Assembly (NCBI GenBank): GCA_024707205.1
Contig: JANQAD010000001.1
Coordinates: 372,001 to 436,000 of the forward strand
Direction: 5' to 3'
From: Demequina sp.
GTDB taxonomy: Bacteria; Actinomycetota; Actinomycetes; Actinomycetales; Demequinaceae
DNA length: 64,000 nucleotides
Positions 1 to 64,000 of the stretch are shown here, piece by piece. Both the position numbers and the translations under genes were made by a program. The notes beneath the pieces are model-generated. The model was not told the origin of the DNA and made no database searches. It saw only the letters and a program-made list of their open reading frames with translations. The first letter of the stretch is position 1. Every line of letters starts with the position of its first letter.

Positions 1-904
1 AACCGGTCCGGAGAAGACGCTCGTCAGCGCCGTGCCGACGGCTCCGGCCGCGGTGAGCGCGCCCACCGTGAGCGAGCCGCCGCCGATAACCGTGGCACCG
101 AGCGCGGGAAACAGCACGTACGGGCGCCCAAACGTCATCGCGATGATGTCGACGATGAAGCTGAGGCGGATATTGGGTGACTTCCGCAGGAACTCCATGC
201 CCTCGACGAGCACGTGCCAGCCCGCCTCGACCGGCTCGCCGAGCCGCGGCAGCGACGGCAACGTCCAAATCCCGAGGAAGCCGGCGGAGAACAGCACCGC
301 GTCCACGGCGAACGTCCACGGCAGCCCAACACTCGCCGCGAGGATGCCCGCGAGCGCGGGGCCTACGGTGAGCATGGTGCCGAAGGAGATGCCGTTGAGC
401 GCGTTCGCCCTCGAGATCATGTCCGGCGGCAGGATGCGGCCAACGACGGAGCCGCGCGTGGTCATCATGATGGTGCCCGCGACGGAGTTGATGGTGGTCA
501 CCACGTAGAACGGCCACACGGGCGAGTGCGAGCCATTGCCCGCCTCCACCGCCTCCCAGACCGACAGCGCCACGAGCCCGAGCACCGACGCCCATGCCAC
601 GAGCGCGGAGATGATGAGCACTCGCCGTCGGTCGAAGACGTCCGCGAGCACGCCGCCCCACAGCCCCGCGATGATCATCGGCACCAGCGCCACGCCGCCG
701 ACGAGACCCACCATGAACGTGGACTCCGTCATGTCGTAGATCTGCAGGCCAACTGCCACGGCGGACACGAACGTGCCGATGCCGCTGATGAGCCCCCCCG
801 ATCCACAAGCGCGCGAATGCCGGGCTCGCCTTCAGTGGAGCGAAGTCGACCAGGTGGCGCTTGGGAAGGTCCGACGCCGCGGTTGCCTCTTGCGCGTCGG
901 TCAC
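1..904 (-). CDS. MFS transporter (EntS-like, MFS_3), 3' end outside window, frame broken at a 7-G run
   Basis: Reverse-strand reading gives an N-terminal cytoplasmic stretch (VTDAQEATAASDLPKRHL) followed by FARLWIGG, the usual start of the first helix of MFS_3 exporters. The next helix (LISGIGTFVSAVAVGLQIYD) lies one frame away. The switch falls exactly at a run of seven Gs (793-799 as Cs on the + strand); six Gs would keep the frame. Downstream the frame stays open to position 1, with typical MFS loops such as DVFDRRRVLI and RGSVVGRILPPDMISRANALNG. The gene runs off the left edge. The GTG start at 904 lies 36 bases from the divergent oxidoreductase start. The substrate is unknown. The break is read as a sequencing indel or slipped tract; a real pseudogene is possible. 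Confidence 0.7.
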   Translation of the reverse strand, partial: MTDAQEATAASDLPKRHLVDFAPLKASPAFARLWIGGAHQRHRHVRVRRGSWPADLRHDGVHVHGGSRRRRGAGADDHRGAVGRRARGRLRPTASAHHLRARGMGVGARARGAVGLGGGGGGQWLALARVAVLRGDHHQLRRGHHHDDHARLRRWPHPAAGHDLEGERAQRHLLRHHAHRRPRARGHPRGECWAAVDVRRGRGAVLRRLPRDLDVAVAAAARRAGRGGLARARRGHGVPAEVTQYPPQLHRRHHRDDVWAPVRAVSRARCHGYRRRLAHGGRAHRGRSRRHGADERLLRTG

Positions 905-940
905 CGGAAGATTCTACGTACGTGCGGGGTTGGGCCTTGC

Positions 941-1864
941 ATGCGAGCAATCACCTACGCCGAGTTCGGCGACCTTTCCGTTCTGCAGCTCTCCGACATC
1001 CCCGAGCCCACGCCCGGGCCCGACGAGGTGATCGTCGAGGTAAAGGCCGTTGGGCTCAACCCCGTGGACTGGAAGGCGCGACAGGGCTACCTGGAGGGGT
1101 CGATCGACACGGTTTTCCCCGCGATTCCTGCGTGGGACGTCGCCGGTGTTGTCACGCGGCTTGGCGCAGACACTCCCGAGTTCGAGGTTGGTGACGAGGT
1201 CTTCGCGTACGCACGCAAGGACGTACTGCATGGCGGGATGCTCGCCGAGAAGGCCGCCGTCCCCGTGCGGGCGCTCGCCAAGAAGCCAAGGTCGCTGAGC
1301 TTTGTCGAGGCCGCTGCAGTGCCACTTGCGGGACTCACGGCGCTACGCACGGTCCGGCGCGCGCACGTGGAGGCGGGCGACCGAGTCCTCATTCACAACG
1401 GCTCGGGCGGCGTCGGATCGTTCGCGATCCAGCTCGCCATCGCGGCCGGGGCAACGGTCACGGCAACCGCCTCCGAGCGAAATCACGACTACGTGCGTTC
1501 GCTCGGCGCAACCCCGATCACGTATGGCGACGGCGTCGCCGACCGCGCGCTCGACGTGCATCCGGAAGGCTACGACGTGGTGCTGGACTACATCGGTAAG
1601 GAGGCGGTTGAGGCGAGCGCGCCGCTCTTGCGCTCGGGATCCCGCCTCGTGACGATCGCGGCGGGCAAGTCGGCGATCGAACTGGGCGGGTCAGTGGTGT
1701 GGGTGCGACCAGACTCCGCGGCGCTGGGCGAACTCGCCGAACTGATCGACGAAGGCAAAGTCCGCGTCGAGGTTGCGCGCACCTACCCCCTCGAGGAGGC
1801 CGCGGACGCCTACCGCGAACTCGAAGGCGGCCACGTGCGGGGCAAGATCGTGGTGACCGTGTGA
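941..1864 (+). CDS. NADP-dependent zinc-free alcohol dehydrogenase / quinone oxidoreductase
   Basis: A protein of 307 residues of the medium-chain dehydrogenase/reductase superfamily, quinone oxidoreductase branch. It starts MRAITYAEFGDLSVLQL, the typical N-terminal beta strand of the GroES-like domain, which is why ATG 941 is preferred over longer in-frame starts. The GLNPVDWKARQG segment is conserved in this branch. The nucleotide-binding loop is NGSGGVGSFAIQLA (near residue 150), with SERNHDYVRSLGA in the adenosine-ribose region. The zinc-ligand cysteines of true alcohol dehydrogenases are absent. Probable role: soluble NAD(P)H-dependent reduction of quinones or enones; the exact substrate cannot be read from sequence. 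It is divergent from the MFS gene. Confidence 0.85.
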   Translation: MRAITYAEFGDLSVLQLSDIPEPTPGPDEVIVEVKAVGLNPVDWKARQGYLEGSIDTVFPAIPAWDVAGVVTRLGADTPEFEVGDEVFAYARKDVLHGGMLAEKAAVPVRALAKKPRSLSFVEAAAVPLAGLTALRTVRRAHVEAGDRVLIHNGSGGVGSFAIQLAIAAGATVTATASERNHDYVRSLGATPITYGDGVADRALDVHPEGYDVVLDYIGKEAVEASAPLLRSGSRLVTIAAGKSAIELGGSVVWVRPDSAALGELAELIDEGKVRVEVARTYPLEEAADAYRELEGGHVRGKIVVTV

Positions 1865-1885
1865 GTGCCGGGACCTCGCTCCTCC

Positions 1886-2542
1886 TCAGTCTGTAGGGAA
1901 GCAGTCCACTCCGAAAACAGGGTCGTTGGTCGGGCCCGAGGGTGTGGCCAGTTCGAGCGCGAGTAGCTCGATCTCGCTTCGTGTTGCGGCGTCATCGACC
2001 TCCACCCCATTGTCGCGTAGGCAGTCGATGATGCCTTGGCGGTCCACGCGTTCCCAGTGGTCTTGCTCGATTGCGGCGTTCTTCGGCTGCCATATGTAGA
2101 GCTGCTCAGCGAGTGAGCTGTAGCGGGTGGCGCACTCGTCCATCACGGCCTGACTCGCGTCACTGCCCAGCGCCGTCGACTCGGTGATCGCATAGCTGGG
2201 AACGGGAAATCCGTAGGTGTCGAGCGGATCCTGCCAGTGAGCCTGCAGCCCCTGCTTCTCCACGCACTCGAAGTTCAACTCGATGAGGCCTGTGACGTCG
2301 GCCCAGGTGAGTTCGCCTGACGGCGCCGCCGATTCCAACACCTGCTGTTGCTCCTCGCCGATGGTTTGGAATTCGCCGGTCTGCTCGAAGTACGCCACCC
2401 ATGACGAGATTGACGAGCCAGAAGTAGGCGCGGCGGAAACCGCCGTACGAGGTGATGAGCACGCCGCAACGCTGATTCCTAGAGCGACCACAGCGCCAAT
2501 TGCCAGGGCACGCATTCCTGCGTTGCGTGCAAAGTCCGTCAT
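1886..2542 (-). CDS. Putative secreted lipoprotein, unknown function
   Basis: A protein of 218 residues from ATG 2542 (an in-frame start three codons upstream is possible). The N-terminus carries basic residues, then a hydrophobic stretch (LAIGAVVALGISVAAC) ending in a lipobox SVAAC, so it should be lipidated and anchored outside the membrane. The mature part begins with a Ser/Thr/Ala-rich linker. It contains several cysteines (in the ELNFECVEK, MDECATRY, IIDCLRDNG and GVDCFPTD contexts), suggesting disulfides. No enzyme motif is visible and I do not recognise the family. It converges on the oxidoreductase with a 21-base gap. Confidence 0.65.
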   Translation of the reverse strand: MTDFARNAGMRALAIGAVVALGISVAACSSPRTAVSAAPTSGSSISSWVAYFEQTGEFQTIGEEQQQVLESAAPSGELTWADVTGLIELNFECVEKQGLQAHWQDPLDTYGFPVPSYAITESTALGSDASQAVMDECATRYSSLAEQLYIWQPKNAAIEQDHWERVDRQGIIDCLRDNGVEVDDAATRSEIELLALELATPSGPTNDPVFGVDCFPTD

Positions 2543-2636
2543 TGCGCACACATCCCACGCGTCCTCAGGCTCCGTGCGCTACCGACGCTAACGAGTTGTT
2601 GCAGAGCTCGCGCGCTGAGGTTGTACAAGATCGCGG

Positions 2637-3881
2637 CTACACCGCGCCGAGCGGCTCCGCTTGGGCATGGTCCGCGACCTTTCCAGACGTGCGCCTCGTG
2701 ACTGCCCACCCCGCGAGCGCGAACATGACTCCCGGCACGCAGAGCGCGAGCCCGAGCCAGGTTGGGGCGAGGTAACCCCACCCCGCGGCAATCGCGGCTC
2801 CGCCGAGGAACGCACCGAGCGAGTTGCCGAGGTTGAGGGCCGAGTGGTTCACCGCGGCGGCCATGGTCTGGGAGTCGCCCGCGACGTCCATGAGTCGGGT
2901 CTGGATCGCGGGCGAGATCGCGGCCGCCGACGCGCCGACCAGCAGCACACCAACGAGCATCCCCGGAAGCGTGCTCGCCAAGAGGCCGAGCACAACGAGC
3001 GACGCAGCGAACACACCGAACAGTTGGAACACGGCACGGATGGCGCCGCGGTCGGCCATGCGCCCGCCGATGACGTTGCCGATTGTCATGCCGATGCCGA
3101 GCATGGCGAGCGCGAGCGGCACGAAGGCGGGGCTCGCGTGGGCCACCTCGGTGGTCATGGGCGCCACGTACGAGTACACGGCGAAGAATCCACCGAACCC
3201 TAGGGCGCCGGTGAGAAGCGCGAACCACACCGCCGGCTTGCCGAAGGCGGCGAGTTCTCGGCGCATCGTGGCGTGAGGGTCCTTCTCACCGCGTGGCACG
3301 AGGAGGGCGATCGCGACGGTGGCGATGGTGAAGATCACGGCAACGAGGCCGTAGGCGACGCGCCAGCTGGCGTGTTGGCCAACAAAGGTGATCGCGGGGA
3401 CTCCGACGACGTTCGCGATGGTCAGGCCCGCGAGCACATAGGCGACGGCGCGTCCGCGCTGCGACGGTCCCATGAGGCGCGCGGCCACCAGAGCCGCGAT
3501 GCCGAAGTAGGCGCCGTGTGGCAACCCGGCGAGGAACCGGAAGGCGAGCGCCGCCCCGAACGTGGGCGCGAGCGCGGACGCGATGGTCGCGACAGTGAAC
3601 GCGACGCCAAGGGTGACGAGCACGGCTTTGCGCTCGAAGCGGGCGGCGAAGGCGGCGATCGTGGGGGCGCCGACGACAACGCCGAGCGCATAGGCCGAGA
3701 TGACCCAGCCGGCGCGCGAAATCGCCGCGTCCTGGTTTGAGGCCCACAGCGCCGGCTCGAGGCCCTGCGCGATCTGAGGCAGCACGCCCATCGCGACGAA
3801 CTCGGTGGTGCCGATGCCAAAGCCGCCGAGCGCGAGCGCGAGCAGCGCCAAGCGCGTCTTCGCAGGCGTAAGTGAGGACAA
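2637..3881 (-). CDS. MFS transporter, DHA1 / AraJ-like efflux family
   Basis: About 414 residues from TTG 3881 and strongly hydrophobic, with a 12-helix MFS layout. The signature GGFGIGTTEFVAMGVLPQIA in helix 1 and the FERKAVLV loop are typical of the DHA1 arabinose-efflux/chloramphenicol-type exporters. The family extrudes sugars or drugs using the proton gradient; the substrate here is unknown. TTG 3881 (LSSLTPAKTRLALL) is chosen because the reading frame upstream is low-complexity and unlike any transporter, but the start is uncertain. It is divergent from a MarR regulator, the common arrangement for regulated drug efflux. Two palindromes lie between the genes. Confidence 0.8.
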   Translation of the reverse strand: MSSLTPAKTRLALLALALGGFGIGTTEFVAMGVLPQIAQGLEPALWASNQDAAISRAGWVISAYALGVVVGAPTIAAFAARFERKAVLVTLGVAFTVATIASALAPTFGAALAFRFLAGLPHGAYFGIAALVAARLMGPSQRGRAVAYVLAGLTIANVVGVPAITFVGQHASWRVAYGLVAVIFTIATVAIALLVPRGEKDPHATMRRELAAFGKPAVWFALLTGALGFGGFFAVYSYVAPMTTEVAHASPAFVPLALAMLGIGMTIGNVIGGRMADRGAIRAVFQLFGVFAASLVVLGLLASTLPGMLVGVLLVGASAAAISPAIQTRLMDVAGDSQTMAAAVNHSALNLGNSLGAFLGGAAIAAGWGYLAPTWLGLALCVPGVMFALAGWAVTRRTSGKVADHAQAEPLGAV

Positions 3882-3964
3882 GGGGCCACCGTCCGGGTCT
3901 GAGGTGAGCCCAGCGTCGGGCCTGGTGAGTGAGACGCAGGCAAGCCGCCCGCTATTCCCAACGT

Positions 3965-3976
3965 TACCGTTCGGTA
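3965..3976. promoter_or_regulatory. Inverted repeat TACCG-TT-CGGTA, candidate repressor operator
   Basis: Perfect 5-bp arms with a 2-bp spacer, 84 bases upstream of the MFS start and between the divergent MFS and MarR genes. The size and the A/T flanks resemble TetR- or MarR-type operators. No binding data; inference from position and symmetry. Confidence 0.4.
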
Positions 3977-4079
3977 GGCGAGGGGCACAGCCCAGGCGTG
4001 ACCCGCGTCCCCAACCCCCGCGGCGCCGAACCCTGTCCACAGGCGGCGCCGCTCCGAGGTGGGACTCTCTTCCGCCAGT

Positions 4080-4093
4080 CATAACGTGTTATG
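4080..4093. promoter_or_regulatory. Inverted repeat CATAAC-GT-GTTATG, candidate MarR autoregulatory operator
   Basis: Perfect 6-bp arms with a 2-bp spacer, ending one base before the GTG at 4095 and 28 bases before the alternative ATG at 4122 of the MarR gene. An AT-rich palindrome of this size in a G/C-rich intergenic region is unlikely by chance. MarR proteins commonly bind such sites over their own promoter and that of the divergent exporter. Confidence 0.5.
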
Positions 4094-4094
4094 A

Positions 4095-4685
4095 GTGACA
4101 GAAGAGACACCCACCAGGGCGATGACCCAGCAAGAGGTCAGCCAGATGATCATCGACCAATACCTCGAGGAGTCGCGCCGCGCCGAGGCGAGGTGGGAGG
4201 GGTATGACGACGAGCTCGACGACTCGGTGAGCCTCGCGTTTGAGGTGGTGCGCGCCGCCAGGGCGTTTGAGCATCACCTCATGCTCGCGGCCAAAGACCT
4301 CACCATGACCGCCCTGCAGGCGCGGTTCGCGTGGTTGCTTGCGACGGAGCCCGGGGGCGTGCCGGTGAGCAGGCTCTGGGTGGAACTGGGGATGAGCCAG
4401 CCGGGCGCCCATCAGATGATCCAGCGGATGCTGGCGAGGGGACTCGTCGAACTCGATATCAGCTCGTGGGACACCCGCAACGTGGTGGTGCGGCTCACGG
4501 ACCTGGGACTGGCCCAGTGGGCGGAGGTCAAGCACCGCTTGCGCGACGTGTGCCAAGAGCTTCGCGACGGCGTGGGCGAGCCACAGGTCCCGGAGCTCCG
4601 CGGCAACCTCCAGGAGATCGAGCGCGTCGACGAGCGGTTCCCATTCTTCAGGTCTCTCCGGAACCCCACATGGTTGCTGTCGTGA
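4095..4685 (+). CDS. MarR-family transcriptional regulator
   Basis: 196 residues from GTG 4095, or 187 from ATG 4122, which has a better ribosome-binding site (AGGG) and starts after the palindrome. The winged helix-turn-helix lies around residues 85-135: LQARFAWLLATEPGGVPVSR, then GMSQPGAHQMIQRMLARGLV as recognition helix and wing start, and RNVVVRLTDLG as the wing. Flanking helices should form the dimer interface. It is probably a ligand-released repressor of itself and of the divergent MFS exporter. The stop is 13 bases before pepN. Confidence 0.8.
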   Translation: MTEETPTRAMTQQEVSQMIIDQYLEESRRAEARWEGYDDELDDSVSLAFEVVRAARAFEHHLMLAAKDLTMTALQARFAWLLATEPGGVPVSRLWVELGMSQPGAHQMIQRMLARGLVELDISSWDTRNVVVRLTDLGLAQWAEVKHRLRDVCQELRDGVGEPQVPELRGNLQEIERVDERFPFFRSLRNPTWLLS

Positions 4686-4698
4686 AAGACTTATCCCC

Positions 4699-7269
4699 AT
4701 GCCTGGAACCAATCTCACGCGCGCCGAGGCAGAAGCCCGTGCCGCCATCGTCTCCACCGAGACCTACCGCATCGAGCTGGACCTCACCACCACCGAGGAC
4801 ACCTTCCGCTCAAGCTCGACCGTGACCTTCGCCGCCACCCCCGGCGCGGACACGTTCATCGACCTCATCGCCCCCGAGGTCCTCAGCATCACGCTCAACG
4901 GCGAGCAGCTGGACCCCGCCACGCACTTCGCGGACTCCCGCATCACGCTCCCCAACCTCAAGGAGCACAACGAGCTCACCGTGGTCGCCAACTGCGCCTA
5001 CATGAACACGGGCGAGGGCCTGCACCGCTTCATCGACCCCGAGGACGGCGAGACCTACCTGTACTCGCAGTTCGAGGTCGCGGACACGCGCCGCGTCTAC
5101 GCCGTGTTCGAGCAGCCGGACCTCAAGGCCACGTTCCAGTTCACGATCGCCGCGCCGCGTCACTGGCACGTGATCTCCAACTCCCCCACGCCGGCCGCGA
5201 TCCAGACCCTGCAGTACCCGCCGCCCGCTCACGCCACTTGGGCGTTCAAACCCACGCCGCGAATCCCCTGCTACGTCACCGCGATCGTCGCCGGGCCGTA
5301 CCACCGCGTTGAGGGTTCGGTGCTGAGCCGCAAGGGTCGCATCGGCGCCGACGTGTACTGCCGCAAGGCCCTCGCGGACTACCTGGACGCCGACGTCATC
5401 ATCGACGAGACGCAGGCCGCATTCGAGTTCTACGAGAAGCACTTCGAGATGGACTACCCGTTCGAGAAGTACGACCAGCTCTTCGTCCCCGAGTTCAACG
5501 CGGGCGCCATGGAGAATGCCGGCTGCGTGACCCTGCTCGAGGACTACGTGTTCCGCGGGAAGGTTGCCACGGCACGCCGCGAGCGTCGCACCGTCACCGT
5601 GCTCCACGAACTGGCCCACATGTGGTTCGGCGACCTCGTCACCATGAAGTGGTGGAACGACCTGTGGCTCAACGAGAGCTTCGCCGAGTTCGCCTCCACC
5701 CTCGCGACCGCAGAGGTCACCAAGTACAAGAACTCGTGGGTGACGTTCAACTCTCTCGAGAAGTCCTGGGCGTACCGCCAGGACCAGCTCCCCAGCACGC
5801 ACCCGATCATGGCGAACATCCGCGACCTCGAGGATGTGGAGGTCAACTTCGACGGCATCACCTACGCGAAGGGCGCGTCCGTGCTGCGCCAGCTGGTCGC
5901 ATGGGTGGGCCAGGACGCGTTCTTCCAGGGCGTCGCCGAGTACTTCCGCAAGCACCACCACGGCAACGCCACCCTCGGTGACCTGCTCGCCGAACTGGAG
6001 AAAGCGTCGGGCCGCGACCTCAGCAGCTGGTCAGACGTGTGGCTGCAGAAGGCTGGCGTCACCACGCTCCGCCCCGTCATCGAGACGGACGAGAATGACG
6101 TGATTACCAGGTTCGACGTGGCCCAGGAGGCCCCCGCCGAATGGCCGACGCTGCGCCCTCACCGCTTGCGCATCGGCGGCTACGACGTGATCGAGGGCCG
6201 CCTGGAGCAGGTCTGGATCGAGGAGACCGACGTCGACGGAGCGCTCACGCCGATCCCCGACCTCGTCGGCCGCCCGCGGCCCTCGCTCATCCTCGTCAAC
6301 GACGACGACCTCGCGTATGCGAAGGTGCGCCTCGACGACGCTTCGCTCGCGACCGCGGTCGGCTCGCTCGACACGCTGCCCCCGCTCCCCCGCTCCCTGG
6401 TGCTCGCCGGCGCGTGGGACATGACCCGCGACGCGGAGATGCCCGCTCGCCAGTTCATCTCCCTCGTCCTGGGCAACATCGCCGCCGAGAGCGAGTCCAC
6501 GGTGGTCCTCGTGCTGCTCCGCCAGCTCGCGACGACGCTCAGCCTGTACGTGGCGCCCGGCGCCGCCAAGGAGGAGACGGAGAAGGCGGCCGACGCGCTG
6601 TGGCAGCTCACGCTCCAAGCCGAGGCCGGCAGCGACAACCAGCTGCAGTTCCTCCGCGCGTTTGCAGGCCTCGCAAGCACGGACGCGCAGCTCGACAACC
6701 TCGAGGCGCTTCTCGACGACAAGCTCCACCTTGACGAGCTGCCGATCGACGCCGACCTCGCGTGGGACCTCCTCGGCGGCCTCGTCGCGGGCGGCCGCGC
6801 CGAGGAGATCGCGATCGAGGTGCAGCTGAGCAAGGACGCGACGGCCTCCGGGCAGCGCCGGGCCGCGCACTCCCGCGCCGCCCTCCCAACCGCCGCGGGC
6901 AAGCGCGCGGCATGGGACGCTCTCGTCAACCCGAAGTCGGGAGAGGAGCTGCCGAACGCGATCATGTTCGAGGCGATCACGGGCTTCAACCGCGCCCACG
7001 ACCTGTCGCTGCTCGAGCCGTACGCGGACGAGTACTTCGCGATGCTGCGCACCACCTACACGGACCGCACCAACGAGACCGCGCAGAACCTCATCGAGGG
7101 CCTGTACCCGGTCGAGCTCGCGGGCCGCGTGCCGGACCTGCAGGCCAAGGCCGAGGAGTGGCTTGCCGCGAACGAGGACGCGCATGACGCCCTCAAGCGC
7201 ATGGTCATCGAGGGTCACGACGGCGTGCGCAGGGCGCTCGAGGCGCAGGCGAAGGACGCGCAGGACTAG
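4699..7269 (+). CDS. pepN: Aminopeptidase N, M1 family metallopeptidase (first paralogue)
   Basis: 856 residues, normal for actinobacterial PepN. It removes N-terminal amino acids from peptides in the cytoplasm using one zinc ion. The substrate-binding GAMEN motif is at about residue 269. The zinc site HELAH is at about residue 303, followed by WNDLWLNESFAEF, giving the HEXXH-X18-E set complete. The C-terminal helical domain of about 400 residues is typical of the ERAP1-like fold. The stop codon shares its last base with the GTG start of the next gene, a second M1 aminopeptidase, so the two should be translationally coupled. All key residues are present. Confidence 0.95.
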   Translation: MPGTNLTRAEAEARAAIVSTETYRIELDLTTTEDTFRSSSTVTFAATPGADTFIDLIAPEVLSITLNGEQLDPATHFADSRITLPNLKEHNELTVVANCAYMNTGEGLHRFIDPEDGETYLYSQFEVADTRRVYAVFEQPDLKATFQFTIAAPRHWHVISNSPTPAAIQTLQYPPPAHATWAFKPTPRIPCYVTAIVAGPYHRVEGSVLSRKGRIGADVYCRKALADYLDADVIIDETQAAFEFYEKHFEMDYPFEKYDQLFVPEFNAGAMENAGCVTLLEDYVFRGKVATARRERRTVTVLHELAHMWFGDLVTMKWWNDLWLNESFAEFASTLATAEVTKYKNSWVTFNSLEKSWAYRQDQLPSTHPIMANIRDLEDVEVNFDGITYAKGASVLRQLVAWVGQDAFFQGVAEYFRKHHHGNATLGDLLAELEKASGRDLSSWSDVWLQKAGVTTLRPVIETDENDVITRFDVAQEAPAEWPTLRPHRLRIGGYDVIEGRLEQVWIEETDVDGALTPIPDLVGRPRPSLILVNDDDLAYAKVRLDDASLATAVGSLDTLPPLPRSLVLAGAWDMTRDAEMPARQFISLVLGNIAAESESTVVLVLLRQLATTLSLYVAPGAAKEETEKAADALWQLTLQAEAGSDNQLQFLRAFAGLASTDAQLDNLEALLDDKLHLDELPIDADLAWDLLGGLVAGGRAEEIAIEVQLSKDATASGQRRAAHSRAALPTAAGKRAAWDALVNPKSGEELPNAIMFEAITGFNRAHDLSLLEPYADEYFAMLRTTYTDRTNETAQNLIEGLYPVELAGRVPDLQAKAEEWLAANEDAHDALKRMVIEGHDGVRRALEAQAKDAQD

Positions 7270-9815
7270 TGGCCAACATCAAGCGCGAGGAGGCGGCCGC
7301 GCGCGCGGCGCTCATCGCGAGCGCAGAGTACGACGTCACGTTCGACTTCACGGGCGGCGGCGACACGTTCCGCTCGCGCAGCGTGGTGCGCTTCGCCGGC
7401 GTGCCCGGCGAGGCGACGTTCGTCGACGTCGTCGCCGCGGGCGTGACGAGCGCGACGCTCAACGGCGTCGCGCTGTTCGACCCGACGGGCGGCCGCCTCG
7501 CGCTTCCCGGCCTCGCGGCGGACAACGAGCTCGTGGTCGAGGCGGAGTTCGCGTACTCGAACGCGGGCGTCGGCATCCACCGCTTCGTGGACCCGGAGAA
7601 CGGCGAGACCTTCCTCTACAGCCAGTTCGCGACCATGTACGCGAGCCACGCCTTCGCGTGCTTCGACCAGCCCGATATCAAGGGCACCTTCGCGTTCACC
7701 GTCACCGCCCCAGGCAACTGGGTGGTCGCCTCGAACTCGCGGGCGCCGCTTCCCAGTGGGGGGCCCGACGGCCCGCTCACCTGGGCATTCGACCGCACCG
7801 TCCCCCTCCCCACCTATGCGACTGCCGTGTGCGCGGGGCCGTACGCGTTCGTCGAGGGAACCATCCAATCCGTGAAGGGCGAGATCCCGGCGCGCGTCTA
7901 CGGGCGGCCGCAGCTCCTGGAGCACTTCGCGGCCGAGCGGATCTTCGCGGACAGCCAGGCCGGGTTCGAACTCTACGAGCGCATCTTCGACACCGAGTTC
8001 CCCTACGACTCCTACGACCACGTCTACGCGCCGCAGTACAACTTCGGCGCCATGGAGAACGCGGGCTGCGTGACCGTCTCCGAGGACCGGCTGCTGTTCC
8101 GCGGCCGCGCGAGCGACGCGCAACTCGAGTTCCGCACGGTCGTCGTCATGCACGAGCTGGCCCACATGTGGTTCGGCGACCTCGTCACCATGAGGTGGTG
8201 GGACGACCTGTGGCTCAACGAATCGTTCGCGGAGTACGTCGGCACGTACGCAGCGGCGGTAGCCACCGAGTGGGCAGACGCATGGGTCACCTTCGCGGCC
8301 GAGCGCAAATCCATCGCCTACGCCACGGATCAGCTGCCCACGACGCACCCGGTGCTCTCGGACCTGCCGGACGTGGACTCGGTGGCCGGCGCGTTCGACA
8401 TGATCACCTACGCCAAGGGGGCGTCGGCGCTCAAGCAGCTCGCCGCGACCCTCGGCGAGGACACCTTCTTCGCAGGCGTCGCCGCGTACCTGAAGAAGCA
8501 CGCCTTCTCCAACGCGACCCTCGGCGACCTGTTCTCCGAACTGGAGGCAGCGTCGGGCCGATCGCTGAACGGGTGGCGCACGGCCTGGCTCGAGACGCCG
8601 GGCGTGACGACGCTCGCCGCGGAGGTCACCGCCGACGCGAGCGACCGCATCACGGCCGTTGCGGTGACGGAGGCCGCGCCGGAGCGCTGGCCGCTGCCGC
8701 GCCCGCACACGCTCGTGGTGGCGGGCCTTGAGCTGTCCGACGGCGTTCTCACCTCCGCGTTCGAGGTCCCCGTGGAGACAGACGGGCCGAGCACCGAGGT
8801 GGAGCGGCTCGTTTCGCAGCCGCGACCGGCGCTGCTGCTGCCGAACGGGGGCGATCTGACGTACGCGAAACTGCACCTGGACCCGGTGTCGCTCGCTGCC
8901 GCTCGCGACCACGCCGCCCACATCGCCGACCCCATGAGCCAGGCGCTCGTGCTCGACGCGCTGTGGCACATGTGCCGGGACGGCGTGCTGTCCGCGAGGG
9001 ACTACGTGGAGCCGACACTTGCGGCTCTACCAGGCATCACGGTGTCCGCGGTGCGCGAGTCGCACCTGCGAACGATCGTCACCGCCGTGGCGCGATACGC
9101 GGCGCCGGACACCGCTCAGCAGCTGGGCGCCGACGCCGCCGAGGCCGCGTGGGCCGCCCTCGAGGGCGCGGAACCCGGATCTGACGCGCAGCTGCTGTTC
9201 CTCAAGGGCTATGCCTGGCTCGCGCGAACGCCGGGCCAGGCGGATCGGATCGAGGCGCTGCTCGGCGACGTGCTTCACCTTGACGGGCTGCCGATCGACA
9301 CCGAGCTGGCGTGGGACCTGCTTACGGCGCTTGCCCAGTGCGGGCGCGCGGACGACGCGACCGTCTCCGAGCACCTCACCAAGGACGCGACCGCGGCCGG
9401 CGAGCGCAGGGCTGCAGGCGTTCGGGCGGCAATAGGAACGCTCGAGGCCAAGCAACGAGCCTGGGACCTGTTGGCACACCCCGATGGCGCTCCCCTGGCC
9501 AATGCCTTCGCGTATGAGGTGGCGCTCGGGTTCGCGAAGGCGACAGATGCGGCGTTCATGGCTCCGCTCGGTGAGGCGTTCTTCGCCGAGGTGCGCGGGC
9601 TGTTCGACTCGGTGGACGTCTACGTCGGCCTGCGCGTTGTGCAGTATGCGTACCCGTCGTTCCTGGTAGGTCGTGGAGTCGACATCGTCGGGCTCGGCGA
9701 GCGGTGGGTCGCGGAGAATGCCGACGCGCATCCGGTGCTCATGAAGCTCATGGTCGAGGGCCTGGATCATGCGCGCAGGGCTGCAGCGGCGCAGGAATCT
9801 TCCGCTTCCGTGTGA
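7269..9815 (+). CDS. Aminopeptidase N, M1 family metallopeptidase (second paralogue)
   Basis: 848 residues, clearly a paralogue of the preceding gene across its full length (shared HRFVDPENGETFLYSQF-like and WWDDLWLNESFAEY segments). It retains GAMENAG and the full HEXXH-X18-E zinc site (HELAHMWFGDLVTMRWW then NESFAE, near residue 295), so it should be catalytically active. It starts with GTG 7269, overlapping the TAG stop of pepN by one base, without room for a separate promoter. The paralogues differ most in the C-terminal helical domain, which shapes substrate access, so different peptide preferences are plausible. It arose from a tandem duplication or a very old pair. Confidence 0.93.
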   Translation: MANIKREEAAARAALIASAEYDVTFDFTGGGDTFRSRSVVRFAGVPGEATFVDVVAAGVTSATLNGVALFDPTGGRLALPGLAADNELVVEAEFAYSNAGVGIHRFVDPENGETFLYSQFATMYASHAFACFDQPDIKGTFAFTVTAPGNWVVASNSRAPLPSGGPDGPLTWAFDRTVPLPTYATAVCAGPYAFVEGTIQSVKGEIPARVYGRPQLLEHFAAERIFADSQAGFELYERIFDTEFPYDSYDHVYAPQYNFGAMENAGCVTVSEDRLLFRGRASDAQLEFRTVVVMHELAHMWFGDLVTMRWWDDLWLNESFAEYVGTYAAAVATEWADAWVTFAAERKSIAYATDQLPTTHPVLSDLPDVDSVAGAFDMITYAKGASALKQLAATLGEDTFFAGVAAYLKKHAFSNATLGDLFSELEAASGRSLNGWRTAWLETPGVTTLAAEVTADASDRITAVAVTEAAPERWPLPRPHTLVVAGLELSDGVLTSAFEVPVETDGPSTEVERLVSQPRPALLLPNGGDLTYAKLHLDPVSLAAARDHAAHIADPMSQALVLDALWHMCRDGVLSARDYVEPTLAALPGITVSAVRESHLRTIVTAVARYAAPDTAQQLGADAAEAAWAALEGAEPGSDAQLLFLKGYAWLARTPGQADRIEALLGDVLHLDGLPIDTELAWDLLTALAQCGRADDATVSEHLTKDATAAGERRAAGVRAAIGTLEAKQRAWDLLAHPDGAPLANAFAYEVALGFAKATDAAFMAPLGEAFFAEVRGLFDSVDVYVGLRVVQYAYPSFLVGRGVDIVGLGERWVAENADAHPVLMKLMVEGLDHARRAAAAQESSASV

Positions 9816-9866
9816 ACCTCGCCACTCTCCCTTCGATCTGGGGGTGAGTCCCGTAGAGTTCCTGGC

Positions 9867-11185
9867 GTGAAGACTGAGGGACTTCGCGGCGCCTCCGTGC
9901 GCCGCGTTCTTGCTGTTATGGGCCTTGTTGGCGCGCTCGCCTGGGTGGCGCCGGCCGCGCTCGCGGACTCGAACGACAACGGCGGCTTCGAGGGCTTCGC
10001 CCTTGGCGACCCCGTTGGCCAGTTCGGGTGGACCGCGAATGACGTCGGCGCGTACCACGCGGCCAACTTCGACGTCGCCATCGTCGATCCGTCCGCGGTG
10101 TGGGGCAGCGCCCTGGGGTCGCGGGCGCTGCGCGTGTCCAATGCCGTGTCGTCCGGCGGGTTCGGCAACCAGCTGCAATCGGCCTCGCTGACGAACGACG
10201 CGGGAGAGACCGACGCCGTGAACAGCGCACTCTCCGGCGGCACGCGCCAGACGCGCTTCAGCGGCACCATCTCCTTCGCATCGGCCACCCAGACCTACCA
10301 GCCGGGGCTCGTGTTCGGGTTCTTCCCCGACCGCGGCGACGGCGCCCGCATGGCGAACTTCCGCATCTCGGATCAGCCGGACGGACTGCAGTTGGACGTC
10401 AGCCTCGTTGACCTCGACGCCGACAACTTCGTCTATCACACCATCGCGTCCGGGCTGTCGCGGACTGAGGTGCACACCCTGGAGTTCACCCTGGACTTCG
10501 TCGACGGCTCCAACAACGACGTGCTGTGGCTCGGCGTGGACGACTCCACCTGCACCACGTTCTCGGCCTCGGGCTCGTGGGAGGAGTACCACCGCCAGTG
10601 GGCCGGAAACGACCCGCCCATCACGTTCCCCGTGGACTCCATCATGTTCCGCGTGTACAACCCTCCCGCTCCCGCGAACGCGGGCGGGGGCATCCTGTTC
10701 GACACCTTCAACTTCAGCAGCTCCACGGTTCCCGCCATGCGCGGCGAGGGCGCTCCGGCAGCCCCGCAAGCTCCCGTCGCCACCGTGGATGGTCAGGCGG
10801 TCCACGTGACCACGTCGGCGCCGGCCACGAATGTGTGCCAGCCAGTGACCTCCTACACGGCCACGCTCACGCCTCAGGGTGGCGGTACCCCGATCACCCT
10901 CACCGGTCCCACTCCCGACTTCGACTTCGACGGCGTCCCCCTGGCACCTACACGGTTATCGTGACCGCCACGAACAGCGCCGGCGCCTCCGACCCATCCC
11001 AAGGGTCAACGGCGACGGTTACCGCGCTCGCGAGCCCCTCGCCGTCGCCGGACCCGAGCGATAGCGATGGCGACGGCAATCCTGATGACGAACTGGCCAA
11101 CACCGGCCCGACGCTGGCTCCCCTTGCGGCGATAGCGCTCGGCTTGGTGGCGCTCGGGTTCGTGGTGCGGCGGCGCGGGGCCTGA
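9867..11185 (+). CDS. LPXTG-type (LANTG) cell-wall-anchored surface protein, frame broken at 10937-10941
   Basis: The N-terminus has a signal peptide (VRRVLAVMGLVGALAWVAPAALA). A domain of about 270 residues follows, rich in Asp, Gly, Ser and aromatics and reminiscent of beta-sandwich lectin or laminin-G-like folds, then a fibronectin-III-like repeat (APQAPVATVDGQAVHVTTSA to GTYTVIVTATNSAGASDPS). It closes with a Pro/Ser/Asp linker, a LANTG sorting motif, a hydrophobic helix and RRRGA. The frame shifts at a run of five Cs; a sixth C gives GVPPGTYTVIV and joins the two parts into 439 residues. Without it the protein would end before the sorting signal. It should be covalently attached to peptidoglycan by a sortase. 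Ligand unknown. Confidence 0.72.
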
Positions 11186-11188
11186 GGT

Positions 11189-13317
11189 CTACGCCCGCGC
11201 GTCGCGCAGCACGTCCACAAGCTTGCGCATGCGCGGGTGATCGAAGAGGTCGTCGAGCAGCACTGGCGCGCCTTCGCTGTCGCACAGCGGAATGCGCCAG
11301 TTGGGGTATTCCTGGTCGGTGCCCGGCTGGTTCTGCGTGCGCCGCTCGCCAACGCCGTCGGTGATGGCCACACCAACGAGCGGTGCCGGGGTGTTCATGG
11401 CGAGCACGTTCAACCCGCCGATGATCTCCTCGTCCGTGGGGTGCGGCGCCACCCAGCCGCGCTCCTCGAGCAGGTCCACCATGTCGCCACGCTCCGCCCG
11501 GGCCTCGGCGAGGAGGATGTCGGGATCCACCGTGAGCAAACCGAGTTCCTCGCGCAGGATCACGTGCTCGCCTGCAAGATAAGCGGCCGTGGGCGGTAGG
11601 TCATGCGTGCCAACGCACGCGAGCGTGTCGGCCCTGTAGTGCTCAGGCCGCTTGGCCCGGCCGTCGGCCTCCTTCTCAAACCAGACCACCGCGGTGCCGA
11701 GGATGCCGCGGGAGGCAAGGTAGTCGCTCACCCATGGCTCCACGGTGCCCAAGTCCTCGCCGATCACCACGGCCCCGGCCCGCTGGGCCTCGAGGATCGC
11801 GATGCCGATGAGGGCCTCGTGGTCGAACTGCACGTAGGCGCCGTCCGAGGCGCCCGCGCCGACGGGAATCCACCACTGCCGGAACATGCCGATGACGTGG
11901 TCGATGCGCAGCGCGCCGCAGTGGCGAACCGCCGCGCGCACCAGGTCGCGGAACGGGATGTAGGCCGCGGCCTCGAGCGCGCGGGGCTGCCACGGAGGCT
12001 GGTTCCAGTTCTGGCCCTGCTGGTTGTACATGTCCGGCGGCGCCCCAACCGACATGCCGCGCGCGAGGACGCGCTGGAGCGCCCACGCGTCTGCACCTTC
12101 AGGGTGCACGCCAACGGCCAGGTCCGTCATCACACCGATGCTCATCTGCGCCGCGCGGGCGCTCGCCTGCGCGCGCTCGAGCTGCTCGTCGCACACCCAC
12201 TGCAGCCACGCGTGGAACAGCACGCGGTCCGCGTGCTCCTCGCGCCACGCGGCCACCGCGGGCGCCAGCGGGCTGTCGAGCTCTTGCGGCCACTCCTGGC
12301 CGGCGAACTCCTCCGCGATGGCACACCACGTGGCGAAGTCCTCGAGGGACTTGCCCTCTCGCAGGCAGAACGCCTCGAACTGCGCCTGCCTGCCAGGTGT
12401 GCGTTCCACCTGGTAGATCTGGCTGAGGGCCTCCTCCTTCGCGCGCCACACGGCATCGCGGTCGATGAGGTCCGACGTGGTGTTTGCGCGCCGCGGCTTC
12501 TCTGCGGCCCACTCGATCACCGCGCGCTGCTGGGACGGGACGTAGGCGACTTCGGCGATGTCCTCCACGCGGATGTAGAGCGGCGAGAGGAAGCGGCGGG
12601 ATGTGGGCCGATACGGCGAAGCCTCGATCGGCGAGACGGGCTCCGTGGCATGCAACGGGTTGATCAGGACGAAGTCGGCGCCCGCGCGAATCTTGGCCAG
12701 CGCACACAGCTCTCCAAGGTCGGAGAAGTCGCCGAAACCCCACGATCGCGCCGACCGCAGCGAATACAGCTGGGTGGTGAAGCCCCACGGCCGGTTCGAT
12801 CGCACCTCGGACGGCAGGTCGAGCCGCTCGGGTGTCACGACAATCCAGCCGCGACCGCGTCGGCCACTTGAGATCGCCTCGAGACGATGCCAGCCCAGGG
12901 GCAGATCCCCGGGAACGAGGAAGGTGGCGCGGCCGATCAGGCGGCCGTCCGCGTGCCTCGGCGGGACGTATCGATCGAGCTGCTCCAGGCCGCGGGTCTC
13001 CCCCGCCTCGAGCCGCAGGGAGGCCTCAACCGAGTCGCCGTCGGTGACGTGCACGGGGACTCTCGCGAACGTCCCTGCCGCAACACCGTAATAGGAGGAA
13101 CGATGCGCTGCCACAGGTGGTCGTCGAGTTCGGCGAGCGACCTCCAGCATGCCGTGTCGGACGACGCGTCCAGGTCGAGCGCCGCGAGCGCCGAGCGCAT
13201 CGCGAGAGTCGAGCACGAGTGCATGTCACCGTCGTGGCCAAGGTACTGTGTCGAAATGCCGCACGCGGCCGCCAAGGCGAGCAGAGCGTCGGACGCTTGC
13301 TCGGCTTGCGTTTCCAT
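11189..13317 (-). CDS. malQ: 4-alpha-glucanotransferase (amylomaltase), frame broken near 13073
   Basis: GH77 enzyme that transfers maltodextrin chains between glucans. Motifs: QLYSLRSARSWGFGDFSDLG, INPLHA, the catalytic-nucleophile region LRIDHVIGMFRQWWIP, acid/base region VVIGEDLGTV, and CVGTHDLPPTAAYL. The first about 80 residues (METQAEQASDALLALAAACG to VPPITVLRQG) lie in another frame. Adding one G at 13073-13075 gives RQGTFARVPVHVTDGD, matching the MalQ N-terminal domain, and a total of 709 residues, the usual length of the actinobacterial long form. The stop lies 3 bases from that of the convergent surface protein, with no terminator between them. Confidence 0.88.
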
Positions 13318-13377
13318 AAGCCAATCCTGCCAGAGCGCGAGGGGCGCCACGCGCGTGGCGGTCGGTAGGCTGGGCGG

Positions 13378-14415
13378 GTGACTCTCCTCCGCCTTGCGAG
13401 CCAGGATGACCCCACCTTCTGGGAGGCGGCCGCCGGCGTGGGCATCGCGCTCGTCGCGATCATCATCGCGTGGGTCATCCTGCGATTCATCATCATCTGG
13501 GTCACGCGCGGCATTGAGCGCGGCACCGACCTCACCGAGCGGCAGAAGCGGAAACTCGCAAGTTACGGCAAGGAGCCGGTCGCCGCCAAAGAGGAGCAGG
13601 ACTATCGGCTCGAGCGCGAGCGCCGCCACAAACGAGCAACGACGATTCGCTCGGTGCTGACCTCGTTCCTCACGGTCCTCGCGATCACCACGTTCATCTT
13701 TGTGCTCCTCGGCGCGTTTGGCGTTCCCGTGGCCGCGCTGCTCGCCAGCGCCGGTGTGCTTTCCGTCGCCGTCGGCTTCGGCGCCCAGTCGCTCGTGAAG
13801 GACCTGATCAGCGGCGCCTTCATGCTCATGGAGGACCAGTACGGGGTCGGCGACATCATCGACGTCGGCGAGGCCACCGGCACCGTTGAGGAGGTGGGCC
13901 TGCGCTGCGTCCGTCTGCGCGCGCTCGACGGCACGGTTTGGTATGTGCCGAATGGCCAGATCGTGCGGGTGGGCAACATGACGCGGACGTGGTCCCGGGT
14001 GCTCGTGGAGCAGCGCTTCGCGTACGACACGGACCTCGATGCGGCACGCGGGGCGCTGCTGGACGCCGTCGCGGAGGCGCGAAAGGACCCGAACATCGAC
14101 GCCGCGATCCTCGGGGAGCCCGAGGTGCCCGGCATCGAGGCCATCGCGTACAACTCGGTGACGGTCAGGGTGCTCATCCAGGTGAACCCCGCGACCCAGT
14201 GGACCGTGCAGCGCGAAATCCGGAGGCACCTGCGCCGGATTCTCGCGGAGCGCGGCATCGAGGTTGGCGCACCGGAATCCGTCCCCGTGATCGGAGTGCA
14301 CGTTCCCGGCGCGCAGGTCGACAAGAAGAAGCCCGGCCCGCGCAAGAAGACGGACAAGGCGACCGTTCCGCAGACGCCGGCCGACGCGCTCCCCTCCAGA
14401 GGACGGCGAAGGTGA
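13378..14415 (+). CDS. Mechanosensitive ion channel, MscS family
   Basis: 345 residues from GTG 13378. A first transmembrane helix at residues 16-40 is followed by a charged linker (ERGTDLTERQKRKLAS) and two further helices (about residues 98-120 and 122-140). The pore-lining helix shows the Ala/Gly pattern ASAGVLSVAVGFGAQSLVKD. The beta domain follows (DQYGVGDIIDVGEATGTVEEV, YVPNGQIVRVGNMT), then a C-terminal alpha/beta domain and a basic Lys/Arg/Pro-rich tail. This is a small-conductance valve that opens under membrane tension to release solutes on osmotic downshock. It is divergent from malQ and 6 bases upstream of the globin gene. Confidence 0.92.
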   Translation: MTLLRLASQDDPTFWEAAAGVGIALVAIIIAWVILRFIIIWVTRGIERGTDLTERQKRKLASYGKEPVAAKEEQDYRLERERRHKRATTIRSVLTSFLTVLAITTFIFVLLGAFGVPVAALLASAGVLSVAVGFGAQSLVKDLISGAFMLMEDQYGVGDIIDVGEATGTVEEVGLRCVRLRALDGTVWYVPNGQIVRVGNMTRTWSRVLVEQRFAYDTDLDAARGALLDAVAEARKDPNIDAAILGEPEVPGIEAIAYNSVTVRVLIQVNPATQWTVQREIRRHLRRILAERGIEVGAPESVPVIGVHVPGAQVDKKKPGPRKKTDKATVPQTPADALPSRGRRR

Positions 14416-14421
14416 TGACGC

Positions 14422-14856
14422 GTGACCCAGCCAGGAATGAGCGTCGGGCAGGGACCGACGCACGGCGTCAGTGAGAGCTTCTTTGACGCGGTAGGCGGCC
14501 ATGCGACCTTCGACGCGATAGTGCGCACCTTCTACCAGGGCGTTCAGTCGGATTCGGTGCTACGCCCCATGTACCCGGAGGAGGACCTGGAGGGCGCGAT
14601 CCACCGCCTCACGATGTTCCTCGAGCAGTACTGGGGCGGGCCAACCACGTACTCCGACGAGCGCGGTCACCCGCGACTGCGCATGCGCCACCAAGGGTTC
14701 CGAGTCAACCCGGACGCGCGCGACCGGTGGATCGAGCACATGCGGCACGCGGTCGCGCAGCAGAATTTGGCGCCGCTGCACGCGGTCACCCTCATGGACT
14801 ACCTGGAGAGGGCCGCATACTCGATGGTGAACACGTTCGACGATTCGGAGAACTGA
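14422..14856 (+). CDS. glbO: Truncated haemoglobin, group II (trHbO-like)
   Basis: 144 residues. The 2/2 globin fold is indicated by [20 protein letters not shown], the [20 protein letters not shown] segment and [20 protein letters not shown] followed by the proximal-haem His region [18 protein letters not shown] and the final helix complete the fold. Group II proteins bind O2 or NO and are linked to respiration and nitrosative stress in actinobacteria. GTG 14422 is used; later in-frame ATG starts are possible. It follows mscS by 6 bases, and its TGA overlaps the ATG of the thioesterase by one base, so the three probably form one operon. Confidence 0.93.
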
Positions 14857-15728
14857 TGGAGCACCTTGAGGACACGTGGGCGGCTGAGGCCGTGGCGAGC
14901 GGCATGGCCGCGCTCTCCTTGAGACAGCATGGCCCCACGACCTTCGAGGGGGACTCGCTTCCCATGCCCGGCGGGCGGGTCTTCGGCGGCCAGGTGCTGG
15001 GGCAGGCGCTCATCGCGGCCGGCCGCACCGTCCCCGAGGGTCGCCACGCTCACTCGCTGCATGGCTACTTCCTGCGCGCCGGCGACGCCACCCGCCCCAT
15101 CCGCTTTGAGGTGGAGGTGCTGCGCGACGGCGGCTCGTTCTCCGCGCGGCGCACCCACGCCTTCCAGGACGACAAGCCGATGCTGTCGATGATCGCCTCC
15201 TTCCAGGAGGCTCAGGACGGCCCCGAACACCAGGTCGCCATGCCCGAGGTGCCGCCGCCTGACGCCGTGGCGAGCGGAGTCGATGTGCTCGCCCCGTATG
15301 CAGGTCACCCCAACGCGGACTTCTGGATCCAGCAGGCGCCCTTCGACGTGCGCCACGTGGAGGGCTCGCTGTTCCTTGGCCCGGACTCCACTCAGCGCGC
15401 GTACCAAAGCGCGTGGATGCGCATCCGCACACCCATCGAGGCCGACGAGCTCACGCAGCGCGCGCTCCTCGCGTTCGGCTGCGACCAGGTGATGCTCGAA
15501 CCGCTGCTGCGCCGCCACGGCGCGTCGTGGGCAACACGGGACATGGCCTTCGCGAGCCTCGACCACGCGATGTGGTGGCACCGGCCCGCGCGCGCCGACG
15601 AGTGGCTGCTCTTCGTGCAGGACGCACCCACCGCGCAAGGCGGTCGCGGCCTCACGGGCACGTGGATCTTCGCCGAGGACGGGACGCTCGTCGCGTCCGC
15701 GTCTCAGGAGGGCATGTTCCGGCTGTAG
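14856..15728 (+). CDS. tesB: Acyl-CoA thioesterase II (TesB-like, double hotdog)
   Basis: 290 residues. Two hotdog domains are recognisable: the first contains GGRVFGGQVLGQALIAAGRTV and HSLHGYFLRAGDATRPIRFEV, the second FGCDQVMLEPLLRRHG and FASLDHAMWWHRPARADEWL ending in GTLVASASQEGMFRL. The conserved SLDHAMWWHRP and SASQEG segments mark acyl-CoA thioesterase II, which hydrolyses medium- and long-chain acyl-CoA to free acid and CoA in the cytosol. The start ATG overlaps the globin stop (TGATG), indicating coupling. A long hairpin follows 26 bases after the stop. Confidence 0.92.
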   Translation: MEHLEDTWAAEAVASGMAALSLRQHGPTTFEGDSLPMPGGRVFGGQVLGQALIAAGRTVPEGRHAHSLHGYFLRAGDATRPIRFEVEVLRDGGSFSARRTHAFQDDKPMLSMIASFQEAQDGPEHQVAMPEVPPPDAVASGVDVLAPYAGHPNADFWIQQAPFDVRHVEGSLFLGPDSTQRAYQSAWMRIRTPIEADELTQRALLAFGCDQVMLEPLLRRHGASWATRDMAFASLDHAMWWHRPARADEWLLFVQDAPTAQGGRGLTGTWIFAEDGTLVASASQEGMFRL

Positions 15729-15754
15729 GCGGTCACTCTGCCTGTGACGCCTCG

Positions 15755-15814
15755 CTGGAATGGGCGCTGAGGGTCACCAAATCCCGTTTTCGACGCACTC
15801 AGCGCCCATTCCAG
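15755..15814. terminator. 17-bp perfect stem hairpin between convergent genes
   Basis: Arms CTGGAATGGGCGCTGAG (15755-15771) and its exact complement (15798-15814) with a 26-base loop. It sits between the stops of tesB (+) and the small membrane protein (-), so it can act for both directions. The loop is much longer than in a classical intrinsic terminator and no U-run follows. Confidence 0.6.
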
Positions 15815-15842
15815 GGCGCGGCAACGCGCGCGGCCGCGAGGC

Positions 15843-16124
15843 TCACTCGTCGTCGTCCCAGCGGCCCTTCTTGTCGAGTTTCGAGAGGTCTATCCACTTC
15901 GTGGGACCCTTCGCCTCGCGCTCCGCACGCTGCACGGTCACGGACTTGCGCCACATCACCAGCAGGACCACGACGGCGGCAATAATCAGCCCGGTGAAGA
16001 CCATCACGGTGGGGAACAGCCAGTCCGGAGCTTCGGGCCAGATCGTGACGTCCGGATTGAACGGATCGGGCTCCGTGGTCGGCGTTGGCGGTGGCGACAG
16101 CACTGTCGGTCCCCCGAGTGTCAT
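15843..16124 (-). CDS. Small single-pass membrane protein, unknown function
   Basis: 93 residues from ATG 16124, preceded by GAGGAG. The N-terminal 40 residues are Pro/Thr/Asp-rich (SPPPTPTTEPDPFNPDV) and probably extracytoplasmic. One hydrophobic helix (residues about 47-68, VMVFTGLIIAAVVVLLVMW) follows, then a basic/acidic tail ending LDKKGRWDDDE. I do not recognise a family. The start lies 2 bases from the ettA stop, so the two are probably co-transcribed and possibly coupled; no shared function is known. Confidence 0.7.
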   Translation of the reverse strand: MTLGGPTVLSPPPTPTTEPDPFNPDVTIWPEAPDWLFPTVMVFTGLIIAAVVVLLVMWRKSVTVQRAEREAKGPTKWIDLSKLDKKGRWDDDE

Positions 16125-16126
16125 GG

Positions 16127-17809
16127 CTAACTCCTCGTGAGCTTGCGGTACGTGACGCGGTGGGGGCGCGCGGCCTCCGCCCCGAGGCGGGCGACCTTGT
16201 TCTCCTCGTACGAGGCGAAGTTGCCCTCGAACCAGAACCAGTTGGCCGGGTTCTCGTCGGTCCCCTCCCACGCGAGGATGTGCGTCGCCACGCGGTCCAG
16301 GAACCAGCGGTCGTGGCTGACCACAACGGCGCAGCCGGGGAACTCAAGCAGGGCGTTCTCGAGCGAGCCGAGGGTCTCCACGTCGAGGTCGTTGGTGGGC
16401 TCGTCAAGCAGGAGAACGTTGCCGCCCTCCTTGAGCGTGAGCGCGAGGTTGAGGCGGTTGCGCTCACCGCCGGAGAGCACCCCTGCCGGCTTCTGCTGGT
16501 CCGGGCCCTTGAAGCCGAATGCGCTCACGTACGCGCGCGAAGGCATCTCCACCGCGCCCACCTTGATGTAGTCGAGGCCGTCGCTCACGACCTCCCACAG
16601 CGACTTGTCAGGGTCGATGCCGCCGCGGCTCTGGTCCACGTAGGACACCTTGACGGTCTCGCCGATCTTGAGGTCGCCGCCGTCGAGCGGCTCGAGCCCG
16701 ACGATGGTCTTGAACAGCGTGGTCTTGCCCACGCCGTTGGGTCCGATGACGCCCACGATTCCGTTGCGCGGAAGCGTGAAGGACAGCCCGTCGATGAGGA
16801 TGCGGTCGCCGAAGCCCTTCTTAAGGTTCTTCGCCTCGAGCACCACACTCCCAAGGCGGGGGCCCGGCGGAATCTGGATCTCCTCGAAGTCCAGCTTCCT
16901 GGTCTTCTCGGCCTCCGCGGCCATCTCCTCGTAGCGGTTGAGTCGCGCCTGGGACTTGGTCTGGCGACCCTTGGGGTTCTGGCGTACCCACTCGAGCTCC
17001 TCTTTGAGGCGCTTCGCGAGCTTCGCGTCCTTCTTGCCCTGCACCTGCAGGCGCTCCTGCTTCTTCTCCAGGTACGTGGAGTAATTGCCCTCATACGGGT
17101 AGAGGCGGCCGCGGTCGACCTCGCAGATCCACTCCGCGACGTGGTCGAGGAAGTAGCGGTCGTGGGTCACGGCGAGCACGGCGCCCGGGTACTTCGCGAG
17201 GTGCTGCTCGAGCCACAGTACGGACTCGGCGTCGAGGTGGTTCGTCGGCTCGTCAAGGAGCAGCAGGTCGGGCTTCTCGAGGAGCAGCTTGCACAGCGCC
17301 ACCCGGCGGCGCTCACCACCGGAGAGCACCTTGACGTCCGCGTCCGGCGGCGGGCAGCGCAGCGCGTCCATCGCCTGCTCCAGCTGGGAGTCAAGATCCC
17401 ACGCGTCCGCGTGGTCGAGCTCGTCCTGGAGCTTGCCCATCTCGGCGAGGAGCGTGTCGTAGTCCGCATCCGGATTCGCCATCTCCTCAGAGATCGCGTT
17501 GAAGCGGTCAAGCTTCGCGTAGATCTCCCCCACGCCTTCGCGGACGTTGCCGATGACATCCTTGTCCTCGTTGAGCGGCGGCTCCTGCAGCAGGATGCCG
17601 ACGCTGTAGCCAGGGCTCAGCCGCGCCTCTCCGTTCGAGGGCTGCTCAATTCCGGCCATGATCTTGAGGATCGTGGACTTACCAGCACCGTTGGGGCCCA
17701 CGACGCCGATCTTCGCGCCCGGGTAGAACGCCATGGTGACGTCGTCAAGGATGACCTTGTCTCCGTGCGCCTTGCGCGCCTTGTGCATGGTGTAGATGAA
17801 CTCGGCCAC
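16127..17809 (-). CDS. ettA: Energy-dependent translational throttle protein EttA (ABC-F ATPase)
   Basis: 560 residues, full length for EttA. Two ABC domains: the first with GPNGAGKSTILKIMAG (about residues 39-54) and LSGGERRRVALCKLLLE, the second with GPNGVGKTTLFKTIVG and LSGGERNRLNLALTLKEG. An arm insertion lies in the first domain, and a charged linker (RLYPYEGNYSTYLEKKQER and following) carries the P-site tRNA interaction region. There is no membrane segment, as expected for ABC-F. EttA binds the ribosomal E site and gates the first elongation step according to ATP/ADP ratio. It starts 101 bases from the SSB-like gene. Confidence 0.95.
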   Translation of the reverse strand: MAEFIYTMHKARKAHGDKVILDDVTMAFYPGAKIGVVGPNGAGKSTILKIMAGIEQPSNGEARLSPGYSVGILLQEPPLNEDKDVIGNVREGVGEIYAKLDRFNAISEEMANPDADYDTLLAEMGKLQDELDHADAWDLDSQLEQAMDALRCPPPDADVKVLSGGERRRVALCKLLLEKPDLLLLDEPTNHLDAESVLWLEQHLAKYPGAVLAVTHDRYFLDHVAEWICEVDRGRLYPYEGNYSTYLEKKQERLQVQGKKDAKLAKRLKEELEWVRQNPKGRQTKSQARLNRYEEMAAEAEKTRKLDFEEIQIPPGPRLGSVVLEAKNLKKGFGDRILIDGLSFTLPRNGIVGVIGPNGVGKTTLFKTIVGLEPLDGGDLKIGETVKVSYVDQSRGGIDPDKSLWEVVSDGLDYIKVGAVEMPSRAYVSAFGFKGPDQQKPAGVLSGGERNRLNLALTLKEGGNVLLLDEPTNDLDVETLGSLENALLEFPGCAVVVSHDRWFLDRVATHILAWEGTDENPANWFWFEGNFASYEENKVARLGAEAARPHRVTYRKLTRS

Positions 17810-17909
17810 TGGTGCTCCCGTCGCGTGAAAACTGCCTGGCTAAGCCTACGCGACGCCACCCGTGACGTTGCCGCGGGGCCCGACGCCGTGGCCCGGGCCC
17901 CGCGGTCGC

Positions 17910-18365
17910 CTACACCGGGCTCTCAACGAGTTCGAGTTCCTCCTCGACGTCGTTCTCCACGGACTCGGCCTCGATCGGCTCGTCGGCCGCCGGCTCCTTC
18001 GCGTCCACGACGGCGCGCGTGAAGTCCGCGACGCCACGGGTCAGGTCATGCCCCACCACCTGGGCGTCGATCTGCAGGTCCGTGCGCGGGCCGCCCTGGC
18101 CCTCCCACTCGTGGCTCTGCAGGCGGCCCGCCACGATGATCGGCTGGCCCTTCTTCACGGACTTCGCGATCAGGAGCGCGGCGGCCCTGAACACGCGCAC
18201 GGTGAACCACTGGGTCTCGCGATCAACCCACGCGTTGTTCGTGCGGTCGTAGTAGCGAGAGGTAGTCGCGAGCCGGAAGCTCACCAGGTCGGTGCCGCCG
18301 GGCACCACGTGCAGCTTGGGGTCAGTGGCCACCCAGCCAGTGACAGTCACATTCAGATCATTCAT
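17910..18365 (-). CDS. ssb: Single-stranded DNA-binding protein (short paralogue)
   Basis: 151 residues. ATG 18365 is preceded by AGGAGGG at good spacing; the upstream extension is low-quality sequence. A single OB fold is seen: MNDLNVTVTGWVATDPKLHV, VSFRLATTSRYYD, WFTVRVFRAAALLIAKSVKKG and QPIIVAGRLQSHEW. The tail is acidic (AESVENDVEEELELVESPV) but lacks the canonical DDDIPF-type tip that recruits partner proteins, so it is probably a secondary SSB rather than the replicative one, which normally sits with rpsF and rpsR. Confidence 0.85.
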   Translation of the reverse strand: MNDLNVTVTGWVATDPKLHVVPGGTDLVSFRLATTSRYYDRTNNAWVDRETQWFTVRVFRAAALLIAKSVKKGQPIIVAGRLQSHEWEGQGGPRTDLQIDAQVVGHDLTRGVADFTRAVVDAKEPAADEPIEAESVENDVEEELELVESPV

Positions 18366-18489
18366 GGCGCCCTCCTGACGCGTGCCGCACCGTGCGGCTT
18401 GCGAACAAGGCTGACAGCGCTGCCCGACGCCGGGGCTGGCTGAGTGCCTCGGCTGTGGATAGCGCGGAGTCGGGTGCGATCTGGGGACG

Positions 18490-19806
18490 CTAGTCGCGAG
18501 CGAGCTCCGTGAGCTCGTCGAGGTTGCGATACGCCTGGTGGATGAGTTGCGTCGGCTCGGCAACGAGCGGAACGAGCACCGTGCGCACGGCGGTGCGGCC
18601 CCGCGACCTCACCGCCTTCGCGGCCGAGCTCGCGCGTGCCCGCTTCGTCAGCGCGCCCTTCACGCCGGACTCGCGCGGGATCTTGGGCCACTCGACCGCC
18701 TCCAGCGCCGAGTTGATCTCCTCGGCGAGCAAGGTGGCGGGGGCGATCGCCTCTGCGACCACCCGGTGCCAGGCGACGGGCAGCCCATGCGTCGCCTCGT
18801 CCACCCAGTCGAGCCGCTCGCGCTCCACGGCCTCGGTGCGAACGCCGAGAAGCGCAGGCACCGCCTTGGTGCGCCCAAGAGCGACAGCCGCGGAAGCGTC
18901 GGCCAGTGCCTCGATGCCGGCCGCGGTCGCCAAGGCGTCAACGAGCTCCTCGATGTCTGGAAGTTTGGGGTCGGCGTCGCGCGCGAGCGCCCTTGAGAGC
19001 GACCGCCCGGCCGCGACGAGGTCCGCGCGAACGGCCTCCGCGGCCACGGAGTGGGCCTGCGCCGCTCCGGCAAGTTCGGCGAGCAGGTTGTCGACACCCT
19101 GCCCCGTTCGCGCGCTGATGGGCATGACGGGAACGCCCGTGAGCCCGTCCTCCTCGAGCAGCCGCTGGAGGTCTCGCACGATGTCCCACGCCGCCTGCGT
19201 CTCGAGCCGGTCCACGTGGTTGAGCACCACAAGCGAGGGCTGACCGTGGTCCGAGGCGACGGCCAGATACGCGCTGTGCACGGCGTTGTCCGCGTACTTC
19301 TGCGGGTCCATGACCCACACGAGCAGGTCCGCGAGCGGCACCACGCGGTCGACGATCGTGCGATTGTCCGAGTTCACCGAGTCGTGGTCCGGCAGGTCCA
19401 GCAGCACAACGCCGCGCAGCTCGGCGTCGCCGATGAGCCCGAGCCGGCGCGACTGGTCCACCCCGATCCAGTCGAGCAGCGACGTCGCCGCGTCTCCCCA
19501 CGTGGCGGCGGAGACCTCGGACGTCGTCGGCCTCGCGACGCCAGGAACGGCGAATTGCGTGCCCGTGAGCGCGTTGAACAGGCTCGACTTCCCGGAACCC
19601 GTGCCGCCGGCGAGTGCGACGATCGTGTGGTCCACGCCAAGCGCGAGGCGGTGCTCACACCTCTCGATGGTCACCATCACATCCGCGCGCACACCAGGCT
19701 CAATGGCCTCGGACGCCCACTCGAGCGACGACCGCAGGCGCGCGACGCGGGAGTGCAGGGAACTCGTCTCATCCGGCCTTCCAACGTCCTGGAACGACAG
19801 GCTCAC
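18490..19806 (-). CDS. Dynamin-like/YfjP-family GTPase (downstream member of a pair)
   Basis: 438 residues. G1 loop AGGTGSGKSSLFNALTG (about residues 66-82), G3-type DLPDHDSVNSDNRTIVDRVV and G4-type VVLNHVDRLE. The C-terminal half is helical with basic stretches (KGALTKRARASSAAKAVRSRG). No clear transmembrane helix pair is seen. Membrane-associated GTPases of this kind occur in pairs in actinobacteria, but the role is undefined. It overlaps the upstream GTPase by 4 bases (ATGA), so the two are translationally coupled and probably act together. Confidence 0.8.
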   Translation of the reverse strand: MSLSFQDVGRPDETSSLHSRVARLRSSLEWASEAIEPGVRADVMVTIERCEHRLALGVDHTIVALAGGTGSGKSSLFNALTGTQFAVPGVARPTTSEVSAATWGDAATSLLDWIGVDQSRRLGLIGDAELRGVVLLDLPDHDSVNSDNRTIVDRVVPLADLLVWVMDPQKYADNAVHSAYLAVASDHGQPSLVVLNHVDRLETQAAWDIVRDLQRLLEEDGLTGVPVMPISARTGQGVDNLLAELAGAAQAHSVAAEAVRADLVAAGRSLSRALARDADPKLPDIEELVDALATAAGIEALADASAAVALGRTKAVPALLGVRTEAVERERLDWVDEATHGLPVAWHRVVAEAIAPATLLAEEINSALEAVEWPKIPRESGVKGALTKRARASSAAKAVRSRGRTAVRTVLVPLVAEPTQLIHQAYRNLDELTELARD

Positions 19807-21392
19807 AGCAGTCCCCGCAGCTCGGCGCGGCGAAGGCGGATCTTCGCGGAGGCGTCGGGCATGAGCGACGCGATGTCCGTCGGCGCGAGCACCTCGAGCG
19901 CCTCGCGGTTGATCGCGTAGCGGCGCGCGGCGCCGAGCTCCTCGCGAGCGGCGGCGAGCGCCGCCTCCGTGTCCCTTCCCGCGAGCACCGTGAGCGCCTC
20001 ATGCGCAGCGCCCACACCCAGGGCTGCAGAGGCGAGCGTCGCGCGAAGGCCCGTCTCCCCCACGACCTCCACCGCTCCCTTGGACCCGGGCAGGCCCATC
20101 GCGATCTCGTCGCAGCGACCGAGCCATGCGCGAGTCGCGTCCGCCGCGGTGCGCTCCCTGTGCTCGCGCGCGTCGCGAGGATCGCGCTGCGCGGCAAGCC
20201 ACGTTCCCGGGCCTTCGCCGCCGACGGCGAGGTCGCCCACGATGCCTTCGGCCGCCTTGGACGCGGCGAAGGTGAGCGTCGCCTCCACGGCCCCGATGAC
20301 GTCGGCCTCGATCGCGTTGAGGGCCACGTCGCGCGCCTCCCGCGCCACCCTGCGCTTGGTCCACAGCGAGTTGCGCAGCCGGAACAGCGGGCCGCCCTCG
20401 CTCGTGGCCTGACGCCAGCGGGTCTCGAGCGCGCCGGTGGCGACGCCCTCGTACCAGTCGTCCCCGCCCTCGTTCTCAGCCTGCGCCGCGCGTCGGCGAA
20501 CCACCGCGCGCACCTCCTTGGCGACGGAGGCCTGGTCGTCCATGTGCTCGGCGAGCCGCTCGAGCCACTCCTTGAGAGCCTCGGCGCTGCCGTGGAGCGT
20601 CCGCTCCACGATCGTCGCCGCCGAGGCGGCAGCCACGGAGTCGAGCCAACGGCCCAAGCCGCCAACAACGTCGGCCGGAACGCTGCCCCACGACCCCGTG
20701 TCCTCAGGGATCACGAAGAGCGGAAGCATCTCGAGGCCCTCGTCGGCGAGCCGCGAGACGAGATCGCTGCGCACCTGGGCGGCGACGTCCATGGTGACGC
20801 GGTTCAGCACGATCGCGATCGAGGCGCCACGCTCCGCTCCCGAGCGAAGCGCCTGCCACGGCACCGCGTCCCCGTACCGGGCGGCGGTCGTCACGAAGAT
20901 CCACAGGTCCGCGGCATCGAGCAGCTCGCGCGCGATCTCCCTGTTCTCTCCCCGCACGGAGTCGAGATCTGGCGAGTCCACGATCGCGAGCCCGCGCGGC
21001 ACCGCCTCCGTTGCCGCCGCGGTTGCCCGACGCTCCACGGGCGTCAGCACCTGGGTGTCCAGTGGGTGGTGGAACAGGAAGGGCGCCTTCGTGGTGGGCC
21101 TGAGGACGCCGGCCGGAGTGAGGTCCTCGCCGAGCAGCGCGTTGACCACTGTCGACTTCCCGGATCCGGTGGATCCAGCGACGACGACGATCGCGGGGCT
21201 CGCCTCGTCCTTCACGCGCGGAATGAGGTGGTGATCGAGCTGATCGAGCGTCTGCTCCGCGAGAGCCATGGCCTCGGCGGCGCCGTCCACGGGAATGGGA
21301 AGCTCGATGTCGGCGACCGCCTTGCGGGTGTCGACGAGCGCATCGAGGAGGGCGCCTGGGTATGACCAGGTCTTGATGGGCGAGATGCTCAT
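19803..21392 (-). CDS. Dynamin-like GTPase (upstream member of a pair)
   Basis: 529 residues. An N-terminal helix region (residues 1-65) precedes the G1 loop GSTGSGKSTVVNALLG (about 73-88). The G3-type motif is DSPDLDSVRGENREIARELL and the G4-type is VLNRVTMD. The following 300 residues are predominantly helical (EWLERLAEHMDDQASVAKEV, EADVIGAVEATLTFAASKAA). It resembles the next gene in its GTPase core but not in its helical region, consistent with two non-identical subunits. Bacterial dynamin relatives remodel or tether membranes; an exact function cannot be assigned. Confidence 0.8.
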   Translation of the reverse strand: MSISPIKTWSYPGALLDALVDTRKAVADIELPIPVDGAAEAMALAEQTLDQLDHHLIPRVKDEASPAIVVVAGSTGSGKSTVVNALLGEDLTPAGVLRPTTKAPFLFHHPLDTQVLTPVERRATAAATEAVPRGLAIVDSPDLDSVRGENREIARELLDAADLWIFVTTAARYGDAVPWQALRSGAERGASIAIVLNRVTMDVAAQVRSDLVSRLADEGLEMLPLFVIPEDTGSWGSVPADVVGGLGRWLDSVAAASAATIVERTLHGSAEALKEWLERLAEHMDDQASVAKEVRAVVRRRAAQAENEGGDDWYEGVATGALETRWRQATSEGGPLFRLRNSLWTKRRVAREARDVALNAIEADVIGAVEATLTFAASKAAEGIVGDLAVGGEGPGTWLAAQRDPRDAREHRERTAADATRAWLGRCDEIAMGLPGSKGAVEVVGETGLRATLASAALGVGAAHEALTVLAGRDTEAALAAAREELGAARRYAINREALEVLAPTDIASLMPDASAKIRLRRAELRGLL

Positions 21393-21466
21393 CCTTACCT
21401 CCTCGTGACCTGCGGCTTTAGGCTACCGTTCCAGGGCACACGCCGTCCGCACTAGCCTTAAGGCGA

Positions 21467-21539
<73 letters not shown>

Positions 21540-21558
21540 CTTTTCTTGGGCACTTTGT

Positions 21559-22194
21559 TCACGCCTCGCGCACGCCCTTGACGAGCAGATACACGGCGAG
21601 CGAGATCTCCCACGCGAAGATCGGCACGGCGGCGGCCGACGCCGTGGCTGAGACCTGCTCTTGCGCACCAAAGAGCACGGCCAGGTTGGAGATGCCGACG
21701 AGGGGCGCGCCGATCATGCCGAGCACAGGGATCCAGCGGGGCACGAGCCGCAGCCGGAAGAGCGTGGTGGCCAGCACCAGGGTGTTCGCCACCACGATGA
21801 GTCCGGGCCCGATGAGGAACGTGGCGCGGTAGAGCTCGAGGAGTGGCTCGCTCCCCGCCCCGCCGGCTCGCGTCCAGACCAGGGCGGTCACGGCCGCAGC
21901 CCCGGCGAGGATCACGCCCGCCTCCGCCGTCCTCAGGATCGCGTAGGGCGCTCCAGCGATCGGCGCCCGCTCCCGCAGGATCGCGAGGAAGCCTAGCCCT
22001 GTGCCGATGACCGCAAGAGCCAGGACGATATCCAGGGTGACGCCGACGAGCTGCCTTGTGCCAGCGTCGGACCCCTGGAGCCAACTGTCATCGGTGAGCA
22101 TGGGTCCGTAGAGCGCGACGGCCCCAACGGAGGTCACATGAGTCACCAGAAACAGGGCACCTACCAGGATGGATTGCTTGCGAAGGGTGGACAT
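21559..22194 (-). CDS. DUF4386 family membrane protein
   Basis: 211 residues from ATG 22194. Six hydrophobic segments are visible, including ILVGALFLVTHVTSVGAVAL, LDIVLALAVIGTGLGFLAIL, AGVILAGAAAVTALVW, GPGLIVVANTLVLATTLF and MIGAPLVGISNLAVLFGA. The NTLVLATTLFRLRLVPRWIP loop is typical of DUF4386. Function unknown. It is divergent from a TetR regulator with an operator-like palindrome directly upstream of its start, so it is probably the target of that regulator. Confidence 0.75.
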   Translation of the reverse strand: MSTLRKQSILVGALFLVTHVTSVGAVALYGPMLTDDSWLQGSDAGTRQLVGVTLDIVLALAVIGTGLGFLAILRERAPIAGAPYAILRTAEAGVILAGAAAVTALVWTRAGGAGSEPLLELYRATFLIGPGLIVVANTLVLATTLFRLRLVPRWIPVLGMIGAPLVGISNLAVLFGAQEQVSATASAAAVPIFAWEISLAVYLLVKGVREA

Positions 22195-22218
22195 TTCCGG
22201 GCCTCTCGGTGAGAATTT

Positions 22219-22233
22219 GTGTACGGCGTACAC
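22219..22233. promoter_or_regulatory. Palindrome GTGTACG-G-CGTACAC, TetR operator
   Basis: Perfect 7-bp arms around one base, 24 bases upstream of the DUF4386 start and between two divergent genes, one of which encodes a TetR protein. A related half-site recurs at 22261-22268, supporting a real operator rather than chance. Confidence 0.65.
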
Positions 22234-22253
22234 CTACCGGTCATGAGCGTAAG

Positions 22254-22268
22254 GTATAGCGCGTACAC
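22254..22268. promoter_or_regulatory. Degenerate second TetR operator (GTATAGCGCGTACAC)
   Basis: The right half CGTACAC matches the perfect palindrome at 22219-22233 exactly; the left half matches imperfectly. It lies 18 bases upstream of the TetR start, which suits autoregulation with weaker affinity. Confidence 0.45.
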
Positions 22269-22286
22269 CGTCAAGTGGAGGTGCGC

Positions 22287-22928
22287 ATGGCGCTCAGCAG
22301 ATCGCGCGTCATCGGCGAGGCGGTCAGCCTCGCGGACGCGGTTGGCCTCGATGCCGTGAGCATGCGCGCGCTCTCGGAGCGGCTCGGCGTGGTGCCCATG
22401 GCGCTCTACAAGCATGTGCGCAACAAGGACGAGCTGCTCGACGAGATGGTCGACGCCGTCGTTCGCGAGATCGCTCCCCCGCCTGCGACCGGGCAGTGGA
22501 AGGCCGACGCCCGTGCCCTCCTCGTCGCGGCGCGCGCGACCCAGCACCGGCACCCTTGGGCATGGGACGCGATCGAGACTCGCGGGGGGCCGACCCCGGC
22601 GGCCCTCGACCACATGGAGGCCATGATCTCTACGCTGCGCGGCGGGCTCAGCGCGCCCCTCACCCATCAGGTCATGCACGCGTTGGGCAGCCGCCTGTGG
22701 GGCTTCAGCCAGGAAGTGTTCTCATCTCCGCCGCCAAGCGACCCGGAGAGCGCCGCCGCCGCAGCGGCGATGCTCGCTCAGCGCTGGCCGTTCGTGCTCG
22801 AGTCCGCGATGTCGGCGCGGCACGGACCGGAAGGGATCGTCGGGCCTGGGTGCGACGACGAGGCCGAGTACCTGTTCGCCGTGGACCTCATCCTCGACGG
22901 GGCCGAGCGACTGGCGGCCGCGGGCTGA
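22287..22928 (+). CDS. TetR-family transcriptional regulator
   Basis: 213 residues. ATG 22287 is chosen because GGAGG sits at correct spacing, four codons after an alternative upstream start. The N-terminal helix-turn-helix is LSRSRVIGEAVSLADAVGLD, then VSMRALSERLGVVPMALYKHVRNKDELLDEM. The C-terminal helical domain resembles the TetR_C class of tetracycline-type repressors. It probably represses itself and the divergent DUF4386 gene through the GTGTACG palindrome. Confidence 0.88.
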   Translation: MALSRSRVIGEAVSLADAVGLDAVSMRALSERLGVVPMALYKHVRNKDELLDEMVDAVVREIAPPPATGQWKADARALLVAARATQHRHPWAWDAIETRGGPTPAALDHMEAMISTLRGGLSAPLTHQVMHALGSRLWGFSQEVFSSPPPSDPESAAAAAAMLAQRWPFVLESAMSARHGPEGIVGPGCDDEAEYLFAVDLILDGAERLAAAG

Positions 22929-22939
22929 GGCGAGGTGCC

Positions 22940-23949
22940 TCAGCGCTGCTTGGTGGACGCGCGCACTACGAGCTCGGTCGGCAGCGGCGTGTCCATCGTG
23001 TCGTTCTCGCCCTCCTCGAGCGACAGCAACACCTTCTGCATGAGCTGGCGGCCTAGTGCCGCGAAGTCCTGCCGCACGGTGGTCAGCGGCGGGTAGAAGA
23101 AGGCGGCCTCCGGAACATCGTCGAAGCCCACGACCGACACGTCGTCCGGCACTCGCATGCCCCGCTCTCGCAGTGCGGACAGCAGGCCCAGGGCCGAGAG
23201 GTCATTCGAGGCGAACACTGCCGAACCGGGCTCAAGGTCGAGGTCCAGCCCGATGCGGTAGCCGCTCTCCGCGGTCCAGTTGCCCTGCAGCGGGTCTGGG
23301 GCGTCCAGGCGATGCGCGGACAGTTCGTCCCGCCAGCCGCGGATGCGCTCCGACGAGTCGGGGGCCGCATTCGGGCCGGTGAGGTGGTGGATCCGCGTGT
23401 GGCCGAGTTCCGCGAGGTGCCGTACCGCGGCCCTCGCCCCGCGATACTGGTCGATCGAGACCACGCGCGGCGAGCGTCGGGGGTGGAGGCGGACGCGACC
23501 ACGGGGATGGCGATGTCGAGGCCGCGAACCAGTTCGAGCACGCTGAAGTCCGTGACCACGGCCACGATCGCGTCCACGCGCTGCCGTAGCAGCCCCTCGA
23601 CCGCCAGTCGGGTGGTCTCCGGGTCCGAGTCGACCGTGCTCACCGTCTCCACGGAGTAGCGAGCCACGCGAGCCGCGAGGTTGAAGTGCATCGCGATCGA
23701 GACCGGGCCGTGATCCGAGATACCAGGCGTGATGAGGCCGATGGTGCGGGTTCGCCGCGTGACGAGAGCGCGCGCCGCCGGCGACGGGCTGTAGCGCAGT
23801 TGGGCGATGGCCTGCTCCACGCGCTCCTGGGTCGCCGGCCTCACGTTCGGAAGGCCGTTCAGCACCCTCGAGACCGTCTGATGCGACACGCCTGCGAGCC
23901 GCGCCACATCGAAGATGTTGGCGGCCCGCGGTGGCTTCTCGTCGGTCAC
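22940..23949 (-). CDS. LacI-family transcriptional regulator, frame broken near 23480
   Basis: The N-terminal HTH is ANIFDVARLAGVSHQTVSRV followed by LNGLPNVRPATQERVEQA, with the minor-groove hinge helix (PSPAARAL). The periplasmic-binding-like core begins TIGLITPGISDHGPVSIAM. The C-terminal half (VVSIDQYRGARAAVRHLAEL, ASNDLSALGLLSALRERGMR, VGFDDVPEAAFFYPPLTTVR) is in another frame. One more base in the five-base run at 23479-23483 joins both halves into 336 residues, the normal length. It overlaps the ATPase stop by 4 bases (GTGA), so it ends the sugar-transport operon and presumably controls it through the TTAGCGCTAA sites upstream of ytfQ. Confidence 0.85.
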
Positions 23950-25472
23950 TCGTCGTCCTCGTCCTGGCTGCCCTGCGCCACAAGCGCGAGCACCGAGTCC
24001 ACGGTCACGTCCCCCGAGGCGAGGGTCTCGACGATGTGCCCGTCGCGCATGACGGCCACGCGATCGGAGACGCGCAGCACCTCCTCCAGCTCGGCAGAGA
24101 TGAAGATGACGGACAGCCCGTTGTCCGCGAGCTCGCTCACAAGATTCTGGATCTCGACCTTGGCGCCGATGTCGATCCCCCGCGTCGGCTCGTCAAGCAC
24201 CAGCAGGCGTGGCGCGAGCGCAAGGAGGCGAGCGAGCAGCACCTTCTGCTGATTGCCTCCAGAGAGCGTCCCCGCGGGCCTGTCCAGCTCCGCCGGCTTG
24301 ATCCCGAGCGCCTCGACCCAGCTCGCCGCGAGCTCGCGTTGGCGCGCAGGCCGCATGCGGTGCCAGATTCCGCGATCCGCCTGCACGGCGAGCACGATGT
24401 TCTCGAGCACGCTGAGCTCCGAGACGATTCCCTCCGCGCGGCGATTCTCCGACGAGTAGGCGACGCCCTTGGTGAGCGCCCTGTGCGGGCTCGAGAACTG
24501 CTGGTCGGTGCCCGCGATCATGATCACGCCCGAGTGGAGGCGGTCAACTCCCGTCACCGCCCTCGCGAGCTCCGTGCGGCCGGAGCCGAGCAGTCCGGCG
24601 ACACCGAGCACCCGGCCCTCGAACAGGTCCACGTCGGCACCCCGAATACCGCGGAACGTTGTGAGGTCCCGCGCAGAGAGGAAGGGCTCGTCGCCCTCGA
24701 GGTCCGACGCTGTGGCCCGGTTTCGCGTCTTGAGTTCCGTCTCCTTGTGGCCGAGCATCTTGTGGACCAGGTCGATGCGCAGCAGCTCTCGCGTGAGGTA
24801 CTCGCCAACGAGCTTGCCGTCCCTGAGGACGGTGACGCGGTCGCAGATCTCGTAGACCTGGTCGAGGAAGTGGCTCACGAAGAGGATCGCGACGCCGCGC
24901 TGCTTGAGCTCGCGAATGACGCGGAAGAGTTCGGCGACCTCATCGACGTCGAGGCTCGACGTTGGCTCGTCGAGCACGAGGACGCGAACCTGGGTGGAGA
25001 TGGCGCGGGCGATGGCCACGAGCTGCTGCACGGCGACCGACTGGGATCCGAGGAGCGAGGCCGGATCGATGTCCAGACCGAGGTCGGACAGCACCCGGTG
25101 CCCTTGACGGCGCATCTCCTTCGCGTCGATGAGTCCGGCACGGCGCGGCTCCCGCCCAAGGAAGATGTTCTCCGCCACCGAGAGGTTGGGCAGCAGCTCT
25201 ATCTCCTGGTAAACCGTGCTGATTCCCGCGTGCTGGGCGTCGATCGGGGAGTGCAGTCGCAGCTCGCTGCCGTCCAGGTAGAGCGTGCCGCGGTCGAGCG
25301 GCAGCACCCCGGTGATGGCCTTGATCAGCGTGGACTTGCCGGCGCCGTTCTCCCCCATGAGCGAGTGGACCTCGCCGGGAAACATGCGGAAGTCCACACC
25401 GTCGATGGCCGCGTCCGCGCCAAAGAACACCGTTGCATCGGTGATCTCGAGAAGCGGCTGTGGCTGGTCCAC
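23946..25472 (-). CDS. Sugar ABC transporter ATP-binding protein (two ABC domains, second copy)
   Basis: 508 residues, RbsA/YtfR type with two fused nucleotide-binding domains. The first has GENGAGKSTLIKAITGVL, ISTVYQEIELLPNLSVAENI and VRVLVLDEPTSSLD. The second has a degenerate Walker A (GLLGSGRTELARAV) but an intact signature, LSGGNQQKVLLARLL, and LLVLDEPTRGIDIG. This asymmetry is normal for the family. It powers uptake of a monosaccharide or short oligosaccharide. This is the second complete ATPase in the operon; the other is 27571-29112. It lies between a permease (46-base gap) and the LacI gene. Confidence 0.92.
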   Translation of the reverse strand: MDQPQPLLEITDATVFFGADAAIDGVDFRMFPGEVHSLMGENGAGKSTLIKAITGVLPLDRGTLYLDGSELRLHSPIDAQHAGISTVYQEIELLPNLSVAENIFLGREPRRAGLIDAKEMRRQGHRVLSDLGLDIDPASLLGSQSVAVQQLVAIARAISTQVRVLVLDEPTSSLDVDEVAELFRVIRELKQRGVAILFVSHFLDQVYEICDRVTVLRDGKLVGEYLTRELLRIDLVHKMLGHKETELKTRNRATASDLEGDEPFLSARDLTTFRGIRGADVDLFEGRVLGVAGLLGSGRTELARAVTGVDRLHSGVIMIAGTDQQFSSPHRALTKGVAYSSENRRAEGIVSELSVLENIVLAVQADRGIWHRMRPARQRELAASWVEALGIKPAELDRPAGTLSGGNQQKVLLARLLALAPRLLVLDEPTRGIDIGAKVEIQNLVSELADNGLSVIFISAELEEVLRVSDRVAVMRDGHIVETLASGDVTVDSVLALVAQGSQDEDDE

Positions 25473-25517
25473 GTCGTCATTATCTAGGTGCGGGGTGCGC
25501 GCGCGTGCCAGGCGGCG

Positions 25518-26539
25518 CTAACCGCGCCGCTCGGCCCGTGCCACGATGCCGCGCTGCACCACGATGAACACGAGCAGCAGGAGGCCGACGATGATGCGCG
25601 TCCACGACTGTTCGGCTCCCATGAAATTGATCACGGTGTTGATGGTGCCGAACACGAAGACGCCGATCATGGAGCCGAGGACGTACCCCCTGCCGCCCGT
25701 GAGCACGGTGCCGCCAATGACCACGGCAGCAATAGCGTCGAGCTCCCAGCCGATGCCGATGCGCGGCTGCCCCGCGCCGTTGTAGGCCGCGAAGACGAGG
25801 CCGGCGAGACCTCCACACACGCCACTGATCACGTATACGGCCACCTTGACTCGCGCCACGCTGAGTCCCATCAGACGGGCCGACTGCTCGTTGCCGCCTA
25901 CCGCGTAGATGGTGCGTCCGAATCGCGTGAACTGCATGACGAAGGCGCCGATCGCGACGACGACGAGGGCGATGATCCCGGTCGGAGTGATGTACCACTG
26001 GCCAAGGTGGAACCTGGTCGACTGCAGCCACAAGACGGCCTCGTTCTCGACCTTGATGGAGTGAGTGCTCACGATGAATGCGAGCCCGCGGGCAAGGAAC
26101 AGCCCCGCGAGCGACGCTATGAACGGCTGCACGTCGAAGTACTGCACGAGAACGCCGATGAGCAGCCCGATCAGTGCGCCGCCACGAGTGTCAGCGGAAT
26201 GGCCACCGCCGCGGACATGCCGCCCGCAAGCATCTCGGACAGCCAAATGCACGTGAAGGCCATCACCGAGCCAACGGAGAGGTCGATGCCTCCCGTCACG
26301 ATGACGAACGTCATGCCCACTGCCAGGATCATCAGCGCCGCGTTGTCGAGCAGCAGCGACGAGATGTTGCTCGGCGACAGGAACCTCTCCCACTTCAATC
26401 GCGCCGCGACGAGGATCAGGATCAGGATCGCTACGGCCGCGAACGTCGGCATGAGCGAGGCGTGACGGCTCATGAACGTGTGGTACTTGGTTGCGAGTGA
26501 CGCTCGCTGCTGTGGCCGCGTCGCTTCGATCGTTGTCAT
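25518..26539 (-). CDS. Sugar ABC transporter permease (YjfF/RbsC type), frame broken near 26182
   Basis: An inner-membrane permease of the BPD_transp_2 family. Its N-terminal part includes LMPTFAAVAILILILVAAR, LDNAALMILAVGMTFVIV and TGGIDLSVGSVMAFT, the family signature. The frame then shifts; one extra G at 26182-26183 gives IPLTLVGGALIGLLIGVLVQ and continues through GRTIYAVGGNEQSARLMGL, SGVCGGLAGLVFAAYNGAG and VIGGTVLTGGRGYVLGSMIG, for 340 residues in all. The start overlaps the stop of the next permease upstream (ATGA). With that permease it should form the transmembrane heterodimer. Confidence 0.87.
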
Positions 26540-27574
26540 GCCGCGACCTCCACATCGCTAGAAACCCTGGCGGCCCCGCTCCCGCTGCGCAGCGACCGAG
26601 CCCAGCGGTGCAGGCTCGGCGACTGAATGAGCACCACGATGATCACCACGAGGGCGAAGAAGACGGGGCTTTGGTCGGACGAGATGCCCAGGAAGAGGAT
26701 CGTGGAGTCGAGGGTCTGGATGAACAGCACCCCGATCACGGTTCCCGCGATCGTGAACTTCCTCCCATGAGGGAGGTCCCTCCCAGGACCACCGCAAGGA
26801 TCGCGTAGAGCTCGATGAGCTGGCCGGAGTTGTTCGCGTCCGCCGCTGAGATGTTCGACGCATACAGGAGGCCGGCGATGCCGCCAGAACGCCGCTGACC
26901 ATGTAGGCGCCCCAGATGATCCCGCGGGAGCGCACGCCGGCGAGCCTGCTGGCCTCCGGGTTGATGCCGACGGCCTCGGTGAGGACCCCAAGCGCGCTGC
27001 GGCGCTCCACGAAGGCGACGATCGCCACCATGACCATCGCCAAGATGAATGCGAACGGCAGCAGCAGCATGTAGCCGTTCGCGATGAAGTCGAACGGCGT
27101 GGAGTTGATGGTGGTGATCCTGCCCTTTGTGATGAGCAGGGCGACACCGCGCCCGGCGAGCATGAGCACGAGCGTGGCGATGATCGGCTGTATCTTCACG
27201 ACCGCTACCAGGAGGCCGTTCCAGGTGCCGAGCACGAGCGAGACGAGCAGCGCGGAGACGACCGCGGTCGCGACAACGGCGGGATTGTTGGGGTCGCCGG
27301 ACTCGGCGATGATCTGCAGCGCCACGGCCCCCGACACGGCCATGATGGCCCCCACCGACAGATCGATGCCGCGCGTGGCGATGACGATGGTCATGCCGAG
27401 CGCCACCAGCATGAGCGGGGCGGACTGGCGAAGGATGTCGATCAGCGCGCCGTAGAGCTTCCCGTCCTGAACGGTGATGCGGATGAACCGCGGGCGAGCT
27501 ATCGCGTTGATCACGATGAGAGCGATGAGCGCGGTCGAGGGCCAGAAGAGCCGGTGCTTGATGATGTTCTTCAC
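26536..27574 (-). CDS. Sugar ABC transporter permease (YtfT/RbsC type), two frame breaks (26761, 26884)
   Basis: GTG start 27574 overlaps the ATPase stop (GTGA). The family signature ATRGIDLSVGAIMAVSGAVA is in the first half. The frame then shifts twice. One G near 26884 restores YMVSGVLAGIAGLLYASNIS; one G at 26761-26762 restores GGTSLMGGKFTIAGTVIG and the C-terminus to a TGA that overlaps the next permease. The repaired protein has 346 residues, normal for the family. Two single-base losses in one gene, next to another broken permease in the same operon, point to base-calling errors rather than decay. Confidence 0.85.
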
Positions 27575-29112
27575 GCTGCGGTTTCCTTGCCTTCGTTCGC
27601 GATGTAGTCAACGAGCCCGTCGAGATCCACCGCGCTGGAGTCGAGCTCTCCGATGCGCTTGCGGTCTCGCAGCACCACCACGCGCTGCGCGATGCGGAGC
27701 ACCTCTTCGAGTTCCGACGAGATGAAGATGACAGACAGACCGGCTTCAGACAACTCGGCGACCTTCCGCTGGATGTCCGCCTTGGCGCCCACGTCGATGC
27801 CCCGCGTGGGTTCGTCTAGGATCAGCAGCCGTGGTGCGGTAGCGAGCCAGCGCGCAAGCAAGAGCTTCTGCTGATTGCCGCCGGACAGGTTGCGGGCCAG
27901 GGCGCTCGGGTTTGCGGGACGCACGTCGAGCGACGTCATGTAGTCCGCGACGATCGCGTCCTGTTCCGCCTTGCGGATCTTGTGCAGCCACCCTTTCCGC
28001 GCCTGGATGCCGAGCACGATGTTCTCGGCCACGGTGAGGTCGCCGATGATTCCCTCGCCGCGGCGGTCTTCGGACGAGAAGGCGACGCTGTTGTCGATCG
28101 CGTGACGCGGGGACGTCAGCCGAACGGGCTTGCCGCTCAGCTCAATGTGCCCAGCGTCGGGCCTATCCGCCCCGTAGAGAAGCCGAACGAGCTCCGTGCG
28201 GCCGGAGCCGAGAAGACCCGCGATGCCCACAACTTCGCCCTGGAACACGTCGATGTCGGCGGGCTCGAGGAAGCCCCTCTTGCCGATGCCCGTGGCGCGC
28301 AGCACGGGCGCTGCCGCCCTGTCGATCTGACGGTCGGCCGCGGTCGCGATGGCGGAGAGGTCGTCGAGCTCACGCCCGATCATCTTGGTGACGAGCTGGT
28401 CTCGCGGCAGATTGCGGGCCACATACTCGCCAACGAGCTTGCCATTGCGCAGCACGGTGATGCGATCGGCGATCTCGTACACCTGGTCAAGGAAGTGGCT
28501 CACGAAGAGGATCGCGACGCCCTTTGCGCGCAGGTCCCTCACAACCTGGAACAGCGCGTCCACCTCGCCCCGGTCGAGGCTCGAGGTGGGCTCGTCGAGG
28601 ATGAGCACCTTCGCGTCGAGCACCATGGCCCGGCTGATGGCCACCAGCTGCTGAATGGCAATGGAGTGGCTCGACAGCAGCGACCTGGTATCGAGGCTGA
28701 GGCCCAGCCCTGCGAGGTGCTCGGCGGCGGCGGCGTGGGTTGCCGACCAGCTGATCCTGCCGCCGGACCGCGCCTCGTGCCCGAGCATGACGTTCTCGCC
28801 AACCGTGAGATTGGTGCAGAGGTTGACCTCCTGGTAAACCGTGGAGATCCCGGCCTCCTGAGCGTCGGCCGTGCTGTGAAACGTGCGCTCCTCGCCGCTC
28901 ACGACGATGGTGCCGCTGTCCGTTGCATACACGCCGGTGAGGGCCTTGATGAGGGTGGACTTGCCGGCGCCGTTCTCGCCCATGAGCGAGTGGACCTCGC
29001 CCGCGCGAAGCGTGAAGTCCACCGCGTCGAGCGCGAGCACGCCGGGGAATGCGATGGTGATGGCCTTCATCTCGACGATGGGACGGACGGCGGTGTCCTG
29101 GGGGTCTGTCAC
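27571..29112 (-). CDS. Sugar ABC transporter ATP-binding protein (two ABC domains, YtfR-like)
   Basis: 513 residues. The first domain has GENGAGKSTLIKALTGVY, AGISTVYQEVNLCTNLTVGE and AKVLILDEPTSSLDRGE. The second has GLLGSGRTELVRLLYG, LSGGNQQKLLLARWLA and LLILDEPTRGIDVGAKADI. The STVYQEVNL segment is characteristic of YtfR, the galactofuranose transporter ATPase of E. coli (recalled family knowledge). It follows the ytfQ-type gene after a 99-base gap with a hairpin and is coupled to the next permease by a GTGA overlap. Confidence 0.92.
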   Translation of the reverse strand: MTDPQDTAVRPIVEMKAITIAFPGVLALDAVDFTLRAGEVHSLMGENGAGKSTLIKALTGVYATDSGTIVVSGEERTFHSTADAQEAGISTVYQEVNLCTNLTVGENVMLGHEARSGGRISWSATHAAAAEHLAGLGLSLDTRSLLSSHSIAIQQLVAISRAMVLDAKVLILDEPTSSLDRGEVDALFQVVRDLRAKGVAILFVSHFLDQVYEIADRITVLRNGKLVGEYVARNLPRDQLVTKMIGRELDDLSAIATAADRQIDRAAAPVLRATGIGKRGFLEPADIDVFQGEVVGIAGLLGSGRTELVRLLYGADRPDAGHIELSGKPVRLTSPRHAIDNSVAFSSEDRRGEGIIGDLTVAENIVLGIQARKGWLHKIRKAEQDAIVADYMTSLDVRPANPSALARNLSGGNQQKLLLARWLATAPRLLILDEPTRGIDVGAKADIQRKVAELSEAGLSVIFISSELEEVLRIAQRVVVLRDRKRIGELDSSAVDLDGLVDYIANEGKETAA

Positions 29113-29151
29113 GAGGATTTCCTTCTTTGAGTGACTCTGTGCGAAGCACCG

Positions 29152-29175
29152 GGGGGTCGGCCGAAACCGACCCCC
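29152..29175 (-). terminator. Intercistronic hairpin after the sugar-binding protein gene
   Basis: Arms GGGGGTCGG (29152-29160) and CCGACCCCC (29167-29175) around CCGAAA. It lies between the binding-protein stop and the ATPase start within the operon. Such hairpins usually stabilise the upstream message or cause partial termination, giving more binding protein than transporter. Confidence 0.7.
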
Positions 29176-29211
29176 GGCTGTGTCGCTGGTGTACCTACTG
29201 TGGTGAGTTGC

Positions 29212-30216
29212 CTAGTAGGGACGTGCGTCCAGAATCTCCTGCGTGATGTCGTCCTGCGTGAAGCTGCCGTCCTTGCCGTAGCTGACCTTCTCCACGTCGG
29301 ATCCGGCGAGGACTCCCTTGACGAGCGCGGCTGCGGGCTCACCGAGGAGCGGGTTGCACTCGACGATGTAGTTGATCTTCTTGTCGAGCAGTGCCTGCAT
29401 GCCGTCGTGCACACCGTCGATCGAGATGATCTTGATGTCCGTGCCCGGCTTGCCGCCCGCTGCCTCGATCGCGTCGATCGCACCCAGCGCCATGTCGTCG
29501 TTGTGTGCGAAGACCAGGTCGATGCCGTCGAGCCCGTACTTCTGGATGAATCCCTCCATGACGGACTTGCCGCCATCGCGGGTGAAGTCACCGGTCTGAG
29601 AGTCGATCTTCTGGATCTGGGTGCCGACGATGGCCGCGTCGAAGCCCTCGGCGCGGTCGTTGGCCGGCGCCGAACCGGTGGTGCCCTCGAGCACAACCAT
29701 CTTGGTGGGCGTGCTGCCGTACTCCTTGGCGGCGAATTCGCCCGCGGTGGTGCCCTCCTGCTTGAAGTCGTCACCGACCCATGCCGCCCAGAGGTCCTGG
29801 GATGCGGACACGGTGCGGTCCTCGAGGATGACGGGGATGTTGGCGTCCTTGGCCTCCTGGAGGACGTCGTCCCAGCCGTCAGAAACGATGGGCGCGATCA
29901 CGATCGCGTCCACGCCCTGGTTGATGAAGCTGCGGACCGCAGTGATCTGTGCGGCGGTGTCGTTGTCTGCCGCGTTGAAGATGAGGTCGAAGCCGTTCTC
30001 CTTGGAGAACGCGGCCTTCATCGAGTCGGTGTTGGCGCTGCGCCAGCCGCTCTCGGAGCCGGTCTGGGCAAAGCCGACGGTGATCAGATCGCCGCCGCCG
30101 TTTCCCCCGGCGTTGGCGGTGTTGCCACTGGTTGGATCGTCCCCCGACGAGCAACCAGCGATCGTGAGAGCCGTGGCTCCCACAAGCGCGAGTGTTGCGA
30201 ACATGCGCTTCTTCAT
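29212..30216 (-). CDS. ytfQ: Sugar ABC transporter substrate-binding lipoprotein, YtfQ-like
   Basis: 334 residues from ATG 30216, with AAGGAGG upstream. The signal peptide MKKRMFATLALVGATALTIA is followed by the lipobox AGC and a Ser/Asn/Gly linker. The binding core shows VGFAQTGSESGWRSANT, AVRSFINQGVDAIVIAP, DGWDDVLQEAKDANIPVIL, TGDFTRDGGKSVMEGFIQ and AHNDDMALGAIDAIEAAG. These match the galactofuranose-binding protein YtfQ of E. coli closely as I recall it (GSESGWR, DFTR and AHNDDM blocks). Ligand is therefore probably a furanose sugar or short furanoside, by inference. It is the first gene of the operon, behind two LacI-type operators. Confidence 0.88.
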   Translation of the reverse strand: MKKRMFATLALVGATALTIAGCSSGDDPTSGNTANAGGNGGGDLITVGFAQTGSESGWRSANTDSMKAAFSKENGFDLIFNAADNDTAAQITAVRSFINQGVDAIVIAPIVSDGWDDVLQEAKDANIPVILEDRTVSASQDLWAAWVGDDFKQEGTTAGEFAAKEYGSTPTKMVVLEGTTGSAPANDRAEGFDAAIVGTQIQKIDSQTGDFTRDGGKSVMEGFIQKYGLDGIDLVFAHNDDMALGAIDAIEAAGGKPGTDIKIISIDGVHDGMQALLDKKINYIVECNPLLGEPAAALVKGVLAGSDVEKVSYGKDGSFTQDDITQEILDARPY

Positions 30217-30300
30217 TCCCAAAACCTCCTTGTTTTGGTTTGGGCCTAGCGGCCACTCGGGTGCGGTTCCCTCCGGACCACCGAGTGGCCCGTACCCGAA

Positions 30301-30325
30301 TATTAGCCCTAACATTTAGCGCTAA
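30301..30325. promoter_or_regulatory. Two adjacent LacI-type operators overlapping the ytfQ promoter
   Basis: TTAGCGCTAA (30316-30325) is a perfect palindrome, and 30301-30314 carries the variant TATTAGCCCTAACA with the same TTAG-N2-CTAA core. Both lie 85-110 bases upstream of ytfQ. Reading on the minus strand, a possible -10 box TAATAT (30300-30305) overlaps the second site. TTAGCGCTAA-type palindromes are common LacI-family operators, and the operon itself encodes a LacI protein. Confidence 0.7.
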
Positions 30326-30508
30326 CACAACTGGAGAATGGTCACGGTTTTGTAACGTTCCCCGTACATATTCACGCGGAGCCCAAGATCGAATCGTTAC
30401 GTTCAGAGCCTTTCCGTTATCGCTCACAATCCACGCTCACATCGACCCGGGAACAGACCAGGAGCGATGATGGTTTGAGAGAGGCGCCGGCCGCGAGAGG
30501 ATGCCTCC

Positions 30509-31606
30509 ATGACCACCGCCCTGTTCTCCCCACTGACCATCAGGGACGTCACGTTCCGCAATCGCCTGTGGGTTAGCCCCATGTGCCAGTACTCGTGCGA
30601 GGACCAAGACGGCGTCCCCACCGACTGGCACTTGGTGCACCTCGGCTCGTTTGCGCGCGGCGGGGCCGGGCTCGTCGTGGCCGAGGCGAGCGGCGTGACG
30701 CCTGAGGGTCGCATCTCCCCGTGGTGCACCGGAATCTGGAGCGACGAGCAGGTCGCGGCCTGGTCGCGCATCACGCGCTTCATTCACGGCCAGGGCGCTA
30801 AGGCCGCAATCCAGCTGGCCCACGCCGGCCGCAAGGGATCCACGTACCGCGATTGGAGCGGCAAGGGCTCGGTTCCCCTGCCCGACGGCGGGTGGACCAC
30901 GGTGGCGCCGTCACCTGTGGCGTTCCCCGGCTACGAGGCCCCACGAGAGTTGACGCCCGACGAGATCCGCGCGCTTCCGGCCGCGTGGGCGGCGGCGGCA
31001 CGTCGAGCGCTCGACGCCGGCTTTGACGTCGTCGAGGTGCACGCTGCCCACGGGTACCTCATCCACCAGTTCCTCTCTCCACTGAGCAACGCTCGCACCG
31101 ACGAATACGGCGGCCCGCTCGAGAACCGCGCGCGCCTCCTGCTCGAGGTGGTGCGCGCCGTGCGCGCCGAGGTCGGCGAGGGCGTGCCGGTGTTCTTGAG
31201 GCTGTCAGCGACCGACTGGTCGGAGCCGGACGGCTGGACCATCGAGGACACCGTCGCGGTATCCGAATGGGCGCACGCGGCGGGGGCCGACCTTGTCGAC
31301 GTCTCCTCCGGAGGGCTCGTCGCCGGCGTCCACATCCCCACCGGACCCAGTTACCAGGTCGCCTTTGCGCACGCCGTTCGCACCGGGGCGCACATCCCGA
31401 CGGGCGCCGTAGGGCAGATCGTCGGCGCGCACCAGGCGGAGCAGATCGTCGCGTCTGGCGACGCCGATGCGGTCTTCGTGGGTCGCGAGTTCCTCCGCGA
31501 CCCCCACCTGCCGCTGCGCGTGGCCCACGAGCTCGGCGAGCGCCTCGACTATTGGCCCCCGCAGTACCTGCGGGGAGACTTCGCCGCGCGACCAGACGTG
31601 GACTAG
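30509..31606 (+). CDS. NADH:flavin oxidoreductase / Old Yellow Enzyme, YqjM (NamA) class
   Basis: 365 residues, an FMN-dependent TIM barrel. N-terminal PLTIRDVTFRNRLWVSPMCQ includes the Cys of the YqjM class that tunes FMN. IQLAHAGRKGSTY, VEVHAAHGYLIHQFLSPLSN with the substrate-binding HxxH pair, and YGGPLENRARLLLEVV follow. The C-terminal FMN-phosphate site is DADAVFVGREFLRDPHLPL. The enzyme reduces activated C=C bonds with NADPH and is usually a detoxification or redox-stress enzyme. The stop is 11 bases from that of the convergent ABC permease, with no hairpin. Confidence 0.93.
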   Translation: MTTALFSPLTIRDVTFRNRLWVSPMCQYSCEDQDGVPTDWHLVHLGSFARGGAGLVVAEASGVTPEGRISPWCTGIWSDEQVAAWSRITRFIHGQGAKAAIQLAHAGRKGSTYRDWSGKGSVPLPDGGWTTVAPSPVAFPGYEAPRELTPDEIRALPAAWAAAARRALDAGFDVVEVHAAHGYLIHQFLSPLSNARTDEYGGPLENRARLLLEVVRAVRAEVGEGVPVFLRLSATDWSEPDGWTIEDTVAVSEWAHAAGADLVDVSSGGLVAGVHIPTGPSYQVAFAHAVRTGAHIPTGAVGQIVGAHQAEQIVASGDADAVFVGREFLRDPHLPLRVAHELGERLDYWPPQYLRGDFAARPDVD

Positions 31607-31616
31607 CGGCAATCCC

Positions 31617-32366
31617 CTACCCCTTCGGCGTCGCCCGCCGCAGGATGAGGAACCCAGCGACGGCCGCCACGGCGGTGATCGGGAGGGTCATTGCAGCGAG
31701 CTCAAGCGGGCTGCGGTCGGCGAAGAAGCTGATGATCTCGCCCGAGACGCGCGCAGCCACCAGCAGGTAGACCACGGCAACGGCCAGTACGGCGAGGATT
31801 CCGAAGAAGACAATCACGCCCGTCGCGGCCCAGCGCACGAACATCGCGCCCGCGGCGGCGCCGACGAACGTCAGAAGCAGCAGCGCGAGCGAGTACATCG
31901 CGGCCAGCTCCCACACGGGAAGCGTCTGCAGGAAGCCAGGCGCAAAGAAGTGTCCGTCCACGCCCCACCCATCGGTGAGCCGCTCAAGGCCCGCCATCGC
32001 GGCGATCCCCACGCCGAACCCCAGTGCGAGGCACACGAAGACGATCGCGGTGCCCGCGTAGTAGTCCTTGCGGGTTGAACCCAGACCAACGGTGAAGCTG
32101 AACGTCTGGTTCATGGCCTGCACCGCCACCACCACCAGGTAGAACATGACCCAGGTGACGCCGCCGTTGTAGTCGAAGGCGTGCGGGTCGAGGGGGTGGC
32201 CGTCCGCAGCGAAGATGACGATGCGCCAGATCGAGTAGTTGAGCGCGAACACCCCGAGCGTGATGATCGCGGGCGTATAGATGAGCGCCCACGGGTTGGC
32301 GAGATGCACGCGCGCGGTGGTGCCGATCCGGCGCGTGATGGGGGGCGCCACGGAGATGGCGGTCAT
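31617..32366 (-). CDS. ABC transporter permease-like membrane protein, third gene of a YtrA-type operon
   Basis: 249 residues with six hydrophobic segments (for example [80 protein letters not shown]). The length and layout suit the membrane subunit of a small type-2 ABC exporter. The start overlaps the ATPase stop by 4 bases (ATGA). No substrate can be named; YtrA-regulated systems are often induced by cell-wall antibiotics or peptides. Confidence 0.75.
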   Translation of the reverse strand: MTAISVAPPITRRIGTTARVHLANPWALIYTPAIITLGVFALNYSIWRIVIFAADGHPLDPHAFDYNGGVTWVMFYLVVVAVQAMNQTFSFTVGLGSTRKDYYAGTAIVFVCLALGFGVGIAAMAGLERLTDGWGVDGHFFAPGFLQTLPVWELAAMYSLALLLLTFVGAAAGAMFVRWAATGVIVFFGILAVLAVAVVYLLVAARVSGEIISFFADRSPLELAAMTLPITAVAAVAGFLILRRATPKG

Positions 32367-33244
32367 GAGGAAACCTCCTGGGAGTTGCGGGTGCGGCTCA
32401 CGATGAGCTGCTGAAGAGAAACGGGAGCCAATTCCAAGCCGGCGGCAACAGCGTCGGCCCTGTCAGCGTCGGACAGACCGGTGAGCGTCACCGAGGAAAT
32501 GCCGCCAACCGAGTCCCAGCCCAAGGTGTCCCTGCCGGCCACGAACCGCTCAACGGCGGCGTGCCCGCCCACGAGCGTGACCGCGGTGCCGCGCAGGTCG
32601 TCGGCGTCGGCGTCGATGATGACGCGGCCGCCGTCGACGACCACCACGTGGTTGAGCAGGTGCGACGCCTCGTCGATGAGGTGCGTGGACAGGATGATGG
32701 TGCGCGGGTTGGCGCTGTAGTCCGCGAGCAGGTGGTCGTAGAACAGCTGGCGCGCCACCGCGTCGAGGCCGGCGTAGGGCTCATCGAAGAGCGTGATCTC
32801 GGCGCGAGCGGCGAGGCCGACGATCACGCCAACCGCGGAGCGCTGTCCACGCGACATCTTCTTCATGCGGCGGTCAAGGGGCACCCGGAACTCGGCGACG
32901 AGGCGCGCCGCATACTCCGCGTCCCAGTTGGCGAACAGGTGGCTCGCCGCCCTGAGCACGTGCTTGCCGCGGAACGAGTCCGGGTACACCTGCGACTCGC
33001 GCACAAAGCACACGCGGGACAGCACGGCGGCGTTCTCCACGGGATCCTCGGCGAAGACCCGCACCTGACCTGCGCTCGCGAACTCCTGGCCGGTGACGAG
33101 CCGCATGAGCGTGGTCTTGCCGGCGCCGTTGCGGCCAAGCAGGCCGCAGATCGAGTCCTCCTCGACGCGGAAGTTCACGTCCTCCACCGCGGCGACCTTT
33201 CCATAGTGCCGCGAGACTCCCTGTACTTCGATGACGGCCGTCAT
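32363..33244 (-). CDS. ABC transporter ATP-binding protein
   Basis: 293 residues. Walker A GRNGAGKTTLMRLVTGQE (about residues 37-54), a signature-like MKKMSRGQRSAVGVIVGLA, Walker B ITLFDEPYAGLDAV and the switch region TIILSTHLIDEAS. The C-terminal 80 residues are an extra domain common in exporter ATPases. Genes upstream (GntR) and downstream (permease) overlap by ATGA, forming a tight three-gene operon. Confidence 0.9.
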   Translation of the reverse strand: MTAVIEVQGVSRHYGKVAAVEDVNFRVEEDSICGLLGRNGAGKTTLMRLVTGQEFASAGQVRVFAEDPVENAAVLSRVCFVRESQVYPDSFRGKHVLRAASHLFANWDAEYAARLVAEFRVPLDRRMKKMSRGQRSAVGVIVGLAARAEITLFDEPYAGLDAVARQLFYDHLLADYSANPRTIILSTHLIDEASHLLNHVVVVDGGRVIIDADADDLRGTAVTLVGGHAAVERFVAGRDTLGWDSVGGISSVTLTGLSDADRADAVAAGLELAPVSLQQLIVSRTRNSQEVSS

Positions 33245-33597
33245 GCGCCCGCCTCCCTTCCGATCATCTGTGAGAGCTGCTCGGGCGTGATGCCGAGGGC
33301 TCGCGCCTGCGCCACGAGTGGGCGCACGTACGTGTCCTGAAAGCCTTCTGTCCTTGCGGCTACGAGCCGTTGCCGCGCCCCCTCCGCGACGAACATCCCG
33401 ATCCCCCGTCGCTTGTAGAGAATCCCCGCGTCTACCAGCAGGTTCACGCCCTTCAGGGCCGTGGCGGGGTTGATCCGGTGGAACGCGGCGAGGTCGTTGA
33501 TTGACGGCACCTGCGTCTCCTCGCGCATCGAGCCGTCGATGATCTGCGACTCGAGTTGCTCGGCGATCTGCTGGAAGATCGGCCGTCCGTCGTCCAC
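33241..33597 (-). CDS. GntR-family transcriptional regulator, YtrA subfamily
   Basis: 118 residues, the short YtrA type with a winged HTH and a brief dimerisation helix pair but no large effector domain. Motifs: RPIFQQIAEQLESQIIDGSM, PSINDLAAFHRINPATALKG and GILYKRRGIGMFVAEGARQR. It should repress the operon it heads by binding the inverted repeat 22 bases upstream of its start and be released under envelope stress. Confidence 0.9.
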   Translation of the reverse strand: MDDGRPIFQQIAEQLESQIIDGSMREETQVPSINDLAAFHRINPATALKGVNLLVDAGILYKRRGIGMFVAEGARQRLVAARTEGFQDTYVRPLVAQARALGITPEQLSQMIGREAGA

Positions 33598-33618
33598 TGG
33601 CTGCTCCTGGCTCGTTGG

Positions 33619-33638
33619 TTAATTACTTCAGTAACTAA
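33619..33638. promoter_or_regulatory. Inverted repeat TTAATTACT-TC-AGTAACTAA, GntR/YtrA operator
   Basis: 9-bp arms with one mismatch around a 2-bp spacer, 22 bases upstream of the gntR start. It is strikingly AT-rich for this genome and matches the long inverted repeats reported for YtrA-type regulators. It also covers the region between the operon and orn. Confidence 0.65.
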
Positions 33639-33690
33639 CTAACCACGCTGCCCGACGCTGTGTCAAGTGCTCTCGCACTACAGTTGGGCT

Positions 33691-34290
33691 ATGTCTGAGA
33701 CGGCCCTTGTATGGATTGATTGCGAGATGACCGGCCTCGATACCTCGAAGGATGCGCTCATTGAGGTCGCATGCCTCGTCACGGACGCCGAGCTCAACGT
33801 GTTGGGCGAAGGAGTCTCCGTCGTGATCAGGCCGTCTGCCGAGGCGATCGACGGCATGGGCGACTTTGTGCGGAACATGCACACGTCGTCGGGCCTTATC
33901 GAGGATCTCGCCGCCGGACTCACGATGGAGGAAGCCCAGGCGCTGGTGCTCGACTACGTGCGCACCCACGTGCCCGTTGCTGGCAAGGCGCCGCTCGCCG
34001 GCAACACGGTGGGGATGGACAAGGCGTTTCTCGAGCGCGACATGCCGGAACTCATCGGCCACCTTCACTACCGCGTGGTCGACGTGAGCTCCATCAAGGA
34101 GCTCGTGCGCCGCTGGTATCCGCGCGTGTTCTTCCAGTCCCCGGCGAAGACCGGCGGGCACAGGGCGCTCGGCGACATCAAGGACTCCATCCGCGAGCTT
34201 CGCTACTACCGCGAGACCGTCCTGGTGCCGCTTCCTGGACCGGATAGCGACGCGGCGAAGGTTGCCGCGACCCGCGTCAACGAGGGTTAG
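33691..34290 (+). CDS. orn: Oligoribonuclease
   Basis: 199 residues. A DEDDh 3'-5' exonuclease with WIDCEMTGLD (first Asp/Glu pair), GNTVGMDKAFLERDMPELIG, YRVVDVSSIKELVRRWYP and the catalytic His/Asp in GGHRALGDIKDSIREL. It degrades 2- to 5-mer RNA and linear di-GMP in the cytosol and is essential in many bacteria. ATG 33691 (MSETALVW) is chosen over an upstream in-frame ATG because it matches the family start. tRNA-His follows on the same strand. Confidence 0.95.
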   Translation: MSETALVWIDCEMTGLDTSKDALIEVACLVTDAELNVLGEGVSVVIRPSAEAIDGMGDFVRNMHTSSGLIEDLAAGLTMEEAQALVLDYVRTHVPVAGKAPLAGNTVGMDKAFLERDMPELIGHLHYRVVDVSSIKELVRRWYPRVFFQSPAKTGGHRALGDIKDSIRELRYYRETVLVPLPGPDSDAAKVAATRVNEG

Positions 34291-34344
34291 GGAGCCGACG
34301 CCGGGGCACGGTACACTTTTCGCTGGCCCTCTCGCGGGGCCGAT

Positions 34345-34418
34345 GGTGGGTGTAGCTCAGCTGGTAGAGCGCCGCGTTGTGGTCGCGGATGTCGCGGGTT
34401 CAAGTCCCGTCACTCACC
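34345..34418 (+). tRNA. tRNA-His (GTG)
   Basis: The acceptor GTGGGTG pairs with CACTCAC. An extra 5' G (34345) faces C73, the hallmark of tRNA-His. D arm GTAGCTCAGCTGGTAGAGC, anticodon loop with GTG, T arm GCGGGTTCAAGTCCCGT. CCA is not encoded. A strong hairpin follows at 34458. Confidence 0.95.
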
Positions 34419-34457
34419 CTTAGCGGGATGGAGGCGCGCAGCGCCGATCACCCGAAG

Positions 34458-34491
34458 AGAAGGACCCCAAGGATCTCCTTGGGGTCCTTCT
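34458..34491. terminator. Bidirectional intrinsic terminator
   Basis: 16-bp perfect inverted repeat (arm AGAAGGACCCCAAGGA) with a 2-base centre, between tRNA-His (+) and the GlsB-like gene (-). The minus-strand continuation has no clear U-run, but stem strength and position support termination from both sides. Confidence 0.85.
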
Positions 34492-34503
34492 GCATCTGGG
34501 CGG

Positions 34504-34764
34504 TCAGCTCTTCTTCGCGAAGACGGCCCGGCCAACGCCGAGCAGAATCACCGCGACCACGATCGAGATGAGCCAGCGGATCCAGTCGATCCCGTCCGTC
34601 TTGTCCACTCCGAAGAGCCCGGCGAGCCAGTACCCGATGAGCGCACCGCCGATGCCGGCGATCCAGTTGCCCCACCAAGGCATTCCGGATGAGCCTTTCT
34701 GGATGAGCGAAGCGATGATTGCCAGCACCGCACCAAAGACAAGCGTGCCAATGAGTGTCGCCAC
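34504..34764 (-). CDS. GlsB/YeaQ/YmgE-type stress-associated small membrane protein
   Basis: 86 residues from GTG 34764, which has GGAGGGAG upstream. Three hydrophobic segments: LIGTLVFGAVLAIIASLI, WIAGIGGALIGYWLAGLFG with the Gly-rich pattern of the family, and WLISIVVAVILLGVGRAVF. The central WWGNWIAGIGGALIG stretch supports the Transgly_assoc/GlsB assignment. Family members are small stress-induced membrane proteins of unclear mechanism. It is divergent from the DUF4126 gene. Confidence 0.8.
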   Translation of the reverse strand: MATLIGTLVFGAVLAIIASLIQKGSSGMPWWGNWIAGIGGALIGYWLAGLFGVDKTDGIDWIRWLISIVVAVILLGVGRAVFAKKS

Positions 34765-34859
34765 CAGTTGCTCCCTCCTCCCCCCGGCTCCCGACTCTCG
34801 GGCGCCACTTGCCACGCTATCGTGGGTGCGAAGATCACGCGCGGCAACAGGAGGCAAGC

Positions 34860-35537
34860 ATGGAAGCGTGGGCACTCGCCCTGCTGACGGGCTCGGGCTT
34901 CGCGGCCGCGTCGGGACTTAACGCGTTCATCCCGATCGTGCTCGTTGGCGCGCTCGCGCGGTTCACCGATGTCATCGTGCTCCCCGAGCAGCTGCAGTGG
35001 CTCGAGTCGTGGCCGGTCATCATCATCGGCCTGATCTTGCTTCTCAGCGAGCTCGTGCTGGACAAGATCCCTGGTGTCGACCACATCAACGATCTGCTGC
35101 AATTCCTCGTGCGGCCCGTGGTCGGCGGCGTGATGTTCGTTGCGACCGCCTCGGCCGACATCCAGGGCCAGTCCGACTTCTGGTTCCAGCATCCGTGGAT
35201 CGCCGGCATAGCCGGCGCGCTGCTTGCGCTCGGCGTGCACACGGGCAAGGCGGTCGCGCGCCCCGCCGTCAACGCCTCAACCGGGGGCACCGGCGCTCCC
35301 ATCGCGTCATTCGCGGAGGACGCGCTCTCGGTGGCGCTGTGCCTCGTCGCGCTCTTCATCCCGATCCTCGTCCTGGTCTTCTTCATCTTCCTTGCGATCG
35401 CGCTGTATCGCATCGTCACCACGGGTCGCCGCAGGCGTCGGCGCCGGGCTCAACTCGAGGCCGCAGGTCGCGCAGAGCGCGAGGCGCAGGCGGAGGCCGG
35501 CGGCCAGACGTCGTGGTGGCGCGGCCGCTGGCGCTGA
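34860..35537 (+). CDS. DUF4126 family membrane protein
   Basis: 225 residues from ATG 34860, after AGGAGG. The first half (GSGFAAASGLNAFIPIVLVG, WPVIIIGLILLLSELVLDKI followed by PGVDHINDLLQFLVRPVVGG) is the DUF4126 core. The second half has two hydrophobic segments (AGIAGALLALGVHTGKAV, LSVALCLVALFIPILVLVFF) and ends in a very basic, then Ala/Glu-rich tail (TTGRRRRRRRAQLEAAGRAE). Function unknown. Its stop is 3 bases from that of the convergent TetR gene. Confidence 0.83.
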   Translation: MEAWALALLTGSGFAAASGLNAFIPIVLVGALARFTDVIVLPEQLQWLESWPVIIIGLILLLSELVLDKIPGVDHINDLLQFLVRPVVGGVMFVATASADIQGQSDFWFQHPWIAGIAGALLALGVHTGKAVARPAVNASTGGTGAPIASFAEDALSVALCLVALFIPILVLVFFIFLAIALYRIVTTGRRRRRRRAQLEAAGRAEREAQAEAGGQTSWWRGRWR

Positions 35538-35540
35538 GCC

Positions 35541-36104
35541 TTACAGCTCGAGCCCGGTGATGGCGGACGCGGACGCGAGGAATGCGCCCTTCACCTCGTC
35601 AGCCCCATCGAGGTAGCCGCCGACGAGAGCCGCATCGCGCAACAGCACCAGAGACCCGGCGACTTGCGCGGGATTGGCGAGCCCAGCGTCGGCCACAAGG
35701 GCGAGCAGCGTATCCCTGAACCACGAGCGGTGCCGAGTGACCACTTCCCGAACCGGCGACGCCGGGTCCGGGTACTCCGCGGCCGCGTTGATGAACGGGC
35801 AGCCTCGCGTGTGGCGGCGCTCGATGTCGTCCGCGATGCCGTGGATCACGGCGCTCAAGAGTTGGCTTGGCGTCAGGGAGGGGTCCGACGCCGCCTCGAA
35901 GTAGCCACGGATCGTCGCGTCCTCGCGGTCCAGGTAGGCGACGACGAGCGCCTCCTTGCCCTCAAAGTGGCGGTACATCGTTGCGCGCGTGACCCCGGCC
36001 TCGTCGAGGATGCGGTCCACGCCGACACCGTGGATTCCCTCGCGATAGAAGATGTCCGACGCTGTGGCGAGAAGCCTCTCGCGCGCCCCGCTGGTGGTGG
36101 TCAT
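35541..36104 (-). CDS. TetR-family transcriptional regulator
   Basis: 187 residues from ATG 36104 (a GTG three codons upstream is possible). N-terminal HTH: ARERLLATASDIFYREGIHG, then VDRILDEAGVTRATMYRHFEGKE. The ligand domain contains RRHTRGCPFINAAAEYPDP, a motif of the YxaF/LmrA-like TetR_C subgroup. Two copies of an AGAACG-N2-CGTTCT palindrome lie between it and the divergent hydrolase, so it probably represses both. Confidence 0.88.
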   Translation of the reverse strand: MTTTSGARERLLATASDIFYREGIHGVGVDRILDEAGVTRATMYRHFEGKEALVVAYLDREDATIRGYFEAASDPSLTPSQLLSAVIHGIADDIERRHTRGCPFINAAAEYPDPASPVREVVTRHRSWFRDTLLALVADAGLANPAQVAGSLVLLRDAALVGGYLDGADEVKGAFLASASAITGLEL

Positions 36105-36119
36105 GGCGTTCACGCTAGT

Positions 36120-36133
36120 GGAACGTTCGTTCT
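36120..36133. promoter_or_regulatory. TetR operator copy 1 (GGAACG-TT-CGTTCT)
   Basis: Nearly perfect inverted repeat (one mismatch) 16 bases upstream of the tetR start. It repeats the site at 36183-36196 in inverted form, which strongly suggests both are bound by the same dimeric repressor. Confidence 0.7.
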
Positions 36134-36182
36134 GCTGGAAAGATTTCCTGGCTCGATCGTAGGTTGGGGAATAGACTCAAGT

Positions 36183-36196
36183 AGAACGAACGTTCT
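36183..36196. promoter_or_regulatory. TetR operator copy 2 (AGAACG-AA-CGTTCT)
   Basis: Perfect 6-bp arms with a 2-bp spacer, 43 bases upstream of the hydrolase start. Its spacing from copy 1 (63 bases) places one site at each of the divergent promoters. Confidence 0.75.
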
Positions 36197-36238
36197 GTCT
36201 CACAAGCGGAACGATCCGTCACTACCAAGGAGAGAATC

Positions 36239-37075
36239 ATGAGCACCATCACCGAGCGCGAGGCCCAAGAGGTGAGCGCCGCCAATGCATCCGGCAAGCA
36301 GCCCGTTGTCTTCATTCACGGGCTGTGGCTGCTGGCGTCGAGCTGGGACGCCTGGCGCGAGCGCTTTGAGGCAGAGGGCTACGCGACCGTGGTCGTGGAC
36401 TGGCCAGGGGACGCGGCATCGGTCGCAGAGGCCCGGCTCGGTCACGACTCGCTCGCCGGCGTCGGCGTCCAAGAGGTCACCGACCACATCGCCCAGGTGG
36501 TTCGCGGCCTGGATCGCAAGCCCATCCTCGTCGGCCACTCGTTTGGCGGGCTGCTGGTGCAGCGCATCGCGGACCTGGGCCTGGCCGCGGCGTCCGTCGC
36601 GATCGACCCGGCGCCGTTCAAGGGAGTGCTGCCCCTTCCGAAGTCGACGCTCAAGGCGTCCTCCCCCGTGCTGAGCAACCCCGCAAACCGCAAGCGCACC
36701 GTCACGCTGAGCTTTGACCAGTTCCGCTACGGATTCGCGAACGTGGTCAGTGAGGATGAGGCCAAGTCCCTCTACGAGCAGTTCCACGTCGCCGGTCCAG
36801 GGCGCCCGCTGTTCCAGGCGGCCGCGGCTAACTTCAACCCCAACGCCACCACCAAGGTGGACGTCAAGAACCCCGAGCGTGGCCCGCTGCTCATCATCAA
36901 CGGAGCCGAGGACCACATCGTCCCCAACGCGGTCGCGAAGGCAGCGTTCAAGCTGCAGTCGAAGAACCCGGGCCGCACCGAGTTCCGCGAGATCCCTGGG
37001 GTGGGGCACTCGCTCGTCATCGACTCGCGTTGGGGCGACGTGGCGGACGCGGCGCTTGAGTTCATCCGCTCGTAG
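36239..37075 (+). CDS. Alpha/beta hydrolase
   Basis: 278 residues. FIHGLWLLASSWDAW forms the oxyanion-hole strand, GHSFGG carries the nucleophile Ser (about residue 101), INGAEDHIVP carries the acid, and GVGHSLVIDS carries the catalytic His, so the triad is complete. The cap region includes FDQFRYGFANVVSEDEAKSL. The substrate is unknown; the family includes esterases and non-haem haloperoxidase-like enzymes. A strong RBS (AAGGAGAG) precedes ATG 36239. Control by the divergent TetR gene suggests induction by a small hydrophobic compound, possibly its substrate. Confidence 0.88.
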   Translation: MSTITEREAQEVSAANASGKQPVVFIHGLWLLASSWDAWRERFEAEGYATVVVDWPGDAASVAEARLGHDSLAGVGVQEVTDHIAQVVRGLDRKPILVGHSFGGLLVQRIADLGLAAASVAIDPAPFKGVLPLPKSTLKASSPVLSNPANRKRTVTLSFDQFRYGFANVVSEDEAKSLYEQFHVAGPGRPLFQAAAANFNPNATTKVDVKNPERGPLLIINGAEDHIVPNAVAKAAFKLQSKNPGRTEFREIPGVGHSLVIDSRWGDVADAALEFIRS

Positions 37076-37085
37076 CGGGAAGCGA

Positions 37086-37113
37086 AAGGCCCGGTCCATC
37101 CGGACCGGGCCTT
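37086..37113. terminator. Bidirectional intrinsic terminator
   Basis: 12-bp perfect stem AAGGCCCGGTCC / GGACCGGGCCTT with a 4-base loop. It lies 11 bases after the hydrolase stop and just downstream of the convergent tRNA-Lys; TTCTCGTT follows on the + strand. Confidence 0.88.
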
Positions 37114-37121
37114 CTCGTTGG

Positions 37122-37194
<73 letters not shown>

Positions 37195-37262
37195 ATGGCG
37201 CGAGTAACGAGTTTATCAGCAACGACCGCAGGCGCGAAACCGAAAAGCGGCCCGCTGTCGCC

Positions 37263-40200
37263 TCATCGAAGCTGCTTGATCTTGTCGAACCACGACGCGG
37301 CCACGAGCAGCAGCGTGCCCACGATCAGGAACGCGAAGAGCCGGAACACGAGGTTGGTGCCCACCACAACCTGAAGCACCGCAACGAGGATCGCGGTGAC
37401 GGCCGTTGCCGCGACCGGAGCGAACCAGCGTCGGTTCATACCCACCAAGGCCAGCACCACCATCACGAGGGTCAGCCAAGCGGTCCGCGCCATGCTGTCA
37501 GGATTCGCGAGCAGCGCGATGTAGCTGGGAACGAGGAGTATGGCAAGGCCAGGACCCAAAGCAGCGAGCGAGGGCACCGATGGCTTGGCCCGCATCCACT
37601 GCGCCCCAAGCGCGAGCGCGCACAGCGCAGGAGCGAGGGTGTACGCCTCGATCGCCGACAGGTCCGCGCCCCACGCGATGAGGGCTACGCCGAAAGTCGC
37701 GGCGATTGACGCGAACCACTTTCCTTCCGGCACGCCGAGGATGGTCAGGGCGAACCATGCGACGCCAATGAGCAGCAGCGAGACCCCGGCCGCCGTGAAC
37801 GACTGCGCGAGCACGGGGGCCACGATCATCGCCGCGCTGAGCACCCACGGGAGCACCCGCCTGGACGCGATGGATGCCGTCCGCCACAGGAGCGCCCCCA
37901 TGCCGATGAGGCCTACCGTGCCTGCGGGTGCGGCAGCCCATTCGCCGGGCGCGCCACCGATCGCGTACGCGGTTGCGGCGGCCGCGAGCGCCGCGGCGAT
38001 AGGCGCGGCGATGATGGCGAGCACCGGCGGGTGCTTGGCGCGCCGCCACACCACTACAAACGCGACGCCCGCGAGGGCGGCCGCGGCCACGGCCACGAGC
38101 ACCCAGTCGTGCGCGGCCCATCCGAGCGCCGCGACGCCGGCGATCGCCGCACCCTTCGCTCCGCGTGGTAGCCGTGCGCCCACGGCGAGCGCCACGAGTT
38201 CGAAGGCGACGAGAACAACCACCACGGTCCACTCGGTGGTCCACGCAAGGCCGAGCGCGAGCACACCGGCGAGGATCGGGCCCGCAAACCGGGCGATGGG
38301 CGGAATGCTCACCAGTCCGATCGCGAGGAGGATCAGGGTGGCCCCGCCCGAAGGTTCGATTGGCGAGGAGACGTCAATGTAGAGGTGCTGTACGAGCTCA
38401 TTTGCGCCGACGATGGCGGCCGTCAGCGCCGCGGGCAGGGCCACGAGCCAGGCGGGAAGCGCTCCAAGCCACAGAGCGTCCGGCGGTGCGAATCGCCGCA
38501 CCGCCCGCGAGCGGGCGAGCCAAGCCACCACGCCGGCGATCGCGACGGCTGCGGGAAGCTGCCATTGCTCGTCGATGAGTCCGGCCGCGTGCAGCACCAA
38601 TGGGACGGCGGTGAGCAGCACCGCTATCGCCGGAATCGCGGCTCGACGCCACCGGCGGGCCATGCCAACAAGCACCGCGAGCGCGATGGCGAGCGACACC
38701 GCTCCCGCCTGCCACGAGAGGTGCCCGGTCGATGCGTCCAGCGCGCCATCGACGGCACACAGCGTCAGGCATGCGGCGGCGGCAATACGGGCGACGCGCC
38801 TGGTCAACCGATTTACGAAGACGCCCGAGGGGCGCACGGAGTACGTCACCGCCAACGCGAGCGCCGCGGCGGCGGCCGTGACCGTCTTGGCCACGGCGGC
38901 CGCATCGACGGACGCCCATCCGAGGTCCTGAACCACCATGGAGACGCTCGTCATGGCCGCAACCGCGGTCACAAGCAGCGCCCAGCGCAACGCGCGCAGC
39001 GCCGAGCCTCTCCACGGCGCGGACCACCCAGCTGCCTCCCACGCGTCCAGCACTCTTGGCCCCGCGAGGAGCGCCGCGGCTACGGCGGCCTGCGCCACGA
39101 GCGTCCACGGGTCAAGGAACGGGCCCGTCTGTTCGCGCGTGTGATACGGAAGTTCCAGCACCGCCGCGAGACCACCCGCGAGCGTCACGCCGGCGCCGAG
39201 AACCAGCGCGGGTGCTGCACCCAGCCCGGCGAGAACACGGCGGCGGGCGCGCAGCGGTATCCACAGCGCTACCGCACCGACCGCAGAGGCGACGGCGAAC
39301 GCGGTGATGACAGCAGCGTCGGCCCGTAGGGGGAAGACCAGGCCTAGGCCGGTAGCCAGCAGCACCGCCGGAGGCAGCGCGAAGCTGGGCCACCGGACGG
39401 AGCCGACTCCGAGCACAACGATCGCCGCGACTGCCACACCAAGCGGAAGCCACACGGGATTCTGGGGCGCCGCGACGTAGCCGAGCGCGTTGAGGCCGGC
39501 GAGCGTGGCGAGCGCCGCGGAGCCGACGCCGTTCACCGTGGAGGCGGTGGACTCGCGCCACATCAGGATGCCGGGCAGGATCGCCACTGCGGACACGAGA
39601 ACGAACAGCGGCACGGCTCCCTCCAGCCCGATTCCCCACTGACCGGCGGCCGCCCCAGCGAATCCGGCCGCCGCCACGATGAGCGCGACCGCGCCACCGA
39701 GCGGGAGCGCTCGCGCGGCACGAGCGGGCATGTGCCAGCGATGCCACGCCGCGAGCGCAAGCGCGAGGGACAGCGTCGCCACGTCCCACCAGGGATCGCG
39801 GCCGCGATCGACTTCACTGTTCACCACGGTGACGACCGTCGCGACCGCGGAGCCGACGCCACAAGCGACCCCCGCCGCTATGGCAGGCGTCAGGCCCACG
39901 GCTACCGGCAAGTGGAGGGGCTGCGGCAGGCGCCAACCTGTCCACGCGATGGCGCAGGCCGCCGCAGTGAGCACGGCCGCCTGGAGCCCCGCGCTGGCGT
40001 CAAAGCGGGCGGCAACGGAGGCCGCGAGCGCGGTCACCGCCGCTGTGGCGAACGGGAGGGTCCACCACGGCACGGCGCGTGCACGGGCCGCGAACACCGC
40101 GAGTGGCGATGCCGCGACCAGCACTGCGAGCACAAGCGCGAGCTCCGAGATCACCACCGCCCAGTCGGCGTGCACCACGGCGGTGACGAGGAAGGCCAGA

Positions 40201-41927
40201 ACTCCCACCTCGGTGAGGATGCGGGCCTCTCGCTCCCACCACACGCGGGTCATCGCGGCCAACCCCACGGCGGCAATGGCGAGAGCGACCGCGACGGACG
40301 AGTGATAGAAGCGCGACCCGGTGAGCTCCGCGATGCCGAATGCCGTGATTCCGGCGCCCACCACGACCATGACGGCGCCCACAGAGGTGGCCACGCGGAG
40401 CACGCCCCACGTGAGTTTCCAGAGCCGCAGGGTGGCGATCGCGAGGCCGCACAGGAGGGCGGTAACGCCGGCCCATAGCTGAGTGTCGGGCACGTATGTA
40501 CCAGCGAGGATGCGGCCAACGGTGATGCTGAGCGCGTAGCCGGCGCTCGCAACAGAGACGACAACGAAGGCCGGCGCGACTCCGGCGAAGAGGGGCCTCA
40601 GCACGCGTCGCGGCAACCACCTGCCTGCCGCCAGCACCGCGGTCACGGCCGCAGCAGACGCTGCCGCCTGCGGCCACACGCTCGCTCCAAGTCCTGCCGC
40701 CAATGCCGGTGTCATGAGGGTGAACAGGAACGCCGCTGGCCCCGTGGCAAGCAGCTGCCAGCGGGTGGCGAGTCCGGAGAGCGCGAGCACGGGGAGGAAT
40801 CCGAGCGCCGCCTCGAGGGCGCCGCCCTCACCGAACCACACCCAGAACGGCACGGACGCGCCGACGACCACGAGCCAGAGCACGGAAGCCCACGCAACCA
40901 CCGACTTCGCCACGGTCCACTTCCACAGGCGGTGCGTGGCGGCGAGCGCGGTCGCCGCTGCCGTGCCAGCGATGATCCATACGGGCATTGCGCCAATCCC
41001 GCCGGAGGCGTTCGACGCTCCGTCAGCCGTGGAAGTCGCCGCGAACGTGAAGCTCGCCACGGAACCCGCCATGGCGAGTGCCGCGGCGGACCCCACCCAC
41101 GGGATCCCGAATCTCGACAGCACCAGCCCGGCGATCCCCGCGATGAGGAGCGCGGCCGCAGCATCGAAGCTGCCGAGCACGCCGGAGTCTCGGAAGTATG
41201 CGATTGCCGAGACGCCGGCAAAGCCCATCGCGACCACCCCGATGGCGCCGCTCGACGTCTGCAGGCCGAGTCGCTTGACCCACACAGAGATCCCCGCGAC
41301 AAGCACCCCCACGGCGAGCACGACGGTACCCCGAGCGGCGGGGCTGAACGAGGTCCACGCCAGCGCGACGAACACGATGGCGGCGGCTACCAGCAGCGAC
41401 GCTCCCGCGACGCCGAGCATCGCCGGGGCGGTGAGAGCCTCGCGAGCGGCGGCGGCACGAGCCGAAGAGGCCTTGGGCGCACGGGTCCGTTCCGGCTCTG
41501 GTGAGGTTGTTGGCATAGGTGCTGTCGCCACCGGAGGCGCTGTGGGCGTGGGCGCCGTGGACGTGGGCGCTGTGGACGTCGTGGCCGTGGACTCAACGGC
41601 GGCCGGAGAGGCGAACTCGGACCACCCACTTGCCTGGGGGGCGGGCGCAGCGGCCGGAGCTTCGACCGGCGCAACGGCCGGTGCAGCGGCCGTCTCGCGA
41701 ACTCGCTCCGCGTAGTACTCGCGATAGTTGGCCCACTCCCGCCACTCGGCGGCGAGAGCGTCATAGCGTCCCTGAAGCGTGGCTATCGCGTCGTCGGCGC
41801 GGAACACCGCCTGCGCGGGCTTCCCAACCAGGTCGGCGCCACACGTACGGCACCGTCCGCGCGCGTCGGGATTGAGTTGCGCCTGGCACGCAGGGCATTT
41901 GTGCGGGACGTACCTGGCTGTCGCCAT
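37263..41927 (-). CDS. Giant multi-pass membrane protein with N-terminal zinc ribbon (SCO7613-like)
   Basis: About 1554 residues from ATG 41927 (GTG two codons earlier possible; the RBS GAGAGGGGGG serves either). The N-terminus has a rubredoxin-like zinc ribbon (CPACQAQL and CRTCGADL), a short helix (LQGRYDALAAEWREWANYRE) and a Pro/Ala/Thr linker of about 80 residues. The remaining about 1350 residues are almost continuous Ala/Val/Leu-rich hydrophobic segments, several dozen in number, with short loops and no charged motif. This layout fits the actinobacterial SCO7613 C-terminal-domain family, whose function is unknown. No transporter signature is seen. It has 58 bases to tRNA-Lys downstream and is divergent from bcp. 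Confidence 0.8.
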   Translation of the reverse strand: MATARYVPHKCPACQAQLNPDARGRCRTCGADLVGKPAQAVFRADDAIATLQGRYDALAAEWREWANYREYYAERVRETAAAPAVAPVEAPAAAPAPQASGWSEFASPAAVESTATTSTAPTSTAPTPTAPPVATAPMPTTSPEPERTRAPKASSARAAAAREALTAPAMLGVAGASLLVAAAIVFVALAWTSFSPAARGTVVLAVGVLVAGISVWVKRLGLQTSSGAIGVVAMGFAGVSAIAYFRDSGVLGSFDAAAALLIAGIAGLVLSRFGIPWVGSAAALAMAGSVASFTFAATSTADGASNASGGIGAMPVWIIAGTAAATALAATHRLWKWTVAKSVVAWASVLWLVVVGASVPFWVWFGEGGALEAALGFLPVLALSGLATRWQLLATGPAAFLFTLMTPALAAGLGASVWPQAAASAAAVTAVLAAGRWLPRRVLRPLFAGVAPAFVVVSVASAGYALSITVGRILAGTYVPDTQLWAGVTALLCGLAIATLRLWKLTWGVLRVATSVGAVMVVVGAGITAFGIAELTGSRFYHSSVAVALAIAAVGLAAMTRVWWEREARILTEVGVLAFLVTAVVHADWAVVISELALVLAVLVAASPLAVFAARARAVPWWTLPFATAAVTALAASVAARFDASAGLQAAVLTAAACAIAWTGWRLPQPLHLPVAVGLTPAIAAGVACGVGSAVATVVTVVNSEVDRGRDPWWDVATLSLALALAAWHRWHMPARAARALPLGGAVALIVAAAGFAGAAAGQWGIGLEGAVPLFVLVSAVAILPGILMWRESTASTVNGVGSAALATLAGLNALGYVAAPQNPVWLPLGVAVAAIVVLGVGSVRWPSFALPPAVLLATGLGLVFPLRADAAVITAFAVASAVGAVALWIPLRARRRVLAGLGAAPALVLGAGVTLAGGLAAVLELPYHTREQTGPFLDPWTLVAQAAVAAALLAGPRVLDAWEAAGWSAPWRGSALRALRWALLVTAVAAMTSVSMVVQDLGWASVDAAAVAKTVTAAAAALALAVTYSVRPSGVFVNRLTRRVARIAAAACLTLCAVDGALDASTGHLSWQAGAVSLAIALAVLVGMARRWRRAAIPAIAVLLTAVPLVLHAAGLIDEQWQLPAAVAIAGVVAWLARSRAVRRFAPPDALWLGALPAWLVALPAALTAAIVGANELVQHLYIDVSSPIEPSGGATLILLAIGLVSIPPIARFAGPILAGVLALGLAWTTEWTVVVVLVAFELVALAVGARLPRGAKGAAIAGVAALGWAAHDWVLVAVAAAALAGVAFVVVWRRAKHPPVLAIIAAPIAAALAAAATAYAIGGAPGEWAAAPAGTVGLIGMGALLWRTASIASRRVLPWVLSAAMIVAPVLAQSFTAAGVSLLLIGVAWFALTILGVPEGKWFASIAATFGVALIAWGADLSAIEAYTLAPALCALALGAQWMRAKPSVPSLAALGPGLAILLVPSYIALLANPDSMARTAWLTLVMVVLALVGMNRRWFAPVAATAVTAILVAVLQVVVGTNLVFRLFAFLIVGTLLLVAASWFDKIKQLR

Positions 41928-42029
41928 CGTCACCCCCCTCTCGGTTGAGCCGACTGTAGCGATTTCGCGGCGCTCCCGCAGAGTCCTGTGGACAGCCGTT
42001 GTTGGTTCGTGACCCAACCGTCGCTTGGC

Positions 42030-42059
42030 GTGACATTGGCCCTGGTCAGAGCGGATACC
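42030..42059 (+). promoter_or_regulatory. Candidate sigma-70-type promoter of bcp
   Basis: -35-like GTGACA (42030-42035), 18-base spacer, -10-like GATACC (42054-42059). Transcription would start within a few bases of the GTG codon at 42069, and no Shine-Dalgarno sequence is visible, so the message may be leaderless, which is common in actinobacteria. Weak -10 match; tentative. Confidence 0.35.
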
Positions 42060-42068
42060 GTAAGCGGC

Positions 42069-42539
42069 GTGACCCGCCACCTTCTCACCCCCGGCGACCT
42101 CGCTCCAGACTTCACGGCACCCACAGACACGGGCACATTCACCCTGTCTGAGCAGCGCGGCAAGACGGTGATTCTCTTCTTCTACCCCGCCGCGATGACC
42201 CCCGGCTGCACCAAGGAGGCGTGCGACTTCCGCGACAGCCTCAGTGCTCTCAATGCCGCCGGTTACGAGGTCGTCGGCATCTCGAAGGACTCCCCAGAGG
42301 TGCTCGCCGAGTTCCGCGCGCAGGAGTACCTCACGTACGCGCTCGTGTCCGACGAGGACCTCGCGATCCAGAACGCCTACGGCGCGTGGGGCGAGAAGAG
42401 CCTCTACGGCAAGCTCATCGACGGCACCATCCGGTCCACGATCGTCGTCGGGCCCGACGGCCGCGTCACCAACGCGTTCTACAACGTCAAGGCGACCGGC
42501 CACGTTGGGCGCCTGCGGCGGGACCTCGGCATCGAGTAG
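42069..42539 (+). CDS. bcp: Thioredoxin-dependent peroxiredoxin, BCP type
   Basis: 156 residues. Thioredoxin-like fold with FFYPAAMTPGCTKEACDFRD, where the first Cys is the peroxidatic residue and the second, five residues later, the resolving Cys of atypical 2-Cys BCP enzymes. VVGISKDSPEVLAEFRAQEY and RSTIVVGPDGRV follow. It reduces peroxides using thioredoxin; a thioredoxin gene lies 1.8 kb away. GTG 42069 (VTRHLLTPGDLAPDF) is chosen because the conserved family N-terminus begins there. Confidence 0.93.
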   Translation: MTRHLLTPGDLAPDFTAPTDTGTFTLSEQRGKTVILFFYPAAMTPGCTKEACDFRDSLSALNAAGYEVVGISKDSPEVLAEFRAQEYLTYALVSDEDLAIQNAYGAWGEKSLYGKLIDGTIRSTIVVGPDGRVTNAFYNVKATGHVGRLRRDLGIE

Positions 42540-42561
42540 GCCTCGCGTATCCTTGACGCGC

Positions 42562-42643
42562 GCGCGAGTGGCGAAATTGGCATACGCGCTGGATTTAGGT
42601 TCCAGTGTCCTCGGACGTGCGGGTTCAAGTCCCGCCTCGCGCA
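42562..42643 (+). tRNA. tRNA-Leu (TAG)
   Basis: 82 bases, class II with a variable arm (TGTCCTCGGACGT). Acceptor GCGCGAG pairs with CTCGCGC, the anticodon loop ATTTAGG gives TAG, and the T arm is GCGGGTTCAAGTCCCGC. CCA is not encoded. Its last 19 bases overlap the 3' end of the convergent prolyl iminopeptidase gene. Confidence 0.95.
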
Positions 42644-43584
42644 CGTGGGGCCGCCAGCAGGCGGTCCATCGCGGCCGCAACGAACTCAGCAGTTCCCGCC
42701 CCAGAGTGGCCGGCCCCCTCGGCTACGGCGAGGCGGCCGTCCGGCAGTGCCTTGAGTAACTTCCACGGGATGCCCACTGGACCCGAAACGTCGTGCCGAC
42801 CGTGGATCATCTCCACTGGGCAACCGACCTCCCCGGCGTGATCCAGTACCCAACGGTCGGGCAGGAAGGATCCGTTGGCCCACGAGTGCGTAACCTGGCG
42901 GGCGAAGGCGAAGGCGAAGTCCGGGTCGTCGTAGCGGTCCCAATGTGTCCAGTCGGGGGCGAGCGAGACGTGGGTGTCCTCCCATCGGCACCACGCCGCG
43001 GCGGCGGCCGCTCTGACCGTCGGTTTGGCGCTGCCAAGCAGGCGAGCGTACGCGGCGGGGATGTTGCCGTCCCTCTCACCCGGCGGCAGGTGACCCACGA
43101 ACTCGTCCCACACTTCCGGGAAGATCGCACCCACTCCCCTGGTGATCCACTCGACCTCTTCGTGCGCTCCCGTGGTGACCGAGAGGAGGCACAGTCCGTC
43201 AACGCGCTCAGGGTGCGCAATCGCGTACGCGAGCCCAAGGGTGCAGCCCCACGACCCGCCGACGACCGTCCAGGTGTCGACTCCGCTAGCGATGCGCAGA
43301 GCCTCGATGTCCTGAATCATCTTCTCGGTCGTGATCACGCTCAGGTCAGTGTTGGGATCCGCGGCCGACGGCAGCGAACGCCCAGCGCCGCGCTGGTCAA
43401 ACAGGACGCCTCGCCACCCTGGTCGCGAAACGAGCCTGCGATGCCCCGGCGTGATCCCTGAGCCCGGTCCGCCATGAAGCCACACCGCGGGTCTACCTTG
43501 CGGCTCCCCCACCTCTTCCCAATAGAGAGTCTGCCCGTCCCCGACATCGAGCATCCCACTCTCGCGAACCTCTGGCACGTCCAT
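42625..43584 (-). CDS. pip: Prolyl aminopeptidase (proline iminopeptidase), S33 family
   Basis: 319 residues from ATG 43584 (eight further upstream codons are open). AVWLHGGPGSGITPGHRRLV is the family oxyanion-hole motif; FDQRGAGRSLPSA, the nucleophile elbow GGSWGCTLGLAYA and GRHDVSGP with EGAGHSG supply the other features, so Ser, Asp and His of the triad are present. It releases N-terminal proline from peptides. The last codons (APRARGGT and stop) are read antisense through the 3' end of tRNA-Leu. Confidence 0.92.
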   Translation of the reverse strand: MDVPEVRESGMLDVGDGQTLYWEEVGEPQGRPAVWLHGGPGSGITPGHRRLVSRPGWRGVLFDQRGAGRSLPSAADPNTDLSVITTEKMIQDIEALRIASGVDTWTVVGGSWGCTLGLAYAIAHPERVDGLCLLSVTTGAHEEVEWITRGVGAIFPEVWDEFVGHLPPGERDGNIPAAYARLLGSAKPTVRAAAAAAWCRWEDTHVSLAPDWTHWDRYDDPDFAFAFARQVTHSWANGSFLPDRWVLDHAGEVGCPVEMIHGRHDVSGPVGIPWKLLKALPDGRLAVAEGAGHSGAGTAEFVAAAMDRLLAAPRARGGT

Positions 43585-43616
43585 GTCGTCATCGTATGGG
43601 CGGCGCACGCACCAGA

Positions 43617-44261
43617 ATGGCTCCCGTGACGCACGACCTCCTGGTGCTGGCCTTCGCGGGCCTGGCCGCGGGATTCGCCATCGCCATGCCCGTCGGCGCG
43701 ATCGCCGTGCTCATCTTGCGTGAGGGCATGGTGCGCGGCGTGCGCTTTGGCCTGGCCGCCGGCGCTGGGTGCGCGACTGTCGACCTCGTGTACTGCGCGC
43801 TCGCGGTCGCTTTGGGCGCAACGATCGCCGACGCCATCGAGGCCTGGCTGCCCGCCCTGGCCCTGGTATCGGGGCTGGTAATCATCGGCATCGGCGTGTT
43901 TCAGCTGGTGGCCGCAGTGCGCGCGCACGCCGAGTCGACGGAAGAGGTCGTGGTGGGCAGCAAGCTCGCCGTCTACGGTCGCTTCGTGGCGCTGACCGCG
44001 CTCAACCCGGCGACGATCGTCTACTTCCTCGCACTCTCGGCCGTGGTCACCACGGTCACGACCTCCGCTGCCGGCCCCATCGTGTTCGTCCTCGCGACCG
44101 GCCTTGCGTCGCTCACGTGGCAATCGGGGCTCGCCGTCGTCGGAGGCCTCGTTGGCGCGAGTGTCTCCGAGCGAGCCGTGCGCATCCTCGGGCTCGTTGC
44201 CGCGTGCGCGATCATCGCGCTCGGTATCGTCGCGGTGGTCGTCGCACTCACGCGCATGTAG
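43617..44261 (+). CDS. LysE-family membrane exporter
   Basis: About 214 residues from ATG 43617 (a GTG three codons later and an ATG seven codons earlier are alternatives). Six hydrophobic segments; the first reads LLVLAFAGLAAGFAIAMPVG followed by AIAVLILREGMVRGVRFGLA, the LysE/RhtB signature with the G-x-x-x-G-P-type turn before helix 2. YGRFVALTALNPATIVYFLA is the second conserved block. The family exports amino acids or small polar metabolites; the substrate is unknown. It is divergent from pip with about 30 bases between the starts. Confidence 0.87.
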   Translation: MAPVTHDLLVLAFAGLAAGFAIAMPVGAIAVLILREGMVRGVRFGLAAGAGCATVDLVYCALAVALGATIADAIEAWLPALALVSGLVIIGIGVFQLVAAVRAHAESTEEVVVGSKLAVYGRFVALTALNPATIVYFLALSAVVTTVTTSAAGPIVFVLATGLASLTWQSGLAVVGGLVGASVSERAVRILGLVAACAIIALGIVAVVVALTRM

Positions 44262-44285
44262 GCACTAGCGCTGCCGCAAACGTGG

Positions 44286-44318
44286 CGACGCTGGGGCCGA
44301 AAGCCAGCCCCAGCGTCG
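44286..44318. terminator. Bidirectional terminator hairpin with arm CGACGCTGGGGC
   Basis: 12-bp perfect stem with a 9-base loop (44298-44306) between the stops of the LysE-type gene (+) and trxA (-). The arms contain the CGACGCTG core of the dispersed motif seen elsewhere in the window. Confidence 0.85.
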
Positions 44319-44325
44319 GGCAATC

Positions 44326-44691
44326 TCAGTGCGAGTGCTGCTCCGCGACCTGGCGGCGCACGTCATCCATGTCGAGGCCTTCGACGGCCTCGACGAGCTG
44401 CTTCAGCGCCGGCCCGGGCAGGGCGCCCGCCTGGCTGAAGACCATGATGCCGTCGCGGAACGCCATGAGCGTGGGGATGGCGGTGATGTCAAAGCGGTTG
44501 CTGAGTTCCTGGTGGGCCTCGGTGTCCACCTTCGCGAAGGTGATCTCGGGCTTGTCCTCGCTGAGCGCGCCGTAGATGGGCGCGAATGCCTTGCACGGTC
44601 CGCACCACTCCGCCCAGAAGTCGACGAGCACGATCCCGTCCTGGCTCACGGTCTCGTCAAAGGTGGCGGTGGTCAGGTCGACGGTTGCCAT
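44326..44691 (-). CDS. trxA: Thioredoxin
   Basis: 121 residues. The active site WAEWCGPCKAFAPIYG has both redox cysteines, and the cis-Pro loop is ITAIPTLMAFRDG. The C-terminus (MDDVRRQVAEQHSH) is about 12 residues longer than the shortest thioredoxins. It acts as general cytosolic disulfide reductase. It starts 100 bases from the divergent NUDIX gene. Confidence 0.95.
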   Translation of the reverse strand: MATVDLTTATFDETVSQDGIVLVDFWAEWCGPCKAFAPIYGALSEDKPEITFAKVDTEAHQELSNRFDITAIPTLMAFRDGIMVFSQAGALPGPALKQLVEAVEGLDMDDVRRQVAEQHSH

Positions 44692-44791
44692 GGTGTCCTC
44701 TCCGGCGGCCTTGCCGCCCGTTCACTGATCTAGGGTGTCACGCCCCGGCGCGCATCGTGACCTCAGCGCGCTGACGCGGTAGAAAAGACTC

Positions 44792-45334
44792 ATGACCGAC
44801 ATGGCCGAACTGCCGTCCGAGCCGACTGGCTGGCTCAGCGACCGCGAACTGACCCATGTGCGATCCGAACTTCCCTTGCTGTACGTGAACGCGATCCCGG
44901 TGCGCATTAATCCCCGCGGCGAGGTGGCCGAGGTTGGCCTGTTGCTGCGCGCGGACGAGGGCGAGATCTCGCGCGCACTTGTCGCCGGTCGCGTCATGTA
45001 CCACGAGACGGTTCGGGACGCGCTGATCCGCAACCTCGAGAAGGACCTGGGCTCGGTGGCGCTGCCCCGCGTGCCCACGTCCCCCACCCCGTTCGCGATC
45101 GCGGAGTACTTCCCCACGCGCGGCTTGAGCCCGTTCCACGACCCGCGCCAGCATGCGGTGGCGCTCGCCTACGTGGTGCCCGTCGACGGAGACTGCTCGC
45201 CGAGCCAGAACGCGCTCGACATCGTGTGGCTCAGCCCAGAGGAGGCCGCGTCACCCGAGGTTGCCGGGGAGATGGCGCACGGCCAGGACGTGCTGCTGCG
45301 GCAAGGGCTCGCTTACTGCGGCGTGCTGACGTAA
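44792..45334 (+). CDS. NUDIX-fold hydrolase family protein (DUF4916)
   Basis: 180 residues. The DUF4916 pattern is seen in TGWLSDRELTHVRSELPLLY, VNAIPVRINPRGEVAEVGLL, GRVMYHETVRDALIRNLEKD and LGSVALPR. The canonical Nudix box (GX5EX7REUXEEXGU) is not recognisable, so catalytic activity is doubtful or altered. It is widespread in actinobacteria, function unknown. A long complex hairpin begins 8 bases after the stop. Confidence 0.85.
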   Translation: MTDMAELPSEPTGWLSDRELTHVRSELPLLYVNAIPVRINPRGEVAEVGLLLRADEGEISRALVAGRVMYHETVRDALIRNLEKDLGSVALPRVPTSPTPFAIAEYFPTRGLSPFHDPRQHAVALAYVVPVDGDCSPSQNALDIVWLSPEEAASPEVAGEMAHGQDVLLRQGLAYCGVLT

Positions 45335-45341
45335 TCCGTTT

Positions 45342-45438
45342 GCTCCGCACGGATCGTGTGACAGGAGTGACCCGGTTCGCGGCAAACAGGCCGCTTTCAG
45401 TCACATCAGTCACACGAATCACAGCAACCGTGCGGAGC
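45342..45438. terminator. Long multi-segment hairpin between convergent genes
   Basis: Nested stems: GCTCCGCACGG (45342-45352) with CCGTGCGGAGC (45428-45438); TCGTGTGAC (45354-45362) with GTCACACGA (45409-45417); GTGAC (45367-45371) with GTCAC (45400-45404); GCGGC with GCCGC (45379-45394). It fills nearly all of the space between the NUDIX and rdgB stops. Bidirectional termination is the likeliest role; a structured RNA is an alternative. Confidence 0.65.
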
Positions 45439-45440
45439 TT

Positions 45441-46061
45441 TCAGCGGGAGGTCGCTAGCGCTTCCCCTACGTGCCGGGCGAGCGCCCTGAACGCCGCGGC
45501 CCGGTGAGAGATGCGATTCTTCTCCTCCGGCTCCAGCTCGGCGCTCGTCACCGAGTATCCCTCTGGGATGAAGATGGGGTCGTAGCCAAAGCCGTTTCTG
45601 CCCGACGCTGTGGTCGCCAAAGCCCCTCGTACAGTCCCCATTTCCACCACTTCGGTGCCGTCCGGCTTGACGAGCACGGCGGCGCAGACGAAGGCTGCGC
45701 CGCGGTTGGCGGCGGGGATGTCCGCCATCTGGTCGAGGAGCAGCTGCAGGTTCTCCGCGTCCGCGCCGTGCCGCCCGCACCACAGCGCGGAGAAGATCCC
45801 GGGCGCTCCGCCCATGACGTCAACGGCGATGCCGGAGTCGTCCGCGATCGCCGGGAGCCCCGTGGCCGCACACAGCGCTCGCGCCTTGATTAGCGCGTTC
45901 TCGGCGAACGACGTGCCGTCCTCGACGGGGGCGGGCGCACCCAACTCCCCGGCAGACACCACCGACTCCCGCGTCAGCCCAGGCACCAAGGGCGCGAGGA
46001 TCGCCCAGATCTCCCCCACCTTGTGGGCGTTGTGGGTCGCGAGCGCGATCCGCGCGGCCAT
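45441..46061 (-). CDS. rdgB: Non-canonical purine NTP pyrophosphatase, RdgB/HAM1 family
   Basis: 206 residues. IALATHNAHKVGEIWAIL is the N-terminal nucleotide-binding motif; DGTSFAENALIKARALC, PAIADDSGIAVDVMGGAPGI and GRNGFGYDPIFIPEGY are the other family blocks. It hydrolyses dITP, ITP and XTP to monophosphates, keeping hypoxanthine and xanthine out of nucleic acids. The start overlaps the rph stop; rph-rdgB pairing is widely conserved. Confidence 0.95.
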   Translation of the reverse strand: MAARIALATHNAHKVGEIWAILAPLVPGLTRESVVSAGELGAPAPVEDGTSFAENALIKARALCAATGLPAIADDSGIAVDVMGGAPGIFSALWCGRHGADAENLQLLLDQMADIPAANRGAAFVCAAVLVKPDGTEVVEMGTVRGALATTASGRNGFGYDPIFIPEGYSVTSAELEPEEKNRISHRAAAFRALARHVGEALATSR

Positions 46062-46792
46062 CAGCCCTCCAGCGCCAGCGCCTGGAGCCGCGCCAGTTCC
46101 GCGTTCCCCGCGGTGGCGAGCTCGAGCAGCGAGTCCAGCTCCCCGCGCGAGAACGGCGCCCCCTCCGCGGTGCCCTGCACCTCAACGAACCCGCCGTTGC
46201 CGGTCATGACCACGTTCATGTCGGTCTCGGCCCGCACGTCCTCGACATACGGCAGGTCCAGCATCGGCACCCTGTCGATGATCCCAACGGACACCGCGGA
46301 CACAGACCCGAGCAGCGGAACCTTCGCCGCGCCGATGGCGCCGTTCGCGCGGCCCCAGGAAATAGCGTCGGCCAGTGCCACGTACGCCCCGGTGATGGCG
46401 GCCGTGCGTGTGCCGCCGTCGGCGTCGATGACGTCGCAGTCAAGCACGATCGTGTTCTCGCCGAGCTGCTTGACGTCGATGATCGCGCGCAGCGAGCGGC
46501 CGATGAGTCGCGAGATCTCGTGGGTGCGGCCGCCGATCTTGCCGCGCACGGACTCGCGGTCGTTGCGGGTGTTGGTGGCGCGCGGGAGCATCGAGTATTC
46601 GGCGGTGACCCAGCCCTCGCCGCTGCCCTGCTTCCACCGCGGCACGCCCTGCGTGAACGAGGCGGAGCACAGCACCCGCGTGCCGCCGAACGTCACGAGG
46701 CACGATCCCTCGGCGGCGGCCTGGAAGCCGCGCTCGAAGGCGATGGGACGGAGCTGGTCGAAGGCGCGGCCATCCGCGCGGGTGATGGTCAT
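46061..46792 (-). CDS. rph: Ribonuclease PH
   Basis: 243 residues. A phosphorolytic 3'-5' exoribonuclease that trims tRNA precursors. Motifs: [75 protein letters not shown] and [20 protein letters not shown]. All expected blocks are present and length is typical (about 240). It lies 18 bases downstream of the metallohydrolase gene in the same operon. Confidence 0.96.
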
Positions 46793-46810
46793 GGCACCGA
46801 GCCTAGGGCT

Positions 46811-47598
46811 TCAGACCTCGTGCGCCTGCCCCGGAAGCGCGTGCGCCGCCCCCGGCACGTGCGCGTGCACTTGCGCCATCGTTTCAGCCGGCGGCACCCA
46901 GCTGGCGATGTGCGTCACCACGGTCTTGGCGGCGCCCGACGCTGCGGCAAGTCTCCCCAGTTCGTCACCATTCATGTGGATACCAGGGGGTTCTCCCACC
47001 GGTGCGCCCAGCCCGCCTCACCGAGCAGCAGGTCGCAACCGCGAGCGAGCGCGTCCACCTCCGCGCAGCGGTCGGTATCGCCCGTGAAGACCACGGATGC
47101 GCGGCCTTGGTAGGGCGATGGCCCCTCGATCCGGTAGGCGAGCGCGGGCACGGGATGGAATGCGCGCGCCGCCGCGATGTCGAACGGACCGAGGGAGACG
47201 CGAGCGCCTTGCTGGAGCGCGGTGAAGTCGAACTCGCTGAGGTCGTCGTAAGTAGCGTCGGGCCCGGTGTCGCCACCTATCTCGAGGATCCGGCGGTCGA
47301 TCCCGGGAGGGCCGAAGAGGTTGATGCGCGGCAGGCTCGCATCGCGGTCGGGACCGTAGCGACGCAGCACGGAGAGCGCTCCCAGGTCCGCGCAGTGGTC
47401 CGGGTGGCCGTGGCTGATGAGCACCCCGTCCACGCGCGACGGGTTGCAGTACTGCTGCAGCGGCCCAATGGCGCCGGACCCAAGGTCAAGCACCAGTCGC
47501 CACGTGCGGCCATCGGCGTCGGCCTCAAGCAGGTAGCAGGATGCGGGAGAGTCCGGGCCGGCCGTGGACCCGGCGGAGCCCACGATCGTGAGCCTCAC
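46811..47598 (-). CDS. MBL-fold metallohydrolase (RNase Z / cAMP phosphodiesterase-like), frame broken at 46986-46990
   Basis: The metal site [11 protein letters not shown] (HxHxDH) and later ligand regions ([25 protein letters not shown]) mark a beta-lactamase-fold hydrolase. The frame shifts after [10 protein letters not shown] at a run of five Cs; a sixth C continues into [20 protein letters not shown] and [15 protein letters not shown], which holds the last metal-ligand His. The repaired protein has 262 residues. GTG 47598 overlaps the repaired murI stop (GTGA). It is the usual gene between murI and rph in actinobacteria; substrate unproven. Confidence 0.85.
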
Positions 47599-48394
47599 AG
47601 CGTCTCCACGGCGGTGACGACCGGGCCCAGAAGCGCTGCGCGAGCTGCTCGAAGCGATCCCGCTCCCCGGTCGCGAAGAAGCGGTGGGAAGGAACCGTGT
47701 CGGTGGGCGCCTCGATCCCGTTGGCCGCGAGCGCGCGGTACACGTCGATCGCGGTCTCGATCGCCGAGTCCACGAGGGTCACGTCCTCCCCCATGACGTA
47801 GCCGATGGCGCCGGCGAGCATCGGGTAGTGCGTGCAGCCGAGGATCACGGTGTCCACGCCCGCCTGCGTGAGCGGCTCAAGGTACTCGTGCGCCACCGTC
47901 ACCACCTCCGGTCCCGAGGTGATTCCCGCCTCAACGAGCTCCACGAAGCGCGGGCACGCCTGGCTCGTCACCTGGATGTCCGGGGCTCCGGCGAGCGCGT
48001 CGTCGTAGGCGCCAGACGTGATGGTCGCGACCGTGCCGATGACGCCTACGCGGCGGTTGCGGCTGAGCGCCGCCGCGCGCCGGACCGCGGGCACGATCAC
48101 CTCGACAACCGGCACTCCCCGCTCCCGCGCGAAGCGCTCGCGGGCATCGCGAAGCACCGCCGCGGACGCCGTGTTGCAGGCGATTACCAGGAGTTTCACG
48201 CCGTCATCGACGAGCTGGTCCATGATCGTCAGCGCGTGCCGCCGCACGTCGGCGATGGGCAGTGGTCCGTAGGGCCCGTTGAGGGTGTCGCCCACGTAGT
48301 GGATCGACTCGTGGGGCATCATGTCCATCATCGCGCGGGCAACGGTGAGCCCGCCGACTCCGGAATCGAAGACGCCGATCGGCGCGTCAGTCAT
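47595..48394 (-). CDS. murI: Glutamate racemase, frame broken near 47626
   Basis: [33 protein letters not shown] (first catalytic Cys) and [11 protein letters not shown] (second catalytic Cys) are intact. It makes D-glutamate for peptidoglycan. The frame shifts 11 codons from the end: one G at 47626-47628 restores [12 protein letters not shown] and a TGA that overlaps the next gene (GTGA), giving 266 residues, a normal length. As the enzyme is usually essential and both neighbours fit the repaired frame, the break is probably an artefact. ATG 48394 overlaps the DUF2017 stop (ATGA). Confidence 0.92.
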
Positions 48395-49023
48395 GCATCT
48401 CCCTCTGCCACGTACTCCACGAGCGATTCCTGCAGCCACGTCAGCGCTTGGTACAGCATGCCAAGCCATACCCGCTCATGGTCGATCGGCAGCACCTGGT
48501 CGTCGTCTGTCTCGAGCGCGTGGGCAGCGAGGTCGATCTCCTGGTGGAGCCGGTCGGCGTCGTCGTCGGTGACGAGGCCGAGCCTGGACGCCAACACGAG
48601 CCGCACGTCGGTGAGCGCGGCCGCGGTCGCGAGCGCCTCGTCGGCCTGCACCACCCACTCATCATCCGAGCGGCTCAACTGCTCCCAGATGCGCCTCAGT
48701 CGGCGGATCTTCGTGGCGCGCAGCTCCCCGTCCGTGAGGCGTCTGAACTCCTCGGCGACCTCGCGATCGGCGGGCGCGGCGTTGGGCAGCAGGCGCAGAA
48801 TCGCGGGGTCGGAGGGTTCGCGGATGGACTCCTCGAGTCCCCTCAGGTACTCGAAGGGATCGTCCACGTCCGACGCTGTGGTTGGCTCCGCGGGGTGGTC
48901 CAGCCCAAACGCCTCGGCTCCCAGAAGGCCGGCCACGTCGGCGACGATGCGAGCGACCACGAGCCGCTCCTCGTCGTCGAGGATCGCAACGGCGGTGCCT
49001 CCCACCGGCTCGAACCCTCTCAC
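48391..49023 (-). CDS. DUF2017 family protein
   Basis: 210 residues from GTG 49023, which overlaps the clpS stop (GTGA). It is acidic and mostly helical: [40 protein letters not shown] and [20 protein letters not shown]. There are no membrane segments or catalytic motifs. DUF2017 is almost always adjacent to clpS in actinobacteria; its function is unknown, and a link to ClpP proteolysis is only inferred from position. Confidence 0.88.
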
Positions 49024-49307
49024 TCGCCGCTCCGCTGCATCGTGGCCCACAGCCCGTAGGAGTGCATCGCCTGCACGTCCACTTCCATCTTCTCCCGCGG
49101 CCCACTGCTCAAGACCGAACGCCCGTTCTCGTGCACCTCGCGCATGCGCGTGTCGGCGACCTCGCGGGTGAACCCGAAGTAGCTCTGGAACACGTGGGTC
49201 ACATAGCTCATGAGGTTCACGGGGTCGTTCCAGACGATCGTCACCCAGACGTCGTCGAGCCGGGTCGCAACGGCGCCCTCCTGCTCGACCTTCCGCTCGG
49301 TGTCCAC
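49020..49307 (-). CDS. clpS: ATP-dependent Clp protease adaptor ClpS
   Basis: 95 residues. WVTIVWNDPVNLMSYVTHVF contains the N-degron pocket (the conserved ND-P-N segment); FTREVADTRMREVHENGRSV and EKMEVDVQAMHSYGLWATMQ are the other family blocks. It delivers proteins with bulky hydrophobic N-termini to ClpCP or ClpAP. It heads the operon clpS-DUF2017-murI-MBL-rph-rdgB and is divergent from a toxin-antitoxin pair. Confidence 0.95.
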   Translation of the reverse strand: MDTERKVEQEGAVATRLDDVWVTIVWNDPVNLMSYVTHVFQSYFGFTREVADTRMREVHENGRSVLSSGPREKMEVDVQAMHSYGLWATMQRSGE

Positions 49308-49425
49308 GGCAACAGCCTACGAGCGCTTGCCAGGAAGGACGCGTTACTCGCCGCCCGCAGTCGGGATACGGGGCTCATCCACAGCCCTACCGTGGGAGGT
49401 CGGCGGCCAGCCGTAGACTGCCTCT

Positions 49426-49677
49426 ATGACTCCGAGGCTGGCGGACTACATCGAGGCGGGCAAGGCGCTCGATAGTGACGAGCGCCTTGAGGCTGCGCAT
49501 CAGCTCTTGCTCAGTGTGGATCAGGACCACGGCGCGAGTCAGGCGGAGATCGACTCGGCATGGGATGCGGCCATCGACCGTCGCGTGGGCGAGATCGTCG
49601 CCGGCACTGCCACGCTCGTGGACGGACGCGAAGGGCTCGCACGGATTCGCGCGGAGTTGGCAGCCCGCCGCAAGTGA
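49426..49677 (+). CDS. Antitoxin, addiction-module component type (RelB-like)
   Basis: 83 residues. Helical and acidic: LADYIEAGKALDSDERLEAA, HQLLLSVDQDHGASQAEIDS and WDAAIDRRVGEIVAGTATLV, with the typical final VDGREGLARIRAEL. This fits the short addiction-module component family found before RelE/ParE toxins. It should bind and neutralise the next product and may autoregulate the pair. Its stop overlaps the toxin start (GTGA). Confidence 0.83.
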   Translation: MTPRLADYIEAGKALDSDERLEAAHQLLLSVDQDHGASQAEIDSAWDAAIDRRVGEIVAGTATLVDGREGLARIRAELAARRK

Positions 49678-49991
49678 CATTCACGTGGCGCGAGCACGAC
49701 GAGGCGCACTACGAGTTGCGCGCCGCCGTCCTGTGGTACGAAGAAAGACGTGAGGGCTGGGGCGGCAAGTTTGCTGACAGCGTGGAGCGCGCCATCGAGA
49801 GTCTGCTCGATCCTTCAACAAGCTGGGGCTTCTACCGTGCTCAGCAACGCGTCCCACAGGTCTACTCGCGCAGGGTTGCGGGCTTCCCTTTCAACGTCAT
49901 CTATCTGCGAGTCAATGACGTGGTGTACATAGTTGCGTACGCCCACGAACGGCGACGCCCCGGTTACTGGGAGGACAGGCTCGAGACCTGA
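49674..49991 (+). CDS. RelE/ParE-family toxin
   Basis: 105 residues from GTG 49674, which overlaps the antitoxin stop. The fold pattern is ParE-like: FTWREHDEAHYELRAAVLWY, EERREGWGGKFADSVERAIE, PQVYSRRVAGFPFNVIYLRV and VVYIVAYAHERRRPGYWEDR. The central helix pair and the C-terminal RRRPGYW match the plasmid-stabilisation/ParE superfamily. Target (gyrase or ribosome) cannot be told from sequence. Confidence 0.87.
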   Translation: MTFTWREHDEAHYELRAAVLWYEERREGWGGKFADSVERAIESLLDPSTSWGFYRAQQRVPQVYSRRVAGFPFNVIYLRVNDVVYIVAYAHERRRPGYWEDRLET

Positions 49992-50031
49992 CGGGCTCCG
50001 CCTGCAAAGCACTGGGCGGACGTCCCGGGCG

Positions 50032-50322
50032 CTACTCGCCGCCGTCCTCCGGACCAAAGCGACCGTCGATGATCTCCTTGCACGCGGGGCAGACCGGGAA
50101 ACGGCTGGGATCGCGGCCCGGCACCCACACCTTGCCGCACAGCGCAATCACGGGTTCGCCACTTAACGCGGACTCGAGGATCTTCTCCTTGCGCACGTAG
50201 TGCGCGAACCGCTCGGCGTCTCCGGGCTCGATCAGCTCTCGCGTCTCGACGCGTTCGATGGTCGCAGTTCCGCCTTGAGGTTGTGACGAAGGAAGCGGCT
50301 GGGGCTCAAGGGTCTCACTCAT
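50032..50322 (-). CDS. DUF3039 family protein
   Basis: 96 residues. Conserved C-terminal core: DAERFAHYVRKEKILESALS, then GEPVIALCGKVWVPGRDPSR and FPVCPACKEIIDGR. The three cysteines (C, then CPAC) suggest a zinc-binding site. The N-terminus is Pro/Gln-rich. Found in actinobacteria only, function unknown. It lies 20 bases upstream of an ABC permease stop on the same strand. Confidence 0.87.
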   Translation of the reverse strand: MSETLEPQPLPSSQPQGGTATIERVETRELIEPGDAERFAHYVRKEKILESALSGEPVIALCGKVWVPGRDPSRFPVCPACKEIIDGRFGPEDGGE

Positions 50323-50342
50323 GCGAAAAGCCTAACCCCCGC

Positions 50343-51944
50343 CTAAGCCACCGCGGCGAGCAGGCGGCCGGACCTGGCGTCGTACAGTCGGCCGGCAACT
50401 GCGAGCCCATAGAGGAACGCGGCGGCACCGAGCCCGAGCCCGCCAACACACGCGAGGATGCCCCACCGCCCGTCGACGGCAATCGCGAGGATGCACGGCA
50501 CGATGACAAGCGGAAGCAGCACGAGCGTCGCCGCCGACGACACCAGCTGGCCAACCAGACCGGCCCCAACGGATCCCACCTCGGCGCCGAAGGGGTTCTC
50601 GCCGGGAGCGGGCACCCGATACGGAAGCACCACCGACGTGATCGCGGCCACGCCGAGCGAGGCGCCGAGCGCCCCGACCGCGGCGCCCGCGACCGCGGGA
50701 GCGAGCGACCAGTGGCCCGACCACCACGCCGTGACGATCCCCGCCCCCGCGACGAGCGGCAGCGACCACGTGAGCACCGCGGCGAAGCGGCCGCGCATCA
50801 CCTCCGCGCCGCGACTGCCGGCCACGATGTCGAGCCACAGGGCGGTCGAGTCGTACGCGATGTCGTTGTGGCGGCCCCACCCAATGGACGTTGCGAGCAC
50901 AAACGGGGCCGCGAACGCCCACCGTGGGTCCAGGTCGAACGACGGAATCAGCACCGCAACGAACAGGACGGGCAGCAGCAGCGTCGCGATGAGCCCCGTG
51001 ACGTAGCGCGGGTCTCCCCGAAAGGCGCGCGCCACGCGCGCGTAGACGGCCCCCGCGGGCCCCTTGCGGTCGCTCGCCAGCAGGAAGGCGACGCGACGGC
51101 CCGCCCTGACCATGGCGTCGGGCCGCGCCCGGCCGCCCGCGCTGCGAAAACTGGGCGTGACGATGGCGTGCGCGACGTTGGCGCGCCACGCCAGGAGCAG
51201 CGCCGCCGTCCACGCGATCGCGATGCCGAACAGCCATAGGGCCGACGCCCACTCGCCGGCGGCGGCACGCGCTGGGGCGGTGAGGGCCGAGACGAGCGGT
51301 GTGCGCCCCACGGCGTCGATGAACAGATCGAAGTCGGCTTCGAAGAGGTGCTCGAGGCCCCTGTTGAGCGCTCGCCACGCGGCAATGGCGGCGAGGGCCA
51401 GCGCCGCGAGCGCGAGCGCGAGCGCGACCATGCGCGCCCTGCGGCTGGCGAACACGCGCGCTGCCCAGGCCGCGCAGACCTTGGCGAGCGCCACGTAGGA
51501 CAGGGTCTGCACGCACGCCCCCGCGAGGGCGAGCAGGCCAACGCCCGCGCCCTCCGCGAACCATGACGAGCACAGCGCGAGCCACATGAAGCCGAAGAAC
51601 AGCGCGGGCAGCGTCAGCAGCGCGGCCACGGTGAGGCCGGGCATGATGCGCGAGGCGCTGACGCCGAAGGGCGAGAAGCGTCTTGCGTCGAGGGTGTCGT
51701 CGCCTCCCGCCACGAGCACGGGCACCAGGGCCCATCCAAGGGCGCACACCAAGCCGATGCTCGCGAGCGCCACGGTGCGCGCGTCGGCATCCGTGTTGCT
51801 GAGCGAGACGCGCGCCCAGAGGATCCCGGGAACGAGGGTGAGCATCCAGATGCCGCCGGCGATGAGCACGAGGATCCGCCACCACTCGCGCGCCAGCAGG
51901 TGGCGCATGGACGTGAGGCGGAGCCCTACGAGGGTCGCAACCAC
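50343..51944 (-). CDS. ABC exporter membrane subunit
   Basis: About 533 residues from GTG 51944, which overlaps the ATPase gene; ATG 51908 is an alternative. About 12 hydrophobic segments are seen, including ILVLIAGGIWMLTLVPGILW, MIGVLACALLP-type stretches, VGLLALAGACVQTLSYVALA and LIATLLLPVLFVAVLIPSFD. Soluble loops are short. The arrangement suits a large type-2 exporter permease (ABC-2-like). Substrate unknown; related actinobacterial systems export lipids, peptides or antibiotics. Confidence 0.8.
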   Translation of the reverse strand: MVATLVGLRLTSMRHLLAREWWRILVLIAGGIWMLTLVPGILWARVSLSNTDADARTVALASIGLVCALGWALVPVLVAGGDDTLDARRFSPFGVSASRIMPGLTVAALLTLPALFFGFMWLALCSSWFAEGAGVGLLALAGACVQTLSYVALAKVCAAWAARVFASRRARMVALALALAALALAAIAAWRALNRGLEHLFEADFDLFIDAVGRTPLVSALTAPARAAAGEWASALWLFGIAIAWTAALLLAWRANVAHAIVTPSFRSAGGRARPDAMVRAGRRVAFLLASDRKGPAGAVYARVARAFRGDPRYVTGLIATLLLPVLFVAVLIPSFDLDPRWAFAAPFVLATSIGWGRHNDIAYDSTALWLDIVAGSRGAEVMRGRFAAVLTWSLPLVAGAGIVTAWWSGHWSLAPAVAGAAVGALGASLGVAAITSVVLPYRVPAPGENPFGAEVGSVGAGLVGQLVSSAATLVLLPLVIVPCILAIAVDGRWGILACVGGLGLGAAAFLYGLAVAGRLYDARSGRLLAAVA

Positions 51945-52705
51945 GTCAGGTCCCTGTGCTCGCGCTCGTCGCCCACGAGCTCGACGAAGCGCTCCTCGAG
52001 TTCGCTGCCGCCGCGCACGTCGTCGATGTCGCCGGAGGCCAGCACGCGACCGGCACCCACCACGGCCACATGCGTGCACAGGCGTTCTACCAGGGCCATC
52101 ACATGCGACGACATCACCACGGTGCCACCACCGGCGACAAAGTCGATGAGGATGCGGCGGATCGCCGTGGCGCTCACGGGGTCGACCGCCTCGAAGGGCT
52201 CGTCGAGCACGAGCACCCGTGGCGCGTGCACCAGCGCGCACGCGAGCGCGATCTTCTTCGACATCCCGGCCGAGTAGTCCATGACGAGGGTCCGCGAAGC
52301 CCCGCCGAGGTCGAGTGCCGTGATGAGGTCATCCCGCCTGCCCTCGATGACGTCCGGGCTCAGGCCCCGCAGGCGGCCCGCGTAGGAGATCAGCTCGGCG
52401 CCGGTGAGCCTGTCAAAGGTGCGCAGCCCGTCAGGCAAGACGCCAAGCAGAGGCTTGGCAGCGTCGGGCCGTCTCCAGAGATCAATGCCGCAGATGTGAA
52501 CCGTGCCGGCGTCCGGGGTGAGGAGGCCCGTCGCCATCGAGAGGGTGGTGGTCTTGCCCGCGCCGTTCGGTCCCACCACGCCGTAGAACGAGCCCACCGG
52601 GATATCGAGGTCGATGGCGTCCACCGCCCGCAAGCTCCCGTAGACCTTGGTGAGTCCGTGCAGGGCCATCGCTGGGACGGAGTCCGGATCGGCGGCCTTG
52701 TCCAT
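51926..52705 (-). CDS. ABC exporter ATP-binding protein
   Basis: 259 residues from ATG 52705. Walker A GPNGAGKTTTLSMATGLL, signature region MDYSAGMSKKIALACALV (SAGMS in place of LSGGQ), Walker B VLVLDEPFEAVDPVS and switch VVMSSHVMALVERL. The altered signature sequence and the FEAVDP motif recur in multidrug- or lantibiotic-type exporters. The gene overlaps the permease start by 19 bases, so the subunits are translationally coupled. Confidence 0.9.
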   Translation of the reverse strand: MDKAADPDSVPAMALHGLTKVYGSLRAVDAIDLDIPVGSFYGVVGPNGAGKTTTLSMATGLLTPDAGTVHICGIDLWRRPDAAKPLLGVLPDGLRTFDRLTGAELISYAGRLRGLSPDVIEGRRDDLITALDLGGASRTLVMDYSAGMSKKIALACALVHAPRVLVLDEPFEAVDPVSATAIRRILIDFVAGGGTVVMSSHVMALVERLCTHVAVVGAGRVLASGDIDDVRGGSELEERFVELVGDEREHRDLTWLRPS

Positions 52706-52769
52706 TGCGTCAGCGTATCCGCTGCGCCGGGGCACGCCTACGAGGGAATATCGGCGCCGCGGCGACGTT

Positions 52770-53636
52770 ATGGTGGCCATGCCTGACACGATCGCGCCGG
52801 AGACCCGAATGGGTCCGGTTCGCCTGCTCGTGAACGACCTCGACACGATGCTGGCGTTCTACCGCGACGTGCTCGCCCTCGACGCGATTCGCGCCGACGG
52901 CGACACGCACGTGCTGGGCCGCGGCGGGGTCGAGACCATGTCGCTCACCCCCTCCCAGGGACTGCCGCGGTTCGATCGTCGCGGCGCCGGGCTGTTCCAC
53001 ACCGCGGTGGTCTTCGACAGCGAGCCCGGGCTCGCGGCCGCCGTGGCGCGCGTTGCGCAGGCGGCGCCCCGCGCGTACACGGGCAGCGCCGACCACCTCG
53101 TCAGCAAGGCCTTCTACTTCGATGACCCCGAGGGCAACGGGGTGGAGCTCTACTGGGATCGCCCGCGCTCCGCATGGGCGCGAGACGCCGAGGGCCGCCC
53201 CGTCATGGGCACCGAGTACATCGACGCGAACGGCTACCTCGGCAAGCACCTCACGGAGGGCGAGTTCGCCTCTCCGCTCGCCGCCGCGAGCGTGGGCCAC
53301 GTGCACCTGCAGGTGGGCGACATCCCCTCGGCAAAGCGCTTCTACGTGGACACCATGGGCTTCGACGAGGTCTTCGACATGGGCTCCGCCCTGTTCGTGT
53401 CCGCGGGCGGCTACCACCACCACATCGGCCTGAACACGTGGAACTCGCGCGGTGCCGGACCGCGTGCCGCCTCCTTGGGTCTGGGCCGCATGGACATCGT
53501 CCTGCCCGGGCCCGACGCTGTGGCCGCCTTGCGCTCTCGCCTCGAGTTCGCGGGCGTGGACGTGGAGGACGACGGCCAGGAGCTCACGTTCCGGGACCCG
53601 TGGGGGACGGTGATCCGCGCGAGGGTGGGTGCGTAG
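52770..53636 (+). CDS. VOC-family dioxygenase (catechol-2,3-dioxygenase-like, CatE)
   Basis: 288 residues from ATG 52770 (ATG 52779 is also possible). Two glyoxalase-fold modules: the first contains RLLVNDLDTMLAFYRDVLAL, LFHTAVVFDSE and DPEGNGVELYWDRPRSAW; the second contains GHVHLQVGDIPSAKRFYVDT, GYHHHIGLNTWNSRGAG and LTFRDPWGT. His in FHTAV and HVHLQ and Glu in VELYWD fit the metal site. Homologues are usually annotated as CatE; the ring-cleavage substrate is unproven. Confidence 0.88.
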   Translation: MVAMPDTIAPETRMGPVRLLVNDLDTMLAFYRDVLALDAIRADGDTHVLGRGGVETMSLTPSQGLPRFDRRGAGLFHTAVVFDSEPGLAAAVARVAQAAPRAYTGSADHLVSKAFYFDDPEGNGVELYWDRPRSAWARDAEGRPVMGTEYIDANGYLGKHLTEGEFASPLAAASVGHVHLQVGDIPSAKRFYVDTMGFDEVFDMGSALFVSAGGYHHHIGLNTWNSRGAGPRAASLGLGRMDIVLPGPDAVAALRSRLEFAGVDVEDDGQELTFRDPWGTVIRARVGA

Positions 53637-53676
53637 CGCGACGGATTTGGCACATACCGCCGCAATACTCGCGCAT

Positions 53677-53699
53677 TAACCTACGGTCGCGTAAGGTTA
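53677..53699. promoter_or_regulatory. Inverted repeat upstream of the desaturase gene
   Basis: TAACCTACG (53677-53685) faces CGTAAGGTTA (53690-53699) with one bulged base, 84 bases upstream of the desaturase start. It is AT-rich compared with its surroundings. It could be an operator for a lipid-responsive regulator that is not encoded in this window. Confidence 0.5.
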
Positions 53700-53782
53700 G
53701 TGCATCCGCGTCCCCCCGCGCATTCTTACGTCGACTGGGAAGTCGCATGACCAGCACCCGCTGAGCGAGAGGCCCCCAGCCA

Positions 53783-54856
53783 GTGACAACTTCCGGCTTT
53801 GCCACACCCACCATCCCCGTGAATCACGTCACGCGGTCCTTCACCGAGATCGCCGCGACGGCTCGCGATGCCGGCCTGATGAAGCGCAGCTACGTGTTCT
53901 ACGCGAGCTTCTTCGCCGCCCTTGTGCTCGCTCTCGGGGGCGTCATCACGGGGATGATCCTGCTGGGCGACTCATGGTTCCAGCTGCTCATGGCGGCGGC
54001 GCTCGGTCTGGTCCTGACGCAGTTCGCGTTCCTCGGCCACGAGGCCTCGCACCGCACCGTGTTCAAGTCCGGCAAGGCGAACGACAACCTCGGCAAGATC
54101 ATCTCCACCTACGTGGTCGGCATGAGCTACCAGTGGTGGATGAACAAGCACTCGCGCCACCACGCGAACCCCAACACGGTGGGCAAGGATCCGGACATCA
54201 ACCCCAACGTGGTCATGTTCCGCCGCGAGGATGCGGAGCAGGCGCGCGGGCCGCTGCGCTGGATCGTTGCTCGCCAGGGTTGGCTGTTCTTCCCGCTGCT
54301 GACGTTCGAGGGCTACAACCTGCACCGCTCCGCACTGGTCTCCGCCTTCACGCGCGGCACGCCGCGCCAGCGCGTGCTGGAGCTGTTGGGCATCGTCAGC
54401 CACTTCGTCGTCTACCTGGTGCCGCTGTTCTTCCTGATGCCCGTGGGAATCGCGTTCGCTTTCATCGCCGTGCAGATGGCCGTGTTCGGCGTCTACATGG
54501 GCGCGTCGTTCGCCCCTAACCACAAGGGCATGGCGATCATCGCCGAGGACCAGAAGGTGGACTTCCTCTCCCGCCAGGTGCTCACGAGCCGCAACATCAA
54601 GGGCGGATGGTTCATGACCATCCTCATGGGCGGCCTCAACTTCCAGATTGAGCACCACCTCTTCCCCAACATGGCGCGGCCGCAGCTGTTCCGCGCCCGC
54701 GAGATCGTGCGCGAGCACTGCGCGAACATCGAGCTTCCGTACACCGAGACCGGGCTGCTGCGCTCATACGGCATCATCACCGCGTATCTCAACAAGGTGG
54801 GCCTCGGCGCCCGCGATCCGTTCGACTGCCCCGAGCGCGTAGCGATGGGCCGCTAA
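53783..54856 (+). CDS. Membrane fatty acid desaturase
   Basis: 357 residues from GTG 53783. All three His boxes are present: FLGHEASHRTVF, MNKHSRHHANPN and LNFQIEHHLFPNM, together binding the diiron centre. Hydrophobic segments: VFYASFFAALVLALGGVITG, FQLLMAAALGLVLTQFAFLG and VVYLVPLFFLMPVGIAFAFI. The spacing matches acyl-CoA or acyl-lipid front-end desaturases of actinobacteria. It introduces a cis double bond and adapts membrane fluidity; no cytochrome b5 domain is fused. The last 4 bases overlap the stop of the convergent reductase gene. Confidence 0.93.
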   Translation: MTTSGFATPTIPVNHVTRSFTEIAATARDAGLMKRSYVFYASFFAALVLALGGVITGMILLGDSWFQLLMAAALGLVLTQFAFLGHEASHRTVFKSGKANDNLGKIISTYVVGMSYQWWMNKHSRHHANPNTVGKDPDINPNVVMFRREDAEQARGPLRWIVARQGWLFFPLLTFEGYNLHRSALVSAFTRGTPRQRVLELLGIVSHFVVYLVPLFFLMPVGIAFAFIAVQMAVFGVYMGASFAPNHKGMAIIAEDQKVDFLSRQVLTSRNIKGGWFMTILMGGLNFQIEHHLFPNMARPQLFRAREIVREHCANIELPYTETGLLRSYGIITAYLNKVGLGARDPFDCPERVAMGR

Positions 54857-55818
54857 GCGCCCGACGCCGGGAACAGCGCGTCGATTGCGCTCACCTGGTC
54901 TTGGGTGAGGCGGGTCTCCCCCGCCTTCGCATTCGCCGTCACCTGCTCCGGCCGCGTGGCCCCCGCAATGACCGACGCTATGGCCGGCTTCGCGAGGAAC
55001 CAGCCGAACGTCGCCTCGAGCATGGTGATGCCCCACTCGTCGCATAGCGCCTGGTAGGCCTCCATCGCATCCCAGTTCGCCTGGTCCGCGATCTGCGGGC
55101 GGACCTCCGCGATGCGCGTGCCCGCCGGGCGCTCCGTGCGCGTGAACTTGCCGGTGAAGAGCCCGTTGTGGAGCGGGAAGAACGGCAGGTAGCCCTGGCC
55201 GCCCTCGACCGCGGCCTCGAGCCGGCCGTCGGTCTCCGCGGCCCTCACCGCGAGGCTCAGCTGGTCCTGGCTGGTGGCGAATCGGGCAACTCCCAACCGG
55301 TCCGCGGCGGCGTTGGCCTCGCGGATCTGGGTTGCGGTGAACTGCGAGTGGCCGTATGCCCGGATCGCGCCCTCCTGCACGAGTTCCGCTAGCGCCTCGA
55401 GCGTCTCCTCGATGGGCGTCTTCGGATCCGGGGTGTGGATCTGGAACAGGTCGATCACGTCGATGCCGAGCCGCTCCCGCGAGGCGTCCGCCGCCGCGCG
55501 CAGGTACGCGCGGGAGCCCTTGGCCCCGAGGTGATCGAGGGGCGTCGCGACCTCGCTGTGGCCGAACTTGGTGGCGACGATCGCCTCGTCACGTCGTTCC
55601 GCGAGCGCCTCACGCATGAGCGACTCGCTCAGGCCCCACTGCCCTCCGTAGATGTCAGCGGTGTCGAAGAAGGTCACGCCCGCGTCGAGCGCAGCGTGGA
55701 TCACGGCGTTGGTGCCGTCCTGGGTCTCGCTCACGGTGCCGGCGCGGCCGAAGTTGTTGCAGCCGAGCCCCACGGCTGAGACGGCGAAGGGGGCGTGGGC
55801 GAGGGGTCGAAGTTCCAT
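54853..55818 (-). CDS. Aldo/keto reductase
   Basis: 321 residues. VGLGCNNFGRAGTVSE, VTFFDTADIYGGQWGLSESL with the catalytic Asp and Tyr, EAIVATKFGHSE with the Lys, and IDLFQIHTPDPKTPIEETL with the His give the complete AKR tetrad. The NADPH site is IASVIAGATRPEQVTANAKA. Substrate unknown; the YajO/IolS-like subfamily reduces a range of aldehydes and ketones. The start is 71 bases from the divergent HTH gene, with a perfect palindrome between them. Confidence 0.92.
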   Translation of the reverse strand: MELRPLAHAPFAVSAVGLGCNNFGRAGTVSETQDGTNAVIHAALDAGVTFFDTADIYGGQWGLSESLMREALAERRDEAIVATKFGHSEVATPLDHLGAKGSRAYLRAAADASRERLGIDVIDLFQIHTPDPKTPIEETLEALAELVQEGAIRAYGHSQFTATQIREANAAADRLGVARFATSQDQLSLAVRAAETDGRLEAAVEGGQGYLPFFPLHNGLFTGKFTRTERPAGTRIAEVRPQIADQANWDAMEAYQALCDEWGITMLEATFGWFLAKPAIASVIAGATRPEQVTANAKAGETRLTQDQVSAIDALFPASGA

Positions 55819-55869
55819 GGGTCAACCCTACGTTTCGCCAGGGAATGATTCGGCGACGGTCAGGTGCTC

Positions 55870-55885
55870 GTCAGCATATGCTGAC
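55870..55885. promoter_or_regulatory. Perfect 16-bp palindrome GTCAGCATATGCTGAC
   Basis: No mismatch and no spacer, ending 3 bases before the ATG of the HTH gene and 52 bases upstream of the aldo/keto reductase start. It contains a -10-like TATGCT positioned for a leaderless transcript. A binding site for the HTH protein just downstream is the simplest reading. Confidence 0.75.
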
Positions 55886-55888
55886 ACC

Positions 55889-56090
55889 ATGAAGACCTCA
55901 GTTGGCGGGCAATTCGAAGACTCCCCGATCGGCGAGCTGCGCGCCGTGGCCAAGGCCAAGAGCGAACTCGCGGGGCGCGAGGAACTGGCCGTGCGGCGCG
56001 CGCAGCGCCGGGCTCAGTTGGGCGGAGATCGGCACCTTCCTTGGCGTCACTCGCCAGACCGTGCACCGCAAGTACAGGAGATTCGGGTAG
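55889..56090 (+). CDS. Small HTH DNA-binding protein, frame broken at 56010-56012
   Basis: ATG 55889 opens MKTSVGGQFEDSPIGELRAV and AKAKSELAGREELAVRRAQR. One frame over, the sequence LSWAEIGTFLGVTRQTVHRK ends in YRRFG and a stop. Removing one G of the GGG at 56010-56012 joins the two into 66 residues: a charged helix followed by a helix-turn-helix resembling small actinobacterial HTH proteins of the SWAxIGxxLGVxRQ type. No Shine-Dalgarno site is seen. Probably autoregulated through the palindrome that touches its start, and perhaps controlling the divergent reductase. Confidence 0.7.
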
Positions 56091-56117
56091 AGCCGGCCAC
56101 AGCGTCGGGCCCCCTAC

Positions 56118-56188
56118 GTCTCAACCGCCCACACCATGTTTGGGCGCACTATTGGCCACCAAACGTCGCGTGAACGGTTGAGACGTGG
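56118..56188. terminator. Long hairpin with nested stem downstream of the HTH gene
   Basis: Outer arms ACGTCTCAACCG (56118-56129) and CGGTTGAGACGT (56177-56188), 12 bp perfect. Inside, GTTTGG pairs with CCAAAC. It lies between the HTH stop and the terminator of ssrA, which is on the opposite strand. Confidence 0.55.
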
Positions 56189-56223
56189 GTCGCGCGGGCG
56201 CGCACGCGCCAGGGCAAGACGAA

Positions 56224-56249
56224 GCCCCCGGCTAGTCCAAACCGGGGGC
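56224..56249 (-). terminator. Terminator of ssrA
   Basis: 8-bp G/C stem GCCCCCGG / CCGGGGGC with a 10-base loop, 19 bases downstream of the tmRNA 3' end on its transcribed strand, followed by TTCGTCTTG. Confidence 0.8.
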
Positions 56250-56267
56250 CTCGTACACAGGGATAAG

Positions 56268-56632
56268 TGGAGATGGCGGGAATCGAACCCGCGTCCGCAT
56301 GGTCAAACCTAGGTCTTCTCCGGGCGCAGCCTGAGAAGTGTTTCTCGGCCCCTCACCAACATCAGGCGAGCCGGTGAGATGGGCCCAGTCACCTAAGTGT
56401 CCCGAGCGCCCCGATGACGAGAGCGATCAGCAAGTTCCCTAGATGACGCCAGGATCCAGGACGGGAACACGCCTGGGCTGACGGACTTCATGGCGCTCGC
56501 TTAGGCAGCGAGGGCGAAGTCGGTGCGATTGGAATCGGCACCTGTATTTTGCTGGGAACGTTTACGAGATAACCCAACATTCTCGGCCCGCTTCCCCTAG
56601 GAAGTAAACACACGTCGAAACCGATCATCCCC
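56268..56632 (-). ncRNA. ssrA: Transfer-messenger RNA (tmRNA)
   Basis: 365 bases, standard one-piece type. The 5' end GGGGATG pairs with CATCTCC at the 3' end, and the T arm (GCGGGTTCGATTCCCGC) is typical. The resume codon GCC opens the tag ORF 56501-56539 encoding ADSNRTDFALAA and TAA, close to the mycobacterial tag ADSHQRDYALAA. CCA is not encoded. With SmpB, encoded 2.2 kb away on the same strand, it rescues stalled ribosomes and marks the products for Clp proteolysis; the adaptor clpS lies 7 kb to the left. Confidence 0.96.
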
Positions 56633-56649
56633 TGTGCAGTTATGGGTCC

Positions 56650-56678
56650 AGTCTACCTGCCAGGTCCGACGCTGTCAC
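56650..56678 (-). promoter_or_regulatory. Promoter of ssrA
   Basis: On the minus strand, -35 GTGACA (56673-56678), 17-base spacer and -10 TAGACT (56650-56655), placing the transcription start about 10 bases before the mature tmRNA 5' end. Five of six -35 bases match the consensus. The spacer contains GTCCGACGCTGT, the core of the dispersed motif. Confidence 0.65.
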
Positions 56679-56721
56679 CGCCCCCCTTGCTCGCCCCACC
56701 CAACGCTCTGCCCCCGCAACA

Positions 56722-56788
56722 CTCCTGACCACTCAGGCGGCCTTTGACCGGTCACAGAGCCGCCGAAGGCCCCGTGAGTGGTCAGGAG
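56722..56788. terminator. 14-bp hairpin with nested stem downstream of the DUF2207 gene
   Basis: Outer arms CTCCTGACCACTCA (56722-56735) and TGAGTGGTCAGGAG (56775-56788). Inside, GGCGGC (56736-56741) pairs with GCCGCC (56759-56764), or GGCCTT with AAGGCC, and GACCGGTC forms the tip. It is 58 bases past the DUF2207 stop and upstream of the ssrA promoter, so it may insulate ssrA from read-through. Confidence 0.6.
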
Positions 56789-56846
56789 CGTTGGGCGCGC
56801 CGCCGGAGGTCGCCACGGGCGCGGCCACGGCCGCGGCCGCGAGCAC

Positions 56847-58721
56847 CTACCAGCCGCCTCCACCGCCGCCTCCACCGCCGCCGCCGGAGAACCCTCCCCC
56901 GCCTCCCCCGCCGAAGCCGGAGCTGCCGCTCGAGCCCGGAGTGGGTGCGGAGACCGCAGCGGAGGTGAGAGAGGAGAACTGCGAGATGGTCCCCGTGAAG
57001 CCATTCGACAGGGCCCAGAACGAGCCCAACGTGTAGCCCGTCATCCAGTTGGGCTCCGCCACCTGGTAGCCGGCCGCCGCGAGGTCCTGGAACTTCTTGG
57101 TCCACTGCTCGGCGATGCCGAAGGCGATCGCGTAGGGCAGGTACTTGGAGAAGATGTCCTGGCCCTCCTCGAACTTGAGCTGGTTCGCGTCGGCGGTGCG
57201 CAGGAACAACTCGAAGCCCTTGGACTCGGCGAGCACGCGAGAGCCCTCCGCTTGGCGCACGGGAGCGGCGCGCTGCGTGAAGATGAGCACCGCGCCGATG
57301 AGGATCAGCGGCAGGGTCAGCAGCACGGAGCCGCCGAGGTTGGCCACAAAGAACGAGCCGAAGAAGCCGGCGACGACCAGCAGCACACCGAGCCCAGCCC
57401 AGGCGAGGCGGGTCGAGGATGGCGCCCGCCGGTACCAGCCCATGGACACCGTGTCCTGGTACATCTGCACGGACACGTCCTGGAGCGTCTTCGCGAAGGT
57501 CGTCTTGAGCTCCGAGAGCAGCACCTCGTTGCGGCCAAGGAAGATCTGGTCAAAGAGCTCGCCCTCGTACTTGAGCATCGTCGAGTCCGAGTTCTTCAGC
57601 TTCACGAGCCGGTAGTCCTCGGCCTCGACGTGGTCAACGCGCAGATACCCGCGAACGGCGAGGTCTACGATGGTGGCGGTGACGTCCCTGGTATCTGCCG
57701 ACTCGTCCCACAGCGTGCCCACGAGCCCGGGCGCCACACCCTTTGGCGGATCGAACCGCACCGCGACCGGCGGCGCCTTGCGCAGCGACCGTGTGGTGCC
57801 CTCATCGGCGCCGGTTGGCGCGAGGCCGGGGGTGAGCCCCGCGTAGTACTCGTCCCGCGTGGCCCTCCACAGCGCACGCCCCAGCAGGACGCTGCCTCCA
57901 ATGAGGATGAGCAGTCCGGGAAGGGCCCACGGCAGGGACCAGCGGAAGGCGCGCGCAGTGTCGTCCGCGATCTCCAGCTGGGGGGTCGTGTCGAACGAGC
58001 CCGCCGGGTACAGAACGTCAACGGTCATCGGCTGCCCGGGGCTGAGCGCCGCGTGCGTGAACGTCGCCTTCGCGCCCGTGGCGGATGCGGAATCGCACGG
58101 GTCCGCGACGCCGGACGCTCCCGCGAAGCACTGGGCGGCGATCGCATCGACCGGACTCATGACCGTCACGGTTGCATTGGAGATGGGAATCTCGAAGCCG
58201 TCGCCGATCGCGTTCCAGTAGAACTCGTCCGCATCGATGGGATCCGACTGTCCCGGCGGCACCGCGTCCGTCACCGAGTTCATGACGTGGTGGACGGTGT
58301 ACGTGAGCACGTATGTCTGCTTGCCGCTGACGTTGTCGATGTTCTCGTCCCCGATGCGGACCACGAGCCAGTAGTCACCGTCCTCGGTGTACACCTTCGC
58401 CGGCGCTCCGGTGGGGCTCGACGCGGTGAGGTCCGTGATCTCGTACACGCGGTTGTAGGTGTCGTCGTAGACCTGGTGAGTGGGGAACGTGAAGTACGGC
58501 CCGTGGCCCGGGTCGTCGCCGAAGTCGAAGTCGATCTCCAGGCGCACCTTCGCCGAGCCATCAGCCTGCAGGTCGTAGGTCTCGTCCCAGCGGGTGATCT
58601 GGTTGCCCGTGGTTGTGGTGCTTGTTTCCAGGCCCGACGCTGTGGTTAGGTCCGACGCCGTGGCCGGGGTCGCTGCGAACGTCGCCAGGGCGGCGGCAAG
58701 TGCCGCAAGAAGCCATCTCAT
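56847..58721 (-). CDS. DUF2207 domain membrane protein with glycine-rich tail
   Basis: 624 residues. A signal peptide (RWLLAALAAALATFAATPAT) is followed by the extracytoplasmic DUF2207 domain (ITRWDETYDLQADGSAKVRL, GPYFTFPTHQVYDDTYNRVY, VLTYTVHHVMNSVTDAV). Hydrophobic helices lie at about residues 275-295 and 425-475 (LAWAGLGVLLVVAGFFGSFF). A cytoplasmic domain follows (QLKFEEGQDIFSKYLPYAIA), then a C-terminal tail of FGGGGGGGFSGGGG type. Function unknown; the family is thought to be envelope-associated. Codons for SDLTTASGLE contain two copies of the dispersed motif. Confidence 0.87.
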   Translation of the reverse strand: MRWLLAALAAALATFAATPATASDLTTASGLETSTTTTGNQITRWDETYDLQADGSAKVRLEIDFDFGDDPGHGPYFTFPTHQVYDDTYNRVYEITDLTASSPTGAPAKVYTEDGDYWLVVRIGDENIDNVSGKQTYVLTYTVHHVMNSVTDAVPPGQSDPIDADEFYWNAIGDGFEIPISNATVTVMSPVDAIAAQCFAGASGVADPCDSASATGAKATFTHAALSPGQPMTVDVLYPAGSFDTTPQLEIADDTARAFRWSLPWALPGLLILIGGSVLLGRALWRATRDEYYAGLTPGLAPTGADEGTTRSLRKAPPVAVRFDPPKGVAPGLVGTLWDESADTRDVTATIVDLAVRGYLRVDHVEAEDYRLVKLKNSDSTMLKYEGELFDQIFLGRNEVLLSELKTTFAKTLQDVSVQMYQDTVSMGWYRRAPSSTRLAWAGLGVLLVVAGFFGSFFVANLGGSVLLTLPLILIGAVLIFTQRAAPVRQAEGSRVLAESKGFELFLRTADANQLKFEEGQDIFSKYLPYAIAFGIAEQWTKKFQDLAAAGYQVAEPNWMTGYTLGSFWALSNGFTGTISQFSSLTSAAVSAPTPGSSGSSGFGGGGGGGFSGGGGGGGGGGGW

Positions 58722-58785
58722 GCCCCCATCATGCCGGGGTTCGAGCGTGAGGCGAGTCAGCGTCGGCCCGTAAGTGACTCCTGAA

Positions 58786-59247
58786 TCAGCGGCGCGCGTT
58801 CATGGCGCGCTCGGCCTCGCGGCTGTCCTGGCGCTCCTTGAGCGACTGGCGCTTGTCGTAGAGCTTCTTGCCGCGCGCGAGAGCGATCTCGATCTTGGCC
58901 CGGCCGTCGACGAAATACAGGCGCAGGGGCACGATCGTGTGGCCCTTCTCGCGAGTGCCGTGCATGAGCTGCTCGATCTCGTGGTGGTGGAGCAGCAGCT
59001 TGCGCTTGCGGCGCGGGGCGTGGTTAGTCCACGTTCCCTGCGTGTACTCAGGGATGTAGATGTTGTCGAGCCAGGCCTCGCCGCTCTCGATGTACACGTA
59101 GCCATCGCCGATGGTGGCGCGGCCCATGCGGAGGGCCTTCACCTCGGTGCCGGTGAGGACGATTCCCGCCTCGAAGACGTCATCGATGAAGAAGTCATGG
59201 CGCGCCGAACGGTTGGTCGCCACGACCTTCAGGGACTCCTTGGCCAT
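58786..59247 (-). CDS. smpB: SsrA-binding protein SmpB
   Basis: 153 residues. [60 protein letters not shown] and [15 protein letters not shown] are the family blocks, and the basic C-terminal tail ([20 protein letters not shown]) that enters the ribosomal decoding site is complete. It binds tmRNA (56268-56632). Start ATG 59247 has GGAGGTGAG upstream. It follows the M23 peptidase by 67 bases. Confidence 0.97.
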
Positions 59248-59314
59248 GACTCACCTCCATTCGCTCGCTGTGTCACTGCACGCAGGGCCGAATGAGAAGT
59301 GTACGCCGCGCGGC

Positions 59315-60634
59315 TTAGGGGATCGGGCCCAGGATCGACATGGGGTTCACGGTGTGGCCGTTGACGTAGACCTCGAAGTGCAGGTGGCAACCGAGCGACA
59401 GCCCCTCGTTGCCCGAATACCCGACCACCTGGCCGCGCGAGACGTACTGGCCGCTGTGCACGGCGAACTTGGACAGGTGGTTGTAACTGGTCATGAGCGA
59501 GTTGCCCTTGACGTAGCCGTGGTCCACCATCACCTGGTTGCCGAAGCCGTTGAGGTACTTGGCCCACAGCACCTTGCCCTCCGCCGCGGCGTAGATGGGC
59601 GTGCCGCAGTACGCGCGGAAGTCGGTGCCGGCGTGCATGCGCCAGTAGTGCAGGATCGGGTGGAAGCGCATGCCGTAGGAGCTCGTGATATACGGCACCT
59701 TGGTGGGGAAGCTCAGGTAGCCCTTGCCGAGCGGCGTGGGGTTGCCGTGGTTCTGGGAGGCCAGCTTCTTCTTGACGAGGGCGAGGATCTCGGCGCGAAC
59801 CTTGTCTTGCTTCTTCTCAAGTTCGGCCTGCTTCGCGATCGCCTCCTTGCGCGCGGCGGCGAGCGTCTGCTTGAGGGTCGCGAGCTCGTCAAGCGCAGAG
59901 TCGACCTCCTGCTTCTTCTTCTCCGCGGCCTGCTGGGCCTGAGCAGCCTCCTCAACCAGAGCGTCGGCCTGGTCCTTGAGCTCCTGGATGTAGTCGCGCA
60001 CGGCCTCCTGGCGGGCGCCCCGGTTGCGGTTGGTGGCGGCGATCTCCTCGATCTCGTCCAGCGCGTTGGTCTGGATGCGCGCGGCGGAGTGGTGCGCGGC
60101 GAAACGCTGCACGAAGTCGCTTGAGCTCTCAGCGCCGAAGACGATCGCGAGCGAGTCCGACGCGCCCTCGCCCATGTACTGCTCGCGGGCGAGTGCGCCG
60201 AGGCTGATCTTCAGCTGCTCGATGCGCTCGTTGTCGTCCGCGATCTGCTGGGTGATGTCCTTGTCTTGGGCGATGGCCGCCTTCAGTTTGTCGGCGACGA
60301 TCTTCTGCTGCACCACGGCGGCGTTGTAGCGCTCGTTGGCGGCCGCGAGTTCCTTCTTGAGCCCCGGCAGCTTGTCCTCGAGTTCGCCGATGCGCTTGTT
60401 CGTCTTGATGATCGCGGCGTCGGTGTCCTCGAGCTCGCTCTCGAGATCATCCAGCTTGTTCTGGATCTTCTTGGCGTCCTTGTTGGCGTCTGCGATCTGG
60501 TCGTCGTAGTCGTCGTCAGCATGCACCGTGGTTGGCGTCACCACCGCGGAAGCGGCGCTGAACGCCCACCCCGAGCAGATGACCACAGCGAGCAGCGCCG
60601 TGATCACCGCGTAGAAGCGGTTCTGAAGCCTCAT
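59315..60634 (-). CDS. Coiled-coil M23 (LytM) peptidase, EnvC-like
   Basis: 439 residues. A signal anchor (YAVITALLAVVICSGWAFSA) is followed by about 250 residues of coiled coil (LDDLESELEDTDAAIIKTNK, IGELEDKLPGLKKELAAANE, AAEKKKQEVDSALDELATLK) and a C-terminal M23 domain with MHAGTDFRAYCGTPIYAAAE and SLGCHLHFEVYVNGHTVNP (HxxxD and HxH zinc ligands). It is linked to ftsX by a 4-base overlap (ATGA). By analogy with EnvC and other FtsEX partners, FtsX probably controls it in septal peptidoglycan splitting. Unlike EnvC, zinc ligands are intact, so it may cut directly. Confidence 0.92.
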   Translation of the reverse strand: MRLQNRFYAVITALLAVVICSGWAFSAASAVVTPTTVHADDDYDDQIADANKDAKKIQNKLDDLESELEDTDAAIIKTNKRIGELEDKLPGLKKELAAANERYNAAVVQQKIVADKLKAAIAQDKDITQQIADDNERIEQLKISLGALAREQYMGEGASDSLAIVFGAESSSDFVQRFAAHHSAARIQTNALDEIEEIAATNRNRGARQEAVRDYIQELKDQADALVEEAAQAQQAAEKKKQEVDSALDELATLKQTLAAARKEAIAKQAELEKKQDKVRAEILALVKKKLASQNHGNPTPLGKGYLSFPTKVPYITSSYGMRFHPILHYWRMHAGTDFRAYCGTPIYAAAEGKVLWAKYLNGFGNQVMVDHGYVKGNSLMTSYNHLSKFAVHSGQYVSRGQVVGYSGNEGLSLGCHLHFEVYVNGHTVNPMSILGPIP

Positions 60635-61542
60635 GCCCGCGTGTACTTTCCGAGCGTGACAACAGACGCGGCGGCGGCGAGGGCCACGGCGATCGCGATG
60701 AGGTACGGCGCCACGGCGAGCACGTCCGCCTCACCGATGTATGGGATCCAGGTAAGCGAGGCCCGCAGCCAGTCGCCCACCACGTAGCGCACCGAGGCGT
60801 ACAGGGCGCCGACGGCGAGGACGGCGCCGAGCGTCGCGGCAACGGCGCCCTCGAGCAGGAACGGCGCCTGAATGAGCGTGCGAGACGAGCCGACCATTCG
60901 CATGATGGTGGTCTCGCGCCTGCGGCTGAGGGCACTGAGCCTGATCGTCGTGGTGATGAGCAGACCGGCGGCGAGCAGCATGATCGCCGCGAGCGCGGCG
61001 GCCACGAGCGTGGCGGCGTTGAGGAACTTGAACAGCTGCGCGAACGTGTCCCGCTGATCCTGGACGTAGTCCACTCCCGGCATGCCGGCAACCGCGTCGG
61101 AGACCACCTGGAACTGCTCGGGGTCCTTGAGCTTCACGCGGAAGCTCGCCTGCATCTGGTCGGCCGTCAGGAGGTCGCTGATGCCCTGGTTATCGAGGCG
61201 CTTGTAGTTCTCGAACGCCTCTTCCTTCGACTCGAAGTACACCTTCTTGACGAGGTCGGCGACCGGCCCGTCGTTGAGGACGGCGAGGATCTGCGCCTTC
61301 TGGTCTTCGGTCACCTCGCCCGCGGCGCACTGCGTTGAGCGCGCGTTCTCCGGGCACAGGCCGATCGTCACCTCGACCTTGCCGTACCAGCTCTGCTTGA
61401 GCTCGCCGATCTGCGCCTGAATGAGCGCGGCGGCGCCAACGAAGGTCAGCGACACGAACGTCACGAGCACCACCGACAGCGCCATCGTCGAGTTGCGGCG
61501 CAGGCCGTTCGCAACCTCGCCCAGGATGAACTTCAGCCTCAT
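60631..61542 (-). CDS. ftsX: Cell division protein FtsX
   Basis: 303 residues. [20 protein letters not shown] is the cytoplasmic N-terminus, followed by the first helix ([20 protein letters not shown]) and an extracytoplasmic loop of about 130 residues containing two Cys ([16 protein letters not shown]). Three more helices follow ([60 protein letters not shown]). It couples FtsE ATPase activity to peptidoglycan hydrolase activation. It overlaps ftsE and the peptidase gene by 4 bases each. Confidence 0.95.
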
Positions 61543-62231
61543 ACGCGCTCCAGCCCGTAGACGCCGCGGTCCTGGTCGCGGACCAGCTGGCCGCCCTTCA
61601 GCTCGATCACGCGCTTGCGCATCTGGTCCACGATCTCGTCATCGTGGGTCGCCATCAGCACCGTGGTTCCCGTGCGGTTAATGCGGTCGAGGAGCCGCAT
61701 GATGCCGACGGACGTCCCCGGGTCGAGGTTTCCGGTGGGCTCATCACACAGCAGGATCGGCGGGTGGTTGACGAAGGCGCGAGCGATCGCCACACGCTGC
61801 TGCTCGCCACCCGACAGCTCATGCGGGAGGCGCTTCTCCTTGCCGGCGAGCCCCACGAGGTCGAGCATCTCCGGCACCGACGAGTTGATGACGTGCCGCT
61901 TCTTGCCGATGACCTGCAGGGCGAAGGCGACGTTCTGATACACGGTCTTGTTCGGCAGCAGGCGGAAGTCCTGGAACACCGCGCCGATCTCCCGGCGCAG
62001 TTGAGGCACGCGCCAGCTGGAGAGGCGGTTCAGGTGGCGGCCGGCCACATAGATGTCACCGGTGCTTGGCCGCTCTTCCCTGAGGATCAGCTTCAGGAAG
62101 GTGGACTTGCCCGAGCCGGAGGAGCCCACGAGGAACACGAAGTCCCCACGCTCAATCTCCACCGAGACGTCATCGAGCGCAGGCTTTGCGCCGCGCGCGT
62201 ACACCTTGGAAACGTTGTCGAATCTGATCAT
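61539..62231 (-). CDS. ftsE: Cell division ATP-binding protein FtsE
   Basis: 230 residues, standard FtsE length. Walker [18 protein letters not shown] (about residues 37-53), the Q-loop [20 protein letters not shown], signature [17 protein letters not shown], Walker [14 protein letters not shown] and switch [11 protein letters not shown] are intact. [10 protein letters not shown] and the FQDFRLL block are diagnostic of FtsE within the lipoprotein-translocase-like ABC group. It is the first gene of ftsE-ftsX-M23, and 107 bases separate it from the surface-protein gene upstream. Confidence 0.96.
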
Positions 62232-62338
62232 GAGTCGCCGGACACGAGGGGTTGGACTCGCGCCTTCGTCTAGGGAAACACGGCCCGACGGCGGGTCAAG
62301 TTAGGCGCGCCGCCTCCGCTTTGTGCGGGTCGTCACAC

Positions 62339-64000
62339 TCAGGGCCCGGTTTGGCGCTTGCGGGCAAGTCCGATGGCTACCGCGGCTCCTAGTGCTGCGA
62401 GGATCACGAGGACAATCCACCACCAGCCTTGCGGGCCGTTGGGTGCGTTGTCGTGGTCGCCCGCGACCGCGGTGGGGCCGGGAGTCTCGGACTCCGAGGG
62501 CGCGGCAGGGTCTCCCGGCTGCGCGGCGGAGCCGGTGGCTGCGGGTGTCGGCTCGACTGTGGCGCTGGGCTCTGCTGTGGTGCTGGGTCCTGCTGTGGTG
62601 CCCGGCTGCGCGGTGGTGCCCGGAGCGCCGGTCGACGTGCCCGTCGCGCCTCGGTGCGGTGTGACTTCAGGCTTCGGCGTGACTTCGGGCTGCGGCGTGA
62701 CGGTCGGCTCCGGCGTGACGGTCGGCTCCGGCGTGACGGTCGGCTCCGGCGTGACGGTCGGCTCACTGACTTGGGCGGCCGAGACCGCAAGGCTCGCCTG
62801 CGCCGTGTCGTTCGCGGTCTGGCCGTCGTTGGCCACGTTCACGGCGGCACCGACGGCGAAGTCGCCAGTCGCGGTCGCCGTAGCGGTGACTGCGATGGGC
62901 GGGATGGCATCTCCGGCCGTGAGCGTGCGCGAACAGCCTGTCTCGAGGTCACAGGACCATCCCGTTCCGGACAGTGAGGTGAGGGTGAGTCCGTCCGGAA
63001 CGTCGACGGTGACGTTCGCGCCGCCGACCGCCGAGTCTTCGCCCACGCTGGCGACCTGGGCGGTCCACGACACGGTGTCCCCCACGTGCGCGGTAGACGC
63101 ACCCGCGAGCGCGATCGACGCGTCGGTCAGCGAGTAGACGGTCAGGCGAACCGGCGCAGACGGGTGCGCGCGGTCCTTGGTGGCGGTCACCTCTCCAAAC
63201 CAGTCGCCGTCCGTGCCCAGCGGAATGGTGCCCTCGATCGCGAAGGTGTTGCCGCTCCCGGTGACCACGAGGCCAGGAGGCAGGCCGCTCACGGTGACCG
63301 TGGCGTCGGATTGCACAAAGCCGGAGACGGTCACGGGAATCGACACCGCCGTGCCAACCCGCACCTGCCGCGTGTAGGTGCCAACCGACACCGTTGGCGT
63401 GAGCACCGTGACCTTGACGCTCGATGTAGCGCCCCAGTCGGAGGCGGCCACGGTAAAGGTGCCGGAGTCGGCCGCGCTCGTGGGGGTGCCGCAGGCCTCG
63501 ATCCCCCAGTCGCTCACCGAGCGCACCGTGAGCCAGCTCAAGCCGGAGACCGTCACGGGTCCCCGCGACGTCGCGGTGTTTCGAGACAGGGAGAAGGGGA
63601 AGCACACCTCGACTCCCGCGGTGGCCCGCTCCGTGGCGCTGCGAGAGTCGAACCAGACGGACGGCGCTCCGCCGAGCCAATAGTCGATGTCGAGGTGGAC
63701 GTAGGCGTGATCGCTCGAACTCGACCCGGTGACGGGGTACCGCGAGAATCCAACGCCTCCCCCACCGCCGGAGCCGGCAGCGCCGCCCGATGCCGACTCT
63801 GCGCCGAGCGCACCCTGGCAACCGGCGCCGCCACCGCCCCCGCCACCGGACGTGGACCCCGTGGGCCCGTCTGCTCCGGGGTTGCCGTTCTGTCCGAAGC
63901 CCGCGGTATACGGCCCGTCATGGAACTCCCGTGCGGTGCCGGTGACGGTGGCGTCGAGGCAGTAGGCGGGCGCGATGCCGGGAGTACCGCTGCCGCTGCT
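62339..64000 (-). CDS. Large secreted, membrane-anchored surface protein (5' end outside window)
   Basis: The frame is open from the right edge: 553 residues are visible. In order: Gly-rich segment (GFGQNGNPGADGPTGSTSGG and GAAGSGGGGGVGFSRYPV), a domain around YVHLDIDYWLGGAPSVWFDS, Ig-like or DUF11/CARDB-like repeats (PTVSVGTYTRQVRVGTAVSI; VGDTVSWTAQVASVGEDSAV; VPDGLTLTSLSGTGWSCDLE), a VTPEPT repeat linker, a Thr/Pro/Ala-rich stretch, one hydrophobic helix (WWWIVLVILAALGAAVAIGL) and ARKRQTGP. There is no LPXTG-type motif, so it should be held by the helix alone, unlike the LANTG protein at 9867-11185. Ligand unknown. Confidence 0.8.
   Translation of the reverse strand, partial: SSGSGTPGIAPAYCLDATVTGTAREFHDGPYTAGFGQNGNPGADGPTGSTSGGGGGGGAGCQGALGAESASGGAAGSGGGGGVGFSRYPVTGSSSSDHAYVHLDIDYWLGGAPSVWFDSRSATERATAGVEVCFPFSLSRNTATSRGPVTVSGLSWLTVRSVSDWGIEACGTPTSAADSGTFTVAASDWGATSSVKVTVLTPTVSVGTYTRQVRVGTAVSIPVTVSGFVQSDATVTVSGLPPGLVVTGSGNTFAIEGTIPLGTDGDWFGEVTATKDRAHPSAPVRLTVYSLTDASIALAGASTAHVGDTVSWTAQVASVGEDSAVGGANVTVDVPDGLTLTSLSGTGWSCDLETGCSRTLTAGDAIPPIAVTATATATGDFAVGAAVNVANDGQTANDTAQASLAVSAAQVSEPTVTPEPTVTPEPTVTPEPTVTPQPEVTPKPEVTPHRGATGTSTGAPGTTAQPGTTAGPSTTAEPSATVEPTPAATGSAAQPGDPAAPSESETPGPTAVAGDHDNAPNGPQGWWWIVLVILAALGAAVAIGLARKRQTGP
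62693..62764. repeat. Four perfect 18-bp tandem repeats
   Basis: Unit CGGCGTGACGGTCGGCTC, repeated exactly four times within the surface-protein gene and encoding the VTPEPT linker; degenerate copies continue to about 62655 as VTPQPE and VTPKPE. A copy-number-variable locus is plausible. Confidence 0.9.

What the first reader, a model, noticed from the sequence alone, without database searches (positions are those of the whole stretch)
24702..58663. Dispersed, strand-biased 14-bp motif GYCCGACGCTGTGG
Exact copies on the + strand begin at 24702, 36054, 45600, 48868, 53510 and 58632. Copies with one mismatch, also on the + strand, begin at 17878, 33650, 46934 and 58650. The only comparable copy on the other strand is 56099-56112 (13 of 14). 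Assuming about 70% GC and random sequence, far fewer than one exact copy is expected. Copies fall in minus-strand genes (reading T-A-S-D/G), in a plus-strand gene (P-D-A-V at 53510) and in intergenic DNA (33650, 56099), so protein conservation does not explain them. The shorter core CGACGCTG also appears in a terminator stem (44286) and in the ssrA promoter spacer. Polarity plus indifference to gene context is what is expected of a replication- or segregation-orienting, recombination-hotspot or methylation-linked motif.
Basis: seen in the sequence. Interest (0 to 1): 0.75.

Follow-up and report, generated by a model that had tools for sequence, protein, structure and literature searches.

The report
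Species-specific DNA uptake tags in actinobacteria
The repeated 14-letter word is part of a short DNA tag scattered over a thousand times through this bacterium's genome, with related species carrying slightly different versions, much like the 'self-DNA' tags by which some Gram-negative bacteria choose which DNA to take up, but here in high-GC Gram-positive bacteria, where our searches found no earlier report of such tags.

Summary
The 14-mer is real and genome-wide: 181 exact copies in 2.54 Mb, 0 of the reversed word. It is not polar (89+/92-; no replichore contrast). It is the core plus part of a one-sided shoulder of a roughly 17-bp motif; the core 9-mer (read as GCGTCGGGC) occurs 1,206 times. 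Word counts without prior expectation in 24 genomes of the genus return a variant of this motif as leading 10-mer in 20 (once second to poly-C). Whole-genome counts show GCATCGTCC, GCATCGGCC or GCGTCGGGC at 584 or more copies in 36 of 44 species, strands balanced; eight are weak or without. Variants follow a 30-species ComEC tree. Copies are 2-3 times over-represented between genes; close pairs are mostly inverted. ComEC and PilM occur in 43 of 44 species; the window's genome has a type IV pilus operon, ComEA and DprA. This is the anatomy of DNA uptake sequences with dialects, known from Neisseriaceae and Pasteurellaceae. Uptake preference is untested, no receptor is identified, and this assembly's comEC lies in two frames. 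Searches of open papers found no such report in Actinobacteria.

The parts
24702..24715 (+). exact 14-mer, in minus-strand ABC-transporter gene 23946-25472
36054..36067 (+). exact 14-mer, in minus-strand gene 35541-36113
45600..45613 (+). exact 14-mer, in minus-strand gene 45441-46061
48868..48881 (+). exact 14-mer, in minus-strand gene 48391-49005
53510..53523 (+). exact 14-mer, in plus-strand glyoxalase-family gene 52770-53636
56097..56110 (-). exact 14-mer, intergenic
58632..58645 (+). exact 14-mer, in minus-strand DUF2207 gene 56847-58721; direct pair with 58650
58650..58663 (+). one-mismatch copy
17878..17891 (+). one-mismatch copy, intergenic by my gene calls
33650..33663 (+). one-mismatch copy with full 10-mer core, intergenic
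46934..46947 (+). one-mismatch copy with full core, intergenic
44308..44321 (-). one-mismatch copy with full core; overlaps the right arm of the hairpin below
44287..44317 (.). inverted arrangement: hairpin with an 11-bp stem between convergent genes (43617-44261 + and 44326-44691 -); no run of T follows on either strand
   Evidence: (z -3.2; 1 of 200 shuffles as low)
11106..11115 (+). 10-mer core copy, intergenic
21025..21034 (+). 10-mer core copy, in gene
3912..3921 (-). 10-mer core copy, intergenic
6003..6012 (-). 10-mer core copy, in gene
8549..8558 (-). 10-mer core copy, in gene
14440..14449 (-). 10-mer core copy, in gene
28153..28162 (-). 10-mer core copy, in gene
47254..47263 (-). 10-mer core copy, intergenic
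52460..52469 (-). 10-mer core copy, in gene

Best explanation
The word is a DNA uptake sequence (uptake-signal type) of a naturally transformable, type-IV-pilus-bearing actinobacterial genus. Shown here: a roughly 17-bp asymmetric motif (in reverse orientation about C-G-R-C-C-N-C-[A/C]-GC[A/G]TCG[G/T][C/G]C), from hundreds to about 2,000 strand-balanced copies per genome, enrichment between genes, mostly inverted close pairs, species dialects around constant positions (GC-TCG--C) that follow the ComEC tree, and pilus and ComEC genes in 43 of 44 species. Inferred: the species are transformable; a surface DNA-binding protein, most likely one of the type IV pilins, prefers this motif; retraction by PilT brings DNA to ComEA and ComEC; incoming DNA recombines with the chromosome, so motif-bearing alleles spread (molecular drive) and the motif accumulates where sequence is least constrained. 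A change of receptor preference would change the dialect of a lineage.
For: Counts: 181 exact 14-mers vs 0 reversed; core 10-mer 154 seen vs 5.0 (Markov-4) or 11.0 (Markov-5) expected in 464 kb; 9-mer 1,206 vs 100 reversed. No strand or replichore bias. Dialects: leading 10-mer is a motif variant in 20 of 24 sampled genomes, in G009 second to poly-C and in G003 weak; whole-genome counts put 36 of 44 species at 584+ copies of GCATCGTCC (16 species; reversed-word control 8-23), GCATCGGCC (18; control 44-110) or GCGTCGGGC (2; control 100 and 146); on a ComEC tree of 30 species the labels need 6 changes, shuffled mean 13.8, 0 of 200 as low. Shared shoulder CC(-4,-5), R(-6), G(-7) in all three dialects, and C(-2) in all sets shown but one. 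Intergenic: 241 of 860 copies vs 293 of 2,996 shuffled-word copies in 20 genomes (odds ratio 3.6, p 4e-37; intergenic bases 12.3%). Close pairs (<60 bp): 26 inverted, 8 direct. Machinery: PilM 43 of 44, ComEC 43 of 44, operon pilB-pilT-pilC-pilA-pilD-pilM-pilN and ComEA in the window's genome, DprA.
Against: No uptake or transformation has been measured. No receptor identified: PilA of the window's genome scores weakly to Pfam ComP_DUS (E 2e-4, 22.6 bits, cut-off 27.3) but PilA of three congeners does not match it. ComEC of this genome is read in two frames, so this strain may have lost competence or the assembly has an indel there. Eight of 44 species show a weak motif or none, although seven of these eight have both ComEC and PilM. 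The intergenic excess is absent in 3 of 20 genomes (G002, G017, G021). The 181 sites depart slightly from even spread (KS p 0.011). In proteins, motif sites lie in gapless alignment in 62 of 81 cases, less than random sites (93% of 405), so origin by point mutation is not shown for all. Under-representation in acquired DNA was glimpsed once, not tested. The reversed-word control is rough: in other genera CGCATCGKCC is commonly 1-5 and up to about 11 times its control.
Confidence: 0.8

Rival explanations
1. Binding sites of a chromosome-organising or nucleoid protein (Noc-, MatP- or SlmA-like, or a global regulator) spread round the chromosome.
For: Dispersed, strand-balanced, intergenic excess; slight departure from even spread over the chromosome (KS p 0.011).
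Against: Such sites number tens and cluster by region (recalled); here 584-2,018 copies of the dialect 9-mer in 36 species, most of those sampled inside genes (619 of 860). Change of hundreds of sites to a new word between lineages has no evident drive under this reading, whereas biased uptake supplies one (inference).
Confidence: 0.08
2. Oriented replication or recombination signal (KOPS or Chi).
Against: 89+/92- over the genome, no replichore contrast; 10-mer core 7+/9- in the window itself; a motif of about 17 bp with dialects is unlike these short words (recalled).
Confidence: 0.04
3. Remnants or ends of a mobile or REP-like repeat.
For: Inverted close pairs, one of which folds into a hairpin.
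Against: Sequence outside the motif shows little conservation in the flanks examined (25 bases each side; 14 bases each side in seven sets); most copies are single and inside genes. Longer repeats round the copies were not searched for in congeners.
Confidence: 0.03
4. Codon or amino-acid usage artefact.
For: Within genes some frames dominate; an outgroup word of similar rank (G260, [AG]CCTCGGCG) is of this kind.
Against: The G260 word is mostly in one frame and orientation (50 of 89 in genes) and not enriched between genes (10 of 99, intergenic bases 15%), while the genus motif is in both orientations and enriched between genes.
Confidence: 0.02

Closest known systems
DNA uptake sequence (DUS) of Neisseriaceae
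   Same: Very many short non-palindromic copies, dialects around a constant inner trinucleotide that follow the core-genome tree, inverted pairs associated with terminators, type IV minor pilin receptor (PMC3630211 and PMC12616744, passages seen).
   Different: Unrelated sequence (constant positions GC-TCG--C, not CTG); Gram-positive high-GC hosts; about 0.2-0.75 copies of the 9-mer per kb in the 36 species; no ComP orthologue shown.
Uptake signal sequence (USS) of Pasteurellaceae
   Same: 9-10-bp core plus weaker shoulder on one side, no orientation bias round the chromosome, excess outside genes (PMC1939737, passages seen); dialects (PMC12616744, passages seen).
   Different: Different sequence; GC-rich rather than AT-rich shoulder; fewer copies (475 per Mb for the 9-mer in the window's genome, against 1,014 per Mb for USS10 in H. 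influenzae, PMC7811141, passage seen).
Natural transformation of Micrococcus luteus (Actinobacteria)
   Same: Actinobacterial, ComEA/ComEC (PMC4322843, passages seen).
   Different: Uses Flp/Tad pili and is reported to lack other T4P genes; text searches of PMC4322843 and PMC8467076 find no 'uptake sequence'. The genus here has type IV pilus genes; the window's genome also has further T2SSE-family ATPases, one beside a small Flp-like pilin by my reading.

Membership tests
DNA uptake sequences (DUS/USS) | Short non-palindromic word strongly over-represented genome-wide | tested here: met
DNA uptake sequences (DUS/USS) | No orientation bias round the chromosome | tested here: met
   replichore test in the window's genome only; strand totals balanced in the genus
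DNA uptake sequences (DUS/USS) | Excess outside genes, yet many copies in genes | tested here: met
   241 of 860 copies intergenic vs 293 of 2,996 control copies; absent in 3 of 20 genomes
DNA uptake sequences (DUS/USS) | Inverted pairs forming terminator hairpins | tested here: inconclusive
   26 of 34 close pairs inverted; one hairpin between convergent genes at 44287-44317, without a T run; termination not tested
DNA uptake sequences (DUS/USS) | Species dialects with constant inner core, congruent with phylogeny | tested here: met
   a single-gene quick tree of 30 of 44 species, so congruence with a core-genome tree is not shown
DNA uptake sequences (DUS/USS) | Pilus and ComEA/ComEC uptake machinery present | tested here: met
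   ComEC of the window's own genome lies in two frames; ComEA looked at in that genome only
DNA uptake sequences (DUS/USS) | Motif-specific receptor (ComP-like minor pilin) | tested here: inconclusive
   PilA of G000 matches ComP_DUS at E 2e-4, 22.6 bits, cut-off 27.3; PilA of G027, G016, G024 do not match it
DNA uptake sequences (DUS/USS) | Preferential uptake or transformation by motif-bearing DNA | not testable with these tools
   needs the bench
DNA uptake sequences (DUS/USS) | Under-represented in recently acquired DNA | tested here: inconclusive
   a low-GC stretch with polysaccharide-type genes in L006 has a 12.8-kb motif-free gap; one case only
KOPS / oriented Chi | Orientation switches at origin and terminus | tested here: not met
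   best split 19, shuffled mean 27.2, 89% of 500 shuffles at least as high

The most novel reading that the evidence does not exclude
A third, independently evolved uptake-sequence system, the first in Gram-positive bacteria: an actinobacterial genus whose species recognise their own DNA through a type IV pilin, with at least three dialects that divide the genus into DNA-exchange groups; the dialect GCATCGTCC appears in two separate clades, and one clade holds two dialects and species with almost none, i.e. switches and losses caught in progress.
Probability: 0.75. Interest if true: 0.9.

Novelty: new variant of a known kind. Interest (0 to 1): 0.85.

Why it matters
Strong sequence preference in DNA uptake is described for species of two Gram-negative families (PMC7811141, passage seen). 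An unrelated motif with the same anatomy and dialect behaviour in actinobacteria would suggest that biased uptake evolves repeatedly, would give a new receptor-motif pair to find and solve, and would make the question why uptake is selective testable in a third lineage.

Tried and rejected
Replication polarity: rejected. Codon artefact: rejected by comparison with an outgroup word that looks like one. The gene calls were mis-trained for some high-GC congeners (antisense calls seen for G024); replaced, the one cited; even there G011, G015 and G020 show 22-30% intergenic bases, so their gene calls may be incomplete. The first ComEC tree used minus-strand loci unreversed and is void; replaced. 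De novo words in other genera: no variant of this motif led the lists in samples of G351, G252, G260, G213 (80-100 kb) or G044 (60 kb); in G351 GCATCGGCC was third among 9-mers (30 vs 10.9 expected).

Searches for an earlier report in open PubMed Central papers: (from 2015); the listings and abstract starts showed no uptake sequence in Actinobacteria. Passages of seven papers were seen. Subscription papers and preprints are not covered.
Full report
Observation. The window holds 7 exact copies of GYCCGACGCTGTGG (6 on +, 1 on -) and 5 with one mismatch (4 on +, 1 on -); with two mismatches allowed, 28 against 4.41 expected. The window is C1:372001-436000 of a 2,538,242-bp single-contig genome, which holds 181 exact copies, 89 on + and 92 on -, and none of the reversed word. 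The 181 sites are slightly unevenly spread (KS p 0.011) and 7 of 180 gaps are under 60 bp, at a mean spacing of 13.8 kb.

What the word is. [quoted passage not shown] Aligned copies show this core with a weaker shoulder on one side: in the reverse orientation about C-G-R-C-C-N-C-A-GCGTCGG[G/C]C, roughly 17 bp. Sequence further out shows little conservation. The mismatch spectrum is steep: 30.6-fold excess for the exact 10-mer, 1.8-fold for one mismatch, 0.77 for two (six shuffled words: 0-1.75, 0.71-1.67, 0.80-1.16). The best tolerated changes in this genome are at positions that vary between dialects.

Relatives. The exact 14-mer is nearly absent from other species of the genus (21 copies in G027, 4 or fewer in each of the other 42). 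But word counts without prior expectation in 24 genomes (the window's own 464 kb; 80-200 kb of 21 congeners; 40 kb of G013; 10 kb of G037) return a variant of the same motif as the leading 10-mer in 20; in G009 it comes after a poly-C word and in G003 it is weak (11 vs 1.3). The four others are G004, G012, G013 and G037. Whole-genome counts of the 9-mers, both strands, give GCATCGTCC at 929-1,864 copies in 16 species (reversed word 8-23), GCATCGGCC at 584-2,018 in 18 (reversed 44-110), and GCGTCGGGC at 1,101 and 1,206 in two, G027 and the window's genome (reversed 146 and 100): 36 of 44. G018 carries two words (1,294 and 664). Eight are weak or without: G004, G012, G013, G034, G035, G037, G039, G043; of these G012 and G013 still have 409 and 472 copies of GCATCGGCC (reversed 46 and 74), and G037, a draft, 274 of GCGTCGGGC (reversed 67). 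Strand totals are balanced in the enriched species.

Outside the genus. Among 396 genomes of the order (34 of this genus, 362 of others), CGCATCGKCC reaches 1,777 copies in the genus; in other genera it is at most 254 (G159, a 9.4-Mb genome) except 607 in G351. The reversed-word control is rough: in other genera the ratio is commonly 1-5 and up to about 11, so I rely on copy numbers and on the Markov and de novo tests rather than on this ratio. Eleven of the 34 genus members also stay below 254 for this particular 10-mer, because their dialect differs within it or they lack the motif. De novo words in 60-100-kb samples of G351, G252, G260, G213 and G044 do not put a variant of the motif first.

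Phylogeny. On a ComEC tree of 30 species (those of the 43 whose locus was fetched; the window's genome is absent because its comEC is split) dialect labels need 6 changes against a shuffled mean of 13.8, 0 of 200 shuffles as low. GCATCGTCC forms one group of eight and a second pair, G021 and G029, which sits beside G004 and G043 (hardly any motif) and G027 (the window's dialect). One gene and a quick tree: the pattern, not each branch, is what I rely on.

Placement. With gene calls trained from the window's genome, 241 of 860 copies in 20 genomes lie wholly between genes, against 293 of 2,996 copies of shuffled words of the same letters and 12.3% of bases (odds ratio 3.6, p 4e-37, copies treated as independent; copies across a gene edge set aside). 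The excess is absent in G002, G017 and G021. Pairs closer than 60 bp are inverted 26 times and direct 8 times. In the window, 44287-44317 between two convergent genes folds into a hairpin with an 11-bp stem (z -3.2, 1 of 200 shuffles as low); no run of T follows, so its role as a terminator is open. Inside genes certain reading frames dominate, as expected if only tolerable peptides survive. Protein alignments across motif sites are gapless in 62 of 81 cases against 93% of 405 control sites, so the copies sit in less conserved stretches.

Machinery. ComEC is found in 43 of 44 species and PilM in 43 of 44; the exception in both is G037, an 85%-complete draft. In the window's genome an operon runs aroE - pilB - pilT - pilC - pilA - three genes that look like minor pilins, one of them with a Pfam prepilin match - pilD - pilM - pilN - a gene in the place of pilO; ComEA lies before comEC and DprA is present. 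ComEC domain matches fall in two overlapping frames at 2,039,413-2,040,200: an assembly indel or a real frameshift; I left it as it is.

Mechanism. Shown: anatomy, numbers, placement, dialects, machinery genes. Inferred: that these species are transformable, that a pilin or other surface protein prefers the motif, and that molecular drive through biased uptake and recombination accumulates it; this model is argued for H. influenzae and Neisseria (PMC1939737 and PMC7811141, passages seen). The receptor is open: PilA of the window's genome touches Pfam's ComP_DUS model below its cut-off, PilA of three congeners does not.

Comparison with the known. Strong uptake preferences are described for species of two families, Pasteurellaceae and Neisseriaceae (PMC7811141, passage seen). 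The Neisseria dialects keep a CTG core, follow the core-genome tree and occur as inverted pairs (PMC3630211, passages seen). The present motif matches that anatomy with an unrelated sequence in Actinobacteria. Text searches of two papers on transformation of Micrococcus luteus find no mention of an uptake sequence. My literature searches found no earlier report in open papers; that is no proof of absence.

Verdict. Chance, codon usage, mobile repeats and replication polarity are excluded or unlikely. A DNA uptake sequence with dialects is the best explanation (0.8), pending an uptake assay.

Noticed in passing
G000:C1:2039413-2040200 (L160 about 6413-7200): comEC domain matches lie in two overlapping reading frames; G011 and G023 show similar splits, which may be long-read indels or real frameshifts.
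   Followed up: partly
window 33650-44312: Longest stretch of the window without the 9-mer GCGTCGGGC (10.7 kb); it holds a 1,385-aa gene (37263-41420, -) with no Pfam match at 1e-5.
   Followed up: no
L006 7162-19979: 12.8 kb free of the 9-mer in the lowest-GC sample (64.9% for the 20 kb), with genes that look like polysaccharide synthesis by my reading of their sequences; perhaps acquired DNA.
   Followed up: partly
G351 (other family, same order): CGCATCGKCC occurs 315/292 times against controls 20/23, above the other genomes of its genus that were searched; not the top word in a 100-kb sample.
   Followed up: partly
G260, L170-L173: [AG]CCTCGGCG occurs 99 times in 80 kb, mostly in one codon frame and not enriched between genes: probably a codon-usage word, useful as a negative control.
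   Followed up: yes
L180 1598-1694 (G044): Five copies of CCGTGCGGAC at a 24-bp spacing: a tandem array.
   Followed up: no
L073-L076, L120 (G009): Poly-C/poly-G runs (11-mers of C counted 36 times in 100 kb), maybe one or a few tracts; phase variation or assembly artefact.
   Followed up: no
window 56267-56632: tmRNA gene on the minus strand with tag ADSNRTDFALAA; a two-mismatch copy of the motif (GTCCGACGCTGTCA, 56664, +) lies just upstream of it.
   Followed up: no
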